Assembly: GCF_964355755.1 (NCBI RefSeq)
Contig: NC_092673.1
Span: forward strand, 14,637,001-14,701,000
DNA: 64,000 nucleotides
From: Antedon mediterranea
Lineage: Eukaryota > Echinodermata > Crinoidea > Comatulida > Antedonidae
Direction: 5' to 3'
Shown: positions 1-64,000 of the stretch, piece by piece
Numbering within the stretch: the first letter of the stretch is position 1
How the letters are laid out: each line of letters starts with the position of its first letter
The notes under the pieces: model-generated
Database searches by the model: none
Told to the model about the DNA's origin: nothing
The model's input: only the letters and a program-made list of their open reading frames with translations
Program-made: the position numbers and the translations under genes

Positions 1-665
1 ATAATGCATAATTTTACTTTTAAAACATAAGGATCTTTCATAATAATTATTGTCAGGTTTTCTTAAGATAAATCAGTGAACATGGCGTTAGATCTGCTTT
101 AATGATACGTTGGGCAATTTTGCGTGGTGCTCTCTCTATCTTTTTCAGTATAATTAGCCTACTATAAAAACATCTAATGCTGAGAGAAAAAATACTTAAA
201 ATAATACTTTGATAAAATAGGATTAAAATAGTGTTGTCAACTCTAATTTCCTTCAGATTTATGAGAAAGTAGAGTCTTTGATAATGCTTTTTCGGAAATA
301 GTTTCACAGTTTTACCATTTATTTATTTATTTATTTTTATTCTAAATGTTTTTTATACAATCAGTGCAATAGGAGACCTACTAGATAGTGATTAAGTTCG
401 CTTTTTAGGAATCCTGTCTCTGCCTGGCTTTGTGTGATGTTTTCTTGTTCATGTCCATATTTTTTTATATTGTATTATGAGACAAAATAAATGAAATAAA
501 ATGAAATGAAATTTATAGACAAACAATTTTTTGCAATAAGCCCAAAGTATGCAATTAATTTTACATAAAATGCAGTTGGTGACCTTAAAAACAGTTCTAA
601 TAAAGTGGTATTGTTTAATTTACATTTATATTATTTAACAACCCTAATCGTTAATGATTTTGTAG
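1..665. other. Upstream AT-rich stretch, probably GSS intron with LINE 3' tail
   Basis: No coding exon is visible. Around 310-512 there is an ATTT run and a tail of the type aaataaatgaaataaaatgaaatg, typical of the 3' end of a non-LTR retrotransposon. Because the first visible GSS exon starts at 666 in mid-protein, this stretch is most simply part of a GSS intron. The short open frames here have no recognisable domain. Confidence 0.4.
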
Positions 666-3600
666 AGAGGAAGTCTTGATATAATCAGATGCGACTACAT
701 GCTGGATGATAGAAATGGAGATCAGTTTAAACAAGTTGAAATTAACATGATATCAGTTGGAGCTGGTGAAATGTCAACATTGTTAGAACCTCTACATAGG
801 TAAAATGCTGCTTCGTATTAAATAACAATATGGTTCACTTTCACCATTTGGTATATCCGGCTATCATCTCATCCGTATATTTTAACGAGATTTAATTAAA
901 TTAACGTGTGTGCATTTATAAACCTAAGCAAGATACAGTAGGGCTATAAGTCGCTTCTATTTTAATTCTTTTTATTTTGTTCAGGTATACCTTAAAGTTG
1001 TTAGGGAAACACGAAGAAGAACGTGTTCCGGAAAACAAGTGTCTTGATGAAATAGCCATTGCTCTTGTTCGGGCATGGGAAATTTACGGCCAACCCAGGT
1101 ATACAGTATGTTTAAGTTATTTTAAACAGTTACATTGTTCCCGATTTTTTTGCGTGGAAACTACCTAACTACCTGATGTAATTATTTTATTTTATTATTT
1201 ACAGAGCAGCAATTTTGTTAGTTGCTGAAACTTCAGACAGGGCTGTTAATGCTCACCAGCACATCGAGTTTCGAATTCATGAAGTTAATTCGCGAATATC
1301 TTTTATTAAGGGAAACCTTAAAGATATTGGAGATCGCGCCATTTTGACTGACGATCAAGAGTTAGAAATGTAAGCAATAAGTTAATAAGTATCTGAAGTT
1401 TTCCACTTAATTTATAATATGTTATATCATTAGCCTCATGGTTTCTTTTAAAGAATTTTATGAAAAAACCCAACATTTTCAAGTTCATTTTGTACAGTAG
1501 TCCCCATTACCATCAATATAGCGACGTCGCTAGATTAGGAGGAACGCGCTGAAAGCGAGAGAGAATATACACATTTTCATACTTTTTATCTTAGGGATGG
1601 ATATAAAATTGCTGTTGTATATTATCGCACTGGTTACAGACCCGACCATTACAAGACAAAGAAGGTATGCAAATCCATATATACAGTAACAGTTGTATGG
1701 CTTTGTGAAGTAATTATGGTTGAAATAAATAAAAACAAATAAATAGCAAATTTGCATATCAACATGAATGTATATTCTCATTCTCGTCTATCAGGAATGG
1801 AGGGGTAGATCTTTAGCAGAGCATTCATGTGCAATTAAGTGTCCATCAATAGGTGGTCATTTGGCGGGAACTAAGTCCGTTCAACAAGCATTGTCAGAAC
1901 CAGGCATTACCGAAAGGTATATTGAAGACCCAGAAGCAGTTAATCGAATACGTGAAACATTTTGTAAATTGTATTCGCTCGATATTGTGAGTTACCGAAA
2001 TGCTTTATTTTTTAAATCAAATTATGTCTATTCACATACCAAACAGATTGTTTCCTGGTACCCTGTATTTTTTTAGAGCCCCAATTCCTACTATTCTACT
2101 ACTATTATACAGCTGAATAATTTATATTTATGTGATTAGGGCTCGAAGGGAGACCAAGCCGTTAATTTAGCACTAGAGAATCCAGACAAGTTTGTACTTA
2201 AGCCAAACAGAGAATCTGGTGGTAAGTAAATATAACCAGATAGGCTATTATAAATTGTAAGTTTTTTTCTCTACAAATTAGGTGAAGCAAATACTAATTG
2301 ATACAAGGTTTAAATGTGAAAACGTTACATAATATTCCATTAACACTGCTGCTCATACTGTTATCTTTGAAACATATACTTTATATTACATTATATCAAT
2401 CTGCTACTGGAACATGTAAACTTAATAGGTCTATTGTTTAGTTATCTACTCGTGTACTTACATAAGAACTACATAAGAAAGTTAGGAAACCTACCCTGTT
2501 AATTAAGTAATCCTATTAAGTGCATTCGAATAATATAAACATTTTTTTTCGATTTTAAAGGTAACAACATTTTTGGAAAGGACGTTGCGAGAAAACTGAT
2601 AGAAATAAAAGACTTGGAAAGTCGCTCTAAATACATTCTAATGGAAAAAATTGAACCTATCAAAGGCAAAGGCTACCCAATAACACATAAAGAAGACGTA
2701 AAGTGGAAGGAGATGACATCAGAGATCGGAATATATGGTACAATAGTAGGGTAAGTTAAATGCATTAAAACAAAATAAGTTATTATATGTCATTAAAGGT
2801 AAATGTATTGACAGTAACAATAATTTTTAAATTCTGTACAAGGTTTTTGATTATACGCTATAAATAATTCCTAATCATCCAATTTAAACAGAACTATATG
2901 ATAGGTGTGATGCGTCCGCAGTAGATTTATGGACGGTTGTGTAAACACGATTTATTAAACAAATTTATCATTTTAGTCAAATGGTGACTACGGCCATGTT
3001 GGAAGTTATGCTATATCAATGAAGGAATTTATTGTACGAGTGATTATGTTTCTCTTCGATAGTGGTTGAATTTTGTGAGGTGTGTGACGTACATGGAGAT
3101 TTGCTAGAAGACCATGTCAAAATGATGTCTAATAGGGTTTATTAATAAGTTTCGGTAAACGAGCTCTGTGATGGACAGGCCTATTATTAGAAATGAGAGG
3201 CAGCAATGTTGAAAATAATTAGAATGCTGCCTTTTCATTTCAGAGTTAACCAAGGGTGAAATATATGATACATAAATAGTGTGTATGGGATCTTTTTTAA
3301 AGCTACACTTAAATGCGTGTGTGTGTGTGTATTTTTGTACCGTATTTATGAGGCCTATAAAAAGTAAATAACCACATACCTAAATCTAAACTCAACGACA
3401 GGTAGAGCTTGGCCACAAAAATTATCCTTATATAATAATTGCTGACGGCAAGCGATGATCGGTAATGATGAAATAAATATTACATACATATTGGCATATG
3501 ATTTTTGCATCTATGTCATATTACACATAAATCAGAATTGGCACGTTATGCGAGATGCAATATCAGATATGAGATAATGAAAATTCAGCGATGAGGTTTT

Positions 3601-4116
3601 CCAGTTGTCCATGTCGTCGACAAACAAAGGCGTAATTCATAGCCTGTCCTTATTTGGATATTATTATTAAGTGACGTAACACCTGAAAAATACGTCCAAA
3701 ACGGAAAATAAAACATTTTTGACGTAAATTTGAAATATATATTTATATTTATTTCAAATTTACGTCAAAAAATGTTTTATTTTTCTGAATTCCACGATTG
3801 TTCTTCACATAAGGATTTTATGTGATTGCTGCGTTAGGTATGCGTCGCCTGATGCGATTTCCGGGAAAGATGTGTCTAGCAAAACGACATGGTGTGTGTA
3901 AACTTGGTAGTGTTGCTTAGCCGTGTGAAATGGCTATAATACTCTAGCATTAACATCAAATAAATTACCATTATTTTGTTTTTCGTTTACAGTGACACTG
4001 AAGGAATTGTTCATACTCGGGAAATTGGTCATCTGCTACGAACAAAACCTCATAATGCAACAGAAGCGTCCCTATCTACTGGCATATGTGTACTTGATTG
4101 TCCTTATCTAACCTGA
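666..4116 (+). CDS. GSS: Glutathione synthetase, 3' part of gene (eight exons)
   Basis: Glutathione synthetase is the cytosolic ATP-grasp enzyme joining glycine to gamma-glutamylcysteine. Exons read by splice sites: 666-799, 985-1098, 1205-1369, 1595-1664, 1795-1986, 2140-2221, 2561-2750, 3993-4116 (stop TGA). All junctions have GT/AG and keep one frame, giving about 356 residues, roughly three quarters of the usual ~474; the N-terminus lies left of the window. Visible family motifs: IRCDYM and VEINMIS in exon 1 (substrate and Mg-binding region), LAGTKSVQQALS in exon 5, VLKPNRESGGNN across exons 6/7 (ATP-grasp glycine-rich loop), YILMEKIEP, GHLLRTK and a C-terminus VLDCPYLT resembling the vertebrate VLDNPYPV end. 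No stop or frameshift interrupts it, so it looks functional. The 3' UTR is unclear because a duplicated block begins six bases after the stop. The first acceptor (666) is least certain. Confidence 0.93.
3705..3784. repeat. Long hairpin (MITE-like) in last GSS intron
   Basis: Two near-perfect inverted arms, about 3705-3737 and 3748-3784, both carrying the core ttgacgtaaatttgaaat or its complement, are separated by a short AT loop. The hairpin lies in the 1.2 kb intron before the last GSS exon. It looks like a foldback MITE or a palindromised repeat end; there is no coding content. Confidence 0.6.
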
Positions 4117-4161
4117 TAATAGAAGACACATTACCATTTAAAAAATATAAATATTGTACTC

Positions 4162-5345
4162 ATGTTGATATTTTTGTTTCACTTTATATTACAGATAGCA
4201 CCATTTATAGTCCGACCACTTTGTCATATTTTTAACGTATCCATTTTTACTGGAATTTCTCCTACAGCACTTAAAATAGCTAAAATTATTAATACACTTT
4301 TTGAAACACTTACTAGGGAATTACTGTATGTCTCAGATTGGTTCAAGACTAATAAACTAAAGTTGAATATGGATATTTATTTTTATATTTTTTTATATTT
4401 CGCAAGTGACTGAAGACATGTCGAGGGAATAATAATTTAAAAATCAAAATTGATAATCTTTGATTAAAGAAAAACAACATTTTCTTGGAATCACAATTGA
4501 CACCCAAATTAACAGGAAACAGCAATTTCTAAAATGTGTGTGGTGTCAATGAATATGGGGGTAATTTTACCAACAAATATTCTTTTTTCATTATATAATA
4601 CCATAGTTCTTCCATGTTTGTGGTATTGTAACTTGTTATAGAGAACTGTTACAATGCCCATTGACACGGAAACAACAAAGTTGGACAATCTCTTTAAATT
4701 ACAGAAAAAAGCGCTTCATAGGCCTATTTGTTCTAAATCAACTTATCTAGCCCAAGCACTTTTTTCTAAATTTAAAACATTAAAATATTTGATATCAATA
4801 GTCTGCAATCTCCCTTGTTTATATACAAATACGAAAAAAATAAACTCCCAAATCATCAACTACTTTATGAAAGACAGTCATGGTCATAATACACGCAATT
4901 CAAATGATTATCTTTTAACTAAATGTACAAATAATTTTGATCAAGAACTCTATTAAATACCATGGAGCTAAATTATGGAATCCATGTAGATATTAAAACT
5001 TCAAAATTTAAATTAGTATACAAGAACTATTTACTTTCTAGATATGATGAACGTTAAATATATATTTTATAAGACTAGTTAAGATCGAAAATAGAAATCG
5101 TAGCTTTGTTTGTAATTTTGTTTTTTCGTATTTAATGTTATATCTTGGGGTGGGTCAAACTTAAAGTCTTTCTGACTTATATGACTCTCCCCCCACATGA
5201 TTGAACTACTTTTTATTGTATTTATCTGCAATTTTATTTATTAACAGACTAGTTTAACATTATGTCATTGTGTATATCATGTATTTTATAATATTGTGGA
5301 AATGAATTGAAATTGAATTATTATTGAATAAAATGACATTAAGAC
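4162..5345 (+). pseudogene. Decayed LINE (non-LTR reverse transcriptase) fragment
   Basis: The first frame (4162 on) resembles the pre-palm segment of LINE RTs (pattern IAPFIVRPLCHIFN then FPTALKIAKI). It then jumps, through an internal deletion, to the C-terminal part (LYVSDWFKTNKLKLN; later LQKKALHRPI and SHGHNTRNS). The catalytic palm is missing here but partly present in copy 2. Several stops and frameshifts are seen. The end near 5345 has a tail ggaaatgaattgaaattgaa and a polyadenylation-like aataaa. It is a dead element, part of the segmental duplication. Confidence 0.7.
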
Positions 5346-6128
5346 ACAGGTCTTCGTGTTCGTGTGGATCTGTTGTCACAAATAATTTAAACAGTAAGCT
5401 TTTCAGTGACGTATACGTAACATTTAGAGAATTTCTCCAGCGATTTTCCATACTTGTGGTAATTTGATTACCGGATTTCGTATAGACAGTGAAATAGTAC
5501 TATAGGCGTTTTTCTGTTACGATTTCAGGACAAAATGTAGGCATTTATAAACTGCAAACATGTGCATGGAATATACTGTGTAGGCATACTGTTATCATTG
5601 CATAACGTAATAGATAGACGAGGTGGTACAATTATCTAGATATTACCGATCATACCATGGTGTAATAGAAACTAACAAATAATATTTCCGGTTTTCCGTC
5701 ATTTTTCGGCTTCAACCAAAAATCAGTAGTATTATTTAAATTTCTTCAAATATTATCATTCTACAGTTAAATGTTTAGTTTGAAATTGCACCCGATTCAT
5801 ATAAACATTGCAGCAGGGAGTTTTGAACTCCCTGATTGCAGTAGGCCTATACATCAAGAAGGTCATTATAGGCCTACAGTGGCTAACGATTTAATACCTT
5901 AAAAACTTGTTGGCTTGATAGAACAAATCTGCAGTAATAAATCGATAAAACGTTGCCAGTGGAAAGAATGTTATGTTAACAACGGCAATAGATTTTCCAA
6001 AAGTACATCATTTGTCTCAGATGAATACATTTCAGTATCCGGAAAAACTCATGTATCACCCAGTGAAGTGCGTTGGCAATCATAGTTAATTTAACTCTGT
6101 CATACCATGGAGACTCCATGGTCATAAA

Positions 6129-6413
6129 TTATGCCACAGCAATTATCAATACGATCCATAAACATCGATTGTAAAGACAGCTTCTTTGCATAGACTGTAC
6201 GTGATTTAAGGTTTCATTTGAGATTGTTGTAGTGTGTGCTCTGTTACCTGACTGATAGATTTCTATATTCGTTGAATTATCAAAATAAAAACACGTCAAA
6301 TAGTGTAGTAAAATACTTACAGCCAAAATGTTATACTTTTTGGAAAATGGTCGGAGAATATTCTCAGTAATGTTTGAATAGAAGTATGTACAAATAGTTG
6401 GTTGAAGAACCAT
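6129..6413 (-). pseudogene. Downstream exon remnant of membrane protein, possibly otopetrin-like
   Basis: The minus-strand frame contains RPFSKKYNILA followed exactly by a good splice donor (gct|gtaagt at about 6315). The pattern resembles the 'YPF-x-IEY-x-L' segment that begins a transmembrane helix in otopetrin proton channels, but this is a weak, remembered match. Its partner at 47405-47737 is nearly identical. It probably belongs with the two upstream (higher-coordinate) frames at 6479-6865 and 6838-7326. The acceptor side could not be placed, so this is a gene fragment. Confidence 0.3.
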
Positions 6414-6478
6414 GAATCGCCAGAGTTGTTAATAGACGGATTTAACGGACTTTCACTTCCTGACATTCAGGGTTTATT

Positions 6479-6865
6479 TCAAGTGCAATACAACTTTCTT
6501 TTGCAATACTTTCCATCAAGCTGAGAATATTCAGTCATAGTTAAGATGAATGCATATTGAAATAAAAAGCAGTTCTTGAAACAATAACTTCTGAAACTTT
6601 TGAACAACTTGACATGAAAAATCGCAAATAGCACCTGCATACAGTTTGATACTATAAAGATAATTTGTCGATATTTCGATGTGTTTTTAGAAAGTAGAGA
6701 CACACATCTACTATTAACTACGATGTATGTCATTGATAGAACTACATTGCAAATACCAAATATATAAACACTTATGTTCGGAAGACGCTTGGTTGCTAAT
6801 TTCTCTTGATGGATGGTATTGCAGAAGTGGCTGACGTTCAGTGGAAGTCGTGTTTTCGAAGACAT
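6479..6865 (-). pseudogene. Two-helix membrane segment, possibly otopetrin-like exon
   Basis: A 128-residue open frame has two hydrophobic helices: one around ISVYIFGICNVVLSMTYIVV and a second around IIFIVSNCMQVLFAIFHVKL. The spacing and the second-helix pattern recall the middle helices of invertebrate otopetrins; this is inference from memory. An acceptor-like ttag precedes the frame near 6873, suggesting an intron between it and the 6838-7326 frame, which it overlaps in another frame. Copy 2 keeps the matching frame at 47869-48177. Confidence 0.3.
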
Positions 6866-7326
6866 CGGATAAGGTCTAACTCATGCCATAGTCTCTTTTT
6901 TTTTCGCAGAATGTATAGGCCTATCATCATTGCTATTGAAACCGAGTAACTAAGAATACGAATCCAATCTGTAGTATCCTCATGTACAGTATAACGACTA
7001 CTACTGTAGACAGCAAATATAAAAGCAGTGTAAATTATTGAAATGATACAGAAATATACAATCATTGCTGTAACACAACCATCTTCAACTAAACAGCTAT
7101 CACTTTCTCGATCAGCAATGCTTTCATTGCATGATGTTAATGTTGCACTTAAAGAAGACATCACCTCTGCGTCACTTTCCATTAACCAGTTTTGATTTTC
7201 TGCCACCGTTGCATTCGCATAAAATTTATCATACTCTCGACCTCTTTCATCACCTGACACACATATACATAGTATTCTGCAGATAAGACAGATCCCGAGA
7301 CAGATCTTGCTGATCTTCTTCATCAA
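6838..7326 (-). CDS. Putative membrane protein with signal peptide, unknown (possibly otopetrin-like N-terminus)
   Basis: A 162-residue frame starts MMKKISKICLGICLIC, a plausible signal peptide or anchor. A polar region with NAT and NES sequons follows, then two hydrophobic helices (about residues 85-108 and 122-141) ending in a basic RKKKR stretch. The frame ends shortly after an A-rich run (A9 here, A7 in the duplicate), so the true exon may end before the stop. Copy 2 is broken by small indels (only 48396-48578 remains open), so copy 1 preserves this part better. Family assignment is tentative; a real expressed gene is not shown. Confidence 0.35.
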   Translation of the reverse strand: MMKKISKICLGICLICRILCICVSGDERGREYDKFYANATVAENQNWLMESDAEVMSSLSATLTSCNESIADRESDSCLVEDGCVTAMIVYFCIISIIYTAFIFAVYSSSRYTVHEDTTDWIRILSYSVSIAMMIGLYILRKKKRLWHELDLIRCLRKHDFH

Positions 7327-7649
7327 AATTTAGCTTTCCTCAAAATTTCGATTTCCTTCTAGTATTTCGTTTGAGGAAGAAGACAATATTGTAAGACGTT
7401 TCCTCGTAGGAAATGTTTCACATATCAAAAAAATGGGTTGTGTTTACACCTTTTGATATAAAGTTTACGATACACAACGTATATTAGTTCTGAAATAAAC
7501 TGTTGAGTTTCTCGATATGTTGAGAATATGCTTTGATGAGGAAAGACTTACAAAAGGCATCTTCTATCTATATAAGGATTCAGTCTTTTAAACACAATTT
7601 GACAGGAATTCAATTCAATTAGACACACCTACAAAACAGTATAATAATA

Positions 7650-7994
7650 CTGTATTAAAACACAGTGAATTTTGTTTTCATTTGCATTTACTTTACCAAC
7701 TGTACACAGTATCCAGAACTCTGTGTTTAAATTAATGCATGCTTCACATCACAATACTTTGGTATTATTATTATATATAATTGTAAACACTCGAAAATGA
7801 TTTATCCTTTATTACTCAAAAAAATAAAACAAATTTTTTTTTCAAGAACTCGTAAAAATTAAGTGGAAGAAAACTAAAAATTTTGAATGTAAAGTGGCGA
7901 CTATTTTTTATAGAAACAACTGTACATACTACTGTACATCACAACAAAAATGGTGACAATTGACCGAAATTAAATAGCTACGTGTGGTTATTAT
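7650..7994. other. AT-rich spacer, no gene seen
   Basis: Homopolymer-rich sequence between the duplication edge and a tRNA-Ala relic. No splice-consistent exon, repeat or domain is recognisable. Confidence 0.5.
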
Positions 7995-8057
7995 GGAGAA
8001 CTAACTCAGATGGTAGAGCGCTCGGAGAGGTACGGGAATCAATGTCCAGGGTCTCCA
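7995..8057 (+). pseudogene. tRNA-Ala pseudogene (anticodon arm deleted)
   Basis: It starts ggagaactaactcagatggt and ends ggtctcca, matching the tRNA-Ala unit of the arrays at 41-44 kb and 57-63 kb. About 10 bases including the anticodon are deleted (cgctcg joined to gagagg). The array spacer follows (ccggtactgtta, T-run, tatattttatcaaaacaatactggt), so this is a displaced, old unit of the same satellite. Confidence 0.75.
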
Positions 8058-10500
8058 CTCATTTTGGTCGAAGTTTATTGCCGGTACTGTTATATTTTTT
8101 CATGTGATTTTACACTATATATTTTATCAAAACAATACTGGTTACAATATAGACCGTAATAAAATGTCTTCTTGTGTGATTTTAGAGGGGAACTCGCTTA
8201 CTGTATGTAGGATACGCAGCGAACCGAGCGTACCCTATGATACATTTAGCACAACAAAGAAAACCCGTTGCTTTGAAACACAAAATTAATACTAATTGGA
8301 TTGATGATGGCAAAAGATAATATTCATTTCAGGATGTATATAAAATTGAGAAAACTATATATTTTTTTATTTAACAGACAGTAGTAACTCCACTCCCTAA
8401 GACTCAAATGAGACTTAGTTTATAAGCACGATAAATTATAAAATAGTTTATCTATCCTGTAATTTGTGCGAGTTTGTGCTTGCTGTGGGAAGTGTATGAA
8501 AACAAATTTGAAGAACAGTTCAAAATTGGATTTTACTTTAAATTTAGTTTCACTATTATGTTTAATAACAACAATTTACTAGTATTTTTTAAGGATTTTA
8601 GTGTTAATTAAATATAAGTACAACTGTGATGACTGCACTTTCAATACCTCTTTTACACAAAAAAGCATGGGTGTATAGAAAACTCAAATTTCAGATATAC
8701 GGTATTTAGATTAAGAAAAAAAAAGAAAACCAAGAGATCAAATATATCCGAGATCTAAGTTTTATAGACACTCAAAAATCATTCGTGGGAATCGAACTCA
8801 GATCAAGACTCACGCACGCACAGGTAGTGACAGGTAGTCTGTAAATTTGTAGCACATAACAAGGAGGCTAATACACAGTATGTCTTTACATTTATCTATC
8901 TATAATCACAAGCATTACAATAAAATTTACTTTAAACTGTTATTAAATCTTACATATTAATTATATTACAAGCAGTGATAATTGTGAATATGTCTGTATT
9001 TAATTGAAGAATATTTATACTTATTGTATGAAGGAATTACTTAAAAATATATTTTTTTTATAAATTAATGATTATACAAAATGCACTGTAAGTGCTGTGG
9101 AAGGTATAAGAAAATACTAATTTGGCAGTCGAATTTAATTTACAATATAATGTTACAATAAAGAATTAGACAATATATAACGAAATAAAAGTAATTATTA
9201 CCAATATAAATCTTTAAATGAAAATAGAAGAAAATAGTTCACTGTCTCATCTAAAATATTTAAAACTAATGGATCATTTTGATCAACCCATACAGTAGTA
9301 TTGTAACTTTTCTTTGGACCATTGTACCCCAACACATTTTATTTCATTCAATTTTACAAAAAAAAAATATTTAAAAAAAAAGAAAAAGGTAAAATAAAAC
9401 AATATTATTGACTGAATGAACTGAGGCTAACCAAAGCAAGATTAACAAAACAAACTTATTTCCATTGGGATACAAAAGAAACATTGAAAACATTGCAGCT
9501 CCTAATCTAATTTTTTTAAACACCATCAATTACTATATAAAATGTTTAAAATAAAGATACTAAAGGTCTCTGATAGAGACCGAAACGTTTATTAAGTACT
9601 TCGTTTTAATAACCAGCTTATTCAAAAAAGAATTTTTTATCATCCATAATATAAAAAATTATTAACAAGAATACAATTATTTACAACACGTACTACAAAC
9701 AAATATAAAACACTACTAGTTTTTGGTTTAATATTTATTTTTTGAAATAATCATTTAAAAAAAGGGAATTGTGACAAAGACAAATTATCCAATTGGCCTA
9801 TATTTTAATTTTGAATTGCAGTCAACCGACGATAGTACTCAAGCACTATTTTATTTACTAACTTCTTTTAAGGCAATACATAATATATCAATGAGGCATG
9901 GGAAATGCCAGTATTTTGTCATTTTGTAGTAAAATGAAATTTGTTTTTTTATTTATTTACATGCATTTTCAAAATAAATTTAAATTATGAAAGATAAAAA
10001 ATACCATACTTATTTAAATAAATTCAATCTCTTGAACATGTAATCCACTGTTTTTTATTAGGGTGCGGGAAATAGCCATAACCTAATCAACTATTGTGTA
10101 ACATTAACTACTAACATAATCAACCACTAATAATGTACACTCTAATAAAAACCAAGCACCATATTAATCCATATTAACCACTACCGTACCTAATTAACAA
10201 CTAATGTAATACATTCATTTTATGACAACACATATAAAATATTACTGCCTCTAATTTAGAAACGCATTGATATGTCATCATGACATACACATCTCTAATG
10301 AGATACATTCAACCTACCAATGTTGCTCAGGATACAATTTTGTCATCATGGTAATGTGAAGGTACCCCAGTTGAGTAGATTAGTCAATACAAATTGTACA
10401 GTACTATCAACGTTGCTCAGGTTATTATGACCGATATCAATATTTTAAACTCTGCTGCTTACGTCTAGTGATACAGGTAGTGAGTTAAAACTCATAAGGG
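8058..10500. other. Long AT-rich intergenic stretch
   Basis: The first ~140 bp are tRNA-satellite spacer. The rest is AT-rich with many poly-A and poly-T runs and no supported exon. A hairpin ggtctctgatagagacc followed by gaaac lies at about 9566-9590. Repeated words around 10100-10460 (ttgctcagg, taatcaac) are simple drift. No gene is supported. Confidence 0.5.
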
Positions 10501-12262
10501 TTGCCTCTTCTCTTAGTGTTTGTTATGTGTCTGCCAAAGTTGTTTTTGAATTTGTTGACTGATGTGATAAGAACAGTAGAGAGTTCCATAGACTCACAAT
10601 TGGTGAGTAAAAGAAAGAAGAACTTTTCTTGACAAGTTTATATGGATGTATAGTGTTGAATTTCAGACATCAAAGTAAACAAATTTGAAGAATTGATATT
10701 GCCGTAACCCTTTATTTTAAAAACGTCAATGATGTCACCATCAAGTCATGCGTGGAGTCTTGATTCTGTTAGAAGATCACGTATCTCCGGAACAAGTTTG
10801 GTAGCTCGATTTTGGACTTTTTCTAAAATGAGGAGACCATACCTGCATACTGCATCAGAGGTCTCACAAGCGATGTATATAGTGGTAGAAACATATCAGA
10901 GTCCAAGTATGCAAAAGTTGTCTTGATGCGTTAAATCATCGCGTTAGATTTTGCTGCAGATTTCTTTCTTTTTTTCTTTTATTTCAATAAACAATGGCCT
11001 CCGACCCATTTCACATAATAAAATCTATATTATTTTCGGACATGCCGGTTTTTTCTTTCGATTTCAGGTCGGGTTTAGCAAAAAACCGAGGTATTTCATG
11101 CTACACCTCAGATTTCAGAGATGTAGCCCCCAGCTGATATGTGTATTTAGGATTGTGTACGACAAATGCATTGTTGTACACTTCGATTCGTTAAACTTTG
11201 GTCACCACTTCTGACTCCATTGTCGTAATTTTGTAAGGCCAGCTTGAAGTATTTCGTTATCAAAAATGGATTTAATCAAAAAGCTTAGCATCAAGAATAT
11301 CGTTCACAAATATAAGAAATAGTACTGTGCCTAGAACGCTACCTTGTGGCACACCGCTAGTTACTAGCAGAAAAACAGACCTTTCACTACAACCTGTTGA
11401 TGACGCCGAGTCATGAAATGAGTTATCCGTCGGCGGAAAGGACAGCCGATTCCATAACCTTTTAATGTTTGTTAATTAGTCGTAGATAAATGACATCGAC
11501 TGCATTGTGAAGATCTTCAAAAACTCCAAAAGTTGTGTTAGAGAGGAACTTCGAGTTTGAGCAAGTTATGCGTCTCCAGATGAGAAACTATAGCATTTCT
11601 TGAAATCTTTTCCATAAGTTTGCATGCAAAACGGATGTCAGACTGATTGGGCGATAGTTGAGAACATCAGACCGGGAACCGCTCTTGTGACAGAGCGTCT
11701 TTCCAGATCTTGGAAATTTCACCTCTTGCCAATGATTGAGACATAATTAGATACAAAGCTAATGCCAGAACTGGACCACATTCATTCAATATTTTAGGAC
11801 GAACAGCATCAAGGACCAGCACACAGCTAGAACATCATCAGGTGAAAAGACAACCTTGAGAATTTCAGGTCCGTGGCAAAGTGATCACTTTTTCTTTAAC
11901 AAACACCTCGTGGAAAGCATGGTTCAACAGTTCACTTCAAGATTAGAAGCATGACGTTTAATGTTGGTAACTTTAATAGTAGTCTTGCTTCTAGCATAGG
12001 CGTAAAACGCTTTAGGATCAATATTTATATTAGCTGCTACAGTATGTCCTCAAATTTTAGTTTGACATGCCTTACTGCAGAAACAGATGCGTTTCTCAGA
12101 AACAATGCGTTTCTAGCTTTACAGTATTGTTGGTAACGTATTGTTGGTAACGTATTGTTGTCTCCTTTTGCGATATTTTAACCAGGCTCGGTTCTTTGCT
12201 TCAATTTTGGACATCGCTAATCTTGATCTTGTTAACCATTTTTGATCTTGTTAACTATATTT
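10500..12262 (-). pseudogene. Decayed CR1/L2-like LINE
   Basis: Read on the minus strand, the order is: endonuclease-RT linker (LWLTRSRLAMSKIEAKNRAW near 12240-12190), an RT core segment VPQGSVLGTVLFLIFVNDI at about 11355-11290, then a C-terminal block (LVRPLMQYAG, LEKVQNRATKLVPEIRDL, VNKFKNNFG) at about 10900-10520. Frames change repeatedly and stops are present, so it is inactive. Its 5' side abuts and seems to have truncated the LRR region of the NLR gene at about 12262. Confidence 0.8.
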
Positions 12263-12309
12263 GGTACTTGTTGATCATGTTATTCATCACATCCCCTGAT
12301 TGACAATTG
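12263..12309 (-). pseudogene. LRR unit relic beyond the NLR stop codon
   Basis: On the minus strand this reads NCQSGDVMNNMI, the same pattern as the upstream leucine-rich units (NCNLSGDIMNDMI). It lies about 40 bases after the stop at 12346-12348 and immediately before the LINE. The LRR array therefore once continued and was cut back. Confidence 0.65.
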
Positions 12310-12345
12310 CTTGAGACATAATCAATTGGAAACCAGTATTAATTT

Positions 12346-15293
12346 CTAATACTCGATTCCCCTTCTAAAACACTCTCTTATAATGTGATTCATTACATCC
12401 TCCGATAGATTGCAATTACGCATCGCAAAGTGCTTAAGCTTTGGAGAAATATCCAATAAGTAACACAGCAAAGTAATATCAATACTACTGAGGTTATTAT
12501 CTTCGACTACGAACCATTCTAATGCTGTACTTGAACACACTCCAAACATGTCATTCATTATATCCCCAGATAGATTGCAATTGCGCATTTCGAGTTCACC
12601 GAGCTTTGGAAACATAATCCATAAATGACCCAATAAACGACCATCAATACCAACAAGGTCATTGTCACTGATCTCGATTCTTCGTAATGCTGCACTCCTT
12701 AAATGTGTTCTGAGCATGTCATTCATTATGCAACCTGATAGATTGCAATTATTTATTCGAAGGTACGCCAGTTGAGGAGACACAATCAAAGATCTCAGTG
12801 TAGTACCATCAATGTTACCGAGGTTATTATCATCAATATCAATACCTTGTAATGGCAATGCTACTTTACTATTTGAACACTCTGTGATTAGGCCCTTCAT
12901 TGCGTCTCCTGATAGGCAGCAATTACGCATAAAAAGTGACCTTAGATTAGAAGACATAATCAATAATGAACGCAGTAAACAACCATCAATGTTGCTGAGG
13001 TTGTTATCATCGATACTAAACGATTCTAATGCTACTAAAACTCTACTACTTGAACACTCTATGATCATGTGATTCATTATGTCCCCTGATAGATTGCAAT
13101 TACGCATCGCAAGGTGCTTCAGCTTTGGAGAAATATCCAGCAAACAACCGAGTAAAGTACCATCAATTTGGCAAAGATCATTATTATCAATATCAAATTG
13201 TTCTAATGGTACTTCAATTCTTCTAATTGCACACTCTGTGATCATGTCATTCAGTACGTCCCCCGATATATTGCAATTACACATTGCAAGTTGAACCAGC
13301 TTCGGAGACAAATTCAATAAACAACAGAGTAAAGTACCTTCAATGTTGTCAAGCATATTTCCCGCAATATCAAGGCGTTCTAATGCTACTGGAACTCCAC
13401 TACGTGAACATTCTTTGATCATGTGATTCATAACGACTCCTGATAGATTGCAATTACTTATCGCAAGGTGCTTCAGCTTTGGAGACATAATCAACAAGGA
13501 ACCAAGTAATGTGCCATCTACGTCACTGAGGTTATTATCACTGATATCGATCCCTTGTAATGCTACTTTAACTCCTCTACTTAAACACTCATCAACCATT
13601 TCATTCATTACATCACCTGACAGTTTTTCAAATGTAACTCTACTACACTTGCTTTCGATACCTAAAATGTGTGCAAGAACTCTTCCCTTAGAATCAGATG
13701 CCATCTCTCTACAAAAGATGTCTAAATTATCATTATAATATTTCATGCAATGAAGTTGCATAATGAGATGTATGAAATTATCTTCACAGTATATGTCTGG
13801 ATATGTGTGCTGAATGAACATGCTGATGGATGTTGATATATCGTCTACATGTTTCAGTATTTGTAAATCCTTGCTGGTCATGTAATTAATTAATGCAATT
13901 AACACATTATCCTCATGTCTATTGTTAACATTTACCATATTTCTTGGTAGACTGCGATATGTTGATAAATTATTGGTAATCCAGTGCTTCAAGAATTTAT
14001 CAGCATCATCACCTAGAAAACCAATTGCAAACGCTCTTGCCCCCTCTAAATGTTTGCTTTCTCTAATTACCTCCCATTCATCGTCGTTCAATGGGGTAAG
14101 GAATCGTCTCGTATACTCTGAGGATTCATTCCCTCTACTTTTTCCTTCACATGATTTGCACAAGTAAAATCCTACTAAGGCATCTGAAATTAACTTGTGA
14201 AGAGGTGTGTAAATTGCTTCAAAGTTACATTTCTCAATTGATGAATCTTTATAAACAAATCCAAGTTTCAAAGCCAATTCACCAATATCTTTGTTAGCTT
14301 TGAGGTAATTTTCGTTTATTGAAAGTCGATTTACTTTCAAGCTGTTAAACATACACTTTCCTAAAAACATAATAGCATTTACATATGCCATTGGAATGGT
14401 CTCAAACTTAGAGATCTTCCAGTATTTCTTTTTTGGTTTGTTAAACTGATTCAAAATATTGCAGAAAACTCCTCTAAGGAGGTCAACTTTGTTATCAGGA
14501 AGACTTCCCATTTCTTTCCACATAATACAAAATGAGAGAAGAAACATTGGATTGGAGCACAATGAATAAACTGTTGGGTGTCTACAAAGCTTATCTTTTT
14601 CACCAATGCCCAATTCCTCTCTGAGGGTTTTCCCCAATTCGGGTCTTTTAAAATACACAAAGTGTTTGTCGATGTACTTTCCTATGCCCTCTTTATTAAA
14701 TCCAGTAACTCTTACATGTATATCACTCATTTTTTTGAATTCATCAAGATTACCTGATCTTGATGTGAGTATCACAACACTATTCTCCAAGTATTCCTTT
14801 CTGAAAAGTCTAATTAGGCTTGTATTCTTAGACTTTAATTCTTCTAATCCATCTAACATTAATACAACTTGATTTTCATGATTTACTATGAAACGTTTAA
14901 TTAACTTTGAATCTTGTGGAAGATTAGTTCTCAAACAGAAATCTATCATATCCAGTTGCTTTACAATTAAATCTAGGATTCCCTCATTTACGTCTAATTC
15001 TCTTATGTTCAAAAGAAATACAACTTTACCTTTAAAGGCTTTAATTGATTGATTAGCGTTGTATGCTAAATACCTTAATAAGGTCGTTTTCCCAGTACCT
15101 ACCTCACCCTCTATAAGTACTTTACATGCAGGTGTGGATTGTATAACATCTAACATTCCATCTAATGTTATTAACTCAGTTCCTTTCTTCAAGATTTCCA
15201 TATCACTGAAAATGTCACTTACATTGACTACATAATCACAAATTTGTGGTGTAAATTTGTTGAACAACTGGTGTCTACTAAGTAGAAACATTT
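12346..15293 (-). CDS. NLR exon 12: NACHT ATPase plus about eight LRR units
   Basis: One large exon (acceptor aaaaaatag then AAATG at 15293) encodes 982 residues to TAG. Numbering from the Met at 15291: Walker A GEVGTGKTT at 62-70, Walker B VVLMLDGLEEL at 142-152, sensor-like VVILTSR at 172-178, and a NACHT-associated motif NPMFLLSFC. From about residue 550 there are eight units of 55-59 residues built on a CNLSGDxMNxMIxEC / DNNLSxIDGTLL pattern, an RI-like leucine-rich repeat with two helices and strands per unit. All units lie in this exon without introns. No internal stop is present. NACHT binds ATP and oligomerises; LRRs usually sense or autoinhibit. Confidence 0.93.
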
Positions 15294-18200
15294 CTATTTT
15301 TTCTATAAAAACAAGTTTGATATAAATTAACTACAATAACAAAAAAGTTGATATGATATAAGTAAATCTTAATTGAAATTGTCTTTTGAGACAGACCTTG
15401 GCCATAAAAAAGTTAGTAACTGAAAACATTGCTTAAAAAACTAAACCTGCATTTGCAATTCTCTACAGATCTGCAAATGTTTTTTCAGGGGGATACTCAC
15501 TAACTATAGATTTTATTTATTAGCATAGAATACATTTTGACAAAGCTAATCCAGGTTGCAATCTGGTAGTTTAAAAACATGGAACCCATGTCATTCCCAG
15601 GTTACTGAATTAGATGTAAAAAGAAATTAGATTCAGACTTGACACAGGTTTATTTTAAGCTTAGCAGTGTAGTGCATGTGACATTATAATCATAATACAA
15701 AAAAGCTTCCTTTTTCGTATCACTGACCACATGACACATATTAGATAAAAATACTAGAAAAAAAAAGAACACGCCTCGGTTGATAATTTAATGAATAAAT
15801 TAATAAAAACACTAATGTACTGTTGTTGGATAAAATTACATGTTGTATCAGTGATAAATTAGAGCTATACGACACTTTCCGATCACTCAACTGGGTATTT
15901 ATATCAAACAACAACAATTTATCAAAGCTCTCCTAATTCCAACTTTGAACTTCATAAAAAAAATGCTAAAATATTCAACTTACCCTCAGTAAAAAGTTCC
16001 TCTTTAAGACTGCCGCTAAACCCTGGAGAATCAAATAATATGCAGATACTGTTTATGAATAAATTAAATTTATGTATAACTAAAGATACAATTTTGGGCT
16101 AGACCAGGTATATGGTAGACATCATTTGAATTCTAATCATTAACTAGTTATATAAAACACTATTAGTTTATCTGTATGATTTTTACAACAAGTACAATGA
16201 CTCAAAATTATAATTATGTAATCACAAGGAATGTACACAATTACGGTAAAGCTCTCAGTATTTATGCTAAATTAAGGTTAGGCTTTTCTTCAGTAACATT
16301 CATAATGAGAAGAAATACAGTACAGTAGATTTAATTGCCATTGGCAATGCACCACATGGTTAAAAAATGGTAGCAACTGGAGAGACATCCAAATGATTGA
16401 TGCAAAAGAGTGTCTACATCATTTAAAAAATTACAAGTTAAAGATGTATTGCCCCTTGAAACACAAAAAAATGAAGGTCAAAATATTCTAAATTTAAATT
16501 GGCCATATCAAAGTAATATTAAAGTTATTCACTTTAAGTTGAAAATACATCTAAAAATAAATAAATTTAAAGAATATTTACATACTGTACATAACTTGGC
16601 CTTGTTCTTCTTTATGTATTTCACGGTCTCCTGCACCTATCCAAAGAAATGAATACATCTTGTAACAGCTTTAAGAAATGTTGTTTATAAATTGTTGATT
16701 CTATCCTTATCATTATTTATTCTGTTTCTGCTATAAGTTTTTTCAATAAAAAAAAGTTGCAAAAAAGATTATTATAATTGTTTATGTTTTACAAACTGCT
16801 TTCGTTTATTTTGATAAATGATAAAATAAACTCTAATGCACGTTCAGCTTTCAGTAATCATTTTGAGAATTTTTGCCATGCGACATGTTGAATGATCTGT
16901 GTTCGAAAATCAATTTCTTGTGTGCGCCTTCTATAATTGTTCTACTCAGCATCTAAAGTTGGAGCAAAATGCACAAAAGTTTGCGGAACTAGGGTGGAAA
17001 ATGGTAAAGTACGTCAAGAGTCATCGATCATACCAAAATATTAAAAAAATATTAAGTAGGTCAACTGTACTAACATTTGTAAAGCTAGTTCCTTATTCAC
17101 CGTAGATGCACAAAAGTTCACGGAATTAGGGTGGCAAATGGTTAAGTAGGTCAATGGACATCGATCCATACAAAAATATTTTGAAAAAATTAGGTAGGTC
17201 AAGTGTTATATAACGTTCGTAAAGCTAGTTACTTATTCGCTGTAGAGGGCGTAGATGCACAAAAGTTTGCGTAATTAGGGTGGCAAATATTAAAGTAGGT
17301 CAAAGGTCATCGATTCATACCAAAATATTTTGAAAATATTAAATAACATTCGTAAAAGCCAGTAATTACTTATTCGTCGTAGAGGGCGTAGATGCAAAAA
17401 CGTTTGCAGAGCTAGGGTGGAAAATGGTAAAGTAGGTCAAGGGTCATCGATCCATTCAAGGCTAACATGTTGATGCAATAACAACTCAATTAGACAGTTA
17501 TCACGTATTAGAATCCGTTTTAAAAAATAGTTGTGACTGTCCCTTTAATTGAATTTGAATAAGGAACAGTAACCAACTTCACAGACATGCAAAATTATCT
17601 GTCACAAGATCCCAGACTATATGCTGTTAACCCTACATCCTATAAAACATGAATGTAACTTACCTTTACTTATGATCTCTTCAAGTTCTTCTTTAAGAGA
17701 TTCAAAATGTCTCACTAATTCTATCAAAAGACATTATGATGTAATAAAAAATAGAAATATCATTTTTTTTATCTATAATAAATATCACAGTGCATGAATG
17801 ACTTGCTTACATTCTCTCAGTATAATTAGACTGAATATTTTTGTGTCAAAAAGGTTTTCCTTTTATGTTGATTAAAAAATTATCATTATTAGGTCATGTA
17901 AAAATACAGCAGGACTATACTAACCTATGATAAAAGGGCAATTTAAAAAAAAAATTGAGATGTATGCATTTAATTTGAATCTTTAGTACAAATAATTCAC
18001 AAAAAACTATATGCAATTTGACCCTTTTAATTCGCATAGCCTATAGAAGATGCTGAGGAAATTAAGCCTATTTAAAAATAAGATTTGGAATGTTCATTCA
18101 TAGCCATCAAGAAATGCGGAAAATCGTTTTAAATTGTTTTAGTTGCCAATAATTAATTATCTAATATACATTTAATAGTGTACTCATGGTTTTCAATCAG

Positions 18201-21200
18201 TACGATCAACTTTCTCATTGTCATTGAGTAAAAATTCTCTCGCTTTGCTCGCTCCCCCTCTAGGAAGTGTAGACGATGGTTCTCGGAATGATAATGTTCT
18301 CCTTGTACGTTTTCTGTCGGTTACCATTATTGAAAATGCTTGACATTTGTAAAACTAAACTACTCTGTTTCACAGTGTCTTAGATGATTAATAACATTTT
18401 AAAGTATAGTGTTTATTGTTTGGTAGGGCCCTTATAGGGCAAAGGTGGGGAGGCAGAGTTCATTTGAGGGAGGTGCGTATTCGAGGGATATATGTTAAAT
18501 TTGTTAGCTTTAATAATATGGTAACATTTATAATCAAATGAAATCCTCTAATAGATATGAAAAGTGGTAAAAAAGAATAACAAATGCTTGGTAAATTGTA
18601 GATAACAGTGCGATGAATTCTACTACAAATAATATAATTGTGTTATTATAAATGTGGATGGACGTTTATTAGATAGTTGGGTTGGTGGGGGGGGGGGGGG
18701 GGGGGATTATTATTCAAAGTGATGTTTTATTGGAGAGGCGTTTATTCAAATAAATACCATCCTAATAATTATTAATACATTATTTAATTTAAATATCTTT
18801 TGAAACTAACTGCCGTGACAGAGTGGGCCGTTTCGGCCCAAGAAAGAAGACATTACGGCTTGCAACATGGGCAGACATCTCGGTCCTAACAGGACACAGA
18901 TAGCCTACAGTTATTCCTGCCAGCTTACTCAATAAAACTCGGCTATCAGGATTTCACTCGATTTTAAACAAAATGTCTTATCATCAAATCTCCCTATGTA
19001 ATTTTATAATACTATTCCCCACAATATATTCCGATTCTTTATGCCGTATATTTAATTTTATCTTTATTAATTTGCAGTATAATTTTTATTTTTTAACTAC
19101 TGTAACTTTACACGCGCAGTCCGTTCCTAAAATAAACAAAAAACTGAAATGGCTATGACTAATGGCCAACTTAAGCTCCAGTCCTACTATCTGTTTTTTT
19201 CTTCCGTCTTCCAAAGGGACACTGTATTGATTGATGGAAAGTGTCTGTTTCCAGTCACCTTTAGGGTCAAATCTATTATTTTAACTGCTCCCTTGTGTAT
19301 AAAAGAGAGAAAATAGTTGAACCCAGGTTGTTGCAAGGTGAACTCATCGTAAACCCGGAAATTACTTTGACCGCAAAGAATTGAAATTGAGTTGAAAATC
19401 TACTGTTGAAATCATAAATTTTGTTTAAATACTCTTTATAATATCTTCCTAAGATAGAAATATGGAACAATAGCGTCGAACTGAAAACTAATGTTATAAA
19501 GTCTACGTTTCGCGGTACATCTGGGATAGATAAGGTAGGTATCCAAGGCGGAGATTTGTACCGAAGTTTTTGCATTGTGCTCGCCTATGTCAGAATTAAC
19601 CATAATTGATATATAGATGCTTATAAATTACTACAATTAATATATACAAAATTTGATTAACATTTTCTATAAATAGTTTGAAATGAGATGTCACTGTCAG
19701 TTCATTGGCAATAAAAATCGTCAGAGTTTGGTTCAGATGGTGGGGATATTTATATTTAAATTGTTCAAAATGTCAATAAAAGGCAAACAAAACAAAAATA
19801 GCAGAATTTTTGAAATCTATCCCAGCAGTGGAAAGCATAAAGAAACTTTCTGTGATTTTATACTTTTTGATGCCAAAATATAAACAAATCAGATACAGAA
19901 TCCAATTCATGCCCTGAATATTGTAAAGACTCACTTTCAGCTTCAATTAGTTGATCTTCCAGTGCTTTTTTAGATTGTTTATAAAAGCCTATTGATCCTG
20001 TAAACAAATCAAATACAACATTCAATTACGGCTGTATTTTGCTATTAAGAAAATATTAAGTATTCTAATAAACTTATATTGAACTGAATCAATATTTCAG
20101 CCTACCTTTAATAGATTCAAGTTCTTGCTCAAGATCTCTTTTATTAGTTATTTCAGTGTATATTTGCGCACCAAAATCTAAATATAAAAAACCATGTAAT
20201 ATTAGTATTACTAATAACTTTTTTAGCACGTCTAATAGAAATTAACTTTCATCTGGAAATCATAAAATCACGATGGAAAAAGATCTCTGTCATCTGCTGC
20301 ATAGCACCGAATAAATCATTTACTTCAAAATTTGTGCTCCCAAAATGTGCTCTCAAAATTACTTAATTATTAGTAATTTATGTATTTATTTTTTAATTAC
20401 AATTTTTATATTGACTGCACCTTGTGAAAAACATGGCTAGTTATGGCATACCACAAAATTAATCAGAATGATAAAGATTGTGTTATGAAGATAGTGAGTG
20501 TGTACAGTAGTTCCAGTAGGATCATGCGGAGGAGTCAGGATGGATTAAAGTTAAAACTGGAGTGAAGCAAGGAAACACAATTTCCAGTGGATTGGATCAT
20601 GAAGCATGCAACAGAAGGAAACAACACGGGAATAAGATGAAAATTTACCAGCAAGTTGCTTGTTTGTCATCAACTGTAAATCAAATGCAAACCAAAATTA
20701 CCAAATTACAGGAATATGCAGAAATGACTGGTTAAAGGATAAAAACAAACAAAAAAGAGGTGTTGTGGATAAACAGCTGATCGAACACCATTATAACAAT
20801 ACAGTTTATGGGAAACAATTCAACACGGTTGACAAATATAGTTACTTAGGTACTACTGTCAGCAATCAAGGAGGAGGAGGAGAAGATATGATGAACAGGC
20901 TTCGAAAAGCAATGGGGTCATTTATGAAACTGAAAAAGATATGAAGCTTCAACATTTATTCAAATTACGACTTTTTATATCATTTGTTTTATCAGTGTTA
21001 CTTTACAGCTGTGAGACATGCTTGACACATTTCAATTAAAATGTTTATGAAGAATATTGAGAAGAATAAAGCGAAGTGAAGGTAATGTGATGGAAATGGA
21101 TTGGACATGTGTTACGAATGGAGGATTGCTGCCATTGTATGACAGCTTAAAAATGGTGACCAGAAGGGAGGAGAAAAGTTGTCCAAAAACAAAATGGAGA

Positions 21201-24200
21201 CGAACGGTAGAAAAAGAACCGGAAAACAGAGTTGAGATAGAAATCATCACCGAGAACTCACCTCTTTTTGAGCCAACACTTTCTAGATCCACTTCAGATA
21301 GTGTATAACGTCCTTCATCGATATCAGAAACAGCTACATCTGTATCAATGATAAATTGTAAATCTATGCCAATCGGAGAATGCAGTTGCTATAAAATGCT
21401 TAATTTAAATGTATGATATCATATATAATCAATAAGCTATGGAAATATGCCTTGATAGTACATCCATTAAAAATGGTAAACTAAACAAATAATTATATTT
21501 ATAAAAATAATAACCTATATTGAATTCTTGCTTCTTTCTGCTGATTATTGCTGAATGGAAGTCCTCTGGTTTCTCTAATAAAAAAACAAATATACAAAAT
21601 ACACAACATTTGAATAATCTATCATTTACTAGTAAATAAGATATAAGAATAAAATGTTCCCTACTAAAATTATTTTAAACCAATATTCAGTACAATTACA
21701 ACTATCTTTTTAAAACACACCAACTTCAGCTCCAACATGTTTTGTTTTTTGTTCTTGATCCACATCAATTGTCAAGTGGGTTGTAACATCTTTTTCCTTT
21801 GTATCTTCTGCACACAACACTGCGATCAACAAAAAACGATATACATAAAAGAGTAAACAATTCATTATTGTGGATTGCTTCAAAACGTAAGATATGTTAA
21901 ACATCAAAGAATCTTTGATAACACCAATTTTAAACCAATATGATAATGCAATGCTTAAGTTTTCTTGCTCCAACCATCCTATAAAAAAAACACGACACGT
22001 ACACTTGTAGCACACACAGTAAGAATTGTAATACTGTAGCAAATATTGTTAGCACAGTATATATAATCATTGTAAATAATTATAATAACCTATTTCTGAT
22101 TCCTGTTCCTTGCTGCTGATCACAGATGAACGCGATTCTTCAGGTTTCTCTGTCACACCAATGCTATCTAAATTTGAATAATAATAATTAAGTAATTTTA
22201 TAATATATACTAACTGTAAAATGTAAGAATAAAAGCTGCCTAAATATTTGTAACAACTATTTATTTGTCTATTAAAAATGTACCTATTTCAGGTTCAACA
22301 TGTTTTGTTATCTCTTCTTGGTCCACATCAATTGTCAATTCCAAGTGAGTGTTTAACTCTGTATCCTTTTTTGCTTCTGTAGGTAAATGAACATAATGTA
22401 ACAAAACAAACAAAATAAACAAAATATATTGTTAATAATGTAATGTATTAAGAATAGTAAAAACATCCAATGTTGTATAATAGTATTGCTTCAACATCAA
22501 ATGTTTAAGTATTAATTTTTCTATTCGTCGTTTGTTGATGTTTTGTTTTTTTGTAACATGGTGTACAATGTTATTTACAGGCTCCTTTGTTGTACATCAC
22601 CATCAATTTTTGTATTGTTATATTGATAAGCAAATTAGTCAGAGAAAAACAACTAGATCTGAAACATTTTCTTTAATTATAAAAAGGGCGCAGTTATATT
22701 ACCACTTGATTTTTTTTATTATTACTGTTGTCTTTTGATGGTCAGTACAGTACTCTTATTTTTTACAAGTTCAAACGAAAAGATTAAGTAGAGTTATTTT
22801 TTCTGTTGATCTTTCAATTTCAATTTATTTCCACAAAAAAAAATAACAACATTGTAGACATTCAAACCCCCAAGTTAAAAATTTCGGGAGGTTTACATAT
22901 TTGTTAATGGATTTGTCGCATTCACGTCACCGATGAATGTATGTAGACAATGTCAGGATAGACCTATAGCTGCCGTAAAATGTTCGTACGTTACTGGTGT
23001 TTACCAGCTAGGTCTACAAAACTAAGCTTAGCTAGGCTAGGCATAGAGACAGTCCAAGAGAGCACATTCACTGCGATCTACTTGAAGATGCTGATCAATG
23101 AAATTTCAGAATTTGGCTTTATTGTATTTAATTGATTAAGATTAATCTTATCAAATTGATGAACAATTTGGTAACATGGAGTCATTCGACTTACATGTAC
23201 TATATCTATACATAATTTAGGGAGTATTATGCTCATATCTACATAAAAAATGATTCACTTTGCTGGAAAAATTTTACTGTCAAATGGGATGAACAATTAT
23301 TCTGATTTCTTACCTTCTCCTTTTAACATATTGAGTGCAGTGTGGTACTTTTCATCATCAATATGTATTGTCCATTCTTTTTCAAACCCATTTAAATATT
23401 TCTCTGCAAATAATATTTCTGCCAGTTCTCTTAAGAGGTCCCCATTTCGGTGCTGTACCCATAGATGTTCCAGTGCTTTCGGATCGTATAGAAATACTTC
23501 AAATATGATAGAACTTTGTATCACATTGATGCTTGTACAACCTTTCCTTTTAAAGCAAATTTCAATTTCTTCTTTTCTATCATGGACTATTGATATCACT
23601 TGTTTACCATCATAGATAACTTGCAAATGTCGAGTATCACTTGTTTGTGTAGATGGGTTATCTTCAGAGTCAGGATACCTTCTTTTTAGGTTTATTGGTA
23701 TTTGTGCACCTTCAATAATAAAAACAAATCATATATTTTAAAACATTCACATAGGAAGAATGTTTAATGTATCTCCACAGCATTAGATATCCAGTATCAT
23801 AGTCAATTCTGTAATACAAGTTAAAGTTAGGGTTAGGAAGCTTATGGCATATGATACAGGTATCACATGTGATATGATACCATATCTACAAAGAATTGAC
23901 TAGGATTCATAAGTTTATGACACATAAATTAATATACTTGAAAGAAAGTTTATGAAAAAAAACACTTTTAGTAACTTGAACAAAGAGTACCAAAAACTAT
24001 AGAATAAATATATTTGTGATTAAATTATATGTCAATAAATTATAAAATTATGATACATACAGATATCAAGTAGTACATTCCTTGCTAATGGACTAAGGAG
24101 ATCAGCAAACCTCTTTATTTTATCTTCATCATCTGCCAAAGTTGTGTTTCTTTCCAATTGAAACACCACATCCCACATATTGGTTGGATCGATTTGCAGG

Positions 24201-24603
24201 TCATAATACCCAATAACATTCTTTATGTCATCTTGTCCAACTTTCTTCATAGTCTTAAAAAGTCGTTTTCGATACTGGGATAGCTTTTCCACATAAGTGG
24301 TTTGAATTTTGTTCTCTTTCATATACTGAACTACAAGATTGTTTGCCTTGTCTAAACATGATAGATAAGAAATCTCTAACAGAATGTTTACATTAGTTGG
24401 AGTAATAACACCAAAATCATCTAGTCTATTTAATAAATCATTTGCTGAAAAATTGTCATCAGTAAGGTCAGACAGATCTACAATATCAAAAAGACACAAT
24501 TTTAACCAACGATATTTTTGGCCAGTATAGTGTTGACTGAAATTTTTCTTTAAGTCCATAAACGTTTGGTTAACTTCACTTCCATCCATACTACATTTGG
24601 TAT
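12346..24603 (-). CDS. NLR-type immune receptor: tandem DED, TRADD-N-like, linker, NACHT, LRR
   Basis: Gene model on the minus strand, exons in coding order: 24603-24061, 23709-23314, 22376-22284, 22167-22090, 21819-21721, 21574-21515, 21339-21262, 20177-20106, 19997-19935, 17720-17664, 16022-15984, 15293-12346. Every internal exon begins with two bases of a codon and ends with one (phase 1 on both sides), and the joined frame is open for about 1,500 residues. Likely start ATG is 24589-24587; the acceptor just upstream at 24603 implies a 5' UTR exon further right. By family knowledge, death-fold/NACHT/LRR proteins are cytosolic pattern sensors that oligomerise through NACHT and signal through death-fold contacts; no ligand can be inferred. 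Some linker exons might be alternatively used. The gene ends against a LINE, so the C-terminus may be shortened. Confidence 0.8.
15294..15983 (-). other. Intron of NLR gene
   Basis: AT-rich sequence between exons 11 and 12. No other exon or repeat is recognised. Confidence 0.6.
15984..16022 (-). CDS. NLR mini-exon 11 (13 codons)
   Basis: Acceptor ttctccag before GGTTTAGC and donor gtaagt after GAGG. It reads FSGSLKEELFTE in the common frame and joins the NACHT exon as GAA. It is symmetric phase 1 and helix-forming; function is only as linker. Confidence 0.65.
16023..17663. other. Intron of NLR gene with a minisatellite
   Basis: No further exon is seen. Four units of a ~140 bp tandem repeat occupy 16971-17460 (listed separately). 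Confidence 0.6.
16971..17470. repeat. Tandem repeat of about 137-149 bp, four units
   Basis: Units begin gcacaaaagtttgcggaact at 16971 and recur at 17108, 17257 and about 17394 (last unit partial). Each continues with agggtggaaaatggtaaagtaggtcaa and catcgat. Units are diverged and intronic to the NLR gene. Confidence 0.8.
17664..17720 (-). CDS. NLR mini-exon 10 (19 codons)
   Basis: Acceptor ttttgatag, donor gtaagt. It encodes LVRHFESLKEELEEIISK, strongly coiled-coil-like. Symmetric phase 1. Confidence 0.7.
17721..19934. other. Intron of NLR gene
   Basis: AT-rich; no supported exon. Contains a 19-base G tract at 18687-18705. Open frames here on either strand have no recognisable domain. Confidence 0.55.
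18687..18705 (+). repeat. G19 homopolymer
   Basis: Nineteen consecutive G in an otherwise AT-rich intron. It is a potential G-quadruplex or an assembly-sensitive tract; exact length is uncertain in any assembly. Confidence 0.85.
19935..19997 (-). CDS. NLR mini-exon 9 (21 codons)
   Basis: Acceptor ttgtttacag, donor gtgagt. It encodes SIGFYKQSKKALEDQLIEAE, helical and charged. Symmetric phase 1; part of the coiled-coil linker before NACHT. Confidence 0.72.
20106..20177 (-). CDS. NLR mini-exon 8 (24 codons)
   Basis: Acceptor tttatatttag, donor gtaggc. It encodes a segment starting FGAQIYTEI and ending DLEQELESIK. Its GAQI start echoes the GAQI/CAQI start of the TRADD-N-like exon. Symmetric phase 1. 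Confidence 0.7.
20470..21250 (+). pseudogene. LINE C-terminal fragment in NLR intron
   Basis: Plus-strand frames give KVKTGVKQGNTISS (RT motif), then FNTVDKYSYLGTTVSNQGG and MNRLRKAMGSFMKLKK, and finally TKWRRTVEKEPENR, the order seen at the C-terminus of non-LTR endonuclease-RT proteins. Stops and shifts break it. It is opposite in strand to the host gene and ends only about ten bases from the donor of the exon at 21262-21339. Confidence 0.75.
21262..21339 (-). CDS. NLR mini-exon 7 (26 codons)
   Basis: Acceptor ttgatacag, donor gtgagt. It encodes VAVSDIDEGRYTLSEVDLES then VGSKR, acidic. Symmetric phase 1. A LINE fragment begins almost directly after its donor. Confidence 0.68.
21515..21574 (-). 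CDS. NLR mini-exon 6 (20 codons), duplicate of mini-exon 4
   Basis: Acceptor tttttattag; weak donor gttatt, the same donor as in mini-exon 4. It encodes KPEDFHSAIISRKKQEFNI, clearly homologous to KPEESRSSVISSKEQESEI in 22090-22167. Symmetric phase 1. Confidence 0.68.
21721..21819 (-). CDS. NLR mini-exon 5 (33 codons), duplicate of mini-exon 3
   Basis: Acceptor gatcgcag, donor gtgtgt. It contains HLTIDVDQEQKTKHVGAEV, homologous to HLELTIDVDQEEITKHVEPE of the exon at 22284-22376. Charged, probably unstructured linker. Symmetric phase 1. Confidence 0.7.
22090..22167 (-). CDS. NLR mini-exon 4 (26 codons)
   Basis: Acceptor aaatttag, donor gttatt. It contains EKPEESRSSVISSKEQESEI. First member of the duplicated 'b' type mini-exons. 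Symmetric phase 1. Confidence 0.68.
22284..22376 (-). CDS. NLR mini-exon 3 (31 codons)
   Basis: Acceptor acctacag, donor gtacat. It contains LTIDVDQEEITKHVEPEI. First member of the duplicated 'a' type mini-exons. Symmetric phase 1, joins upstream exon as GAA. Confidence 0.7.
22377..23313. other. Intron of NLR gene with a LINE 3' tail
   Basis: No supported exon. At about 22803-22905 on the minus strand there is a LINE-like 3' end (gtggaaataaattgaaattg). The remainder is AT-rich with a few aggctagg words. Confidence 0.5.
22803..22905 (-). mobile_element. 5'-truncated LINE 3' end
   Basis: On the minus strand it reads from aacctcccgaaatttttaac to ggaaataaattgaaattgaa, resembling the tail of the LINE in the segmental duplication (ggaaatgaattgaaattgaa near 5300). 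No coding part remains. Confidence 0.45.
23314..23709 (-). CDS. NLR exon 2: TRADD-N-like domain
   Basis: Acceptor attgaag before GTGCAC (weak pyrimidine tract), donor gtaaga. It encodes 132 codons. After a polar lead (GAQIPINLKRR), the part from about residue 35 on has beta-rich pattern ISIVHDRKEEIEICF, then IFEVFLYDPKALEHLWVQH, DLLRELAEILFAE and WTIHIDDEKYHTALNML. The order (strand, 'ALEHLW' helix, 'LLRELAE' helix, strand, 'DEEKY' helix) matches my memory of the TRADD-like N-terminal domain of invertebrate NLRs; this is family knowledge, not a search. It probably mediates adaptor or homotypic contact. Confidence 0.72.
24061..24603 (-). CDS. NLR exon 1 (coding): tandem death effector domains
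   Basis: Acceptor ttttacag at 24604-24605, donor gtatgt. Start Met at 24589 gives 176 residues plus one base. First DED about residues 22-90 with DLLNRLDDFGVITPTNVNIL, the classic 'L-x-x-LED-x-G-x-L-s-x-x-N' core. A second death-fold lies at about 102-176 (RKRLFKTMKKVGQDDIK then VVFQLERNTTLADDEDKI). Two DEDs in tandem occur in initiator caspases and c-FLIP. Here they head a NACHT gene, so recruitment of DED adaptors or caspase-8-like proteases is the likely output (inference). The frame is also open to the acceptor, so coding could begin further upstream. Confidence 0.8.
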
Positions 24604-24865
24604 CTGTAAAATAAATAGTTGGGAATAAATTATAAAATCCTGTACAGTATGTGCAACATATCTCCCTAAATAAAAGCCAATTGCAAAAGACTATTCATTT
24701 TTCAAATTTGCAGTGGTTTCTAGTTGCATTACAGTATTTTCTGGTTTTTTTCTATAAACCATTGAACACAATAAATGCAAACTAATCAGTGATTAAAAAT
24801 ATGTTACTTAAGTATAAGATAGTTACATGCTCCACCACAATAAACAAACAGTTGTGTGAACCTCA

Positions 24866-25000
24866 AGTGGCCCTGGAGACCTCGGTTTTTTTAGCCTTTT
24901 TCTACATATTTTAATGCCACGTTTTTTTCCTCTGGGCACTGCTCAGGGGCCCCAGAAGCTTCAGGGCCCCTGGGTTTAGCCAGTGAGCGTTACGCCACTG
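24866..25000. mobile_element. Solo hAT-like terminus
   Basis: It ends with gttacgccactg, the complement of a CAGTGGCGTAAC-type hAT terminal inverted repeat. It is preceded by C-rich sequence (caggggccccagaagcttca) common in such termini. No matching left end is found upstream. Confidence 0.35.
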
Positions 25001-26233
25001 TAAACATACGGCCTAACAAAAGTGACCTGTCATAAAGTATTTCTGGTACTAAATGAACTTTTTTATCGGATATGAATATCCAACACACACTTTAATGTTA
25101 GTTGTATCTTTGCTTCTTACGAATCATACAAATAATTTGTTGATTTGATTTGATTTTAACTTGTTTATTGGAAAGAAAAATATATCTAAGTTAAATTTAC
25201 CACTAAAGTGTATTAATAACATTTGCTTGATATCATTTTATATCATATAACCCTACCGGGCGCCACTCGGCCTTGCCGGGCGAATATTATTAGCATGACC
25301 GTCCTGAAGTGTCCTACTAAGCACCAAATGGAAACAAACGGAAACAAAAACGAGACCAAATAAGACTCAGAATGTTGCAAATACCTACCAAACGAGAGTA
25401 GATAATTATTATGGCTCTTATATGTCTCTATAATTTTTAGGTATCCTTCACTATTCCACATTTCTAATCTAGGCCTAAGCCTATTTGACTTTTTGTATGT
25501 AAAAAAACACATGATGAAATTGAAAACAAGTTAATAAATTTAACTAGGCCAACTAGACAATCATATTTAATTATAATATTTAATAAATACCAAACTGTAT
25601 AATGTAACCCCGACAGCATTTTCCGGTTTCTACACTACCTGAATATTAGGCCTAGCTACTGTAGTGTAGTACTAACACTGCAGTCCCAAGAGCTTTCAGA
25701 TTACTGCTAGCTAGGCCTAGGCCTGCCTAGGCTAGGCCTAATTTAATTTTGCAAACAATAACAATAATAATCAAAATGAATAATTAAATCACCGTATTGC
25801 TGCTTCCCAAAAAATAATAATATAAATATTGGGCCTCAGCAGTGCCAATTGATTCTACAACATCCACAGTTCATAAGTATGCACCTTGCCTTGAATTTGT
25901 ACTTTGAACAGACACACCCCAAAAGTAGTTTGTTGGGTCAAAGAATATATCACAAGAATGAGTATTCCGCGATTTTTGCATGAGAAATTTGTAACAGAGA
26001 GCTCCAGTGAGTGATGCCCGCCCTCATAAGGGCGGATGTATACATACTAAATAAGACTTGATTTAATAGATATTATACATGTCACATTAAATAGAATTAT
26101 GATAATAGTTTTTGCAATTGTAAACTATTTTATAATACATATTTATTAACAAACTAGTGTACATTCACTTTTACAGACAATTATTTACTAACATGCTAAG
26201 TTAGTTCACAAAAAAGGCCTAACACAGCAACAC

Positions 26234-26340
26234 CAGTGGCGTAACAGGCGGGGGGCAGGGGGGGCGGAATACCCCCCTGGCGGATTTTACCGGGTTGAGA
26301 AGCGTTCGATCGGGCTGGGTAACAAGTAAAAAAAATAAAA
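26234..26340. mobile_element. Solo hAT-like terminus
   Basis: Begins cagtggcgtaacaggcgggg, matching a hAT TIR in left orientation; poly-G and C runs follow. No right end in proper orientation is seen nearby. Confidence 0.35.
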
Positions 26341-26681
26341 TAAAATACAAAGAAGGGATAGAAGAAAGAAAATATAAGATAAGAATAAAATATACGATAT
26401 ATGATATGGCTTCAAATGAGTCACAGTACAGTATGATATTCAAGTAAGATGATATGAAATACACAAAATCCTGACTGACAACTCGTGGGAAGACGCACTG
26501 CTTATCAGTACATTAACATGCGGTCAGTTGACTGTGGTTTTTGGCGTCTTTTATTTAAGCCGCCATCGCGGGCATCTCATACACAATTGTGACGCTGTGC
26601 TGTGCGTGTGAGGCCACCTTAAAAAAATACACTCCTACTAATCGTATGTAACGCGCTAGCGATCAGCAAAATGAACGTACT

Positions 26682-27998
26682 CAGGGGCGCAGCCAGCAAA
26701 GAATTAAAGGGGGGGTCAACCAATATGTGAGTATTTTGCGAGCGAAGCGAGCAACCATGGGCTGGGGGCCAGGGGGCCGCCAAGGGCCCCCGGTTGGGGT
26801 CCAGGGGGCGAAGCCCCCTGGAAGCTTTGGCGGTCTAGGGCAATCTAGATCATTTGAATCGGTTTACGCACACACAAATATGACAATGTTAACACTAAAA
26901 AACTGAAACAAAGAAAACAAAAAACAACTCTCATTTTCATTACAGAACATTTTTATATTCCAGGCTGCCACAGACAAACACTTTTTTTCTTGCTTGTTTG
27001 TTAATTTGTGTAGAGAGGCTGTAAACTCAGAGGAGGAATTATTTGAATTCCTCCCTTTTCACCAATACAAAAGTTGCATGAAATGAACGTAGAGAGATGC
27101 AAAAGTTTGAAAAAAGAAATTAGAATGATAGCATGGAGGGAGTGATATTATTAAATGAGAACCGTAAGGTTAGAGTTCATACACTGTGCAAGTCCAAGAA
27201 GCTATCTTGGCTCCGTGTGTATGTGAGACGCTTATCATACCCAGTACATACAATATTTTGTTTAAAAATATACCTATTTTGTTCGAATGTATAGTATAGG
27301 TGATAGCTTATACATAATTGTAATAACTAACTTCTAAATTATTATCATACATTTTACGTTAGTTACTATAACGGCGCTCTTGACATCGCGTGATGCATCT
27401 TTAAACATAAGTTTGGAACATACATTCTTCTTGGCTTGGAGACAGAATTCGCGAATGACATTCTCTGTATTAATGTTCATGTTAAAGTGTATGTTCATGA
27501 GGCACAATCCCAAAAGCTGCTCATAAGACATGTGATTTCCCAAACAGGTTTTCGTTCTCCATAAAGTCGAAAAACTCAGACGTTACGGGCATAGGCCTAC
27601 GCGATTAGAAGAAGTGCACGCACATTCGGGAACACATCTGGATCCGCTAATTTTACACAGTCGCTTCCATCACTGAAGCTCGGAATGAAGATGTTCGTGT
27701 CTTGGCAGATCATCGTACCAAATTCAAGTTCCTTGAAGACTTCTTCAACATTACACTTCACTATAGACTCGGGTGCTACGCCAAATATTTTAAAGCATGG
27801 CCTGTTATCGGCAGAAAAACGGGTTTTTAACTCGGTTTGTAATCAAGAAGTTGATTTGGTAATACTGCTCGGTAGTAATCTTCCACAGTATCTCCAGGAT
27901 GATTTGATCTGTATTGTTGTCTCATGTTTTTTATTTATTTTTTCTAAAAAAAAAGGGGGGTCAGGACCCCCGTGACCCCCCCACTGGCTGCGCCCCTG
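26682..27998 (-). mobile_element. hAT-type DNA transposon, copy 1 (internally deleted)
   Basis: 1,317 bp. Termini CAGGGGCGCAGCCAG and its complement CTGGCTGCGCCCCTG, each followed inward by a G-run and tca. The flanking GTACT is shared on both sides, a 5 bp target duplication. The minus-strand frame 27543-27334 retains the hAT C-terminal dimerisation segment (NHMSYEQLLGLCLMNIHFNM). Most of the transposase is gone, and the first part of the domain is cut by a 15 bp deletion relative to copy 2. Non-autonomous. Confidence 0.85.
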
Positions 27999-30319
27999 GT
28001 ACTTTCGTGGCTGGCTGTCACTCCAATACTCAATCTTTCACAGGCATACTAACACAACACCACCTGCACAACACTACGATTGTTTACTACAGGTCTAGTC
28101 AAGCCTTAATAAATTTAATTAATATAAATCGACATAAGAATATAAAGTATATTTTAACTAAAATATAAAAACCTAACACTAAATTTACAAGATAAATTCT
28201 ATTTGATAACTGCTGAACATCGTGGCACAGAGCATAGTTGTTTGCTTGACATAAAAGGGTATTCCCCTACACAGGTCTCTGCGTGCGTGTGACGTGCCCA
28301 GCCAGCTGCTTGATAGGTAGTATAGAGAGAAAGCATGCAGCTCACACAAGTGCAAGATGCAATGGTTGAGTGAATTCAGGGATCACCTTAATTCCATGGT
28401 TTGTTACCTAAACACCACATGATGGTGAATATGCCTGTTAAAGTCTCAATGATACGATCCCTTAATGTACCATGTTGTTGCTAGGAGGCTTAAAGGGAGG
28501 AGGGATCTAGCCTAGTTTCGGTCGGCAAGAGAATGCCGTCCTCTGACAATTTAAGGTCGGCAATAAGGTCGGCAATTGAAATTCGTGGGCTGGAAATTTC
28601 ACCAAATTATATAGTTCATAAACAAAAGAGTTTAGCCGGAAATGCGATTTGCGGCCATACATAGGCCTATAGAGAAAAAAAAATTCGAGGGTATGGTTCC
28701 ACTAAACAATTTAACGATCCACCCCGCCGTCAAACCTGGTTACGGCCCTGTTTCAGTCTTCTAACCGGAAAAATTACTACCTTTGCCAGGTGCGGATCCA
28801 ATGTTAGATTGGGTTTTCACATGTTCAAATGTTATGTCACCTGAGTTTTTAACGGTGGAAAATGTACGATCATTTTGCTGATTGCTGTGCAATAAATGGG
28901 AGTGTTATTTCCAGGCCAACTACTACTAGTTAGGCGCCATTTATCATGAATTTTATGTGCGAGAGTACCATTTCCGACGATCTAGGGGTGTCATTTACCA
29001 AAATTCGCTTCGCCACAGCCCCCACCATGGGGGGGCTGTGGCTCAAGTACTTGGTGTCTGGAAGGATTTTCCCCTCTTTGCCCCCCCTGACAAGACCCCC
29101 TTGTTACGCGGCTGAGCAACACCAAAAATCAATGAATCGTTACTCAGCACGGCCTATTCTTTACCATTGCCGTGTACTACTCTACGCCCGGTAAATTAAG
29201 TATTGTTTTTATGATATAAATTAGTATAAAATACATGTTATTAATAGGACAAAATGTTAAATATCATTAACATTTATTTGTTTTACCAGAAACAAGTTAA
29301 ATATAGGAATATTATTAAACTATCGTTCGTGAAAACGCGTAAACACCAACACGCCCGGTCACGCTATCGTAGCGCCCGGTTGATAAAGCAAACTGTTTAT
29401 ACGGCAGATTTTACTAAATAAATTGCATAAAACGAACAATTAAATATCCAAATAGTATTTAACATGATGTTGGCATGTAGTTGATAACATTTTTTATCAT
29501 GAAAATACTACCGGTGGTCTAGCCTTTGATTATTGAAACCGTCACAAAAAGTTGTATACATCCCAGATACATCCACACTTATGGCGGCGCCCTACCACAC
29601 GGACAATATTACTGTTACAGGGAAAATCGCGGATTACTCATTCTTGTGATATATATTCTTTGGTTGGGTGTTGTAGTATTTGTAAGGTAGAGCCAGTACG
29701 ATCGACAAATAACCGGATACAGTCGTCCCGCGTATACATCATAATAATATAGAGGGAATTCCCCACGGTTATTTTAGAGTCGCGTTGTTAATAAACGCAT
29801 CATTGTTATCATATTGTGAGGGAGCTGTTTGTCTAAAATTAAAATGCTTTACGAATTTATTAAATGATTTTTTTTCCGACTTATTTTTGGTGAAAATGAA
29901 TAACTATTATGATACTTCCCCTTCAAAATGACCCACTTTATTTCGAAATCTTTTTTTTTTTTGGAATTTGACAAAGGGACAATAGGCCTACATCTTTAAG
30001 CAAACTCATTCTATATTATAATCCCGTCTAGATCACTTTACTTAAAGATACCTCCAATTAGCGACCATTATATTATTTGGTATGAGTAAAGACAAGAATA
30101 ATAATAGTTTTTTTAAATGTGATAAAAAACAATTAACTGTACTGGTACTGGTAAGTTAAGATCACTTAACTTAAAGACACCTCAAATTAGCGTCCATTAT
30201 ATTATTATATTATTACATAGCCTATGTAAATACGCGAACGTGATTGGTTGAAACTGCATCACATGACTACCGCTGCGAGGATCGTAAATCGTATATATCC
30301 TCGAGAACGATGATATTGA
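27999..30319. other. Intergenic stretch between hAT copies
   Basis: No gene supported. Several C/G-run blocks (around 28990-29105) look like further decayed hAT ends. A 48 bp segment is imperfectly repeated in tandem at about 30033-30080 and 30162-30208 (acttaaagacacctcaaatt). A stretch at 29624-29665 is an inverted match to 25941-25980. Confidence 0.45.
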
Positions 30320-30909
30320 CAGGGGCGCAGCCAGCAAAGAATTAAAGGGGGGGTCAACCAATATGTGAGTATTTTGCGAGCGAAGCGAGCAACCATGGGC
30401 TGGGGGCCAGGGGGCCCCTGGAAGCTTTGGCGGTCTAGGGCAATCTAGATCATTTGAATCGGTTTACGCACACACAAATATGACAATGTTAACACTAATA
30501 AACTGAAACAAAGAAAACAAAAAACAACTCTCATTTTCATTACAGAACATTTTTATATTCCAGGCTGCCACAGACAAACACTTTTTTTCTTGCTTGTTTG
30601 TTGATTTGTGTAGAGAGGCTGTAAACTCAGAGGAGGAATTATTTGAATTCCTCCCTTTTCACCAATACAAAAGTTGCATGAAATGAACGTAGAGATGCAA
30701 AAGTTTGAAAAAAGAAATTAGAATGATAGCATGGAGGGAGTGATATTATTAAATGAGAACCGTAAGGTTAGAGTTCATACACTGTGCAAGTCCAAGAAGC
30801 TACCTTGGCTCCATGTGTATGTGAGACGCTTATCATACCCAGTACATACAACATTTTGTTTAAAAATATACCTATTTTGTTCGAATGTATAGTATAGGAG
30901 GTGATAGCT

Positions 30910-32346
30910 TCTATATATAAATTTACGTAAGGGCAAAATTCGGTAAATCCCGCGTTACTTCTAGAATGTTTACTCGATGGTATATAAAGTTGGTTAGAAT
31001 CTCGGTACTGATTTTAACCACCTGATGTAACCCTGTTTACTAATTAAATTGAGTTAGATAATTAGTTATTGACAATTAAAACGAATTTAGGTTCAACGAT
31101 TTGCCCTAAATAGGGGTGTTTTTCGATCGTGGTATACACTGTCCAATGGATGTCCGTATTGAAAAATACCCACAGACAATAATACGAGGATGCTTCGCAT
31201 TTTCCTATCTCCTTCTACGATAATTGTTTTTAATGGCTGAAAACCGGTTGAACAGCTTGAGTACAGCATCATAATGTTGAAGACAGGCCGCTTTTCTTTA
31301 AAAAATACTATTGATAGATTTAATATACGTTTATACAAATGTATTGATTTGCGATGAATGGAACATTCCAATCTCTGTTCCACAAGTGTCTATTCCCTCA
31401 GGCGTCGTAAAGGCAAGTACTGTATACTCATAACAGAAATTCGATCCATTTTTTTTTCAATCTGTGCTGCAGAGGTTGGATATAATTTTTTTTTAACGGA
31501 TAATGAGCTAGCGTTTTCAGTCGCCGTATATTATGTACAAATTTTTATTATTGCATTTAAACCACCTACATCATCACCCTTCCCTCACTGGCATGAGTAG
31601 CATTGTAAAGCCAGTAGAGGATAGGCCTACGGTGCATCACATCCCCTAAACGCAGAACAACTTTGGTGGGTAGGGTAACCAACTTAAGTATGAATTGGCT
31701 CTAAGAAACAATTGAAAACCATTACGCCTACTAATAAAGTTGAGTTAGATAATTTAATTTTTATTCGATTTTAAATCGATTTTATGATTTTCCCCGAATA
31801 GAGGTGGTTTTCACAAATTGTTTTACATACATTATATAAACATACACGTCGTAGTGATGTATCGTTACATGTACTGTACTATTTCAATCGACTAGGACGG
31901 TGATAGTTTCAACAAAGTATTACATATAGCAATGTTTTACTGTGTTTAGTGATATATTATTTGTAAAACATGAAAACAATTAATATTTCGTTACTAAATG
32001 GATAAAGAATATATTTAATATATTTAAAGATTGTTCCTCTTTGCACCCATCCTCTTCCCCATCCCTCACCCCTAATGTTACATACAAAACACAAATTAAG
32101 TTTGTTTAAATTTGACTTAAACAATTGGTCTCATTTTGTGACAAGTTTATCTTTCCGGAAGTAATTCTCAGGGTGCTAATTTTAGTTGAGTACATAAATC
32201 AGTGTCTATTTATTCGTTCCTGTAAACGTATTATTGTACGTACATTTGAAATCGCCAGTTTTTTAACGCTGAAATTATTATGTATTCGAGAACCATCTGT
32301 GGGCACGACCTAGATGGTACGCGAGCGAAGCGAGCGTACCATCTAG
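30910..32346 (+). mobile_element. Non-autonomous Helitron-like element, copy A
   Basis: 1,437 bp. Starts TCTATATATAAATTTACG and ends in a 13 bp-stem hairpin closing in CTAG. The empty site is preserved in the sister hAT (gatagcttatacataattg around 27304), showing clean insertion between T and T with no target duplication. TC start, 3' hairpin, CTAG end and no duplication are Helitron hallmarks. The T|T site and terminal hairpin also recall the Helentron/Helitron2 group. No Rep/helicase coding capacity is seen. Confidence 0.82.
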
Positions 32347-32403
32347 TATACATAATTGTAATAACTAACTTCTAAATTATTATCATACATTTTAGGTTAG
32401 TTA

Positions 32404-32640
32404 CTATAACGGCGCTCTTGACATCGTGTGATGCATCTTTAAACATAAGTTTGGAACATTCTTCTTGGCTTGGAGACAGAATTCGCGAATGACATTCTCT
32501 GTATTAATGTTCATGTTAAAGTGTATGTTCATGAGGCACAATCCCGAAAGCTGCTCATAAGACATGTGATTTCCCAAACAGGTTTTCCTTCTCCATAAAG
32601 TCGAAAAACTCCGCTCAGCTTCAGCAGACGTTACGGGCAT
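32404..32640 (-). pseudogene. hAT transposase C-terminal fragment
   Basis: A 78-residue frame holds the hAT dimerisation domain: SAEAERSFS motif followed by LGNHMSYEQLSGLCLMNI. The N-terminal DNA-binding and catalytic parts are absent. A remnant inside hAT copy 2. Confidence 0.75.
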
Positions 32641-33050
32641 AGGCCTACGCGATTAGAAGAAGTGCACGCACATTCGGGAACACATTTGGATCCGCTAATT
32701 TTACACAGTCGCTTCCATCACTGAAGCTCGGAATGAAGATGTTCGTGTCTTGGCAGATCATCGTACCAAATTCAAGTTCCTTGAAGACTTCTTCAACATT
32801 ACACTTCACTATAGACTCGGGTGCTACGCCAAATATTTTAAAGCATTGCCTGTTATCGGCAGAAAAACAGGGTTTTAACTCGGTTTGTAATCAAGAAGTT
32901 GATTTGGTAATACTGCTCGGTAGTAGTCTTCCACAGTATCTCCAGGATGATTTGATCTGTATTGTTGTCTCATGTTTTTATTTATTTTTTCTAAAAAAAA
33001 GGGGGGGGGGTCAGGACCCCGTGACCCCCCCCCCACTGTCTGCGCCCCTG

Positions 33051-34002
33051 ATTGACTGTGTAATTTTCGCGTAATAATCGTGTCCCCTGTCATTAATCAT
33101 ATAAATTCTCGAGTACGATGATATTGACTGTGTAATTTTTGTGTGCAACACTCGAGTTTGCCGATAAATAAACAAAAGTCATCTACTCGATCTTAAACTC
33201 GGGTGGAATTGTCACTCCATCGCAAGACAACGCTTCATCCGCTGGGCCACGGAATTTGCTTGAAGAAATTAATCTTCTAAACTATTTAAGCTATGCATAC
33301 ATAGCGCCCTCATTTGTTATAAGTCCACCCTAAATGTGATGAAACACCGTTTATGATTGGTCAATACTCACGGTAGTAACCTAGTAACTAGTACGCGCTG
33401 AACAACCGGTGATTCGGCTCTCCTCGAAGATCGAGAAGAAGACGAATTGTTTATTCGGCCTACCTGATTATAATATTATTATTAATAGGCTTATTGATGG
33501 AAATTCTTCTGTTAATTTAAACGACCTAGGCCTAAGTGAATATTTTATTGCCAAGGAATCATTAATTAGTAATTATCTGTATATTATTCTTCGCAAGGTA
33601 AGGTGTCTAGGCAGGCTTGTTTTAAATACAATACAAATACTATAACTTATAAGGAGGCCTAGCTAGCCTAGCTTCACCCAACCCAGCAGACTTGTTCTTG
33701 GCTATATAATATAACAGATATTGCCTTTTATATCGGTTAAATATAAGATTTGACATCCCCTCGGGAATGATATTAAGTTCTCGGGGAATATATTACTATT
33801 AATATCATTCCCTCGGGGATGTCAAATCTTATATTTAACCTCTAAGCAGTCAATATCTGTATAATAATAATTTGATTAGACTATTTCTCCTGATATAGGC
33901 CTAACAATAATAATAATATTTATTTGGATCGACTCAAGTGATTCAAGTTGATATTCTAAGGAATTATAAATACCCTAATGGGAGTTGAATGTCCAGTGGC
34001 CT
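33051..34002. other. Spacer with duplicated flank and hairpin
   Basis: A segment tcgagtacgatgatattgac at about 33107 repeats the left flank of hAT copy 2 (tcgagaacgatgatattga at 30301). A long hairpin follows at 33716-33860. No gene is supported; the frame at 33409-33645 has no recognisable domain. Confidence 0.5.
33716..33860. repeat. Large inverted repeat / foldback element
   Basis: Arms 33735-33775 and 33800-33840 are 41 bp each with about two mismatches around the ccctcggg core, separated by a 24 bp loop. An outer 9 bp pair cagatattg/caatatctg extends the structure. It could be a MITE or a hairpin-forming RNA locus; no coding content. Confidence 0.8.
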
Positions 34003-34512
34003 TGTAGGAACTTCACACACATTTGCGTGTGTGCGCTCAACGCGTAAAGTTATGCAAATTGCTGTTGTAAATATATAGCGAACGCGCAACGAGCGATCTC
34101 TCTCTCTCTGCGTCAAGTTTTCAACGAGAAGACATCGACATTTTTATGAGCAAACCATTGCGAGTTTTAATACAAGTTTTACGATAATAATTAGTTGTCC
34201 TAATTATTAGCACTATTACATTTTGATATTTAGCGTTTAACTTTACATATTTTACTACGTGTTACTGTATGTTATCGTGTTTCAATTATTGTACCGTTGT
34301 ATATATTATTGTCCTGAACTAGCCTAGCCTATTAACCTTACACTGCGCACGTACGTACGCGCTTCGTGTGGATATGTGGTTTCTACACTCCGTATAGTTT
34401 ATTTACTTCGAGCCTAGGATACTTCCAGCTTTGGACATCGTTTGACTGCTACAATACTCCATTACCGTATTCTAAATAGGGTAAGTAAAGACCGAATTAC
34501 TTATACCCTAAA
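34003..34512 (+). repeat. Left LTR
   Basis: Begins TGTAGGAACTTCACACAC and ends accctaaa. Contains a 12 bp stretch (ggtaagtaaaga region) missing from the right LTR. The duplicate sequence at 38869-39370 defines the borders. Confidence 0.9.
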
Positions 34513-34513
34513 G

Positions 34514-34534
34514 TGGTGACCCCGACGTGATTCG
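34514..34534 (+). other. Primer-binding site of LTR element
   Basis: tggtgaccccgacgtgattc follows the left LTR after one base; TGG pairs with a tRNA CCA end. The tRNA identity cannot be given from the sequence alone. Confidence 0.75.
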
Positions 34535-34767
34535 TATGGACTAGTAGTGGAGTATTCATCTGTAGGCTGTACTTCTTGTATGTAACATTTGTATTATTAG
34601 CGATACTCGGCCTATCTAAGCCTATCCTGTATACGAGGCAGCAAACAGCATTGATCGTACTATATATATAGTACTACGTACAACTATTTTTGAAAACATT
34701 TCTGTTACACAATTTACTTTTAATTATAAGGTAGGCCTAAAACAATTATTAATTTTTTGAGGCGAAA

Positions 34768-35652
34768 ATGGAAGATCCTCCTCCAGCCGAAGCAGCAGTT
34801 GCTGTGGATCAAGCGGGAGGTAATGCTGGGGAACCAGTCGCCACGCAACGCGCATTACCTTTAGCGGCATTTACCCTCAAGCTACCACCATTTTGGGCTA
34901 ACGATCCCGCGATATGGTTTGCCCAAGTGGAAGCGCAGTTCGCAACTCGCAATATTACCACGGAAGCTACGAAATTTGCCTATATCGTGGCGTCGTTACA
35001 GCCTTCGATCGTCCAGGAGGTACGTGAACTGCTCTTAGCTCCTCCTGCTGAGGGTCCATACAGCAAGTTAAAGGAAGAGTTAATTAAGCGGACCTCCGAT
35101 TCGGAGAAGAAACGGTTGCACCAACTGCTCACTACGGAGGAATTGGGTGACAGAAAACCAACACAACTATTGCGCAAAATGTATCAGTTGTTAGGCAGCC
35201 GCACATTAGAGGATTCGATCTTGAAACAGTTGTTCATTCAGCGATTGCCCAATAACGTGCAACTGATTTTAGCCGCAACAGGCGGAAACGTTACCGTCGC
35301 TCAGATAGCGGAATTAGCCGACAGAATTTTAGAGGTGTCTCCCAGCCAACCCAGAGTAGCCGCAATCTCTAACCCGACAAGTGCTAACGCCGACCGAAAC
35401 GAAATTCAAACGCTACGAGCTGAAATTAACAAGTTGACCGCAATGGTATCATCCTTGGCGAACGATCAACATCGGGATAAGAGCAGGAGCAGATGCCGAA
35501 ATCGGAACCGTTCTTCCAGTGCTAAACGAACACAAACCAATGAAAATGACTCAGAGCAGTGCTGTTATCACACCCGGTTTGGCAAGGCAGCACGTAGGTG
35601 CAGGTCGCCATGCAGTTTCCCAACTTCGGAAAACTCCAAAGCCGGCGAATAA
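34768..35652 (+). CDS. Retrotransposon gag
   Basis: 294 residues. An acidic alanine-rich start is followed by the capsid-like region beginning [20 protein letters not shown] (about residue 36), with [19 protein letters not shown] and [15 protein letters not shown], typical of metazoan Ty3/gypsy gag. A basic arginine-rich tail and a single [13 protein letters not shown]-type motif follow. It overlaps the pol frame by 55 bases in the -1 frame, so pol is probably made by -1 frameshifting. Gag packages the RNA genome in cytoplasmic particles. Confidence 0.88.
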
Positions 35653-37721
35653 CTGCGACGAATTCGTCCGGCACCGTTTCTGATAGTCGCTTATTTCACA
35701 TTTATGATAGAGATACTGGACTAAAGTTTTTAGTAGATACAGGAGCCGAGATTAGCGTCCTTCCTGCAACAAAACAAGACCGTCAACAGCGAAAAAGTGA
35801 TTTTGTTTTGCAAGCAGTTAACAACTCTCAAATCAACACCTATGGTGAACGATCTTTAACACTTGATTTTGGTTTTAGACGGACATGCAGATGGGTGTTT
35901 ACTATAGCCGATGTTCCCTCAGCAATTGTCGGCGCAGACTTTCTGCAACATTTTGGTTTGTTAGTCGATGTTAAACACCGCAAGTTAATTGATTCTACTA
36001 CTAATTTAAGTGTGCAAGGTACTGCATCTAAGCTCTGCTCGCTTAGTCCTGTTTTGCCTCGACCTGTGATTGATTCACGTTATGAATCAATACTTGGCAA
36101 ATATTTTCCTAAAATTACACGTCCGAGTTTCAAAGAGGCCAAACTAAAGCATGATGTCACTCATCGTATAACTACCAAAGGTCCATCGATCGCTGCCCGA
36201 CCTCGGAGATTGGCTCCACAGAAACTGAAAATCGCACGAGCTGAGTTCGACCGTATGCTTCAGCTGGGCATTATTCAACCGTCAAAAAGTTGCTGGTCTT
36301 CGCCGCTTCACATGGTTGCGAAGCAAACAGAAGGTGATTGGAGACCATGTGGAGACTACAGAGCCCTCAATAATGCTACAGTTCCGGATAGATATCCAAT
36401 CCCTCATATTCACGATTTCACAGCTACGCTTCAGGGAAAGAAAGTTTTCTCTAAGATTGACCTGGTACGAGCCTATCACCAGATACCTGTTGCACCAGAA
36501 GATGTGCCGAAAACCGCAATAACGACACCATTTGGGATGTTCGAATTTTTAAGAATGCCGTTTGGACTTAGAAACGCAGCACAGACATTCCAGCGGTTCA
36601 TCGATAAAGTTTTACGTGGTTTGGATTTTGTATACGCATACATCGACGATCTTCTCATAGCCAGCAATGATGAACAAGAACATGAAATTCACCTCAGGTT
36701 GTTGTTCGACCGTCTTGAAGAATTTGGTATTGTAGTTAATCCTGTCAAATGTGAATGGGGAGTTTCGTCTTTGACATTTCTGGGACATCATATCGATGAC
36801 ATGGGTATCCGACCACTACGTTCCAAGATAGAAGCTATCGAAACATTTCCTGTACCCGACACAGTCCGTAAGCTGCGTGAATTCTTAGGATTAATCAACT
36901 TCTACAGGCGTTTTATTCCTCAATGTTCAGATATAGTTCATCCGTTGACTGATTTACTGGCAGGTAAACCTAAAAAATCAATTACATTACCACCGACGGC
37001 GATTACGGCCTTTGAGGCTGTTAAGGTAGCACTTGCAGAGGCAACTTATCTGGAACATTCCGATTCATCCGCCACATTATGTTTAATGGTTGATGCATCT
37101 AACTTTGCGGTTGGTGGTGTGCTACAACAGATGGTAAAAGACGTCTGGCATCCTATCGCATTCTTCTCGCGCAGAATGAATCCAGCTGAAACAAGGTACA
37201 GCACATTCGGACGAGAACTGTTTGCCGCTTACCTTGCTATCCGACATTTTCGTCATTTACTTGAAGCAAGGGAATTTTTCATCCTCACAGACCACAAACC
37301 GCTCACATTTGCACTGAAAGCAAGCTCGGACCGCTACTCACCTCGAGAGATTCGTCACCTAGATTACATCTCACAATTTACCACCGATGTCCGACACGTT
37401 AAGGGTTCGCAAAACGAAGTTGCAGACGCATTATCTCGCATCAATCTTAACACCTTTAACACACCTGTCCTTACTGCGAAGTCGTCAGATGTCATTGACT
37501 TCACAGTCATGGCCGAGCAGCAGAAGAATGATGAGGAGTTACTTCGTCATTTGCAGGAGTCAACTTTTGATTTACATGACGCACCAATAGCCACCAGTGA
37601 TGGAACTATCGTATGTGACATAAGTACGGCACTCCTCGACCTTTCGTCCCTAAGGAGTTGCGCAGGGCCGTTTTCGATTCGTTACATTCACTATCTCATC
37701 CTGGAATTAGGGCTACATTGA
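35598..37721 (+). CDS. Retrotransposon pol: protease, reverse transcriptase, RNase H
   Basis: About 707 residues. Protease motif [14 protein letters not shown] near residues 49-62. RT from about residue 200: [20 protein letters not shown], the palm motif [11 protein letters not shown] and LGHHIDDMG. RNase H follows with [24 protein letters not shown] and LTDHKPL. The frame then runs out: the C-terminal residues after about 37635 are out of register, and the natural continuation ([15 protein letters not shown]) is in the next frame. A single-base indel near 37628-37635 therefore separates integrase, probably inactivating this copy. Confidence 0.93.
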
Positions 37722-38794
37722 AGTTAGTGAGTACTCGATACGTTTGGCCTAGCATGAATCGAGACGTACGTAACTGGGCGAGGTGTTGTGTTCAGTGTCA
37801 AAAGGCAAAAGTACATCGCCACACTATTACACCGTTGGGAACTTTTGCCACACCAGACGCGCGTTTCGATCATGTCCACATCGACCTTGTTGGTCCGCTT
37901 CCACCGTCTGATGGCAACAGCTACCTATTGACATGCATTGACCGTTTTACGAGATGGGCAGAAGCCATACCTATTCCCGATATTTCGGCAGCAACCGTCG
38001 CTAAAGCTTTCGTTTGTAAATGGGTGTCCATGTTTGGGGCACCATCGACCATTACTACCGATCGTGGCAGCCAGTTTGAATCATCACTGTTTAATGCGCT
38101 AGTGAACTTACTGGGTACGAAACGCATACACACAACATCATACCACCCAATAGCCAATGGATTAGTAGAAAGGTTCCATCGCCAACTCAAAGGTTCGCTT
38201 AAAGCCCTCGACGACCCTCAGCTATGGTCAGATGCTTTACCGCTAGTACTTCTTGGTCTTCGCACGGTTGTCAAGGAAGACTTGGGGCTATCGTCAGCAG
38301 AATTAGTTTTCGGCACCACGTTACGTTTGCCAGGGCAGTTTGTTACGCCTTCTTCCACTAATGCTGACTTGGACCCTAGTAACTATATTCATCGACTGCA
38401 GCGCATTATGCAAAACATACGTCCAACACCGACGCGACACAATTCTCGTAAGGTACACGTACATACAGATTTAGCTAAGTGTACACACGTTTTCATTCGC
38501 TGTGATAAAGTCCGCAAGCCTCTACAGTGCCCTTACAATGGCCCGTTTAAAGTTGTTAGCAGGAGCGACAAATTTTTCGTTGTACAACTTGCAGGAAAAC
38601 AGGACACAGTAAGTCTCGATAGACTGAAACCGGCTTACTTAGATACGGATCAAACTAATTCTACGGACCTAGTCAGGCAGCAACATCATACGACAGAGAC
38701 GCACATTGCAATCGCACCGTCGCCACCCCGCCAAACTCGCTCTGGACGACACGTACATTGGCCACAAAAATTCAATGAGCATGACTGTACCTGA
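37630..38794 (+). CDS. Retrotransposon integrase (frameshifted from pol)
   Basis: The open frame starts at 37658 but homology begins slightly upstream. Zinc-binding HHCC domain: HSLSHPG with [13 protein letters not shown]. Catalytic core [28 protein letters not shown] and [11 protein letters not shown]. The C-terminal part ([27 protein letters not shown]) is an SH3-like tail that binds DNA. It ends TGA 75 bases before the right LTR. Without the frameshift it would be fused to the RT frame. Confidence 0.92.
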
Positions 38795-38848
38795 ATACTT
38801 TTTACTAACTTTATGAACTTTTTTTTTCTATCGCTCTCACCTAGCGGC

Positions 38849-38868
38849 AAAGAGCTAGGGGGGAGCTA
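38849..38868 (+). other. Polypurine tract
   Basis: aaagagctaggggggagcta lies immediately 5' of the right LTR, the expected plus-strand primer site. Confidence 0.8.
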
Positions 38869-39370
38869 TGTAGGAACTTCACACACATATTTGCGTGTGT
38901 GCGCTCAACGCGTAAAGTTATGCAAATTGCTGTTGTAAATATATAGCGAACGCGCAACGAGCGATCTCTCTCTCTCTGCGTCAAGTTTTCAACGAGAAGA
39001 CATCGACATTTTTATGAGCAAACCATTGCGAGTTTTAATACAAGTTTTACGATAATAATTAGTTGTCCTAATTATTAGCACTATTACATTTTGATATTTA
39101 GCGTTTTAACTTTACATATTTTACTACGTGTTACTGTATGTTATCGTGTTTCAATTATTGTACCGTTTTATATATTATTGTCCTGAACTAGCCTAGCTTA
39201 TTACCCTTACACTGCGCACGTACGTACGCGCTTCGTGTGGATATGTGGTTTCTAAACTCCGTATAGTTTATTTACTTCGAGCCTAGGATACTTCCAGCTT
39301 TGGACATCGTTTGACTGCTACAATACTCCATTACCGTATTCTAAATAGACCGAATTACTTATACCCTAAA
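38869..39370 (+). repeat. Right LTR
   Basis: Begins TGTAGGAACTTCACACAC, as the left LTR. It is shorter by a 12 bp deletion near the end and carries a 2 bp insertion near the start. Confidence 0.9.
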
Positions 39371-39374
39371 GCCT

Positions 39375-39679
39375 AATTGTTACAGGATAAAGGTGATGTG
39401 ACAGTCGAGGGACCTACTTTGTTACCGATGAAAACGAATACACCCGATGACAACTGCCAGGGTGGTTGCAACCATTTTCAACAGCTGGTGTTACACTATT
39501 CAATGCTGAAAATTGTCCGGTGGACACTTTTAAACACCGGACAATGTTCAATCTTACATCGGCAATGTTACATTTTTTTATCGAGACTTTAAACTACTGT
39601 ATATATTTTATCACAACAAAACCTGTCACAATATGAACAGTAATAGCATATATCTACTGGTTTCGTGTAATTGTATAGA
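39375..39679. other. Flank and first partial tRNA-satellite unit
   Basis: From about 39565 this is tRNA-Ala array spacer: gttacatttttttatcgagac, ctactgtatatattttatcac, then ctactggtttcgtgtaattgtataga, which in intact units leads straight into the tRNA. The Helitron-like element inserted exactly there. Nothing coding is seen before that. Confidence 0.7.
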
Positions 39680-40975
39680 CTAGATGGCACGCTCGCTTCG
39701 CTCGCGTACCATCTAGGTCGTGCCCACAGATGGTTCTCGAATACACAGTATTTTCCAGCGAGAAAAAAATGGAGATTTCAAATGAACGTACTGCAGGACT
39801 ACAATACATTGTCGTTTACAGAAACGAATAAATATACACGATGATTTATGTAGTCAGCTAAAATTAGCACCCTGGGAATTACTTCCGAGAGAGAAACAAA
39901 ATGAGTCAAATTTTTATATTTGGACTCATTTAAACAAACCCAATTTGTATTTTGTATGTAACATTAAGGGTTGAGGGATGGGGGAAGAAGATAGGTACAA
40001 AGAGGAAACATTTTAAAATATATTCTTATCCACTTAGTAACGAAATATTGTTTTTAATGTTTTATAGGCCTATAAATAATATACCACTAAATACAGTAAA
40101 ACATTTACGATTTAATACTTTGTTAAAACTCTTACTGTCATAGTCGATTGAAATAGTAAAGTACATGTAACGATACACCACTACGTACGTTTATATATTT
40201 TTAAATTATTAATTAATACAAACGTTGAGAAGCAACTGTCAGTAATAACGTTTATTTATTTGTATATTATATGTTTATAATCTAACAGTAGGGCCTACCC
40301 ACACTCACAGTAATAAAGTTTATTTGTATATTTGTTTACATTATATCTAACAGTACCAACACTCACAGTAAGAAATTTGCGATTCAAATTGCGATCAAAA
40401 AGTGGTTAATACCTTAACAGTATTGTACAGCATTGCAATACTATTTATGTTTATTCTCCAAGGGGGCCCATAAATCTAAATCTATACCTCTATGGTTAAA
40501 CCAAATAATTTGGAATGTTCCATTCATCACAAATCAATACATTTGTATAATCGTATATTAAATGTATCAAAATAGTATTTTTTAAAGAAAATCGGCCTGT
40601 CTTCAACATTATGATGCTGTACTCTAGCTGTTCAACCAGTTTTCAGCTATTAAAAACAATTATCGTAGGAGGAGATAGGAAAATGCGAAGCCTCCTCGCA
40701 TTTTTTTGTGGCGGGTATTTTTCAAGATGAACATCCATTAGACAGTGTATACCACGATCAGAAAACACCCCTATTTGGGGCAAATCGTTGAACCTAAATT
40801 CGTTTTAATCGTCAATAACTAATTATCGAACTCAATTTAATTAGTAAACAGGGTTACATCAGGTGGTTAAAATCAGTACCAAAAGTACGAACCAACTGTA
40901 TATACCATCGAGTAAACATTCTAGAAATAACGCGCGATTTACCGATTTTTGCCCTTACGTAAATTTATATATAGA
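39680..40975 (-). mobile_element. Non-autonomous Helitron-like element, copy B
   Basis: 1,296 bp, inverted relative to copy A (30910-32346). On its own strand it starts TCTATATATAAATTTACG and ends in the same hairpin closing in CTAG. The empty site is gtaattgtatagatggggaac, present in many array units: insertion between A and T with no duplication, a canonical Helitron target. It lies one base before the tRNA-Ala gene at 40977. No transposase frame. Confidence 0.82.
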
Positions 40976-40976
40976 T

Positions 40977-41049
40977 GGGGAACTAGCTGAGATGGTAGAG
41001 CGCTCGCTTAGCATGTGAGAGGTACCGGGATCAATGTCCGGGTTCTCCA
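40977..41049 (+). tRNA. tRNA-Ala(AGC), unit A1
   Basis: 73 nt, folds as cloverleaf with G3:U70. Anticodon AGC in TTAGCAT. One D-stem change (GCTG) and a G:U in the T stem. Its upstream spacer is split off by the Helitron-like insertion. Confidence 0.7.
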
Positions 41050-41351
41050 ATAATGTTGGTCTAAATTTGTTACCGGTACTGTTATTTTTACTCGGGGTAC
41101 CCGAGTCTAGGACTTACTCATTTTCTCCTCCACCATCTGGACACTATTGAGTAAAAAGTGCGGTTTTTAAAGTACTACTCCTCCATTATTAGTTGTAGTA
41201 TTGAGCTGGGATTTGGCATGAATATACTACAGGGACATGTCCTCAAAGCTATAGAGCCGGATTTTTAATTTTTTGTTAATTAATTTGATTAATTAGGAAG
41301 CCACAATGTGTGACACACACCACAGCGTTATGTAGTTATATGGTTATATGC

Positions 41352-41424
41352 GGCTTCGTGGCGTAGTGGTTATCACGTTTGCTTAACACGCAGAAGGTAC
41401 CTGGTTCGAGCCCGGACGAAACCT
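41352..41424 (+). tRNA. tRNA-Val(AAC)
   Basis: GGCTTCG/CGAAACC acceptor with one mismatch. Anticodon loop TTAACAC gives AAC. D and T arms match eukaryotic tRNA-Val (GTAGTGGTTATCACGTT, GGTTCGAGCC). A T-run follows immediately, a good Pol III terminator. Confidence 0.85.
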
Positions 41425-41640
41425 TTTTTTTTTAAACTTTATGGTGAAAAGTACTGTATACGCAATATGATAATTATACACAGTATATCTTATTTTTATT
41501 ATTTTTTTAAATACTTATTTTTTGTAATCGGTAATTATCACTTTTACACATGTTTATTTTTCTTTGTGCTTATTACCATATTTATTTGTAATTTAAATGG
41601 ATTAAAAAACTTTCTGTAACCCACATTTTTAGTGTAAGTG

Positions 41641-41712
41641 GGTTTCGTAGTGTAGTGATTGTCAAGTCTGCTTAACACGCAGAAGGTCCCGGTTAGAGCC
41701 CTGGCGAAACCT
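41641..41712 (+). tRNA. tRNA-Val(AAC)-like, probable pseudogene
   Basis: GGTTTCG/CGAAACC acceptor pairs fully and the anticodon is AAC, but the T loop reads gttagag instead of gttcgag, damaging the B box. It is also one base short. Confidence 0.6.
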
Positions 41713-41907
41713 ATTTTTCTTTAACTTTAACTGTATACGTCTATATACAGCTTCTTTCTCTGTATCCCGAGTATTGCACATTCGTGCTTTTTTACTCGGG
41801 GTACCCGAGTCTAGGACTTACTCATTTTCTCCTCGTTTGTTAATTAATTTGTTTAATTAAGAAGCCACAATGTGTGACACACCACACAGCGTAAGGTAGT
41901 TATATGC

Positions 41908-41980
41908 GGCTTCTTGGCGTAGTGGTTATCACGTTTTCTTAACACGCAGGAGGTACCTGGTTCGAGCCCGGTCGGAACCT
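41908..41980 (+). tRNA. tRNA-Val(AAC)
   Basis: Duplicate of 41352-41424. GGCTTCT start reduces acceptor pairing; anticodon AAC intact; T8 terminator directly after. Confidence 0.7.
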
Positions 41981-42198
41981 TTTTTTTTAAAAACTTTATG
42001 GTGAAAAGTACTGTATACGCAATATGATAATTATACACAGTATATCTTATTTTTATTATTTTTTTAAATACTTATTTTGTGTAATCGGTATAATTATCAC
42101 TTTTACACATGTTTATTTTGGTTTGTGCTTATTACCATATTTATTTGTAAATTAAATGGATTAAAAAACTATCTGTAACCCACATTTTTAGTGTAAGA

Positions 42199-42270
42199 GG
42201 TTTCGTAGTGTAGTGGTTGTCAAGTCTGCTTAACACGCAGAAGGTCCCGGTTCGAGCCCTGGCGAAACCT
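42199..42270 (+). tRNA. tRNA-Val(AAC)
   Basis: Duplicate of 41641-41712 but with the normal B box gttcgag. GGTTTCG/CGAAACC pairs fully; anticodon AAC. 72 nt, T5 follows. Confidence 0.78.
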
Positions 42271-42784
42271 ATTTTTCTTTCACTTTATGGTGAAATATAC
42301 TGTATACTTAATATGATATAGAGTATATCTCGTTTTATTACTCGGTGTACCTGAGTCTAGGACTCTCTCATCTTTTCCTCTTCTTCTTCCATCCGGACAC
42401 TATTGAGCAAAAAGTGCGATTTATAAAGTACTACTCCTCCCTTATTCGTTGTAGTATTGAGCTCGGATTTAGCATGAATATACTACAGGGACATGTCCTC
42501 AAAGCTATAGAGCCGGATTTTTTAATTTCAAACCGGATGCAGCCATATCACGTCTCGAAGATGATACCGTATAGCCGTATTTGGTAGCGCGGTTATTGAT
42601 GTGTATGTGACGTTACATCCGGTCTTATGACGTCATTACAGCTTCTTTCGCTGTACCCCGAGTATTGCACATTCGTGCTTGTTTTACTAAGATTTTGAAC
42701 TACTGAATACATTTTATCACAACAATACTGGTCACAATATAAACAGTAATAAAATCTCTACTGGATTCGTGTAATTGTATAGAT

Positions 42785-42857
42785 GGGGAACTAGCTCAGA
42801 TGATAGAGCGCTCGCTTCGCATATGAGAGTTACCGGGATCAATGCCCGGGTTCTCCA
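42785..42857 (+). tRNA. tRNA-Ala(CGC), unit A2
   Basis: TTCGCAT loop; one anticodon-stem mismatch (C:A) and a D-loop change. G3:U70 kept. Confidence 0.65.
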
Positions 42858-42999
42858 AAAATTATGGTCAAAGTTTATTACCGGTACTGTTACAATTTTT
42901 GCTAAGATTTTAAACTACTATATATATTTTATCGCAACAATACTGGTGACAATACGAATAGTAACAACATATCTACTGGATTTGTGTAATTGTATAGAT

Positions 43000-43072
43000 G
43001 GGGAACTAGCTCAGATGGTAGAGCGCTCGCTTAGCATGTGAGAGGTACCGGGATCAATGCCCGGGTTCTCCA
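43000..43072 (+). tRNA. tRNA-Ala(AGC), unit A3, intact
   Basis: Perfect consensus unit: GGGGAAC/GTTCTCC acceptor, GCTC/GAGC, CTCGC/GTGAG, CCGGG/CCCGG; G3:U70 identity pair; anticodon AGC. Confidence 0.9.
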
Positions 43073-43214
43073 ATAATTTTGGTTAAAGTTTAATACCGGT
43101 ACTGTTACATTTTTTGCTGAGATTTTAGACTACTATATATATTTTGTCGCCACAATACTGGTGACAATATGAACAGTAAAAAAATATCTACTGGATTCGT
43201 GTAATTGTATAGAT

Positions 43215-43287
43215 GGGGAACTAGCTCAGATGGTAGAGCGCTCGCTTAGCATGTGAGATGTACAGGGATCAATGCCCGGGTTCTCCA
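43215..43287 (+). tRNA. tRNA-Ala(AGC), unit A4
   Basis: As consensus except variable loop atgta and one T-stem mismatch (cagg). Confidence 0.75.
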
Positions 43288-43426
43288 ATAATGTTCGTTA
43301 AAGTTTATTTCCGGTACTGTTACATTTTTTCCTGAGATTTTAAACTACTGTATATATTTTATCGCAACAATACAAGTGACAATATGAACAGTAATAAAAT
43401 ATCTACTTGTTTCGTGCAATATAGAT

Positions 43427-43499
43427 GGGGATCTAGCTCAGATGGTAGAGCGCTCGCATTGCATGTGAGAGGTACCGGGATCAATGCCCGGGTTCCCAA
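43427..43499 (+). tRNA. tRNA-Ala(TGC)-like, unit A5, degenerate
   Basis: GGGGATC start and ggttccca end give two acceptor mismatches; anticodon loop ATTGCAT. Probably a pseudogene. Confidence 0.55.
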
Positions 43500-43639
43500 A
43501 ATAATTTTGGGCAAAGTTTATTTCCGGTACTGTTACATTTTTTCCTGAGATTTTAAACTACTGTATATATTTTATCGCAACAATACAAGTGACAATATGA
43601 ACAGTAATAAAATATCTACTTGTTTCGTGCAATATAGAT

Positions 43640-43712
43640 GGGGATCTAGCTCAGATGGTAGAGCGCTCGCTTAGCATGTGAGAGTAACCGGGATCAATGC
43701 CCGGGTTCTCCA
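43640..43712 (+). tRNA. tRNA-Ala(AGC), unit A6
   Basis: GGGGATC gives one acceptor mismatch; variable loop agtaa; the rest is consensus. Confidence 0.65.
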
Positions 43713-43854
43713 ATAATGTTGGTTAAAGTTTATTTCCGGTATTGTTACATTTTTGGCTGAGATTTTTAACTACTATATATATTTTACCGCAACAATACTG
43801 GTGACAATATGAACAGTAATAAAATAGTTACTGATTTCTTGTAATTCTACATAC

Positions 43855-43927
43855 GGGGAACTAGCTCAGATGGTAGAGCGCTCGCTTAGCATGTTTGAGG
43901 TACCGAGATCAATGCCCGGGTTCTCCA
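43855..43927 (+). tRNA. tRNA-Ala(AGC)-like, unit A7, degenerate
   Basis: Anticodon stem 3' side is gtttg, breaking pairing; T stem ccgag. Preceded by the tctacatacg spacer variant. Confidence 0.5.
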
Positions 43928-44068
43928 ATAATGTTGGTTAAAGTTTATTTCCGGTACTGTTATATTTTTCCTGAGATTTTAAACTAATTTATATATTTTA
44001 TCGCAACAATACTGGTGACAATATGCACAGTAACAAAATAGCTACTGGATTCATGTAATTGTATAGAT

Positions 44069-44141
44069 GGGGAACTAGCTCAGATGGTAGAGCGCTCGCT
44101 TTGCATGTGAAAGGAACCGGGATCAATGCACGTGTTCTCCA
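44069..44141 (+). tRNA. tRNA-Ala(TGC)-like, unit A8, degenerate
   Basis: T arm reads ccgggatcaatgcacgt, disrupting the stem; gtgaa on anticodon stem. Probably a pseudogene. Confidence 0.5.
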
Positions 44142-44278
44142 ATAGTGTTGGGTAAAGTTTATTTCCGGTACTGTTACATTTTTCATGAGATTTTAAACTA
44201 ATGTGTATATTTTATTGCAACAATACTGGTGACAATATGAACAGTAACAAAATAGCTAATTCATGTAATTGTATAGAT

Positions 44279-44354
44279 GGGAACTAGCTCAGATGGTAGA
44301 GCGCTCGCTTTGCATGTGAGAGGTACCGACCGGGATCAATGTCCGGGTTCTCCA
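44279..44354 (+). tRNA. tRNA-Ala(TGC)-like, unit A9, degenerate
   Basis: Starts with only three G and has a four-base duplication in the T arm (accgaccggg). Last unit before the duplication junction. Confidence 0.5.
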
Positions 44355-44419
44355 ATAATGTTCGTTAAAGTTTATTTCCGGAAGACACATTACCATTTAA
44401 AAATATAAATATTGTACTC

Positions 44420-46065
44420 ATGTTGATATTTTTGTTTCACTTTATATTACAGATAGCACCATTTATAGTCCGACCACTTTGTCATATTTTTAACGTATCC
44501 ATTTTTACTGGAATTTTTCCTACAGCACTTAAAATAGCTAAAATTATCCCTATTTATAAAAAAGATGCCACATTATTTCTAACTATCGTCGGATCGGACA
44601 TCGTTAATCTATATAATAGGCTCATTGATTTTTTAAACACTAATGATATGGTTTTCGTAAAGAACATTCAACTGACCTAGCATTACTAGATATCTGCAAC
44701 AAAATCTTCTCTGCTAAATCTAAAAAAACACACCGTTGGAGTCTTTATAGATTTATCGAAAGCCTTCGACACTATTAATCATACCATTATTTAAAAATAT
44801 ATAAACTTGAACATTATGGCATTAGAGGACTCTCTCTTCTAGTATTATCAAATTATCTTTACGATAGAAAACAGTTTACATATTTTAATTTACTTACAGT
44901 ACTTGCCTGTAAACTGCGGGGTACTACCATGTAAATGATATCTGAGTTATTAAATTATATATTAGGCCTATGTGCTGATGATACAAATATGTTTTTTCCA
45001 TAAAAATATTAATACACTTTTTGAAACACTTAACAGGGAATTACTGTATGTCTCAGATTGGTTCAAGACTAATAAACTATCGTTGAATATGGATATTTAT
45101 TTTTATATTTTTTTATATTTCGCAAGTGACTGAAGACACGTCGAGGAAATAATAATTTAAAAATCAAAATTGATAATCTTTTGATTAAAGAAAAACAACA
45201 TTTTCTTGGAATCACAATTGACACCAAAATGAACAGGAAGCAGCAATTTCTAAAATATGTGTGGTGTCAATGAATATGGGGGTAATTTTACCAACAAATA
45301 TTCTTTTTTCATTTTATAATACCATAGTTCTTCCATGTTTGTGGTATTGTAACTAATTGTTATAGAGAACTGTTACAATGCCCATTGACTAATACGGAAA
45401 CAACAAAGTTGGACAATCTCTTTAAATTACAGAAAAAGCGCTTCATAGGCCTATTTGTTCTAAATCAACTTATCTAGCCCAAGCACTTTTTTCTAAATAT
45501 AAAACATTAAATATATTTGATATCAATAGTCTGCAATCTCCCTTGTTTATATACAAATACGAAAAAAATAAACTCCCAAATCATTTAATAACTACTTTAT
45601 GAAAGACAGTCATGGTCATAATACACGCAATTCAAATGATTATCTTTTAACTAAATGTACAAATAATTTGATCAAGAACTCTATTAAATACCATGGAGCT
45701 AAATTATGGAATCCATGTAGATATTAAAACTTCAAATTTAAATTAGTATACAATAACTATTTACTTTCTAGATATGATGAACGTTAAATATATATTTTAT
45801 AAGACTAGTTAAGATCGAAAATAGAAATCGTAGCTTTGTTTGTAATTTTGTTTTTTCGTATTTAATGTTATATCTTGGGGTGGGTCAAACTTAAAGTCTT
45901 TCTGACTTATATGACTCTCCCCCCACATGATTGAACTACTTTTTATTGTATTTATCTGCAATTTCATTTATTAACAGATTAGTTTAACATTATGTCATTG
46001 TGTATATCATGTATTTTATAATATTGTGGAAATGAATTGAAATTGAATTATTATTGAATAAAATG
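44420..46065 (+). pseudogene. Decayed LINE (non-LTR reverse transcriptase), fuller copy
   Basis: Frames read IAPFIVRPLCHIFNVSIFTG, FPTALKIAKIIPIYKKDA, then after a shift FIDLSKAFDTINH (RT motif A region, about 44730), and later LYVSDWFKTNK. Stops and shifts throughout. It ends in the aattgaaattgaattattattg tail near 46060. The internal part is what copy 1 deleted. Confidence 0.78.
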
Positions 46066-47404
46066 ACATTAAGACACAGGTCTTCGTGTTCGTGTGGATC
46101 TGTTGTCACAAATAATTTAAACAGTAAGCTTTTCAGTGACGTATACGGAACATTTAGAGAATTTCCCCAGCGATTTTCCATACTTGTGGTAATTTTGATT
46201 ACCGGATTTCGTATAGACAGTGAAATAGTACTATAGGCGTTTTTCTGTTACGATTTCAGGACAAAATGTAGGCATTTATAAACTGCAAACATGTGCATGG
46301 AATATACTGTGTAGGCATACTGTTATCATTGCATAACGTAATAGATAGACGAGGTGGTACAATTATCTAGATATTACCGATCATACTGGTGTAATAGAAA
46401 CTAACAAATAATATTTCCGGCTTTCCGTCATTTTTCGGCTTCAACCAAAAATCAGTAGTATTATTTAAATTTCTTCAAATATTATCATTATACATAAAAT
46501 ACATTATCATTATACATAAAAGGTTCAGTTAAATGTTTAGTTTGAAATTGCACCCGATTCATATAAACATTGCAGCAGGGAGTTTTGAACTCCCTGATTG
46601 CAGTAGGCCTATACCTCAAGGAGGTCATTATATAGGCCTACAGTGGCTAACGATTCAATACCTTAAAAACTTGTTGGCTTGATAGAACAAATCTGCAGTA
46701 ATAAATCGATAAAACGTTGCCAGTGGAAAGAATGTTATGTTAACAACGGCAATAGATTTTCCGAAAAGTACATCATTTGTCTCAAGTCTGTAAACAGTAG
46801 GGAGAATTTTGATTTAGCCTTGTCAGGAGAGACCTCTGGCATATCCAGATACTTTAAATGTTCATAAACACAACCTTAGATGAGTACATTTCAGTATCCG
46901 GATAAACTCATGTATCACCCAGCCAGTGAAGTGCATTGGCAATCATTAGATAAATCAAGCAGCGATTAATAGGCCTAATATCCTTGGCGTGCTCACTGAA
47001 AATCCTGGATATTCGAAATTTTATGATGAGTTTTGTCTGTAAACTGGATTTATAACTGCCAATAGCATTAGACCAATCTGTCTCGCTATGTAATGGCTAA
47101 TTTCTGATGTATCCTTTTCAATTGTTTCTGTGAAATACCGAAAATCAATTATTAAATTACCACTTGCTGATATGAAGTCACAACCGCTCAATAAAAAATG
47201 CTCCGATTAGAGAGAACAAAATTAGTATTTCAATTCGGTTCAGCGACTTATAGAATCTGTGTCAATTTTGAGTAAGGTACTTATTGCCAAGTACAGTAGC
47301 TATGAGCATGGTACACATGTAAATTATAAGTATGAATATTTGTATATTTGTATATAATTGTATAGCAGTAAACACATTGCGTTTGATTATATAATTTAAC
47401 TCTG

Positions 47405-48600
47405 TCATACCATGGAGACTCCATGGTCATATATTATGGTAGCGATGCATAAAAGTACCACAGCTATTATCAATACGATCCAAAAACATCGATTGTAAAG
47501 AGAGCTTCTTTGCATAGACTGTACGTGATTTAAGGTTTCATTTGATATTGTTGTAGCATGTGCTCTGTTACCTGATTGATAGATTTCTATATTCGTTGTA
47601 TTATCAAAATAGAAACACGTCAAATAGTGTAGTAAAATACTTACAGCCAAAATGTTATACTTTTTGGAAAATGGTCGGAGAATATTCTCAGTAATGTTTG
47701 AATAGAAGTATGTACAAATATTTGGTTGTAGAACCATAAATCGCCAGAATTTTTAATTAACGGATTTAAACGTTTCAGTTCCTGACATATTCAGGGTTTA
47801 TTTCAAGTGCAATACAACTTCTTTCTCAAGCTGAGAATATTTGCAGTCATAGTTAAGATGAATGCATATTAAAATAAAGAGCAGTTCTTGAAACAAGAAC
47901 TTCTGAAACTTTTGAACAACTTGACATGAAAAATCGCAAATAGCACCTGCATACAGTTTGATACTATAAAGATAATTTGTCGATATTTCGATGTGTTTTT
48001 AGAAAGTAAAGCCACACATCTACTATTAACTACGATGTATGTCATTGATAGAACTACATTGCAAATACCAAATATATAAACACTTATGATCGGAAGACGC
48101 TTGGTTGCTAATTTCTCTTGACGGATGGTATTGCAGAAGTGGCTAACGTTCAGTGGAAGTCGTGTTTTCGAAGACATCGGATAAGGTCTAACTCATGCCA
48201 TAGTCTCTTTTTTTCGCAGAATGTATAGGCCTATCATCATTACTATTGAAACCGAGTAACTAAGAATACGAATCCAATCTGTAGTATCCTCATGTACAGT
48301 ATAACGACTACTACTGTAGACAGCAAATATAAAAGCAGTGTAAATTGAAATGATACAGAAATATACAATCATTGCTGTAACACAACCATCTTCAACTAAA
48401 CAGCCATCACTTTCTCGATCAGCAATGCTTCATTGCATGATGTTAATGTTGCATTTAAAGAAGACATCACCTCTGCGTCACTTTCCATTAACCAGTTTCG
48501 ATTTTCTGCCACCGTTGCATTCGCATAAAAGTTATCATACTCTCGACCTCTTTCATCACCTGACACACACATATACATAGTATTCTGCAGATAAGACAGA
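47405..48600 (-). pseudogene. Membrane-protein remnant, copy 2 (possibly otopetrin-like)
   Basis: Minus-strand frames 48578-48396, 48177-47869 and 47737-47405 correspond to the three frames of copy 1. Here the N-terminal frame is broken (a T lost near 48430, A7 instead of A9 near 48212, a deletion near the start codon). The same donor gct|gtaagt follows RPFSKKYNILA near 47645. Non-functional; a tail of a former gene. Confidence 0.4.
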
Positions 48601-48957
48601 TCTCCCTGCTGATCTTCTTCATCAAAATTCAGCTTTCCTCAAAATTTCGATTTCCTTCTAGTATTTCGTTTGAGGAAGAAGACAATATTGTAAGACGTTT
48701 CCACGTAGGAAATGTTTCACATATATCAAAATAATGGGTTGTGTTTACACCCTTTGATATAAAGTTTACGATACACAACGTATATTAGTTCTGAAAAGAA
48801 CTGTTGAGTTTCTTGATATGTTGAGTTTTATCAATATGCTTTGATGAGGAAAGACTTACAAAAGGCATCTTCTATCGATATAAGGATTTAGTCTTTTAGA
48901 CACAATTTGTCAGGAATTCAATTCAATTAGACACACCTACAAAACAGTATAATAATA

Positions 48958-49990
48958 TTTGTTTTATTTGTAGAATTCTTGTTACAAGCAAAACGTTTTT
49001 AAAAATAAGTAAACAAGAAGTCTATCAAATAAAAACCAGTAAATGTTTACTTATTTTAAGAAAAGTATTGCTTGAAACAAGAATTCTATCAAATTAAAAT
49101 TCGTAAATTCTTACTTATATTGGGAAAAAAATTGCTTGAAACAAGAATTCTATAAAATATAAATCCTTAAAAATTTATTTTAAGAACGATAAATGAATAC
49201 TCATTTTAAGTAGGCCTAATATTTTACTTAAATAAATAAATTCAAGAATGTTATAAAACATAATATTAATATTAACAATACTGTTATTTTCATTAAGAAC
49301 TACAATTTACATGACATTAGGTACAATAATATATACAACTTCTTTAAAACAAACTTGTTTTTATTAATAATAAAATGCCATCAAAAGAAAACTTAAAAAC
49401 ATTAAAATGGTAAAATACAAATTTCGTAAAATTCTTCTCCCGCACCTGTGCTTTAAACTATTAGGTGTCTTTAAATTTATTAATGTATACTAATGATGAT
49501 TCAACAGCCTTTGTCAAGTGTACAGGTGTGTCTTCATTACAAATCACTAACTGTTAAAGGATAGTGAGGCCTACTTCTTTTCATTTTTGATAATCGAAAT
49601 CCAGAAGGTAAAAAGTGGAGAGGAGAGTAACTAGAGCCTCATCTAATTTTGCTTTCTTTGTAGTTAGAATTGTTTGCTCAACTTTAATGTAGGCCATTTC
49701 TGTGTCCAAAAGCAATACCGGCATATTACCTGATCGGCGTGAAGACCAGGATTCTGGATCTTTATTCATGTTCCTAAACATGAAAAGAGATTATTATAGT
49801 TTTAGTTATTACTGTATTTAAAATATGTGTAACATCATCAACTAATTGGGTACGGTGTGGTTTTAGAGTCCTATATCTTGGGCGGTAAACACAAAAACAT
49901 GACGCAATATTAGAACGGTGGTAAGAATAACTTTTCATTATAAGACATAAGGGTGGGTGGAATATGCATTTGAACTTTTTAATCACAAAT
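48958..49990. other. AT-rich spacer with a short tandem repeat and a possible exon
   Basis: About 48965-49190 contains three diverged ~85 bp repeats carrying acaagaattctatcaaat. The rest is AT-rich. A possible terminal exon lies at 49581-49773 (-). Confidence 0.5.
49581..49773 (-). CDS. Possible terminal exon of an unknown protein
   Basis: Acceptor tttcatgtttag before GAACATGAATAAAG. The frame continues MPVLLLDTEMAYIKVEQTIL and ALVTLLSTFYLLDFDYQK, then stops. The 'L-x-x-LLSTFYLLDFDYQ' ending recalls C-termini of uncharacterised, often transposon-linked proteins of marine animals; no name can be given. No upstream exon was found. Confidence 0.3.
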
Positions 49991-50345
49991 CTCGGGTGGA
50001 AACAAGGTAAAAGGTCAAAAGTTGTATTTCCTGCCAACTTTCAAAAATATGTTTCATTAAATCTTATATAAATATGGATATTCTGAACAATTTATGACAA
50101 AAATAAAGTCTTTATGACCAGGGGTTACCGAGATATGACCCTCGGGTGGAAATAATGTCAAAGGTCAAAAGTGATATTTTTCATCAAATTTCAAAAATAT
50201 TTTTCATTAAAGCTAATATAAATATAGATACTCCGAACAATTTAAAACAAAAATAAAATCGTTATGACCATTGGTTACCGAGATATGACCCTTATGTAAA
50301 AACGAGGTCAAAGGTCAAAAGTCGTATTTCCGGTCATTTTGTATG
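49985..50345. repeat. 'aaaggtcaaaagt' minisatellite, three ~125 bp units
   Basis: Units contain ggtcaaaggtcaaaagt, ttcaaaaatatgtttcatta, gaacaatttatgacaaaaat, gaccaggggttaccgagata. Related units recur at 54240-54400 and 56420-56720. Confidence 0.85.
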
Positions 50346-51076
50346 AAAATGTTTTATTATAGTACTTAACTGCGTTAAGCTGGATAACTTCTTTTTTATC
50401 AAATCGTGTACAGCGTGCTGTATATAATAGTACAGGCTATATGTGACATTTATCCTATGTAACCTTGAAAAAATTCTAATAAAAGGTCTTTTGGTATTTT
50501 CTTGTAGCTTTAGGTGTGAATAAATACCAAACAATTTTTGCAGCCTTCTAGTTGCTGCGTTAGTGAGATATTGAGGGTCAAAGGTCAGTGACCTTTTTGT
50601 GGCATTTGATGGCTCATAACTCCTCAATTCCTGGGTTTAAAAAGACAACTGTGGTGTCTACATCTATGTTTTAGTGGTCAAACAACAAAATAAAGTTTTT
50701 GCAAATTTCGGGTTACTTGTGCCATTGGTCAGATAGTCGGGTCAAAGGTCATTGACCTTTATTCATTACTAACTACTACTAGTTTAGGACCTGGGTAAGA
50801 TTTGTATGCATTCAATTTAGGAGAGAATATCTCAACTGTTATAGGATAATTAGACCCCAAGGAACAACATGGGATATGTGCCCCCGTTATCGGGGGCGAA
50901 CATGCCCAAAATCGGAGGCAAAGGTTAGAAATGTGTGGTTGTTATATCTCGACAACCAAATCATACAGATTTGCTTTTGGTGTCAAATTGTTCAGAAAAT
51001 ACATATTTATATTCAGTCTAACACAACGTTTACCCCAAAAAATGACCGGAAATGCTTTTACTGACCTTTGACCAAA

Positions 51077-52788
51077 CTTACTTACTTAATGTCATCCCAC
51101 TATTAAGTGGGTGCCATGATAATTTGTCTCCACACATCTCTATCAAGCATGCTCTTTCTCAGTTCACTCAGGTCTAGTTTGGTATCTTTCAACAGAATGT
51201 CGAGCGAAGTCAGTTGAGGTCTTCCCTCTTTCCTTTTCTCTTCTGGTTCCCAAAGGAGAACTCTTGAGGCAGGCTCAGAGCTTCTCATAACATGACCGGC
51301 AAGGCCCATGCGACGTCTTTGAATGATGGTCGTAAGACGGGGAAGGTTGGCATATAGTGTCTTGTTGGTGGCGTGTGAGGACCATGGGATGTTTTGGACT
51401 TTCCTCAGCATGCGGGTGTATGCTCCATCCAATGATTTTGAGAGCGATGAAGTAAGACTCCATGTCTCACAGCCGTAAAGAAGAATGGCTTCAACTGTTG
51501 ACTTAAAGAGGCGGATTTTTGTGGACTTGTTGATACGAGATGCCCATATTTTTGAAAGACTGTTCAGCGCACCCCATGCTTGACCAAGTCTTGCTTCGAC
51601 ATCATGGTTAGTGGAAGAACAGTAGCTTCCGAGGTACTTGAAATCCTCTACTTGTTCTATTGCTGATCCATCCAGTGCGAGAGTTATAGAAGGTGATGAG
51701 GGGTTTAAATGTATGAATTGGGTCTTCTTGATGTTTAAGTATAAACCTATAGCTTGTGTGGCTTGTTGAATTCTGTGCAGTAGATTTTCGGCAGCATGTA
51801 TGGAATCTTCAAGAATGGCGATGTCATCGGCAAAGTCCAGGTCTGGTAGTACTTCAGCTGGATGTCTTCTACTACGGCGGAGGGTGAGACCGTCTGATGA
51901 TGTAGTTGCTGATCGCACTACATAGTCAAGGCAGACAATAAACAAGAATGGAGCAAGAGGGTCTCATGGAACTACGCCAGAGTCGATGTTGAAGCAATCA
52001 GTCTCACCATCTGGAGTCAGGACAACTGCTGATGTATTGATATACATTACTCTGATGGCTTCTACAATTTTATGAGGGATGCCGTATGCTAAGAGGATCT
52101 TCATCATGATGTTGCGATTGATGGAATCGAAGGCTTTGCGAAAGTCAATAAAGATAATGACTGCCTCTTTGTGATGGTTCTTAACCTCTTCAACAATTCT
52201 CCTCAGTGCAAGAATGTGCGTAGTTGTTGATCGTGCCTGACGAAAGCCATTCTGGTTGGGGCGTAAAACTTCATTAATCACAGGACGTATCCTATTTAAA
52301 ATCAGGCGATTGTAGATCTTTGCAGCCAATTGTGATAATGAAATACCCCTGTAGTTATCTGGTTTTGAAAGATCACCTTTTTTCGGGATATGAACGAAAT
52401 TCCCCATTCTGATGGCCTGTTTCCATCAAGAATTTGATTGCAGAAAGAAGTGAGAGCTTTCTGGGTGCCAGGTAATTTCCATATTTCGATGGGAAGACCG
52501 TCAAGACCAGGTGCTTTGCCAGATTTTATCTGTTTGCAGGCAATTGACACCTCAGCCTCGGAGAACCTCTCGGAGCTTATCTGGTGGTTAAGTTGAAGAT
52601 TTTGACGATATCCATGTCATCTACCACTGAAGTCTCCACCGATAGTAGTTTGTGGAAGTGAGTTTTCCATGCTAGGAGACGATCCTCTCCCATGATGCAG
52701 GCACTTTGAGATCTCTTCCCTGAGAGTTGTTTGACAAGTTGCCATGCAGATCTTAAGCTGTTGGCCGATGCTGGTTGATCGAAAAAAA
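51077..52788 (-). mobile_element. 5'-truncated LINE with 8 bp target duplication
   Basis: TGACCAAA flanks both ends (51069-51076, 52789-52796) and the uninterrupted site survives in the opposite arm near 54240. On the minus strand: KSGKAPGLDGLPIEIWKLPG, then after a frameshift IPKKGDLSKPDNYRGISL, IIFIDFRKAFDSINR, a stop at the GVVP motif (normally GVPQGD), APFLFIVCLDYV, the FADD active-site motif LPDLDFADDIAIL, and a C-terminal YLGSYCSSTNHDVEARLGQAW and WSSHATNKTLYANL block. It ends in a short TAAG repeat. One frameshift and at least one stop make it inactive. Confidence 0.9.
51103..51945 (-). CDS. LINE reverse transcriptase C-terminal half
   Basis: 280 residues: RT palm with DFADDIAI (about residue 36), thumb, and C-terminal domain ending DLSELRKSMLDRDVWRQIIM. 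It is the longest intact part of the LINE at 51077-52788 but lacks motif A and the nuclease. Not expected to be functional alone. Confidence 0.85.
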   Translation of the reverse strand: MFIVCLDYVVRSATTSSDGLTLRRSRRHPAEVLPDLDFADDIAILEDSIHAAENLLHRIQQATQAIGLYLNIKKTQFIHLNPSSPSITLALDGSAIEQVEDFKYLGSYCSSTNHDVEARLGQAWGALNSLSKIWASRINKSTKIRLFKSTVEAILLYGCETWSLTSSLSKSLDGAYTRMLRKVQNIPWSSHATNKTLYANLPRLTTIIQRRRMGLAGHVMRSSEPASRVLLWEPEEKRKEGRPQLTSLDILLKDTKLDLSELRKSMLDRDVWRQIIMAPT

Positions 52789-52949
52789 TGACCAAAAAAA
52801 AAACACATTTTCTGGTTAAATTATTCTTTAAAATGTCAATGGAGACACTGTATGGTATAAAATGGAAGCATATACAATATGCTACCCATTGCTACCCAAC
52901 TTGTATTGAAATTTTTAATTAGGAATATAACTTTATGGAAAATGTGCAT

Positions 52950-53960
52950 AATTGACTTCAGTATTTAGAATTATTATTAATTTATCTTTATCAACTGGTA
53001 CGACCTTTCCTGATGATTTGAAGTTGGGTCTAGTTACATTTATTTTAAAGAAACCTTCACTGGATCATACTTGCATGGCACATTTTCGATCTATTTCTAA
53101 TGTCGCTTTTTTATCTAATTGATCCTTGAGAAATGCGTTGCTTTAGATCTCATACATTTTCTTGACGACAATAATCTGTTCGACCCTCTTCAATCAGCAT
53201 ATACAAAGCACCACAGTACAGAGTCAGCCATTCTCAAGGTGCATAATGATATTATTTTAACTCTGAATAAAGGTAATTGTCTTTTTTCTGTGTACCTCGA
53301 CCTGTCGGCAGCTTCTGATACCATGGACTATTCCATTCTTATTGCAAGACTCTCGTCTATTGGTATCTGTGGATCTGCTCTAAATTGGTTCAAGTCATAT
53401 TTGTCTTCTAGGAAGCAGCAGGTCCGGATTGGTAATGTCAAATCCACCTCTATCGACCTGAAATGCGGTGTTCCTCAAGGATCAATACTGGGTCCAGTAT
53501 TGTTTTTAGTTTACATCTCGCCCATGAGTGATATCATTAAGAGACATTGTGTCCAATATCATGTGTACGCAGATGATACACAACTGTACATCAGCTTTAA
53601 TCCAGCAGAGTTTAATGAGGCGAAATCGGTTATCGAAGCTTGTGTTGTTGATGTTCAGGATTGGCTAACTAAAAACATGCGCTTTTTAAACCTGGTAAAA
53701 CAGAAATCTTATTTCTTCATTCAAAACACTTCAAGAAATTGGCCATTGCTAGAAACATCAATCACATCATTGTTGGAGGTTAGATATATCGGAGTTGTAT
53801 TTGACTCAGCAACGATTATGTCCAGACATATCAACAACATTAGTAAATCTGATACCTACCACCTTCGTAACATAAGATCAATTCGCAAACACACTCCTCG
53901 CTTATTAAACTTGTCCATGCACTAATAACACCACGGTTAGACTACTGCAATGCCATTTTG
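52950..53960 (+). pseudogene. CR1/L2-like LINE fragment (RT domain)
   Basis: The 268-residue frame 53119-53925 holds SAYTKHHSTESAILKVHNDI, LDLSAASDTMDYSIL, CGVPQGSILGPVLFLVYISP and the active-site YADDTQLYIS. Upstream pieces (FPDDLKLGLVTFILKKPSLD) are interrupted. Motif A has SAASDTMDY where SAAFDTVDH is usual. No nuclease. It lies in the loop of the large inverted repeat. Confidence 0.87.
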
Positions 53961-54859
53961 TTTGGTCTACCAAATAAAGAACTTAATAAACTACAACTAA
54001 ATCTTTTCTTTTTTATACCAAATATTTCATTACAACACTAGAATTATTTCACCTAAAATAAACTTACATTAATTTATACTCATTTTTGTCTAAATTTAAT
54101 AAAATATGCATATTTTCCAAAAATAACATCACATAATTAAATACAAGTTGGGTAGCAATGGGTAGCATATTGTATATGCTTTCATTTGATACCATACAGT
54201 GTGTCCATTGACATTTTAAATATTTAACCCGAAAATGTGTTTTTTGGTCAAAGGTCAGTAAAAGCATTTCCGGTCATTTTTTTGGGTAAAAGTTGTGTTA
54301 GACCGAATATAAATATGTATATTCTGAACAATTTGACACCAAAAGCAAATCTGTATGACAAGTGGTTGTCGAGATATAAGAACCACACATTTCTAACCCT
54401 TGACCCCGATTTTGGGCATTTTCGCCCCAGATAACGAATTTGACACATATCCCATATTGTTCCTTGTGGTCAAATTATCCTATAACAGTTGAGATATTCT
54501 CTCCTAAATTGAATGCATACAAATCTTACTCAGGTCCTACACTAGCAGTAGTTATTAATGAATAAAGGTCAATGACCTTTGACCCGACTATCTGACCAAT
54601 GGCAGAAGTAACCCGAAATTTGCAAAAACTTTATTTTGTTGTTTGACCACTAAAACATAGATGTAGAAACCACATTTGTCTTTTTAAACCCAGGAGTTGA
54701 GTTATGAACCATCAAATGCCACAAAAAGGTCACTGACCTTCGACCCTCAATACCTCTCTAACGCAGCAACTAGAAGGCTGCAAAAATTTTTTGGTAATTA
54801 TTGACACCTAAAGCTACAAGAAAATACCAAAAGACCTTTTATTAGAATTTTTTCAAGGT

Positions 54860-56312
54860 CAAACCATATATAGCCTCTACTATAAAGGCAAATCTTCAGA
54901 CTGGTTGCCTGTTAAATCAGGCGTGCCGCAAGGGTCTGTTTTGGGTCCGTTGCTTTTTGTCATGTATGCTAATGACCTTCATCTATACATTACATCTAGT
55001 ATTATACAATACGCTGATGATGTGTTCATTTTTCGCAATGTTTGCACTAGGGATTCAGACCTAAATATTCAAAAAGATCTAACGTCTATTGATTTTTGGG
55101 CAAAATAAAATTGCCTCAAACTGAATCCCAATAAATGCAAATCTATGCGACTTACTTGGAGAAGAGGATATCCCAAACCTATATACAGCATTTCTGATAC
55201 ACTTTTAGATTGTAATGATTCATTAAACATTTTAGGCTGCTCAATACAAAGTAACTTGTCATGGGACAATCAAGTTCAGGATGCAGTATCAAATTGTAAC
55301 CGTCTTATTGGTCTTATACGGTTAATCACATCTAATGCCCCTAGTAGTGTAGCTCTCCATCTTTATAAGACACTTGTGCTGCCATGCTTATATTATTGTT
55401 CTCCGGTGTGGTGGGTGTACCGTAAAAAACATATAAATATGCTAGAATCCGTTCAGAGGAGAGCTACCTGCATGATCTTGAAGAAAGGTTATTTAGATCA
55501 ACATTATATAGATAGAAGAAAGGAGCTAGGTCTAATGTCAGTAGAGAATAGGCGTGATTTCTTAAACATGACATTCATTGCCAATATAATAATTTCTCCA
55601 CGATCTGATTTTATGAGTGAATATGTTGATTCTTTTTTAGTTAATAATCGACACCTAGATATACTCACCTTTCATCATGGTAGAGCTCGTACTGATGCTT
55701 TTAAATACTCAGGCATAGTACGGTTTCCTAAAATGTTTTCAGAACTTGGTGCTACGATCAGAAACAATCTTATTGAAGAGTCGTTTTTTAAGTTTAAACA
55801 CAGTTTAAAGCAACATTTTATAGATTTTTAACTTTTCATATTTTTATTAACATGATTGTACCTACTTTGAATTTTTTAACTTTTTAACTTTATACAATCA
55901 GAATTTTCAACTTTTATAAAATCAGAATTTTTAACTTTTATACAATCAGAATTTAACTTTTATACAATCAGAATTTTTAACTTTTATACATTCATAATTT
56001 TTAACTTTTATTCAATCAGAATTTTTAACTTTTATACAATCAGAATTTTTAACTTTTACACAATCAGATTGTTCAGATAGCAATTGCATTTTTATAACAC
56101 TTTTGTTAACTTTTATTATACCTTATTTTTCTATGTATTTTTCTAAATTTGTTAAATGTCGGTTTTATTGTATCGTTCAAGTTGACAGGGGCTGGTCAAG
56201 CACATCACAAGATGACAGTTTTATACTTTTGCTTTTCCGCTACTCTCCTGTTATACTTATATGTTTGTTTTTTTGCTATGTAGAAAGATTGAAAATAAAA
56301 AATAAAATAAAT
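54860..56312 (+). mobile_element. LINE 3' half with minisatellite 3' UTR
   Basis: Frame 54905-55108: VKSGVPQGSVLGPLLFVMYA and IIQYADDVFIFR (active site). A stop at 55107 (TAA where tryptophan-lysine context ends) separates it from frame 55145-55831, the thumb and C-terminal domain (ILGCSIQSNLSWDNQVQ, SVQRRATCMILKKGYLD, GLMSVENRRDFLNMTFIA). A 24 bp tandem repeat occupies 55870-56080, and the end near 56312 is aaaataaaaaataaaataaa. 5'-truncated and dead. Confidence 0.87.
55870..56080 (+). repeat. 24 bp tandem repeat in LINE 3' UTR
   Basis: About eight units of aacttttatacaatcagaat with small variation, directly after the LINE stop codon. Confidence 0.85.
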
Positions 56313-56319
56313 AGGAAAG

Positions 56320-57420
56320 TGCATATTCTGAACAATATAAGACCAAAATCAAACCTCTATGATCACTCGTTGTCAAGATATAGGTCGAATACAAAAATAA
56401 CCTAAATTATTGCGAAAATCGTTATGCAATAATGTCAAAGGTCAAAAATGATATTTCCCGTCAAATTTCAAAAATATGTTCCATTAAAGCGAATATAAAT
56501 ATGGATATTCTGAACAATTTAAGACAAAAATAAAATCTTTATGACCAGGGGTTACCAAGATATGACCCTTATGTAAAAACAAGGTCAAAGGTCAAAAGTG
56601 GCATTTACGGCCATTTTGAACAAAAACTTTTCATTATAGTACATAGAAATGTGCATATTCTGAACAATTTAAGACCAAAATCAGTCTATCTATGATCAGT
56701 CTTTGTCAAGTATTGTCTATATTTATGATTTTGATAAATCCAAGATGGCCACCAAAATGGCCCCCAAAAAACCCCATGGGACAATATTTCGTCTTGGGAA
56801 CATCAAAAAATGTTAATTACATATATTCAGGATTACAAAAATGTACATTAAAATAATACATCATGAGGGTGCACGGTAACCCCTCCTTCATAATATCACT
56901 TTATGAATTTTAAAACACTAAAAAAAGGCAACTGGTCGCGTCGTTGAAGTTTTAATAATTACACCTATCCTTTGAACAGAATTAATTGCATAAATCACGG
57001 CGAGCTCAGTGAGTTAACTCATTTTAGGCTTATCCCAGGGCTATTGTGCATATAGTTCTCTGTGCCCTGGGACCTGTGAATACCTGGACCACGCCCTTAG
57101 TTATGTAGCATGCCTAGCCCATCAAACAATTATTACGCAATAAACATTAAGCTACATGCTTTGTAATATGAGTAATATGTAGGCCTACACACATATATAA
57201 GTTTAATTTATAGTGAAATAATTAGATATCAAAATAATATTTTTCATACAATAATATCGAGGATTTATATAGCGCCTAATGTTGTGAAACCTCTAAGCGC
57301 TAAACATTATTACCCCAGTCATTTTTTGGATCAAACGCGTTATGGATACATCCAAAATTGAATTGACACATGAAATAAATAATGTCGTACTGTAGTTTTT
57401 GGTATAACAAGTGAGCATCT
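56320..57420. other. Minisatellite remnants and spacer
   Basis: 56420-56720 holds further units of the aaaggtcaaaagt family (ccaggggttaccaagatatg). Then ccaagatggccaccaaaatg and AT-rich spacer with no gene up to the tRNA array. Confidence 0.55.
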
Positions 57421-57522
57421 TCATCTGAGATTTTTAACTAATGTATATATTTAATCGCAACAATACTGGTGACAATATGAACAGTAACAAAATAGCTACT
57501 GGATTCGTGTAAGTGTATAGAT

Positions 57523-57595
57523 GAGGAACTAGCTCAGATGTTAGAGCGCTCGCTTTGCATGTGAAAGGTACCGGGATCAATGCCCGGGTTCTCCA
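57523..57595 (+). tRNA. tRNA-Ala(TGC), unit B1
   Basis: GAGGAAC acceptor (one mismatch); D-loop gatgtta; anticodon stem gtgaa. TGC. Confidence 0.6.
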
Positions 57596-57738
57596 ATAAT
57601 GTTGGTTAAATTTTATTTCCGGTATTGTTACATTTTTTTGCTGAGATTTTTAACTACTATATATATTTTATCTCAACGATACTGGTGACAATATGAACCG
57701 TAATAAAATAGCTACTGGTTTCTTGTAATTCTACATAC

Positions 57739-57811
57739 GTTGAACTAGCTCAGATGGTAGAGCGCTCGCTTAGCATGTGAGAGGTACCGGGATCAATGCC
57801 CGGTTTCTCCA
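57739..57811 (+). tRNA. tRNA-Ala(AGC)-like, unit B2
   Basis: GTTGAAC acceptor variant with tttctcc, several mismatches; other arms consensus; AGC. Confidence 0.5.
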
Positions 57812-57950
57812 ATAATGTTGTTTAAAGTTTATTTCCGGTACTGTTACATTTTTTGAGATTTTAAACTTCTGTATATATTTTATCGGAACAATACTGGTGA
57901 CAATATGAAGATTAATAAAATATCTACTGGTTTCGTGCAATTGTATAGAA

Positions 57951-58023
57951 GGGGAACTAGCTCAGATGGTAGAGCGCTCGCTTTGCATGTGAGAGGTACC
58001 GGGATCAATGCCCGGTTTCTCCA
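57951..58023 (+). tRNA. tRNA-Ala(TGC), unit B3
   Basis: Consensus except one acceptor mismatch (tttctcc). TGC. Confidence 0.78.
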
Positions 58024-58162
58024 ATAATGTTGGTTAAAGTTTACTTCCGGTACTGTTACATTTTTTGAGATTTTAAACGACTGTATACATTTTATCGGAA
58101 CAATACTGGTGACAATATGAAGATTAATAAAATATCTACTGGTTTCGTATAATTGTATAGAT

Positions 58163-58234
58163 GGGGAACTAGCTCAAATGGTAGAGCGCTCGCTTCGCAT
58201 GTGAGAGGTACGGGATCAATGCCCGGGTTCTCCA
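58163..58234 (+). tRNA. tRNA-Ala(CGC), unit B4
   Basis: One base lost at the T stem (ggtacggg); D-loop aaatggta. CGC. Confidence 0.65.
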
Positions 58235-58377
58235 ATAATGTTGTTTAAAGTTTATTACCGGTACCATTACATTTTTTTGATGAGATTTTTAACTAATGTA
58301 TATATTTCATCGTAACAATACTGGTGACAATATGAAAAGTAACAAGATAGCTACTGGATTCTTGTAATTGTATAGAT

Positions 58378-58450
58378 GGGGAACTAGCTCAGATGGTAGA
58401 GCGCTCTCTTTGCATGTGAGAGGTACCGGGATAAATGCGCGGGTTCTCCA
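58378..58450 (+). tRNA. tRNA-Ala(TGC)-like, unit B5
   Basis: ctctc in the anticodon stem and ataaatgcgcgg in the T arm weaken folding. TGC. Confidence 0.5.
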
Positions 58451-58589
58451 ATAATGTTGGTTTAAGTTTATTTCCGGTACTGTTACATTTTTTGAGATTT
58501 TAAACTACTGTATATATTTTTTCGGAACAATACTGGTGACAATATGAAGATTAATAAAATATCTACTGGTTTCGTGCAATTGTATAGAA

Positions 58590-58662
58590 GGGGAACTAGC
58601 TAAGATGGTAGAGAGCTCGCTTTGCATGTGAGAGGTACCGGGATCAATGCCCGGGTTCTCCA
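58590..58662 (+). tRNA. tRNA-Ala(TGC)-like, unit B6
   Basis: D stem changes (gcta/gaga). Other arms consensus. TGC. Confidence 0.6.
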
Positions 58663-58800
58663 ATAATGTAGGTTAAAGTTTAGTCCGGTAGTGTCACATT
58701 TTGTTAGATTTTAAACTACTGTATATATTTTATCGCAACAATACTGGTGACAATATGAAGATTAATAAAATATCTACTGGTTTTGTATAATTGTATAGAT

Positions 58801-58873
58801 GGGGAACTAGCTCAAATGGTAGAGCGCTCGCTTCGCATGTGAGAGGTACCGGGATCAATGCCCGGTTTCTCCA
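58801..58873 (+). tRNA. tRNA-Ala(CGC), unit B7
   Basis: Consensus with aaatggta D-loop and one acceptor mismatch (tttctcc). CGC. Confidence 0.75.
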
Positions 58874-59016
58874 ATAATGTTGGTTAAAGTTTATTACCGG
58901 TCCCGTTACATTTTTTTGATGAGATTTTTAACTACTATATATATTTTATCTCAACAATACTGGTGACAATATGAACCGTAATAAAGTAGCTACTGGTTTC
59001 TTGTAATTCTACATAC

Positions 59017-59089
59017 GTTGAACTGGCTCAGATGGTAGAGCGCTCGCTTAGCATGTGAGAGGTACCGGGATCAATGCCCGGTTTCTCCA
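59017..59089 (+). tRNA. tRNA-Ala(AGC)-like, unit B8
   Basis: GTTGAACTGG start, tttctcc end; acceptor weakened. AGC. Same variant as B2 and B11. Confidence 0.5.
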
Positions 59090-59228
59090 ATAATGTTGGT
59101 TATAGTTTATTTCCGGTACTGTTACATTTTTTGAGATTTTAAACGACTGTATATATTTTATCGGAACAATACTGGTGACAATATGAAGATTAATAAAATA
59201 TCTACTGGTTTCGTGCAATTGTATGGAT

Positions 59229-59301
59229 GGGGAACTAGCTCAGATGGTAGAGCGCTCGCTTTGCATGTGAGAGGTACCAAGACCAATGCCCTGGTTCTCC
59301 A
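59229..59301 (+). tRNA. tRNA-Ala(TGC)-like, unit B9
   Basis: T arm ccaagaccaatgccctg is damaged; other arms consensus. TGC. Confidence 0.55.
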
Positions 59302-59439
59302 ATAATGTTGGTTAAAGTTTATTTCCGGTCTGTCACATTTTTTGAGATTTTAAACTACTGTATATATTTCATCGTGACAATACTGGTGACAATATGAAAA
59401 GTAACAAGATAGCTACTGGATTCTTGTAATTGTATAGAT

Positions 59440-59512
59440 GGGGAACTAGCTCAAATGGTAGAGCGCTCGCTTCGCATGTGAGAGGTACCGGGATCAATGC
59501 CCGGGTTCTCCA
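59440..59512 (+). tRNA. tRNA-Ala(CGC), unit B10, intact
   Basis: All stems pair; D-loop aaatggta; G3:U70; anticodon CGC in TTCGCAT. Confidence 0.87.
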
Positions 59513-59649
59513 ATAATGTTGGTTAAAGTTTATTACCGTTACATTTTTTTGATGAGATTTGTAACTACTATATATATTTTATCTCAACAATACTGGTGAC
59601 AATATGAACCGTAATAAAATAGCTACTGGTTTCTTGTAATTCTACATAC

Positions 59650-59722
59650 GTTGAACTAGCTCAGATGGTAGAGCGCTCGCTTAGCATGTGAGAGGTACCG
59701 GGATCAATGCCCGGTTTCTCCA
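59650..59722 (+). tRNA. tRNA-Ala(AGC)-like, unit B11
   Basis: GTTGAAC/tttctcc acceptor variant as in B2 and B8. AGC. Confidence 0.5.
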
Positions 59723-59861
59723 ATAATGTTGGTTAAAGTTTATTTCCGGTACTGTTACATTTTTTGAGATTTTAAACGACTGTATATATTTTATCGGAAC
59801 AATACTGGTGACAATATAAAGATTAATAAAATATCTACTGGTTTCGTGCAATTGTATAGAT

Positions 59862-59934
59862 GGGGAACTAGCTCAGATGGTAGAGCGCTCGCTTTGCATG
59901 TGAGAGGTACCGGGATCAATGCCCGGGTTCTTCA
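59862..59934 (+). tRNA. tRNA-Ala(TGC), unit B12
   Basis: Consensus except G:U at the second acceptor pair (ttcttca). TGC. Confidence 0.82.
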
Positions 59935-60073
59935 ATAATGTTGGTTAAAGTTTATTTCCGTTACTGTTACATTTTTTTAGATTTTAAACTTCTGTATATA
60001 TTTTATCGGAACAATACTGGTGACAATATGAAGATTAATAAAATATCTACTGGTTTTGTGTAATTTTAAATAC

Positions 60074-60147
60074 GGGGAACTAGCTCAGATGTTAGAGCGC
60101 TCGTTTCGCGTTTGAGAGGTACCGGGATCAATGCCCGGGGTTCTCCA
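60074..60147 (+). tRNA. tRNA-Ala(CGC)-like, unit B13
   Basis: Loop TTCGCGT, stem weak (ctcgt/ttgag), one extra G before the 3' acceptor strand. Preceded by tttaaatacg. Confidence 0.55.
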
Positions 60148-60290
60148 ATAATGTTGGTTAAAGTTTATTACCGGTACTGTTACATTTTTTTGATGAGATT
60201 TTTTACTAATGTATATATTTCATCGCAACAATACTGGTGACAATATGAAAAGTAACAAAATAGCTACTGGATTCGTGTAAGTGTATAGAT

Positions 60291-60363
60291 GAGGAACTAG
60301 CTCAGATGGTAGAGCGCTCGCTTTGCATGTGAGAGGTACCGGGATCAATGCCCGGGTTCTCCA
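60291..60363 (+). tRNA. tRNA-Ala(TGC), unit B14
   Basis: GAGGAAC acceptor (one mismatch); all other arms consensus. TGC. Confidence 0.78.
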
Positions 60364-60506
60364 ATAATGTTGGTTAAAGTTTATTTCCGGTATTGTTACA
60401 TATTTTGCTGAGATTTTTAACTACTAAATATATTTTATTGCAACAATATTGGTGACAATATGAACAGTAACAAAATAGCTACTGGATTCGTGTAATTTTA
60501 TTGATG

Positions 60507-60579
60507 GGGGAACTAGCTCAGATGGTAGAATGCTCGCGTAGCATGTGAGAGGTACCGGGATCAATGCCCGGGTTCTCCA
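60507..60579 (+). tRNA. tRNA-Ala(AGC)-like, unit B15
   Basis: D stem gaat, anticodon loop GTAGCAT. Preceded by a fifth G. AGC. Confidence 0.58.
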
Positions 60580-60723
60580 ATAGCGTAATGTTGGTTAAAG
60601 TTTATTTCCGGTACTGTTACATTTTTTGAGATTTTAAACTACTGTATATATTTTATCGCAACAATACTGGTGACAATATGAAGATTAATAAAATATCTAC
60701 TGGTTTCGTGCAATTGTATAGAA

Positions 60724-60796
60724 GGGGAACTAGCTCAGATGGTAGAGTGCTCGCTTAGCATGTGGGAGGTACCGGGATCAATGCCCGAGTTCTCCA
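60724..60796 (+). tRNA. tRNA-Ala(AGC), unit B16
   Basis: Small changes (gagtg, gtggg, cccgag). AGC. Confidence 0.65.
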
Positions 60797-60939
60797 ATAA
60801 TGTTGGGTAAAGTTTATTTCCGGTATTGTTACATTTTTTTGCTGAGATTTTTAACTACTATATATATTTTATCGCAACAACACTGGTGACAATATGAAGA
60901 TTTATAAAATATCTACTGGTTTTGTGTAATTTTAAATAC

Positions 60940-61013
60940 GGGGAACTAGCTCAGATGTTAGAGCGCTCGTTTCGCGTTTGAGAGGTACCGGGATCAATGC
61001 CCGGGGTTCTCCA
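60940..61013 (+). tRNA. tRNA-Ala(CGC)-like, unit B17
   Basis: Same variant as B13 (TTCGCGT, extra G, tttaaatacg spacer). Confidence 0.55.
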
Positions 61014-61156
61014 ATAATGTTGGTTAAAGTTTATTACCGGTACTGTTACATTTTTTTAATGAGATTTTTACCTAATGTATATATTTCATCGCAACAATAC
61101 TGGTGACAATATGAAAAGTAACAAAATAGCTACTGGATTCGTGTAAGTGTATAGAT

Positions 61157-61231
61157 GAGGAACTAGCTCAGATGGTAGAGCGCTCGCTTTTTGCATGTGA
61201 GAGGTACCGGGATCAATGCCCGGGTTCTCCA
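61157..61231 (+). tRNA. tRNA-Ala(TGC)-like, unit B18
   Basis: Two extra T in the anticodon loop (gctttttgcat), so a nine-base loop; GAGGAAC start. Probably non-functional. Confidence 0.45.
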
Positions 61232-61374
61232 ATAATGTTGGTTAAAGTTTATTTCCGGTATTGTTACATATTTTGCTGAGATTTTTAACTACTATATATA
61301 TTTTATGGCAACAATATTGGTGACAATATGAACAGTAACAAAATAGCTACTGGATTCGTGTAATTGTATTGATG

Positions 61375-61447
61375 GGGGAACTAGCTCAGATGGTAGAATG
61401 CTCGCTTAGCATGTGAGAGGTACCGGGATCAATGCCCGGGTTCTCCA
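61375..61447 (+). tRNA. tRNA-Ala(AGC), unit B19
   Basis: D stem gaat as in B15; other arms consensus; extra leading G. AGC. Confidence 0.68.
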
Positions 61448-61586
61448 ATAATGTTGGTTAAAGTTTATTTCCGGTACTGTCAAATTTTTTGAGATTTTAA
61501 ACTACTGTATATATTCTATCGGAACAATACTGGTGACAATATGAAGATTAATAAAATATCTACTGGTTTCGTGCAATTGTATATAT

Positions 61587-61658
61587 TGGGAACTAGCTCA
61601 GATGGTAGAGCGCTCGCTTCGCATGTGAGAGGTACCGGGATCAATGCCCGGGTTTCCA
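61587..61658 (+). tRNA. tRNA-Ala(CGC)-like, unit B20
   Basis: TGGGAAC start and gtttcca end; one base short. CGC. Confidence 0.5.
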
Positions 61659-61802
61659 ATAATGTTGGTTAAAGTTTATTACCGGTACTGTTACATGTTT
61701 TTGATGAGATTTTTAACTAATGTATATATTTCATCGAAACAATACTGGTGACAAGATGAACAGTAACAAAATAGCTACTGGATTGGTGTAATTGTATTGA
61801 TG

Positions 61803-61875
61803 GGGGAACTAGCTCAGATGGTAGAGCGCTCGCTTTGCATGTGAGAGGTACCGGGATCAATGCCCGGGTTCTCCA
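61803..61875 (+). tRNA. tRNA-Ala(TGC), unit B21, intact
   Basis: Every stem consensus, G3:U70, anticodon TGC in TTTGCAT. Confidence 0.9.
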
Positions 61876-62014
61876 ATATTGTTGGTTAAAGTTTATTTCC
61901 GGTACTGTTACATTTTTTGAGATTTCAAACTACTGTATATATTTTATCGGAACAATACTGGTGACAATATGAAGATTAATAAAATATCTACTGGTTTCGT
62001 GCAATTGTATAGAT

Positions 62015-62086
62015 GGGGAACTAGCTCAGATGGTAGAGCGCTCGCTTCGCATGTGAGAGGTACCGGGATCAATGCCCGGTTCTCCA
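62015..62086 (+). tRNA. tRNA-Ala(CGC), unit B22
   Basis: One G missing between T stem and acceptor (cccggttctcc); otherwise consensus. CGC. Confidence 0.68.
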
Positions 62087-62229
62087 ATAATGTTGGTTAA
62101 AGTTTATTTCCGGTATTGTTACATTTTTTTGCTGAGATTTTTAACTACTATATATATTTTATCGCAACAATACTGGTGACAATATGAAGATTAATAAAAT
62201 ATCTACTGGTTTTGTGCAATTTTACATAC

Positions 62230-62302
62230 GAGGAACTAGCTCAGATGGTAGAGCGCTCGTTTCGCATTTGAGAGGTACCGGGATCAATGCCCGGGTTCTC
62301 CA
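62230..62302 (+). tRNA. tRNA-Ala(CGC)-like, unit B23
   Basis: GAGGAAC start; stem ctcgt/ttgag weak. Preceded by tttacatacg. CGC. Confidence 0.58.
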
Positions 62303-62445
62303 ATAATGTTGGTTAAAGTTTATTTCCGGTACTGTTACATGTTTTTCATGAGATTTTTAACTAATGTATATATTTCATCGCAACAATACTGGTGACAATA
62401 TAAACAGTAACAAAATAGCTACTGGATTTGTGTAAGTGTATAGAT

Positions 62446-62518
62446 GAGGAACTAGCTCAGATGGTAGAGCGCTCGCTTTGCATGTGAGAGGTACCGGGAT
62501 CAATACCCGGGTTCTCCA
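62446..62518 (+). tRNA. tRNA-Ala(TGC), unit B24
   Basis: GAGGAAC acceptor (one mismatch); T loop atcaata. TGC. Confidence 0.72.
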
Positions 62519-62661
62519 ATAATGTTGGTTAAAGTTTATTTCCGGTATTGTTACATATTTTACTGAGATTTTTAACTACTAAATATATTTTATTGCAACA
62601 ATATTGGTGACAATATGAACAGTAATAAAATAGCTACTGGATTCGTGTAATTGTATTGATG

Positions 62662-62734
62662 GGGGAACTAGCTCAGATGGTAGAGCGCTCGCTTAGCATG
62701 TGAGAGGTACCGGGATCAATGCCCGGGTTCTCCA
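62662..62734 (+). tRNA. tRNA-Ala(AGC), unit B25, intact
   Basis: Every stem consensus, G3:U70, anticodon AGC; extra leading G in spacer. Confidence 0.9.
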
Positions 62735-62873
62735 ATAATGTTGGTTAAAGTTTAATTCCGGTACTGTTACATTTTTTGAGATTTTAAACTACTGCATATA
62801 TTTTATCGCAACAATACTGGTGACAATATAAAGATTAATAAAATATCTACTGGTTTCGTGCAAATGTATATAT

Positions 62874-62946
62874 GGGGAACTAGCTCAGATGGTAGAGCGC
62901 TCGCTTAGCATGTGAGAGGTATCGGGATCAATGCCCGGGTTCTCCA
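62874..62946 (+). tRNA. tRNA-Ala(AGC), unit B26
   Basis: Consensus except a G:U in the T stem (tcggg). AGC. Last unit of the array. Confidence 0.86.
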
Positions 62947-63075
62947 ATAATGTTGGTTAAAGTTTATTTCCGGTACTGTTACATGTTTTTCATGAGATTT
63001 TTAACTAATGTATATATTTCATCGAAACAATACTGGCGACAATATGAACAGCAACAAAATAGCTACTGGATTCGT

Positions 63076-63481
63076 GAAACGACCCAGCATAGACGGACGG
63101 ACGGTGCTACTTACAACTGATTATTTCACGATATTTTACACTACTTGGATTATATATATTTGATCTGAACTGTTAAAGTTAACAAGGAACTGAAATAAAG
63201 GGAAGTGACACATTTTATTACAGAAACCGTTTTTAGACTCGTGTAACTAAGACCTCTTACACCTAGGCCCACGGGTAGACAAAAACTGTACCATATAAGG
63301 TTTGATCGGCCCATTTCACCGCTGGGACCCTGATCAAAACCACCGCGTCTTATTGCCCTTGAATTACCCAATCAGTGCGAGGCGTCGTGTGCTTGGCAAC
63401 AGTATTGTCTATTGTTTCTGTCACAAACAAAATCGTACCATTTCGTTCATATGCAAATACAAACACAAGTACGATAACGTT
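63076..63481. other. Spacer after the tRNA array
   Basis: Starts with a short gacg repeat (gacggacggacgg near 63093). No exon supported; it is probably the 5' region of the following element or gene. Confidence 0.45.
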
Positions 63482-64000
63482 ATGGCGTGTAGAAAGAAAA
63501 AAATCTATGCAGTCGCCGTGGGAAGAAATCCTGGAATATATAAGTCCTGGCTTGAATGCCAAGAAAACACAGATAGCGTTCATGGGGCCCAATTTCAGTC
63601 TTTCTACAATATGGAAAAAGCCCTTAATTACCTAAAGGCAAATGATGTGCACATTGATAACGTGGTAACTGATATAAGCAATCACAATACTGATAAAGAA
63701 AAAGATGTGCCCGCAAATAGCAATATAAACGAGGCTATTGATACAGATGGAATATCACTTGACTTACCACCGATATTGAATAAGGAATATCCAACACATC
63801 ATCAAGACCAAATCACCCCTGATATTGACATCATCACTGAAACTGAAAACTACATTGATAGTGTAGCTCAACAACTACTACTAGGGCTACCTACACCGAT
63901 AAAAGCATCGGACACTGGAAACACGATTGGTAAAAGCACACAATCTAAATCCCATATAGATTGTAAACATGCTATCAAAAAGTTAGAAAGTTTTTTCGCC
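63482..64000 (+). CDS. Protein with RNase H1/viroplasmin-type N-terminal domain, partial
   Basis: Open from ATG at 63482 (G at +4) through the window edge, 173 codons without stop. Residues about 7-53: IYAVAVGRNPGIYKSWLECQ, then ENTDSVHGAQFQSFYNMEKA, closely following the hybrid-binding domain at the N-terminus of eukaryotic RNase H1 and of viroplasmin (YAV-x-x-GR-x-x-GIY-x-W-x-x-C and G-x-x-xKxF). By family knowledge this domain binds RNA:DNA hybrid or dsRNA. The rest is acidic and polar, probably disordered, unlike RNase H1, where the catalytic domain follows after a short linker. It may be RNase H1-like or, more likely in this context, an ORF of a mobile element. C-terminus unseen. Confidence 0.72.
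   Translation, partial: MACRKKKIYAVAVGRNPGIYKSWLECQENTDSVHGAQFQSFYNMEKALNYLKANDVHIDNVVTDISNHNTDKEKDVPANSNINEAIDTDGISLDLPPILNKEYPTHHQDQITPDIDIITETENYIDSVAQQLLLGLPTPIKASDTGNTIGKSTQSKSHIDCKHAIKKLESFFA

Follow-up and report, generated by a model that had tools for sequence, protein, structure and literature searches.

The crinoid Antedon mediterranea carries, in a 64,000-nucleotide stretch of DNA (hereafter the window; NC_092673.1, positions 14,637,001 to 14,701,000), a tRNA-Ala gene repeated in tandem together with its spacer. The question that this locus raises is whether such a repeat is a set of tRNA genes, a satellite, or a gene array that grows like a satellite.

tRNA-Ala units in the window

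The 35 tRNA-Ala units of the window share the + strand. A single unit stands at 40977, a group of eight occupies 42785-44354, and the remaining 26 occupy 57523-62946. All are at the places given in an earlier note on this DNA. Since the 35 copies are 92-100% identical to one tRNA, a chance origin is out of the question. The eight units of the left block (42682-44381) and the 26 of the right block (57426-63079; base 34 is T in 10, A in 8 and C in 8) start 209-219 bases apart, which is tighter than the 205-240 bp claimed earlier, although the repeat itself is confirmed. Tandem Repeats Finder scored the left block at 2550 and the right block at 8474-8524. The single tRNA-Ala(AGC) at 40977-41049, identified by ARAGORN, Rfam and identity matches, forms the 3' portion of a unit that a Helitron-like insert has broken up; the 5'-side spacer part of the same unit was found by blastn with the consensus unit at 39560-39679 on the + strand, with a register offset of -6 across the insert. 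A 36th, decayed copy lies apart at 7938-8165 (+ strand; tRNA part 7995-8057, 76.7% identity).

The gathering score of the Rfam tRNA model was passed by 33 of the 35 units (32.7-54.6 bits; 42785 and 60507 missed it), and ARAGORN called 26 of the 35. We counted a unit as strictly intact if it had all 21 stem pairs, no indel, an NGC anticodon and T33. By this test 6/35 units are intact, namely 43000, the only one of eight in the left block, and 59440, 59862, 61803, 62662 and 62874, five of the 26 in the right block. They include all four units described earlier as perfect cloverleaves (43000, 59440, 61803 and 62662), and the reported mix of perfect and damaged units is borne out. Three of the 35 (43000, 61803 and 62662) are identical to the array consensus except for base 34.

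Size and organization of the array

The window covers only the edge of the array, and another 325 kb of array lies past its right end. The extent of two blocks and 35 units given before is therefore far too small: the cluster comprises 373 tRNA-Ala units in 13 blocks, all on the + strand, over 398 kb (C4:14.628-15.026 Mb). It consists of same-orientation repeats of a single 215-base unit, one tRNA plus spacer, and is thus a tandem tRNA array. Successive units start 195-235 bases apart in 351 of 370 cases over the whole cluster. In a genome of 354 megabases, this array of about 400 kb is one locus. A whole-genome pattern search placed 178/178 exact and 345/349 near core matches on the forward strand within the cluster, and the spacer pattern gave 316 forward matches and 0 reverse.

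When every third unit was sampled, mean identity between units was 0.884, and neighbours were not markedly more alike than other pairs. Spacer lineages reappear at intervals along the array. A regular higher-order repeat was suspected from recurring unit orders, but lag analysis showed weak peaks only: one block had them at lag 11 (0.915) and lag 18 (0.922), and the main block had no clear peak. The earlier description of the locus as a satellite is supported as far as this satellite-like behaviour goes.

Interruptions of the array

The cluster has 14 gaps. At 11 of them the repeat resumes within 18 bases of register (binomial P 8.5e-7), and at 8/14 within 7 bases (P 1.1e-6), where both limits were picked after the offsets had been seen; three gaps are out of register (-89, +48 and -78). 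An interruption of 13,044 bases, at 44382-57425, contains reverse-transcriptase reading frames on both strands, and the array resumes after it 18 bases out of register. Because register is kept at 11/14 gaps, this 13-kb gap included, the blocks are probably one former array broken by insertions, as had been proposed for the two blocks in the window. Another insert (41090-42681, + strand) is in register (offset -3) and carries four tRNA-Val-like copies at 41352, 41641, 41908 and 42199, three of which ARAGORN called as AAC.

The insert at 39680-40969 (1290 bases, 1.29 kb, minus strand) lies upstream of the single tRNA-Ala, one base from its 5' end. Helitrons end in a terminal hairpin with CTAG, between A and T, and have TC after A at the other end. 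This insert has a terminal palindrome closing in CTAG, and its opposite end is TCTATATATAAA. Helitron ends were found in 3/3 inserts, this one and two in L004; all three, read on the minus strand, start with TCTATAT after A and end in CTAG before T. In 19/20 sampled genome copies, an A (+ strand) precedes the CTAG end. The inserts have register offsets of -6, -6 and -4. TATAGA flanks both sides in two of the three, and the sides of the third differ (TATATA and TATAGA); a double TATAGA could reflect a 6-base target duplication and not the TCTATA end of the element itself.

The three inserts share a position upstream of the tRNA, and a mobile element that targets tRNA genes was considered. A sequence preference is the likelier account of the common position, without being proven. 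The array unit has, at the insertion site, AATT, seven bases and then the insertion point A|T. In elements of the CTAGATGG type, AATT stands 7-8 bases before the insertion point in 11/14 sampled genome copies, a count that includes L032 by its upstream AATT; of the three misses, L028 and L033 share a flank. One of the three array inserts is of the CTAGAGGG type, in which AATT is so placed in 2/6 copies only. Dada transposons, for which tRNA genes are described as targets in the part of PMC3706591 drawn on here, were also considered as candidates.

Intactness and base 34

All 21 stem pairs are formed in the array consensus, among them G3:U70, which has a role in alanine identity. Only part of the units have the NGC anticodon and G3:U70 of a functional tRNA-Ala cloverleaf. 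An indel-free cloverleaf with an alanine anticodon was found by the strict test in 115/373 units (TGC 62, AGC 29, CGC 24), and 258/373 failed it. When three intact tRNAs were folded alone, only CGC had a cloverleaf as its minimum-energy structure; AGC and TGC folded otherwise in the D and anticodon arms.

Among the 370 units in which base 34 is readable, 140 have A, 136 T and 94 C there, and none has G. At the rates of rare variants only about one or two G34 are expected, so the absence of G34 is weak evidence, and selection against G34 has no support beyond chance. On the tree, base 34 shows 39 changes, the highest of 32 variable columns (others 6-24), with an ordinary retention index of 0.83; many of these changes may be explained by recombination. 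Neighbouring units have the same base 34 in 64/352 cases, which is rarer than in shuffled arrays (119.6 ± 9.0). Positive selection on base 34 was likewise not supported beyond chance. It is a doubtful idea that the array is a working generator of isoacceptors, in which an AGC founder would have given TGC, CGC and AGC exchanged on a constant body, with selection on the overall anticodon mix and not on single copies.

Spacer lineages and variation in the tRNA

We divided the units into 17 spacer lineages of at least three units. Among seven of the 17, the tRNA consensus differs at no position other than base 34, yet the divergence between their spacers is 3.6-12.2% (mean 8.0% over 21 pairs). In each of the other ten, tRNA changes are fixed and one or more stem pairs are broken. 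In a comparison of columns that kept 308/354 units, after 46 with many mismatches or gaps were dropped, a minor variant of at least 10% was present in 30/142 spacer columns and in 7/73 tRNA columns (Fisher P 0.037). Rare variants behaved otherwise: they numbered 4.00 per column in the spacer vs 4.95 in the tRNA (P 0.04; 0.14 without CpG), and within the tRNA 6.05 in stems vs 3.57 in loops. Copy-level constraint is thus not seen in the rare variants of these 308 units when tRNA and spacer are compared. An apparent excess of mutation in the tRNA (4.51 vs 2.76 per column in 194 units) became small after the 46 units were dropped, and because of this shrinkage we claim no transcription-linked mutation.

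tRNA-Ala genes outside the array

Eight exact-core copies lie outside the array, on the reverse strand in L009-L011, and the dispersed family to which they belong is found on C8, C9 and C4. Since all eight have AGC, TGC and CGC probably arose within the array, as far as this comparison of copies tells. Array and dispersed copies differ by one two-sided change of an acceptor-stem pair, G5:C68 to A5:U68, which gives the array acceptor GGGGAAC; perfect array units score 51.8-54.6 bits vs 48.9 for the dispersed AGC copies.

The array was considered as the sole source of TGC and CGC when the patterns then used found none elsewhere; the one match that one of these patterns gave was an array unit. 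A pattern with a shorter D loop, however, found standard tRNA-Ala genes on C5 and C6 (two TGC and one CGC, 67.8-70.0 bits). These genes, which are closely followed by a T-run, show that TGC and CGC have sources besides the array. For AGC, a genome search with one pattern at up to three mismatches yielded no gene of the standard type, and the AGC supply may therefore rest on the array or the dispersed family. tRNA-Ala elsewhere is known from such pattern searches, as the whole-genome tRNA family search scored 63 of 35,912 candidates, and further tRNA-Ala genes may exist. Lys TTT and Lys CTT families of this genome are also arrayed.

The earlier note had also seen a Pol III-like T-run in the spacer. 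A T-run is there, but its placement differs from that of the terminator in the dispersed relatives: the first run of at least four T lies 36-39 bases past the tRNA in 278/373 array units, vs +3 to +7 in 6/6 dispersed relatives in L009. The array units lack a close T-run that could serve as a Pol III terminator; the distant T-run is compatible with transcription.

Origin and function of the array

We consider it likely that the cluster is a tandem tRNA-Ala gene array with satellite-like growth and turnover, amplified from an AGC founder, in which some lineages have been kept intact. As founder we envisage a tRNA-Ala(AGC) gene from the family whose dispersed members lie on C8, C9 and C4. Unequal exchange would have multiplied its units, and changes of the wobble base from A to T and C, together with defective tRNA variants, would have been multiplied alongside them. 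Selection may preserve the tRNA sequence of some lineages, while no single copy would be indispensable. The kept copies are probably transcribed by Pol III from the internal promoter and would add to the alanine tRNA pool, whereas other lineages would have spread as pseudogenes. This reading is favoured by the one-strand, single-locus cluster, the counts at base 34, the 115 intact units and the common tRNA of seven lineages; the rarity of variants of at least 10% in the tRNA and the scores of perfect units, which exceed those of dispersed AGC copies, also favour it. It is weakened by the lack of copy-level constraint, the ten altered lineages, the standard genes elsewhere, the missing close T-run and the folding.

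Much of what weakens it speaks for a non-functional satellite, that is, selfish or neutral tandem DNA whose intact copies were left by recent amplification and would yield little tRNA. Rare variants are equally frequent in tRNA and spacer, ten lineages have fixed pair-breaking changes, 258 units fail the strict test, the T-run is distant, and the genome has standard TGC and CGC genes and eight dispersed AGC genes of the array's family. However, seven lineages have kept their tRNA unchanged, except for base 34, at 8% spacer divergence, a level that would predict about six differences per pair had both parts changed at the same pace. Conversion confined to the tRNA could produce a similar pattern; even so, we regard a purely non-functional satellite as unlikely.

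Far less probable is a specialised source of tRNA-Ala for a tissue making an alanine-rich protein, by analogy with the Bombyx silk gland. The very high copy number for the tRNA of one amino acid and an acceptor stem unlike that of the dispersed genes would fit it, and clustered silk-gland tRNA-Ala genes are cited in the part of PMC12308677 drawn on here. Most copies are damaged, however, and the arrays of Lys TTT and Lys CTT indicate that alanine is not the only amino acid whose tRNA genes were amplified in this genome. Assembly of long tandem repeats is difficult, and the copy number of the array may be wrong in the assembly. That the many blocks are themselves mis-assembled is scarcely credible, as 287 of the 354 complete units are distinct when compared over the consensus columns, the examined C4 stretches contain no N, and register is kept at most junctions (11/14).

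Comparison with known tRNA clusters

Clusters of tRNA genes are known in animals; as outlined by Bermudez-Santana (2010, PMC2888827), clusters hold 89% of the tDNAs in Nematostella and 65% in zebrafish, and a figure legend there describes tRNA-Arg with copies of tRNA-Thr(AGT or TGT) and two interspersed pseudogenes. The Antedon array likewise has many same-strand tRNA genes and pseudogenes close together. It differs from the clusters outlined there in its regular 215-base unit, 373 copies, single amino acid and three wobble bases of similar frequency, and in damaged variants that multiplied as lineages. The claim that so mixed an array is uncommon thus holds only in part, in view of the mixed anticodons and pseudogenes of that account. 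Entamoeba arrays, as described in part of PMC2652664, also repeat a tRNA unit with spacer and are thought to be homogenised by concerted evolution; Ala AGC, TGC and CGC are in separate array units there but mixed in one array here, and no clear pseudogenes are reported in that part, whereas here many copies are damaged. The Arabidopsis Ser-Tyr-Tyr cluster, in the portion of PMC12308677 considered, is similarly tandem, with variants, tRNA-like pseudogenes and dispersed genes of the same kind, but it serves two amino acids and has measured silencing and tissue-specific reactivation, whereas the array is known from its sequence. The human 1q23.3 repeat, from what PMC4041453 says in part, is also a variable-number tandem repeat with tRNA genes, but its unit is 7.3 kb, compared with 215 bases and a single tRNA here. 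A literature search, with most subscription journals outside its scope, found no tRNA-Ala array with mixed anticodons. Since tandem and mixed-anticodon clusters are known, the array is unusually rich but not unprecedented.

In isoacceptor shifts, 39 of 44 change the first anticodon base, according to the part of Rogers and Griffiths-Jones (2014, PMC3923123) used here. The same base changes within the tRNA genes of one amino acid in the array; those shifts concern orthologous genes across related genomes, whereas here many shifts or exchanges lie inside the array of one genome. One locus thus offers 370 tRNA copies with a readable wobble base, the spacers supply their family tree, and base 34 is the sole difference in tRNA consensus among the seven intact lineages. 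Anticodon shifting, the spread of pseudogenes and selection within a family become countable in a single genome, compared with the 44 shifts that the portion of PMC3923123 considered gives across genomes. In genomes with such arrays, counts of tRNA genes can overstate the number of working genes, as 115 of 373 units are intact by the strict test here.

The tRNA-Ala array and its extent

The array of head-to-tail tRNA-Ala units on contig C4 (NC_092673.1) is real, large and partly decayed. All 35 units that the earlier note had reported in the window (C4:14637001-14701000) were found where it had placed them; Rfam passed 33 of them and ARAGORN called 26. One further decayed unit lies at 7995. 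A unit is about 215 bases long, 73 of them tRNA and 142 spacer. The array continues past the window: blastn over the C4 stretches read (14.627-14.711, 14.910-14.918 and 14.940-15.034 Mb) gave 373 units. They form 13 blocks at C4:14,628,372-15,026,152, the biggest block having 190 units, and every unit is on the + strand. Pattern counts over the whole genome (354 Mb in 18 contigs), which are lower bounds, agree with this extent. The tRNA core has 178 exact forward matches, all of which fall in the stretches read, as do 345 of the 349 forward matches to a second core pattern (at most three mismatches), and a spacer pattern gave 316 forward and 0 reverse matches.

Three anticodons in one array

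Base 34, the first base of the anticodon, was readable in 370 units and was A in 140 (AGC), T in 136 (TGC), C in 94 (CGC) and G in none. It was shared by 64 of 352 neighbour pairs, compared with 119.6 +/- 9.0 after shuffling. This indicates that the anticodons are interleaved along the array. Outside the array, eight reverse-strand copies with the exact tRNA core all carry AGC; the second pattern had 15 reverse-strand near matches, AGC in 9/9 among the matches listed. A pattern search for standard tRNA-Ala genes, with a shorter D-loop, found two with TGC and one with CGC; when up to three mismatches were allowed, it found no AGC gene, although more genes of this type may exist. The simplest reading of these sequences is that the founder carried AGC, and that shifts to TGC and CGC would have followed inside the array.

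Base 34 differs within 3 of 42 groups of units with identical spacers. On a tree built without it, parsimony requires 39 changes at base 34, and 6-24 at 31 other variable columns. Its retention index of 0.83 is ordinary, as other columns range from 0.70 to 0.96. Exchange between units would therefore explain these changes as well as fresh mutation does.

Probable breakage of one array by insertions

If the blocks derive from one array, the 215-base register is expected to persist over the gaps. Of the 14 gaps, 11 kept the register to within 18 bases (binomial P 8.5e-7) and 8 to within 7 bases (P 1.1e-6), both limits being chosen after the offsets were known. Out of register are a 31-kb gap (window 8166-39559; -89), a 202-kb gap after 14.709 Mb (+48) and a 3.8-kb gap at C4 14.962 Mb (-78). 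The proposal in the earlier note that the left (42682-44381) and right (57426-63079) window blocks were probably one array is supported; the 13-kb gap between them is offset by 18 bases. The DNA of the 13-kb gap contains reverse-transcriptase frames on both strands. Two array blocks end, at C4:14961598 and C4:15010151, at an identical junction with an identical outer flank, suggesting that a larger stretch was duplicated together with DNA from outside the array.

Three Helitron-like inserts (window 39680-40969; 3307-4633 and 6771-9328 of L004, another stretch of the genome) all lie between the same A and T, a single base before the tRNA 5' end. The first and third are alike (84% over about 1 kb) and the second shares no sequence with them, so at least two insertions were independent. 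Genome-wide, 980 forward and 982 reverse matches to their terminal palindrome were counted (at most one mismatch; lower bounds). One type has AATT-N7 ahead of the insertion point in 11 of its 14 sampled copies and the other in 2 of 6, and this motif may explain the repeated choice of insertion point.

Four tRNA-Val-like copies (window 41352-42270), three called AAC, lie within a 1.59-kb insert that breaks the alanine array in register and has, by eye, inverted ACTCGGGGTAC ends. The window also contains Gypsy-like LTR retroelement frames at 34753-38794 (protease, reverse transcriptase, RNase H and integrase; Pfam), a frame at 63299-64000, directly past the right block, in which Pfam recognises an RNase H1 N-terminal domain (PF01693), and a tandem repeat at 12802-13620 (177-base unit, 4.6 copies).

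Damage and constraint

A strict test for intact units (21 stem pairs, no indel, NGC anticodon, T33) was passed by 115 of the 373 units and by 6 of the 35 in the window; 80 of the 373 match the consensus except at base 34. Damaged forms recur: 26 copies changed at 17, 27, 39 and 52 are alike over 73 consensus positions (25 carry three extra bases), 17 copies have C63 changed, and 15 lack 13 T-arm bases. This indicates that damaged genes multiplied together with good ones.

Old and recent time scales give different pictures of constraint. Among 17 old lineages, sorted by spacer sequence and with at least three units each, seven have a common tRNA consensus except at base 34. Their spacers diverge by 8.0% on average (21 pairs), and about six changes per tRNA pair are expected at 8% without constraint. 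These seven were selected for likeness, the other ten carry fixed tRNA changes, and a pattern resembling constraint between lineages could also come from conversion tracts confined to the tRNA. Recent changes show no sign of constraint on the tRNA relative to the spacer: in the 308 of 354 units kept, a spacer column has on average 4.00 rare variants and a tRNA column 4.95 (P 0.04, or 0.14 when CpG is left out). In the tRNA they are commoner in stems than in loops.

Comparison with other arrays and possible function

The genome also has a tRNA-Lys(TTT) array on contig C8 (23.58-23.67 Mb; unit about 175 bases; 26 of 26 ARAGORN calls TTT in 6 kb of stretch L012) and a tRNA-Lys(CTT) array on contig C3 (8.10 Mb, stretch L014; unit about 146 bases; 11 of 13 ARAGORN calls CTT, two TTA). 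The three-way anticodon mix occurs in the alanine array only, among the few arrays examined. Arrays and clusters of tRNA genes are already known: published work describes animal clusters, some with several anticodons and pseudogenes (PMC2888827), Entamoeba arrays (PMC2652664), a silenced plant cluster (PMC12308677) and isoacceptor shifts (PMC3923123). Among the papers listed by our literature searches, none was on an array mixing all three alanine anticodons at comparable numbers.

By eye, the internal promoter regions of the consensus look intact. In 278 of the 373 units the first run of at least four T lies 36-39 bases past the tRNA; in six dispersed copies it lies 3-7 bases past it. If the units are transcribed, the precursor would carry a long 3' trailer, for which no stable fold was predicted. 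When three intact tRNAs were folded, the cloverleaf was the minimum-energy structure in the CGC one only. Judged from sequence, a function for part of the array is likely, and most single copies seem expendable.
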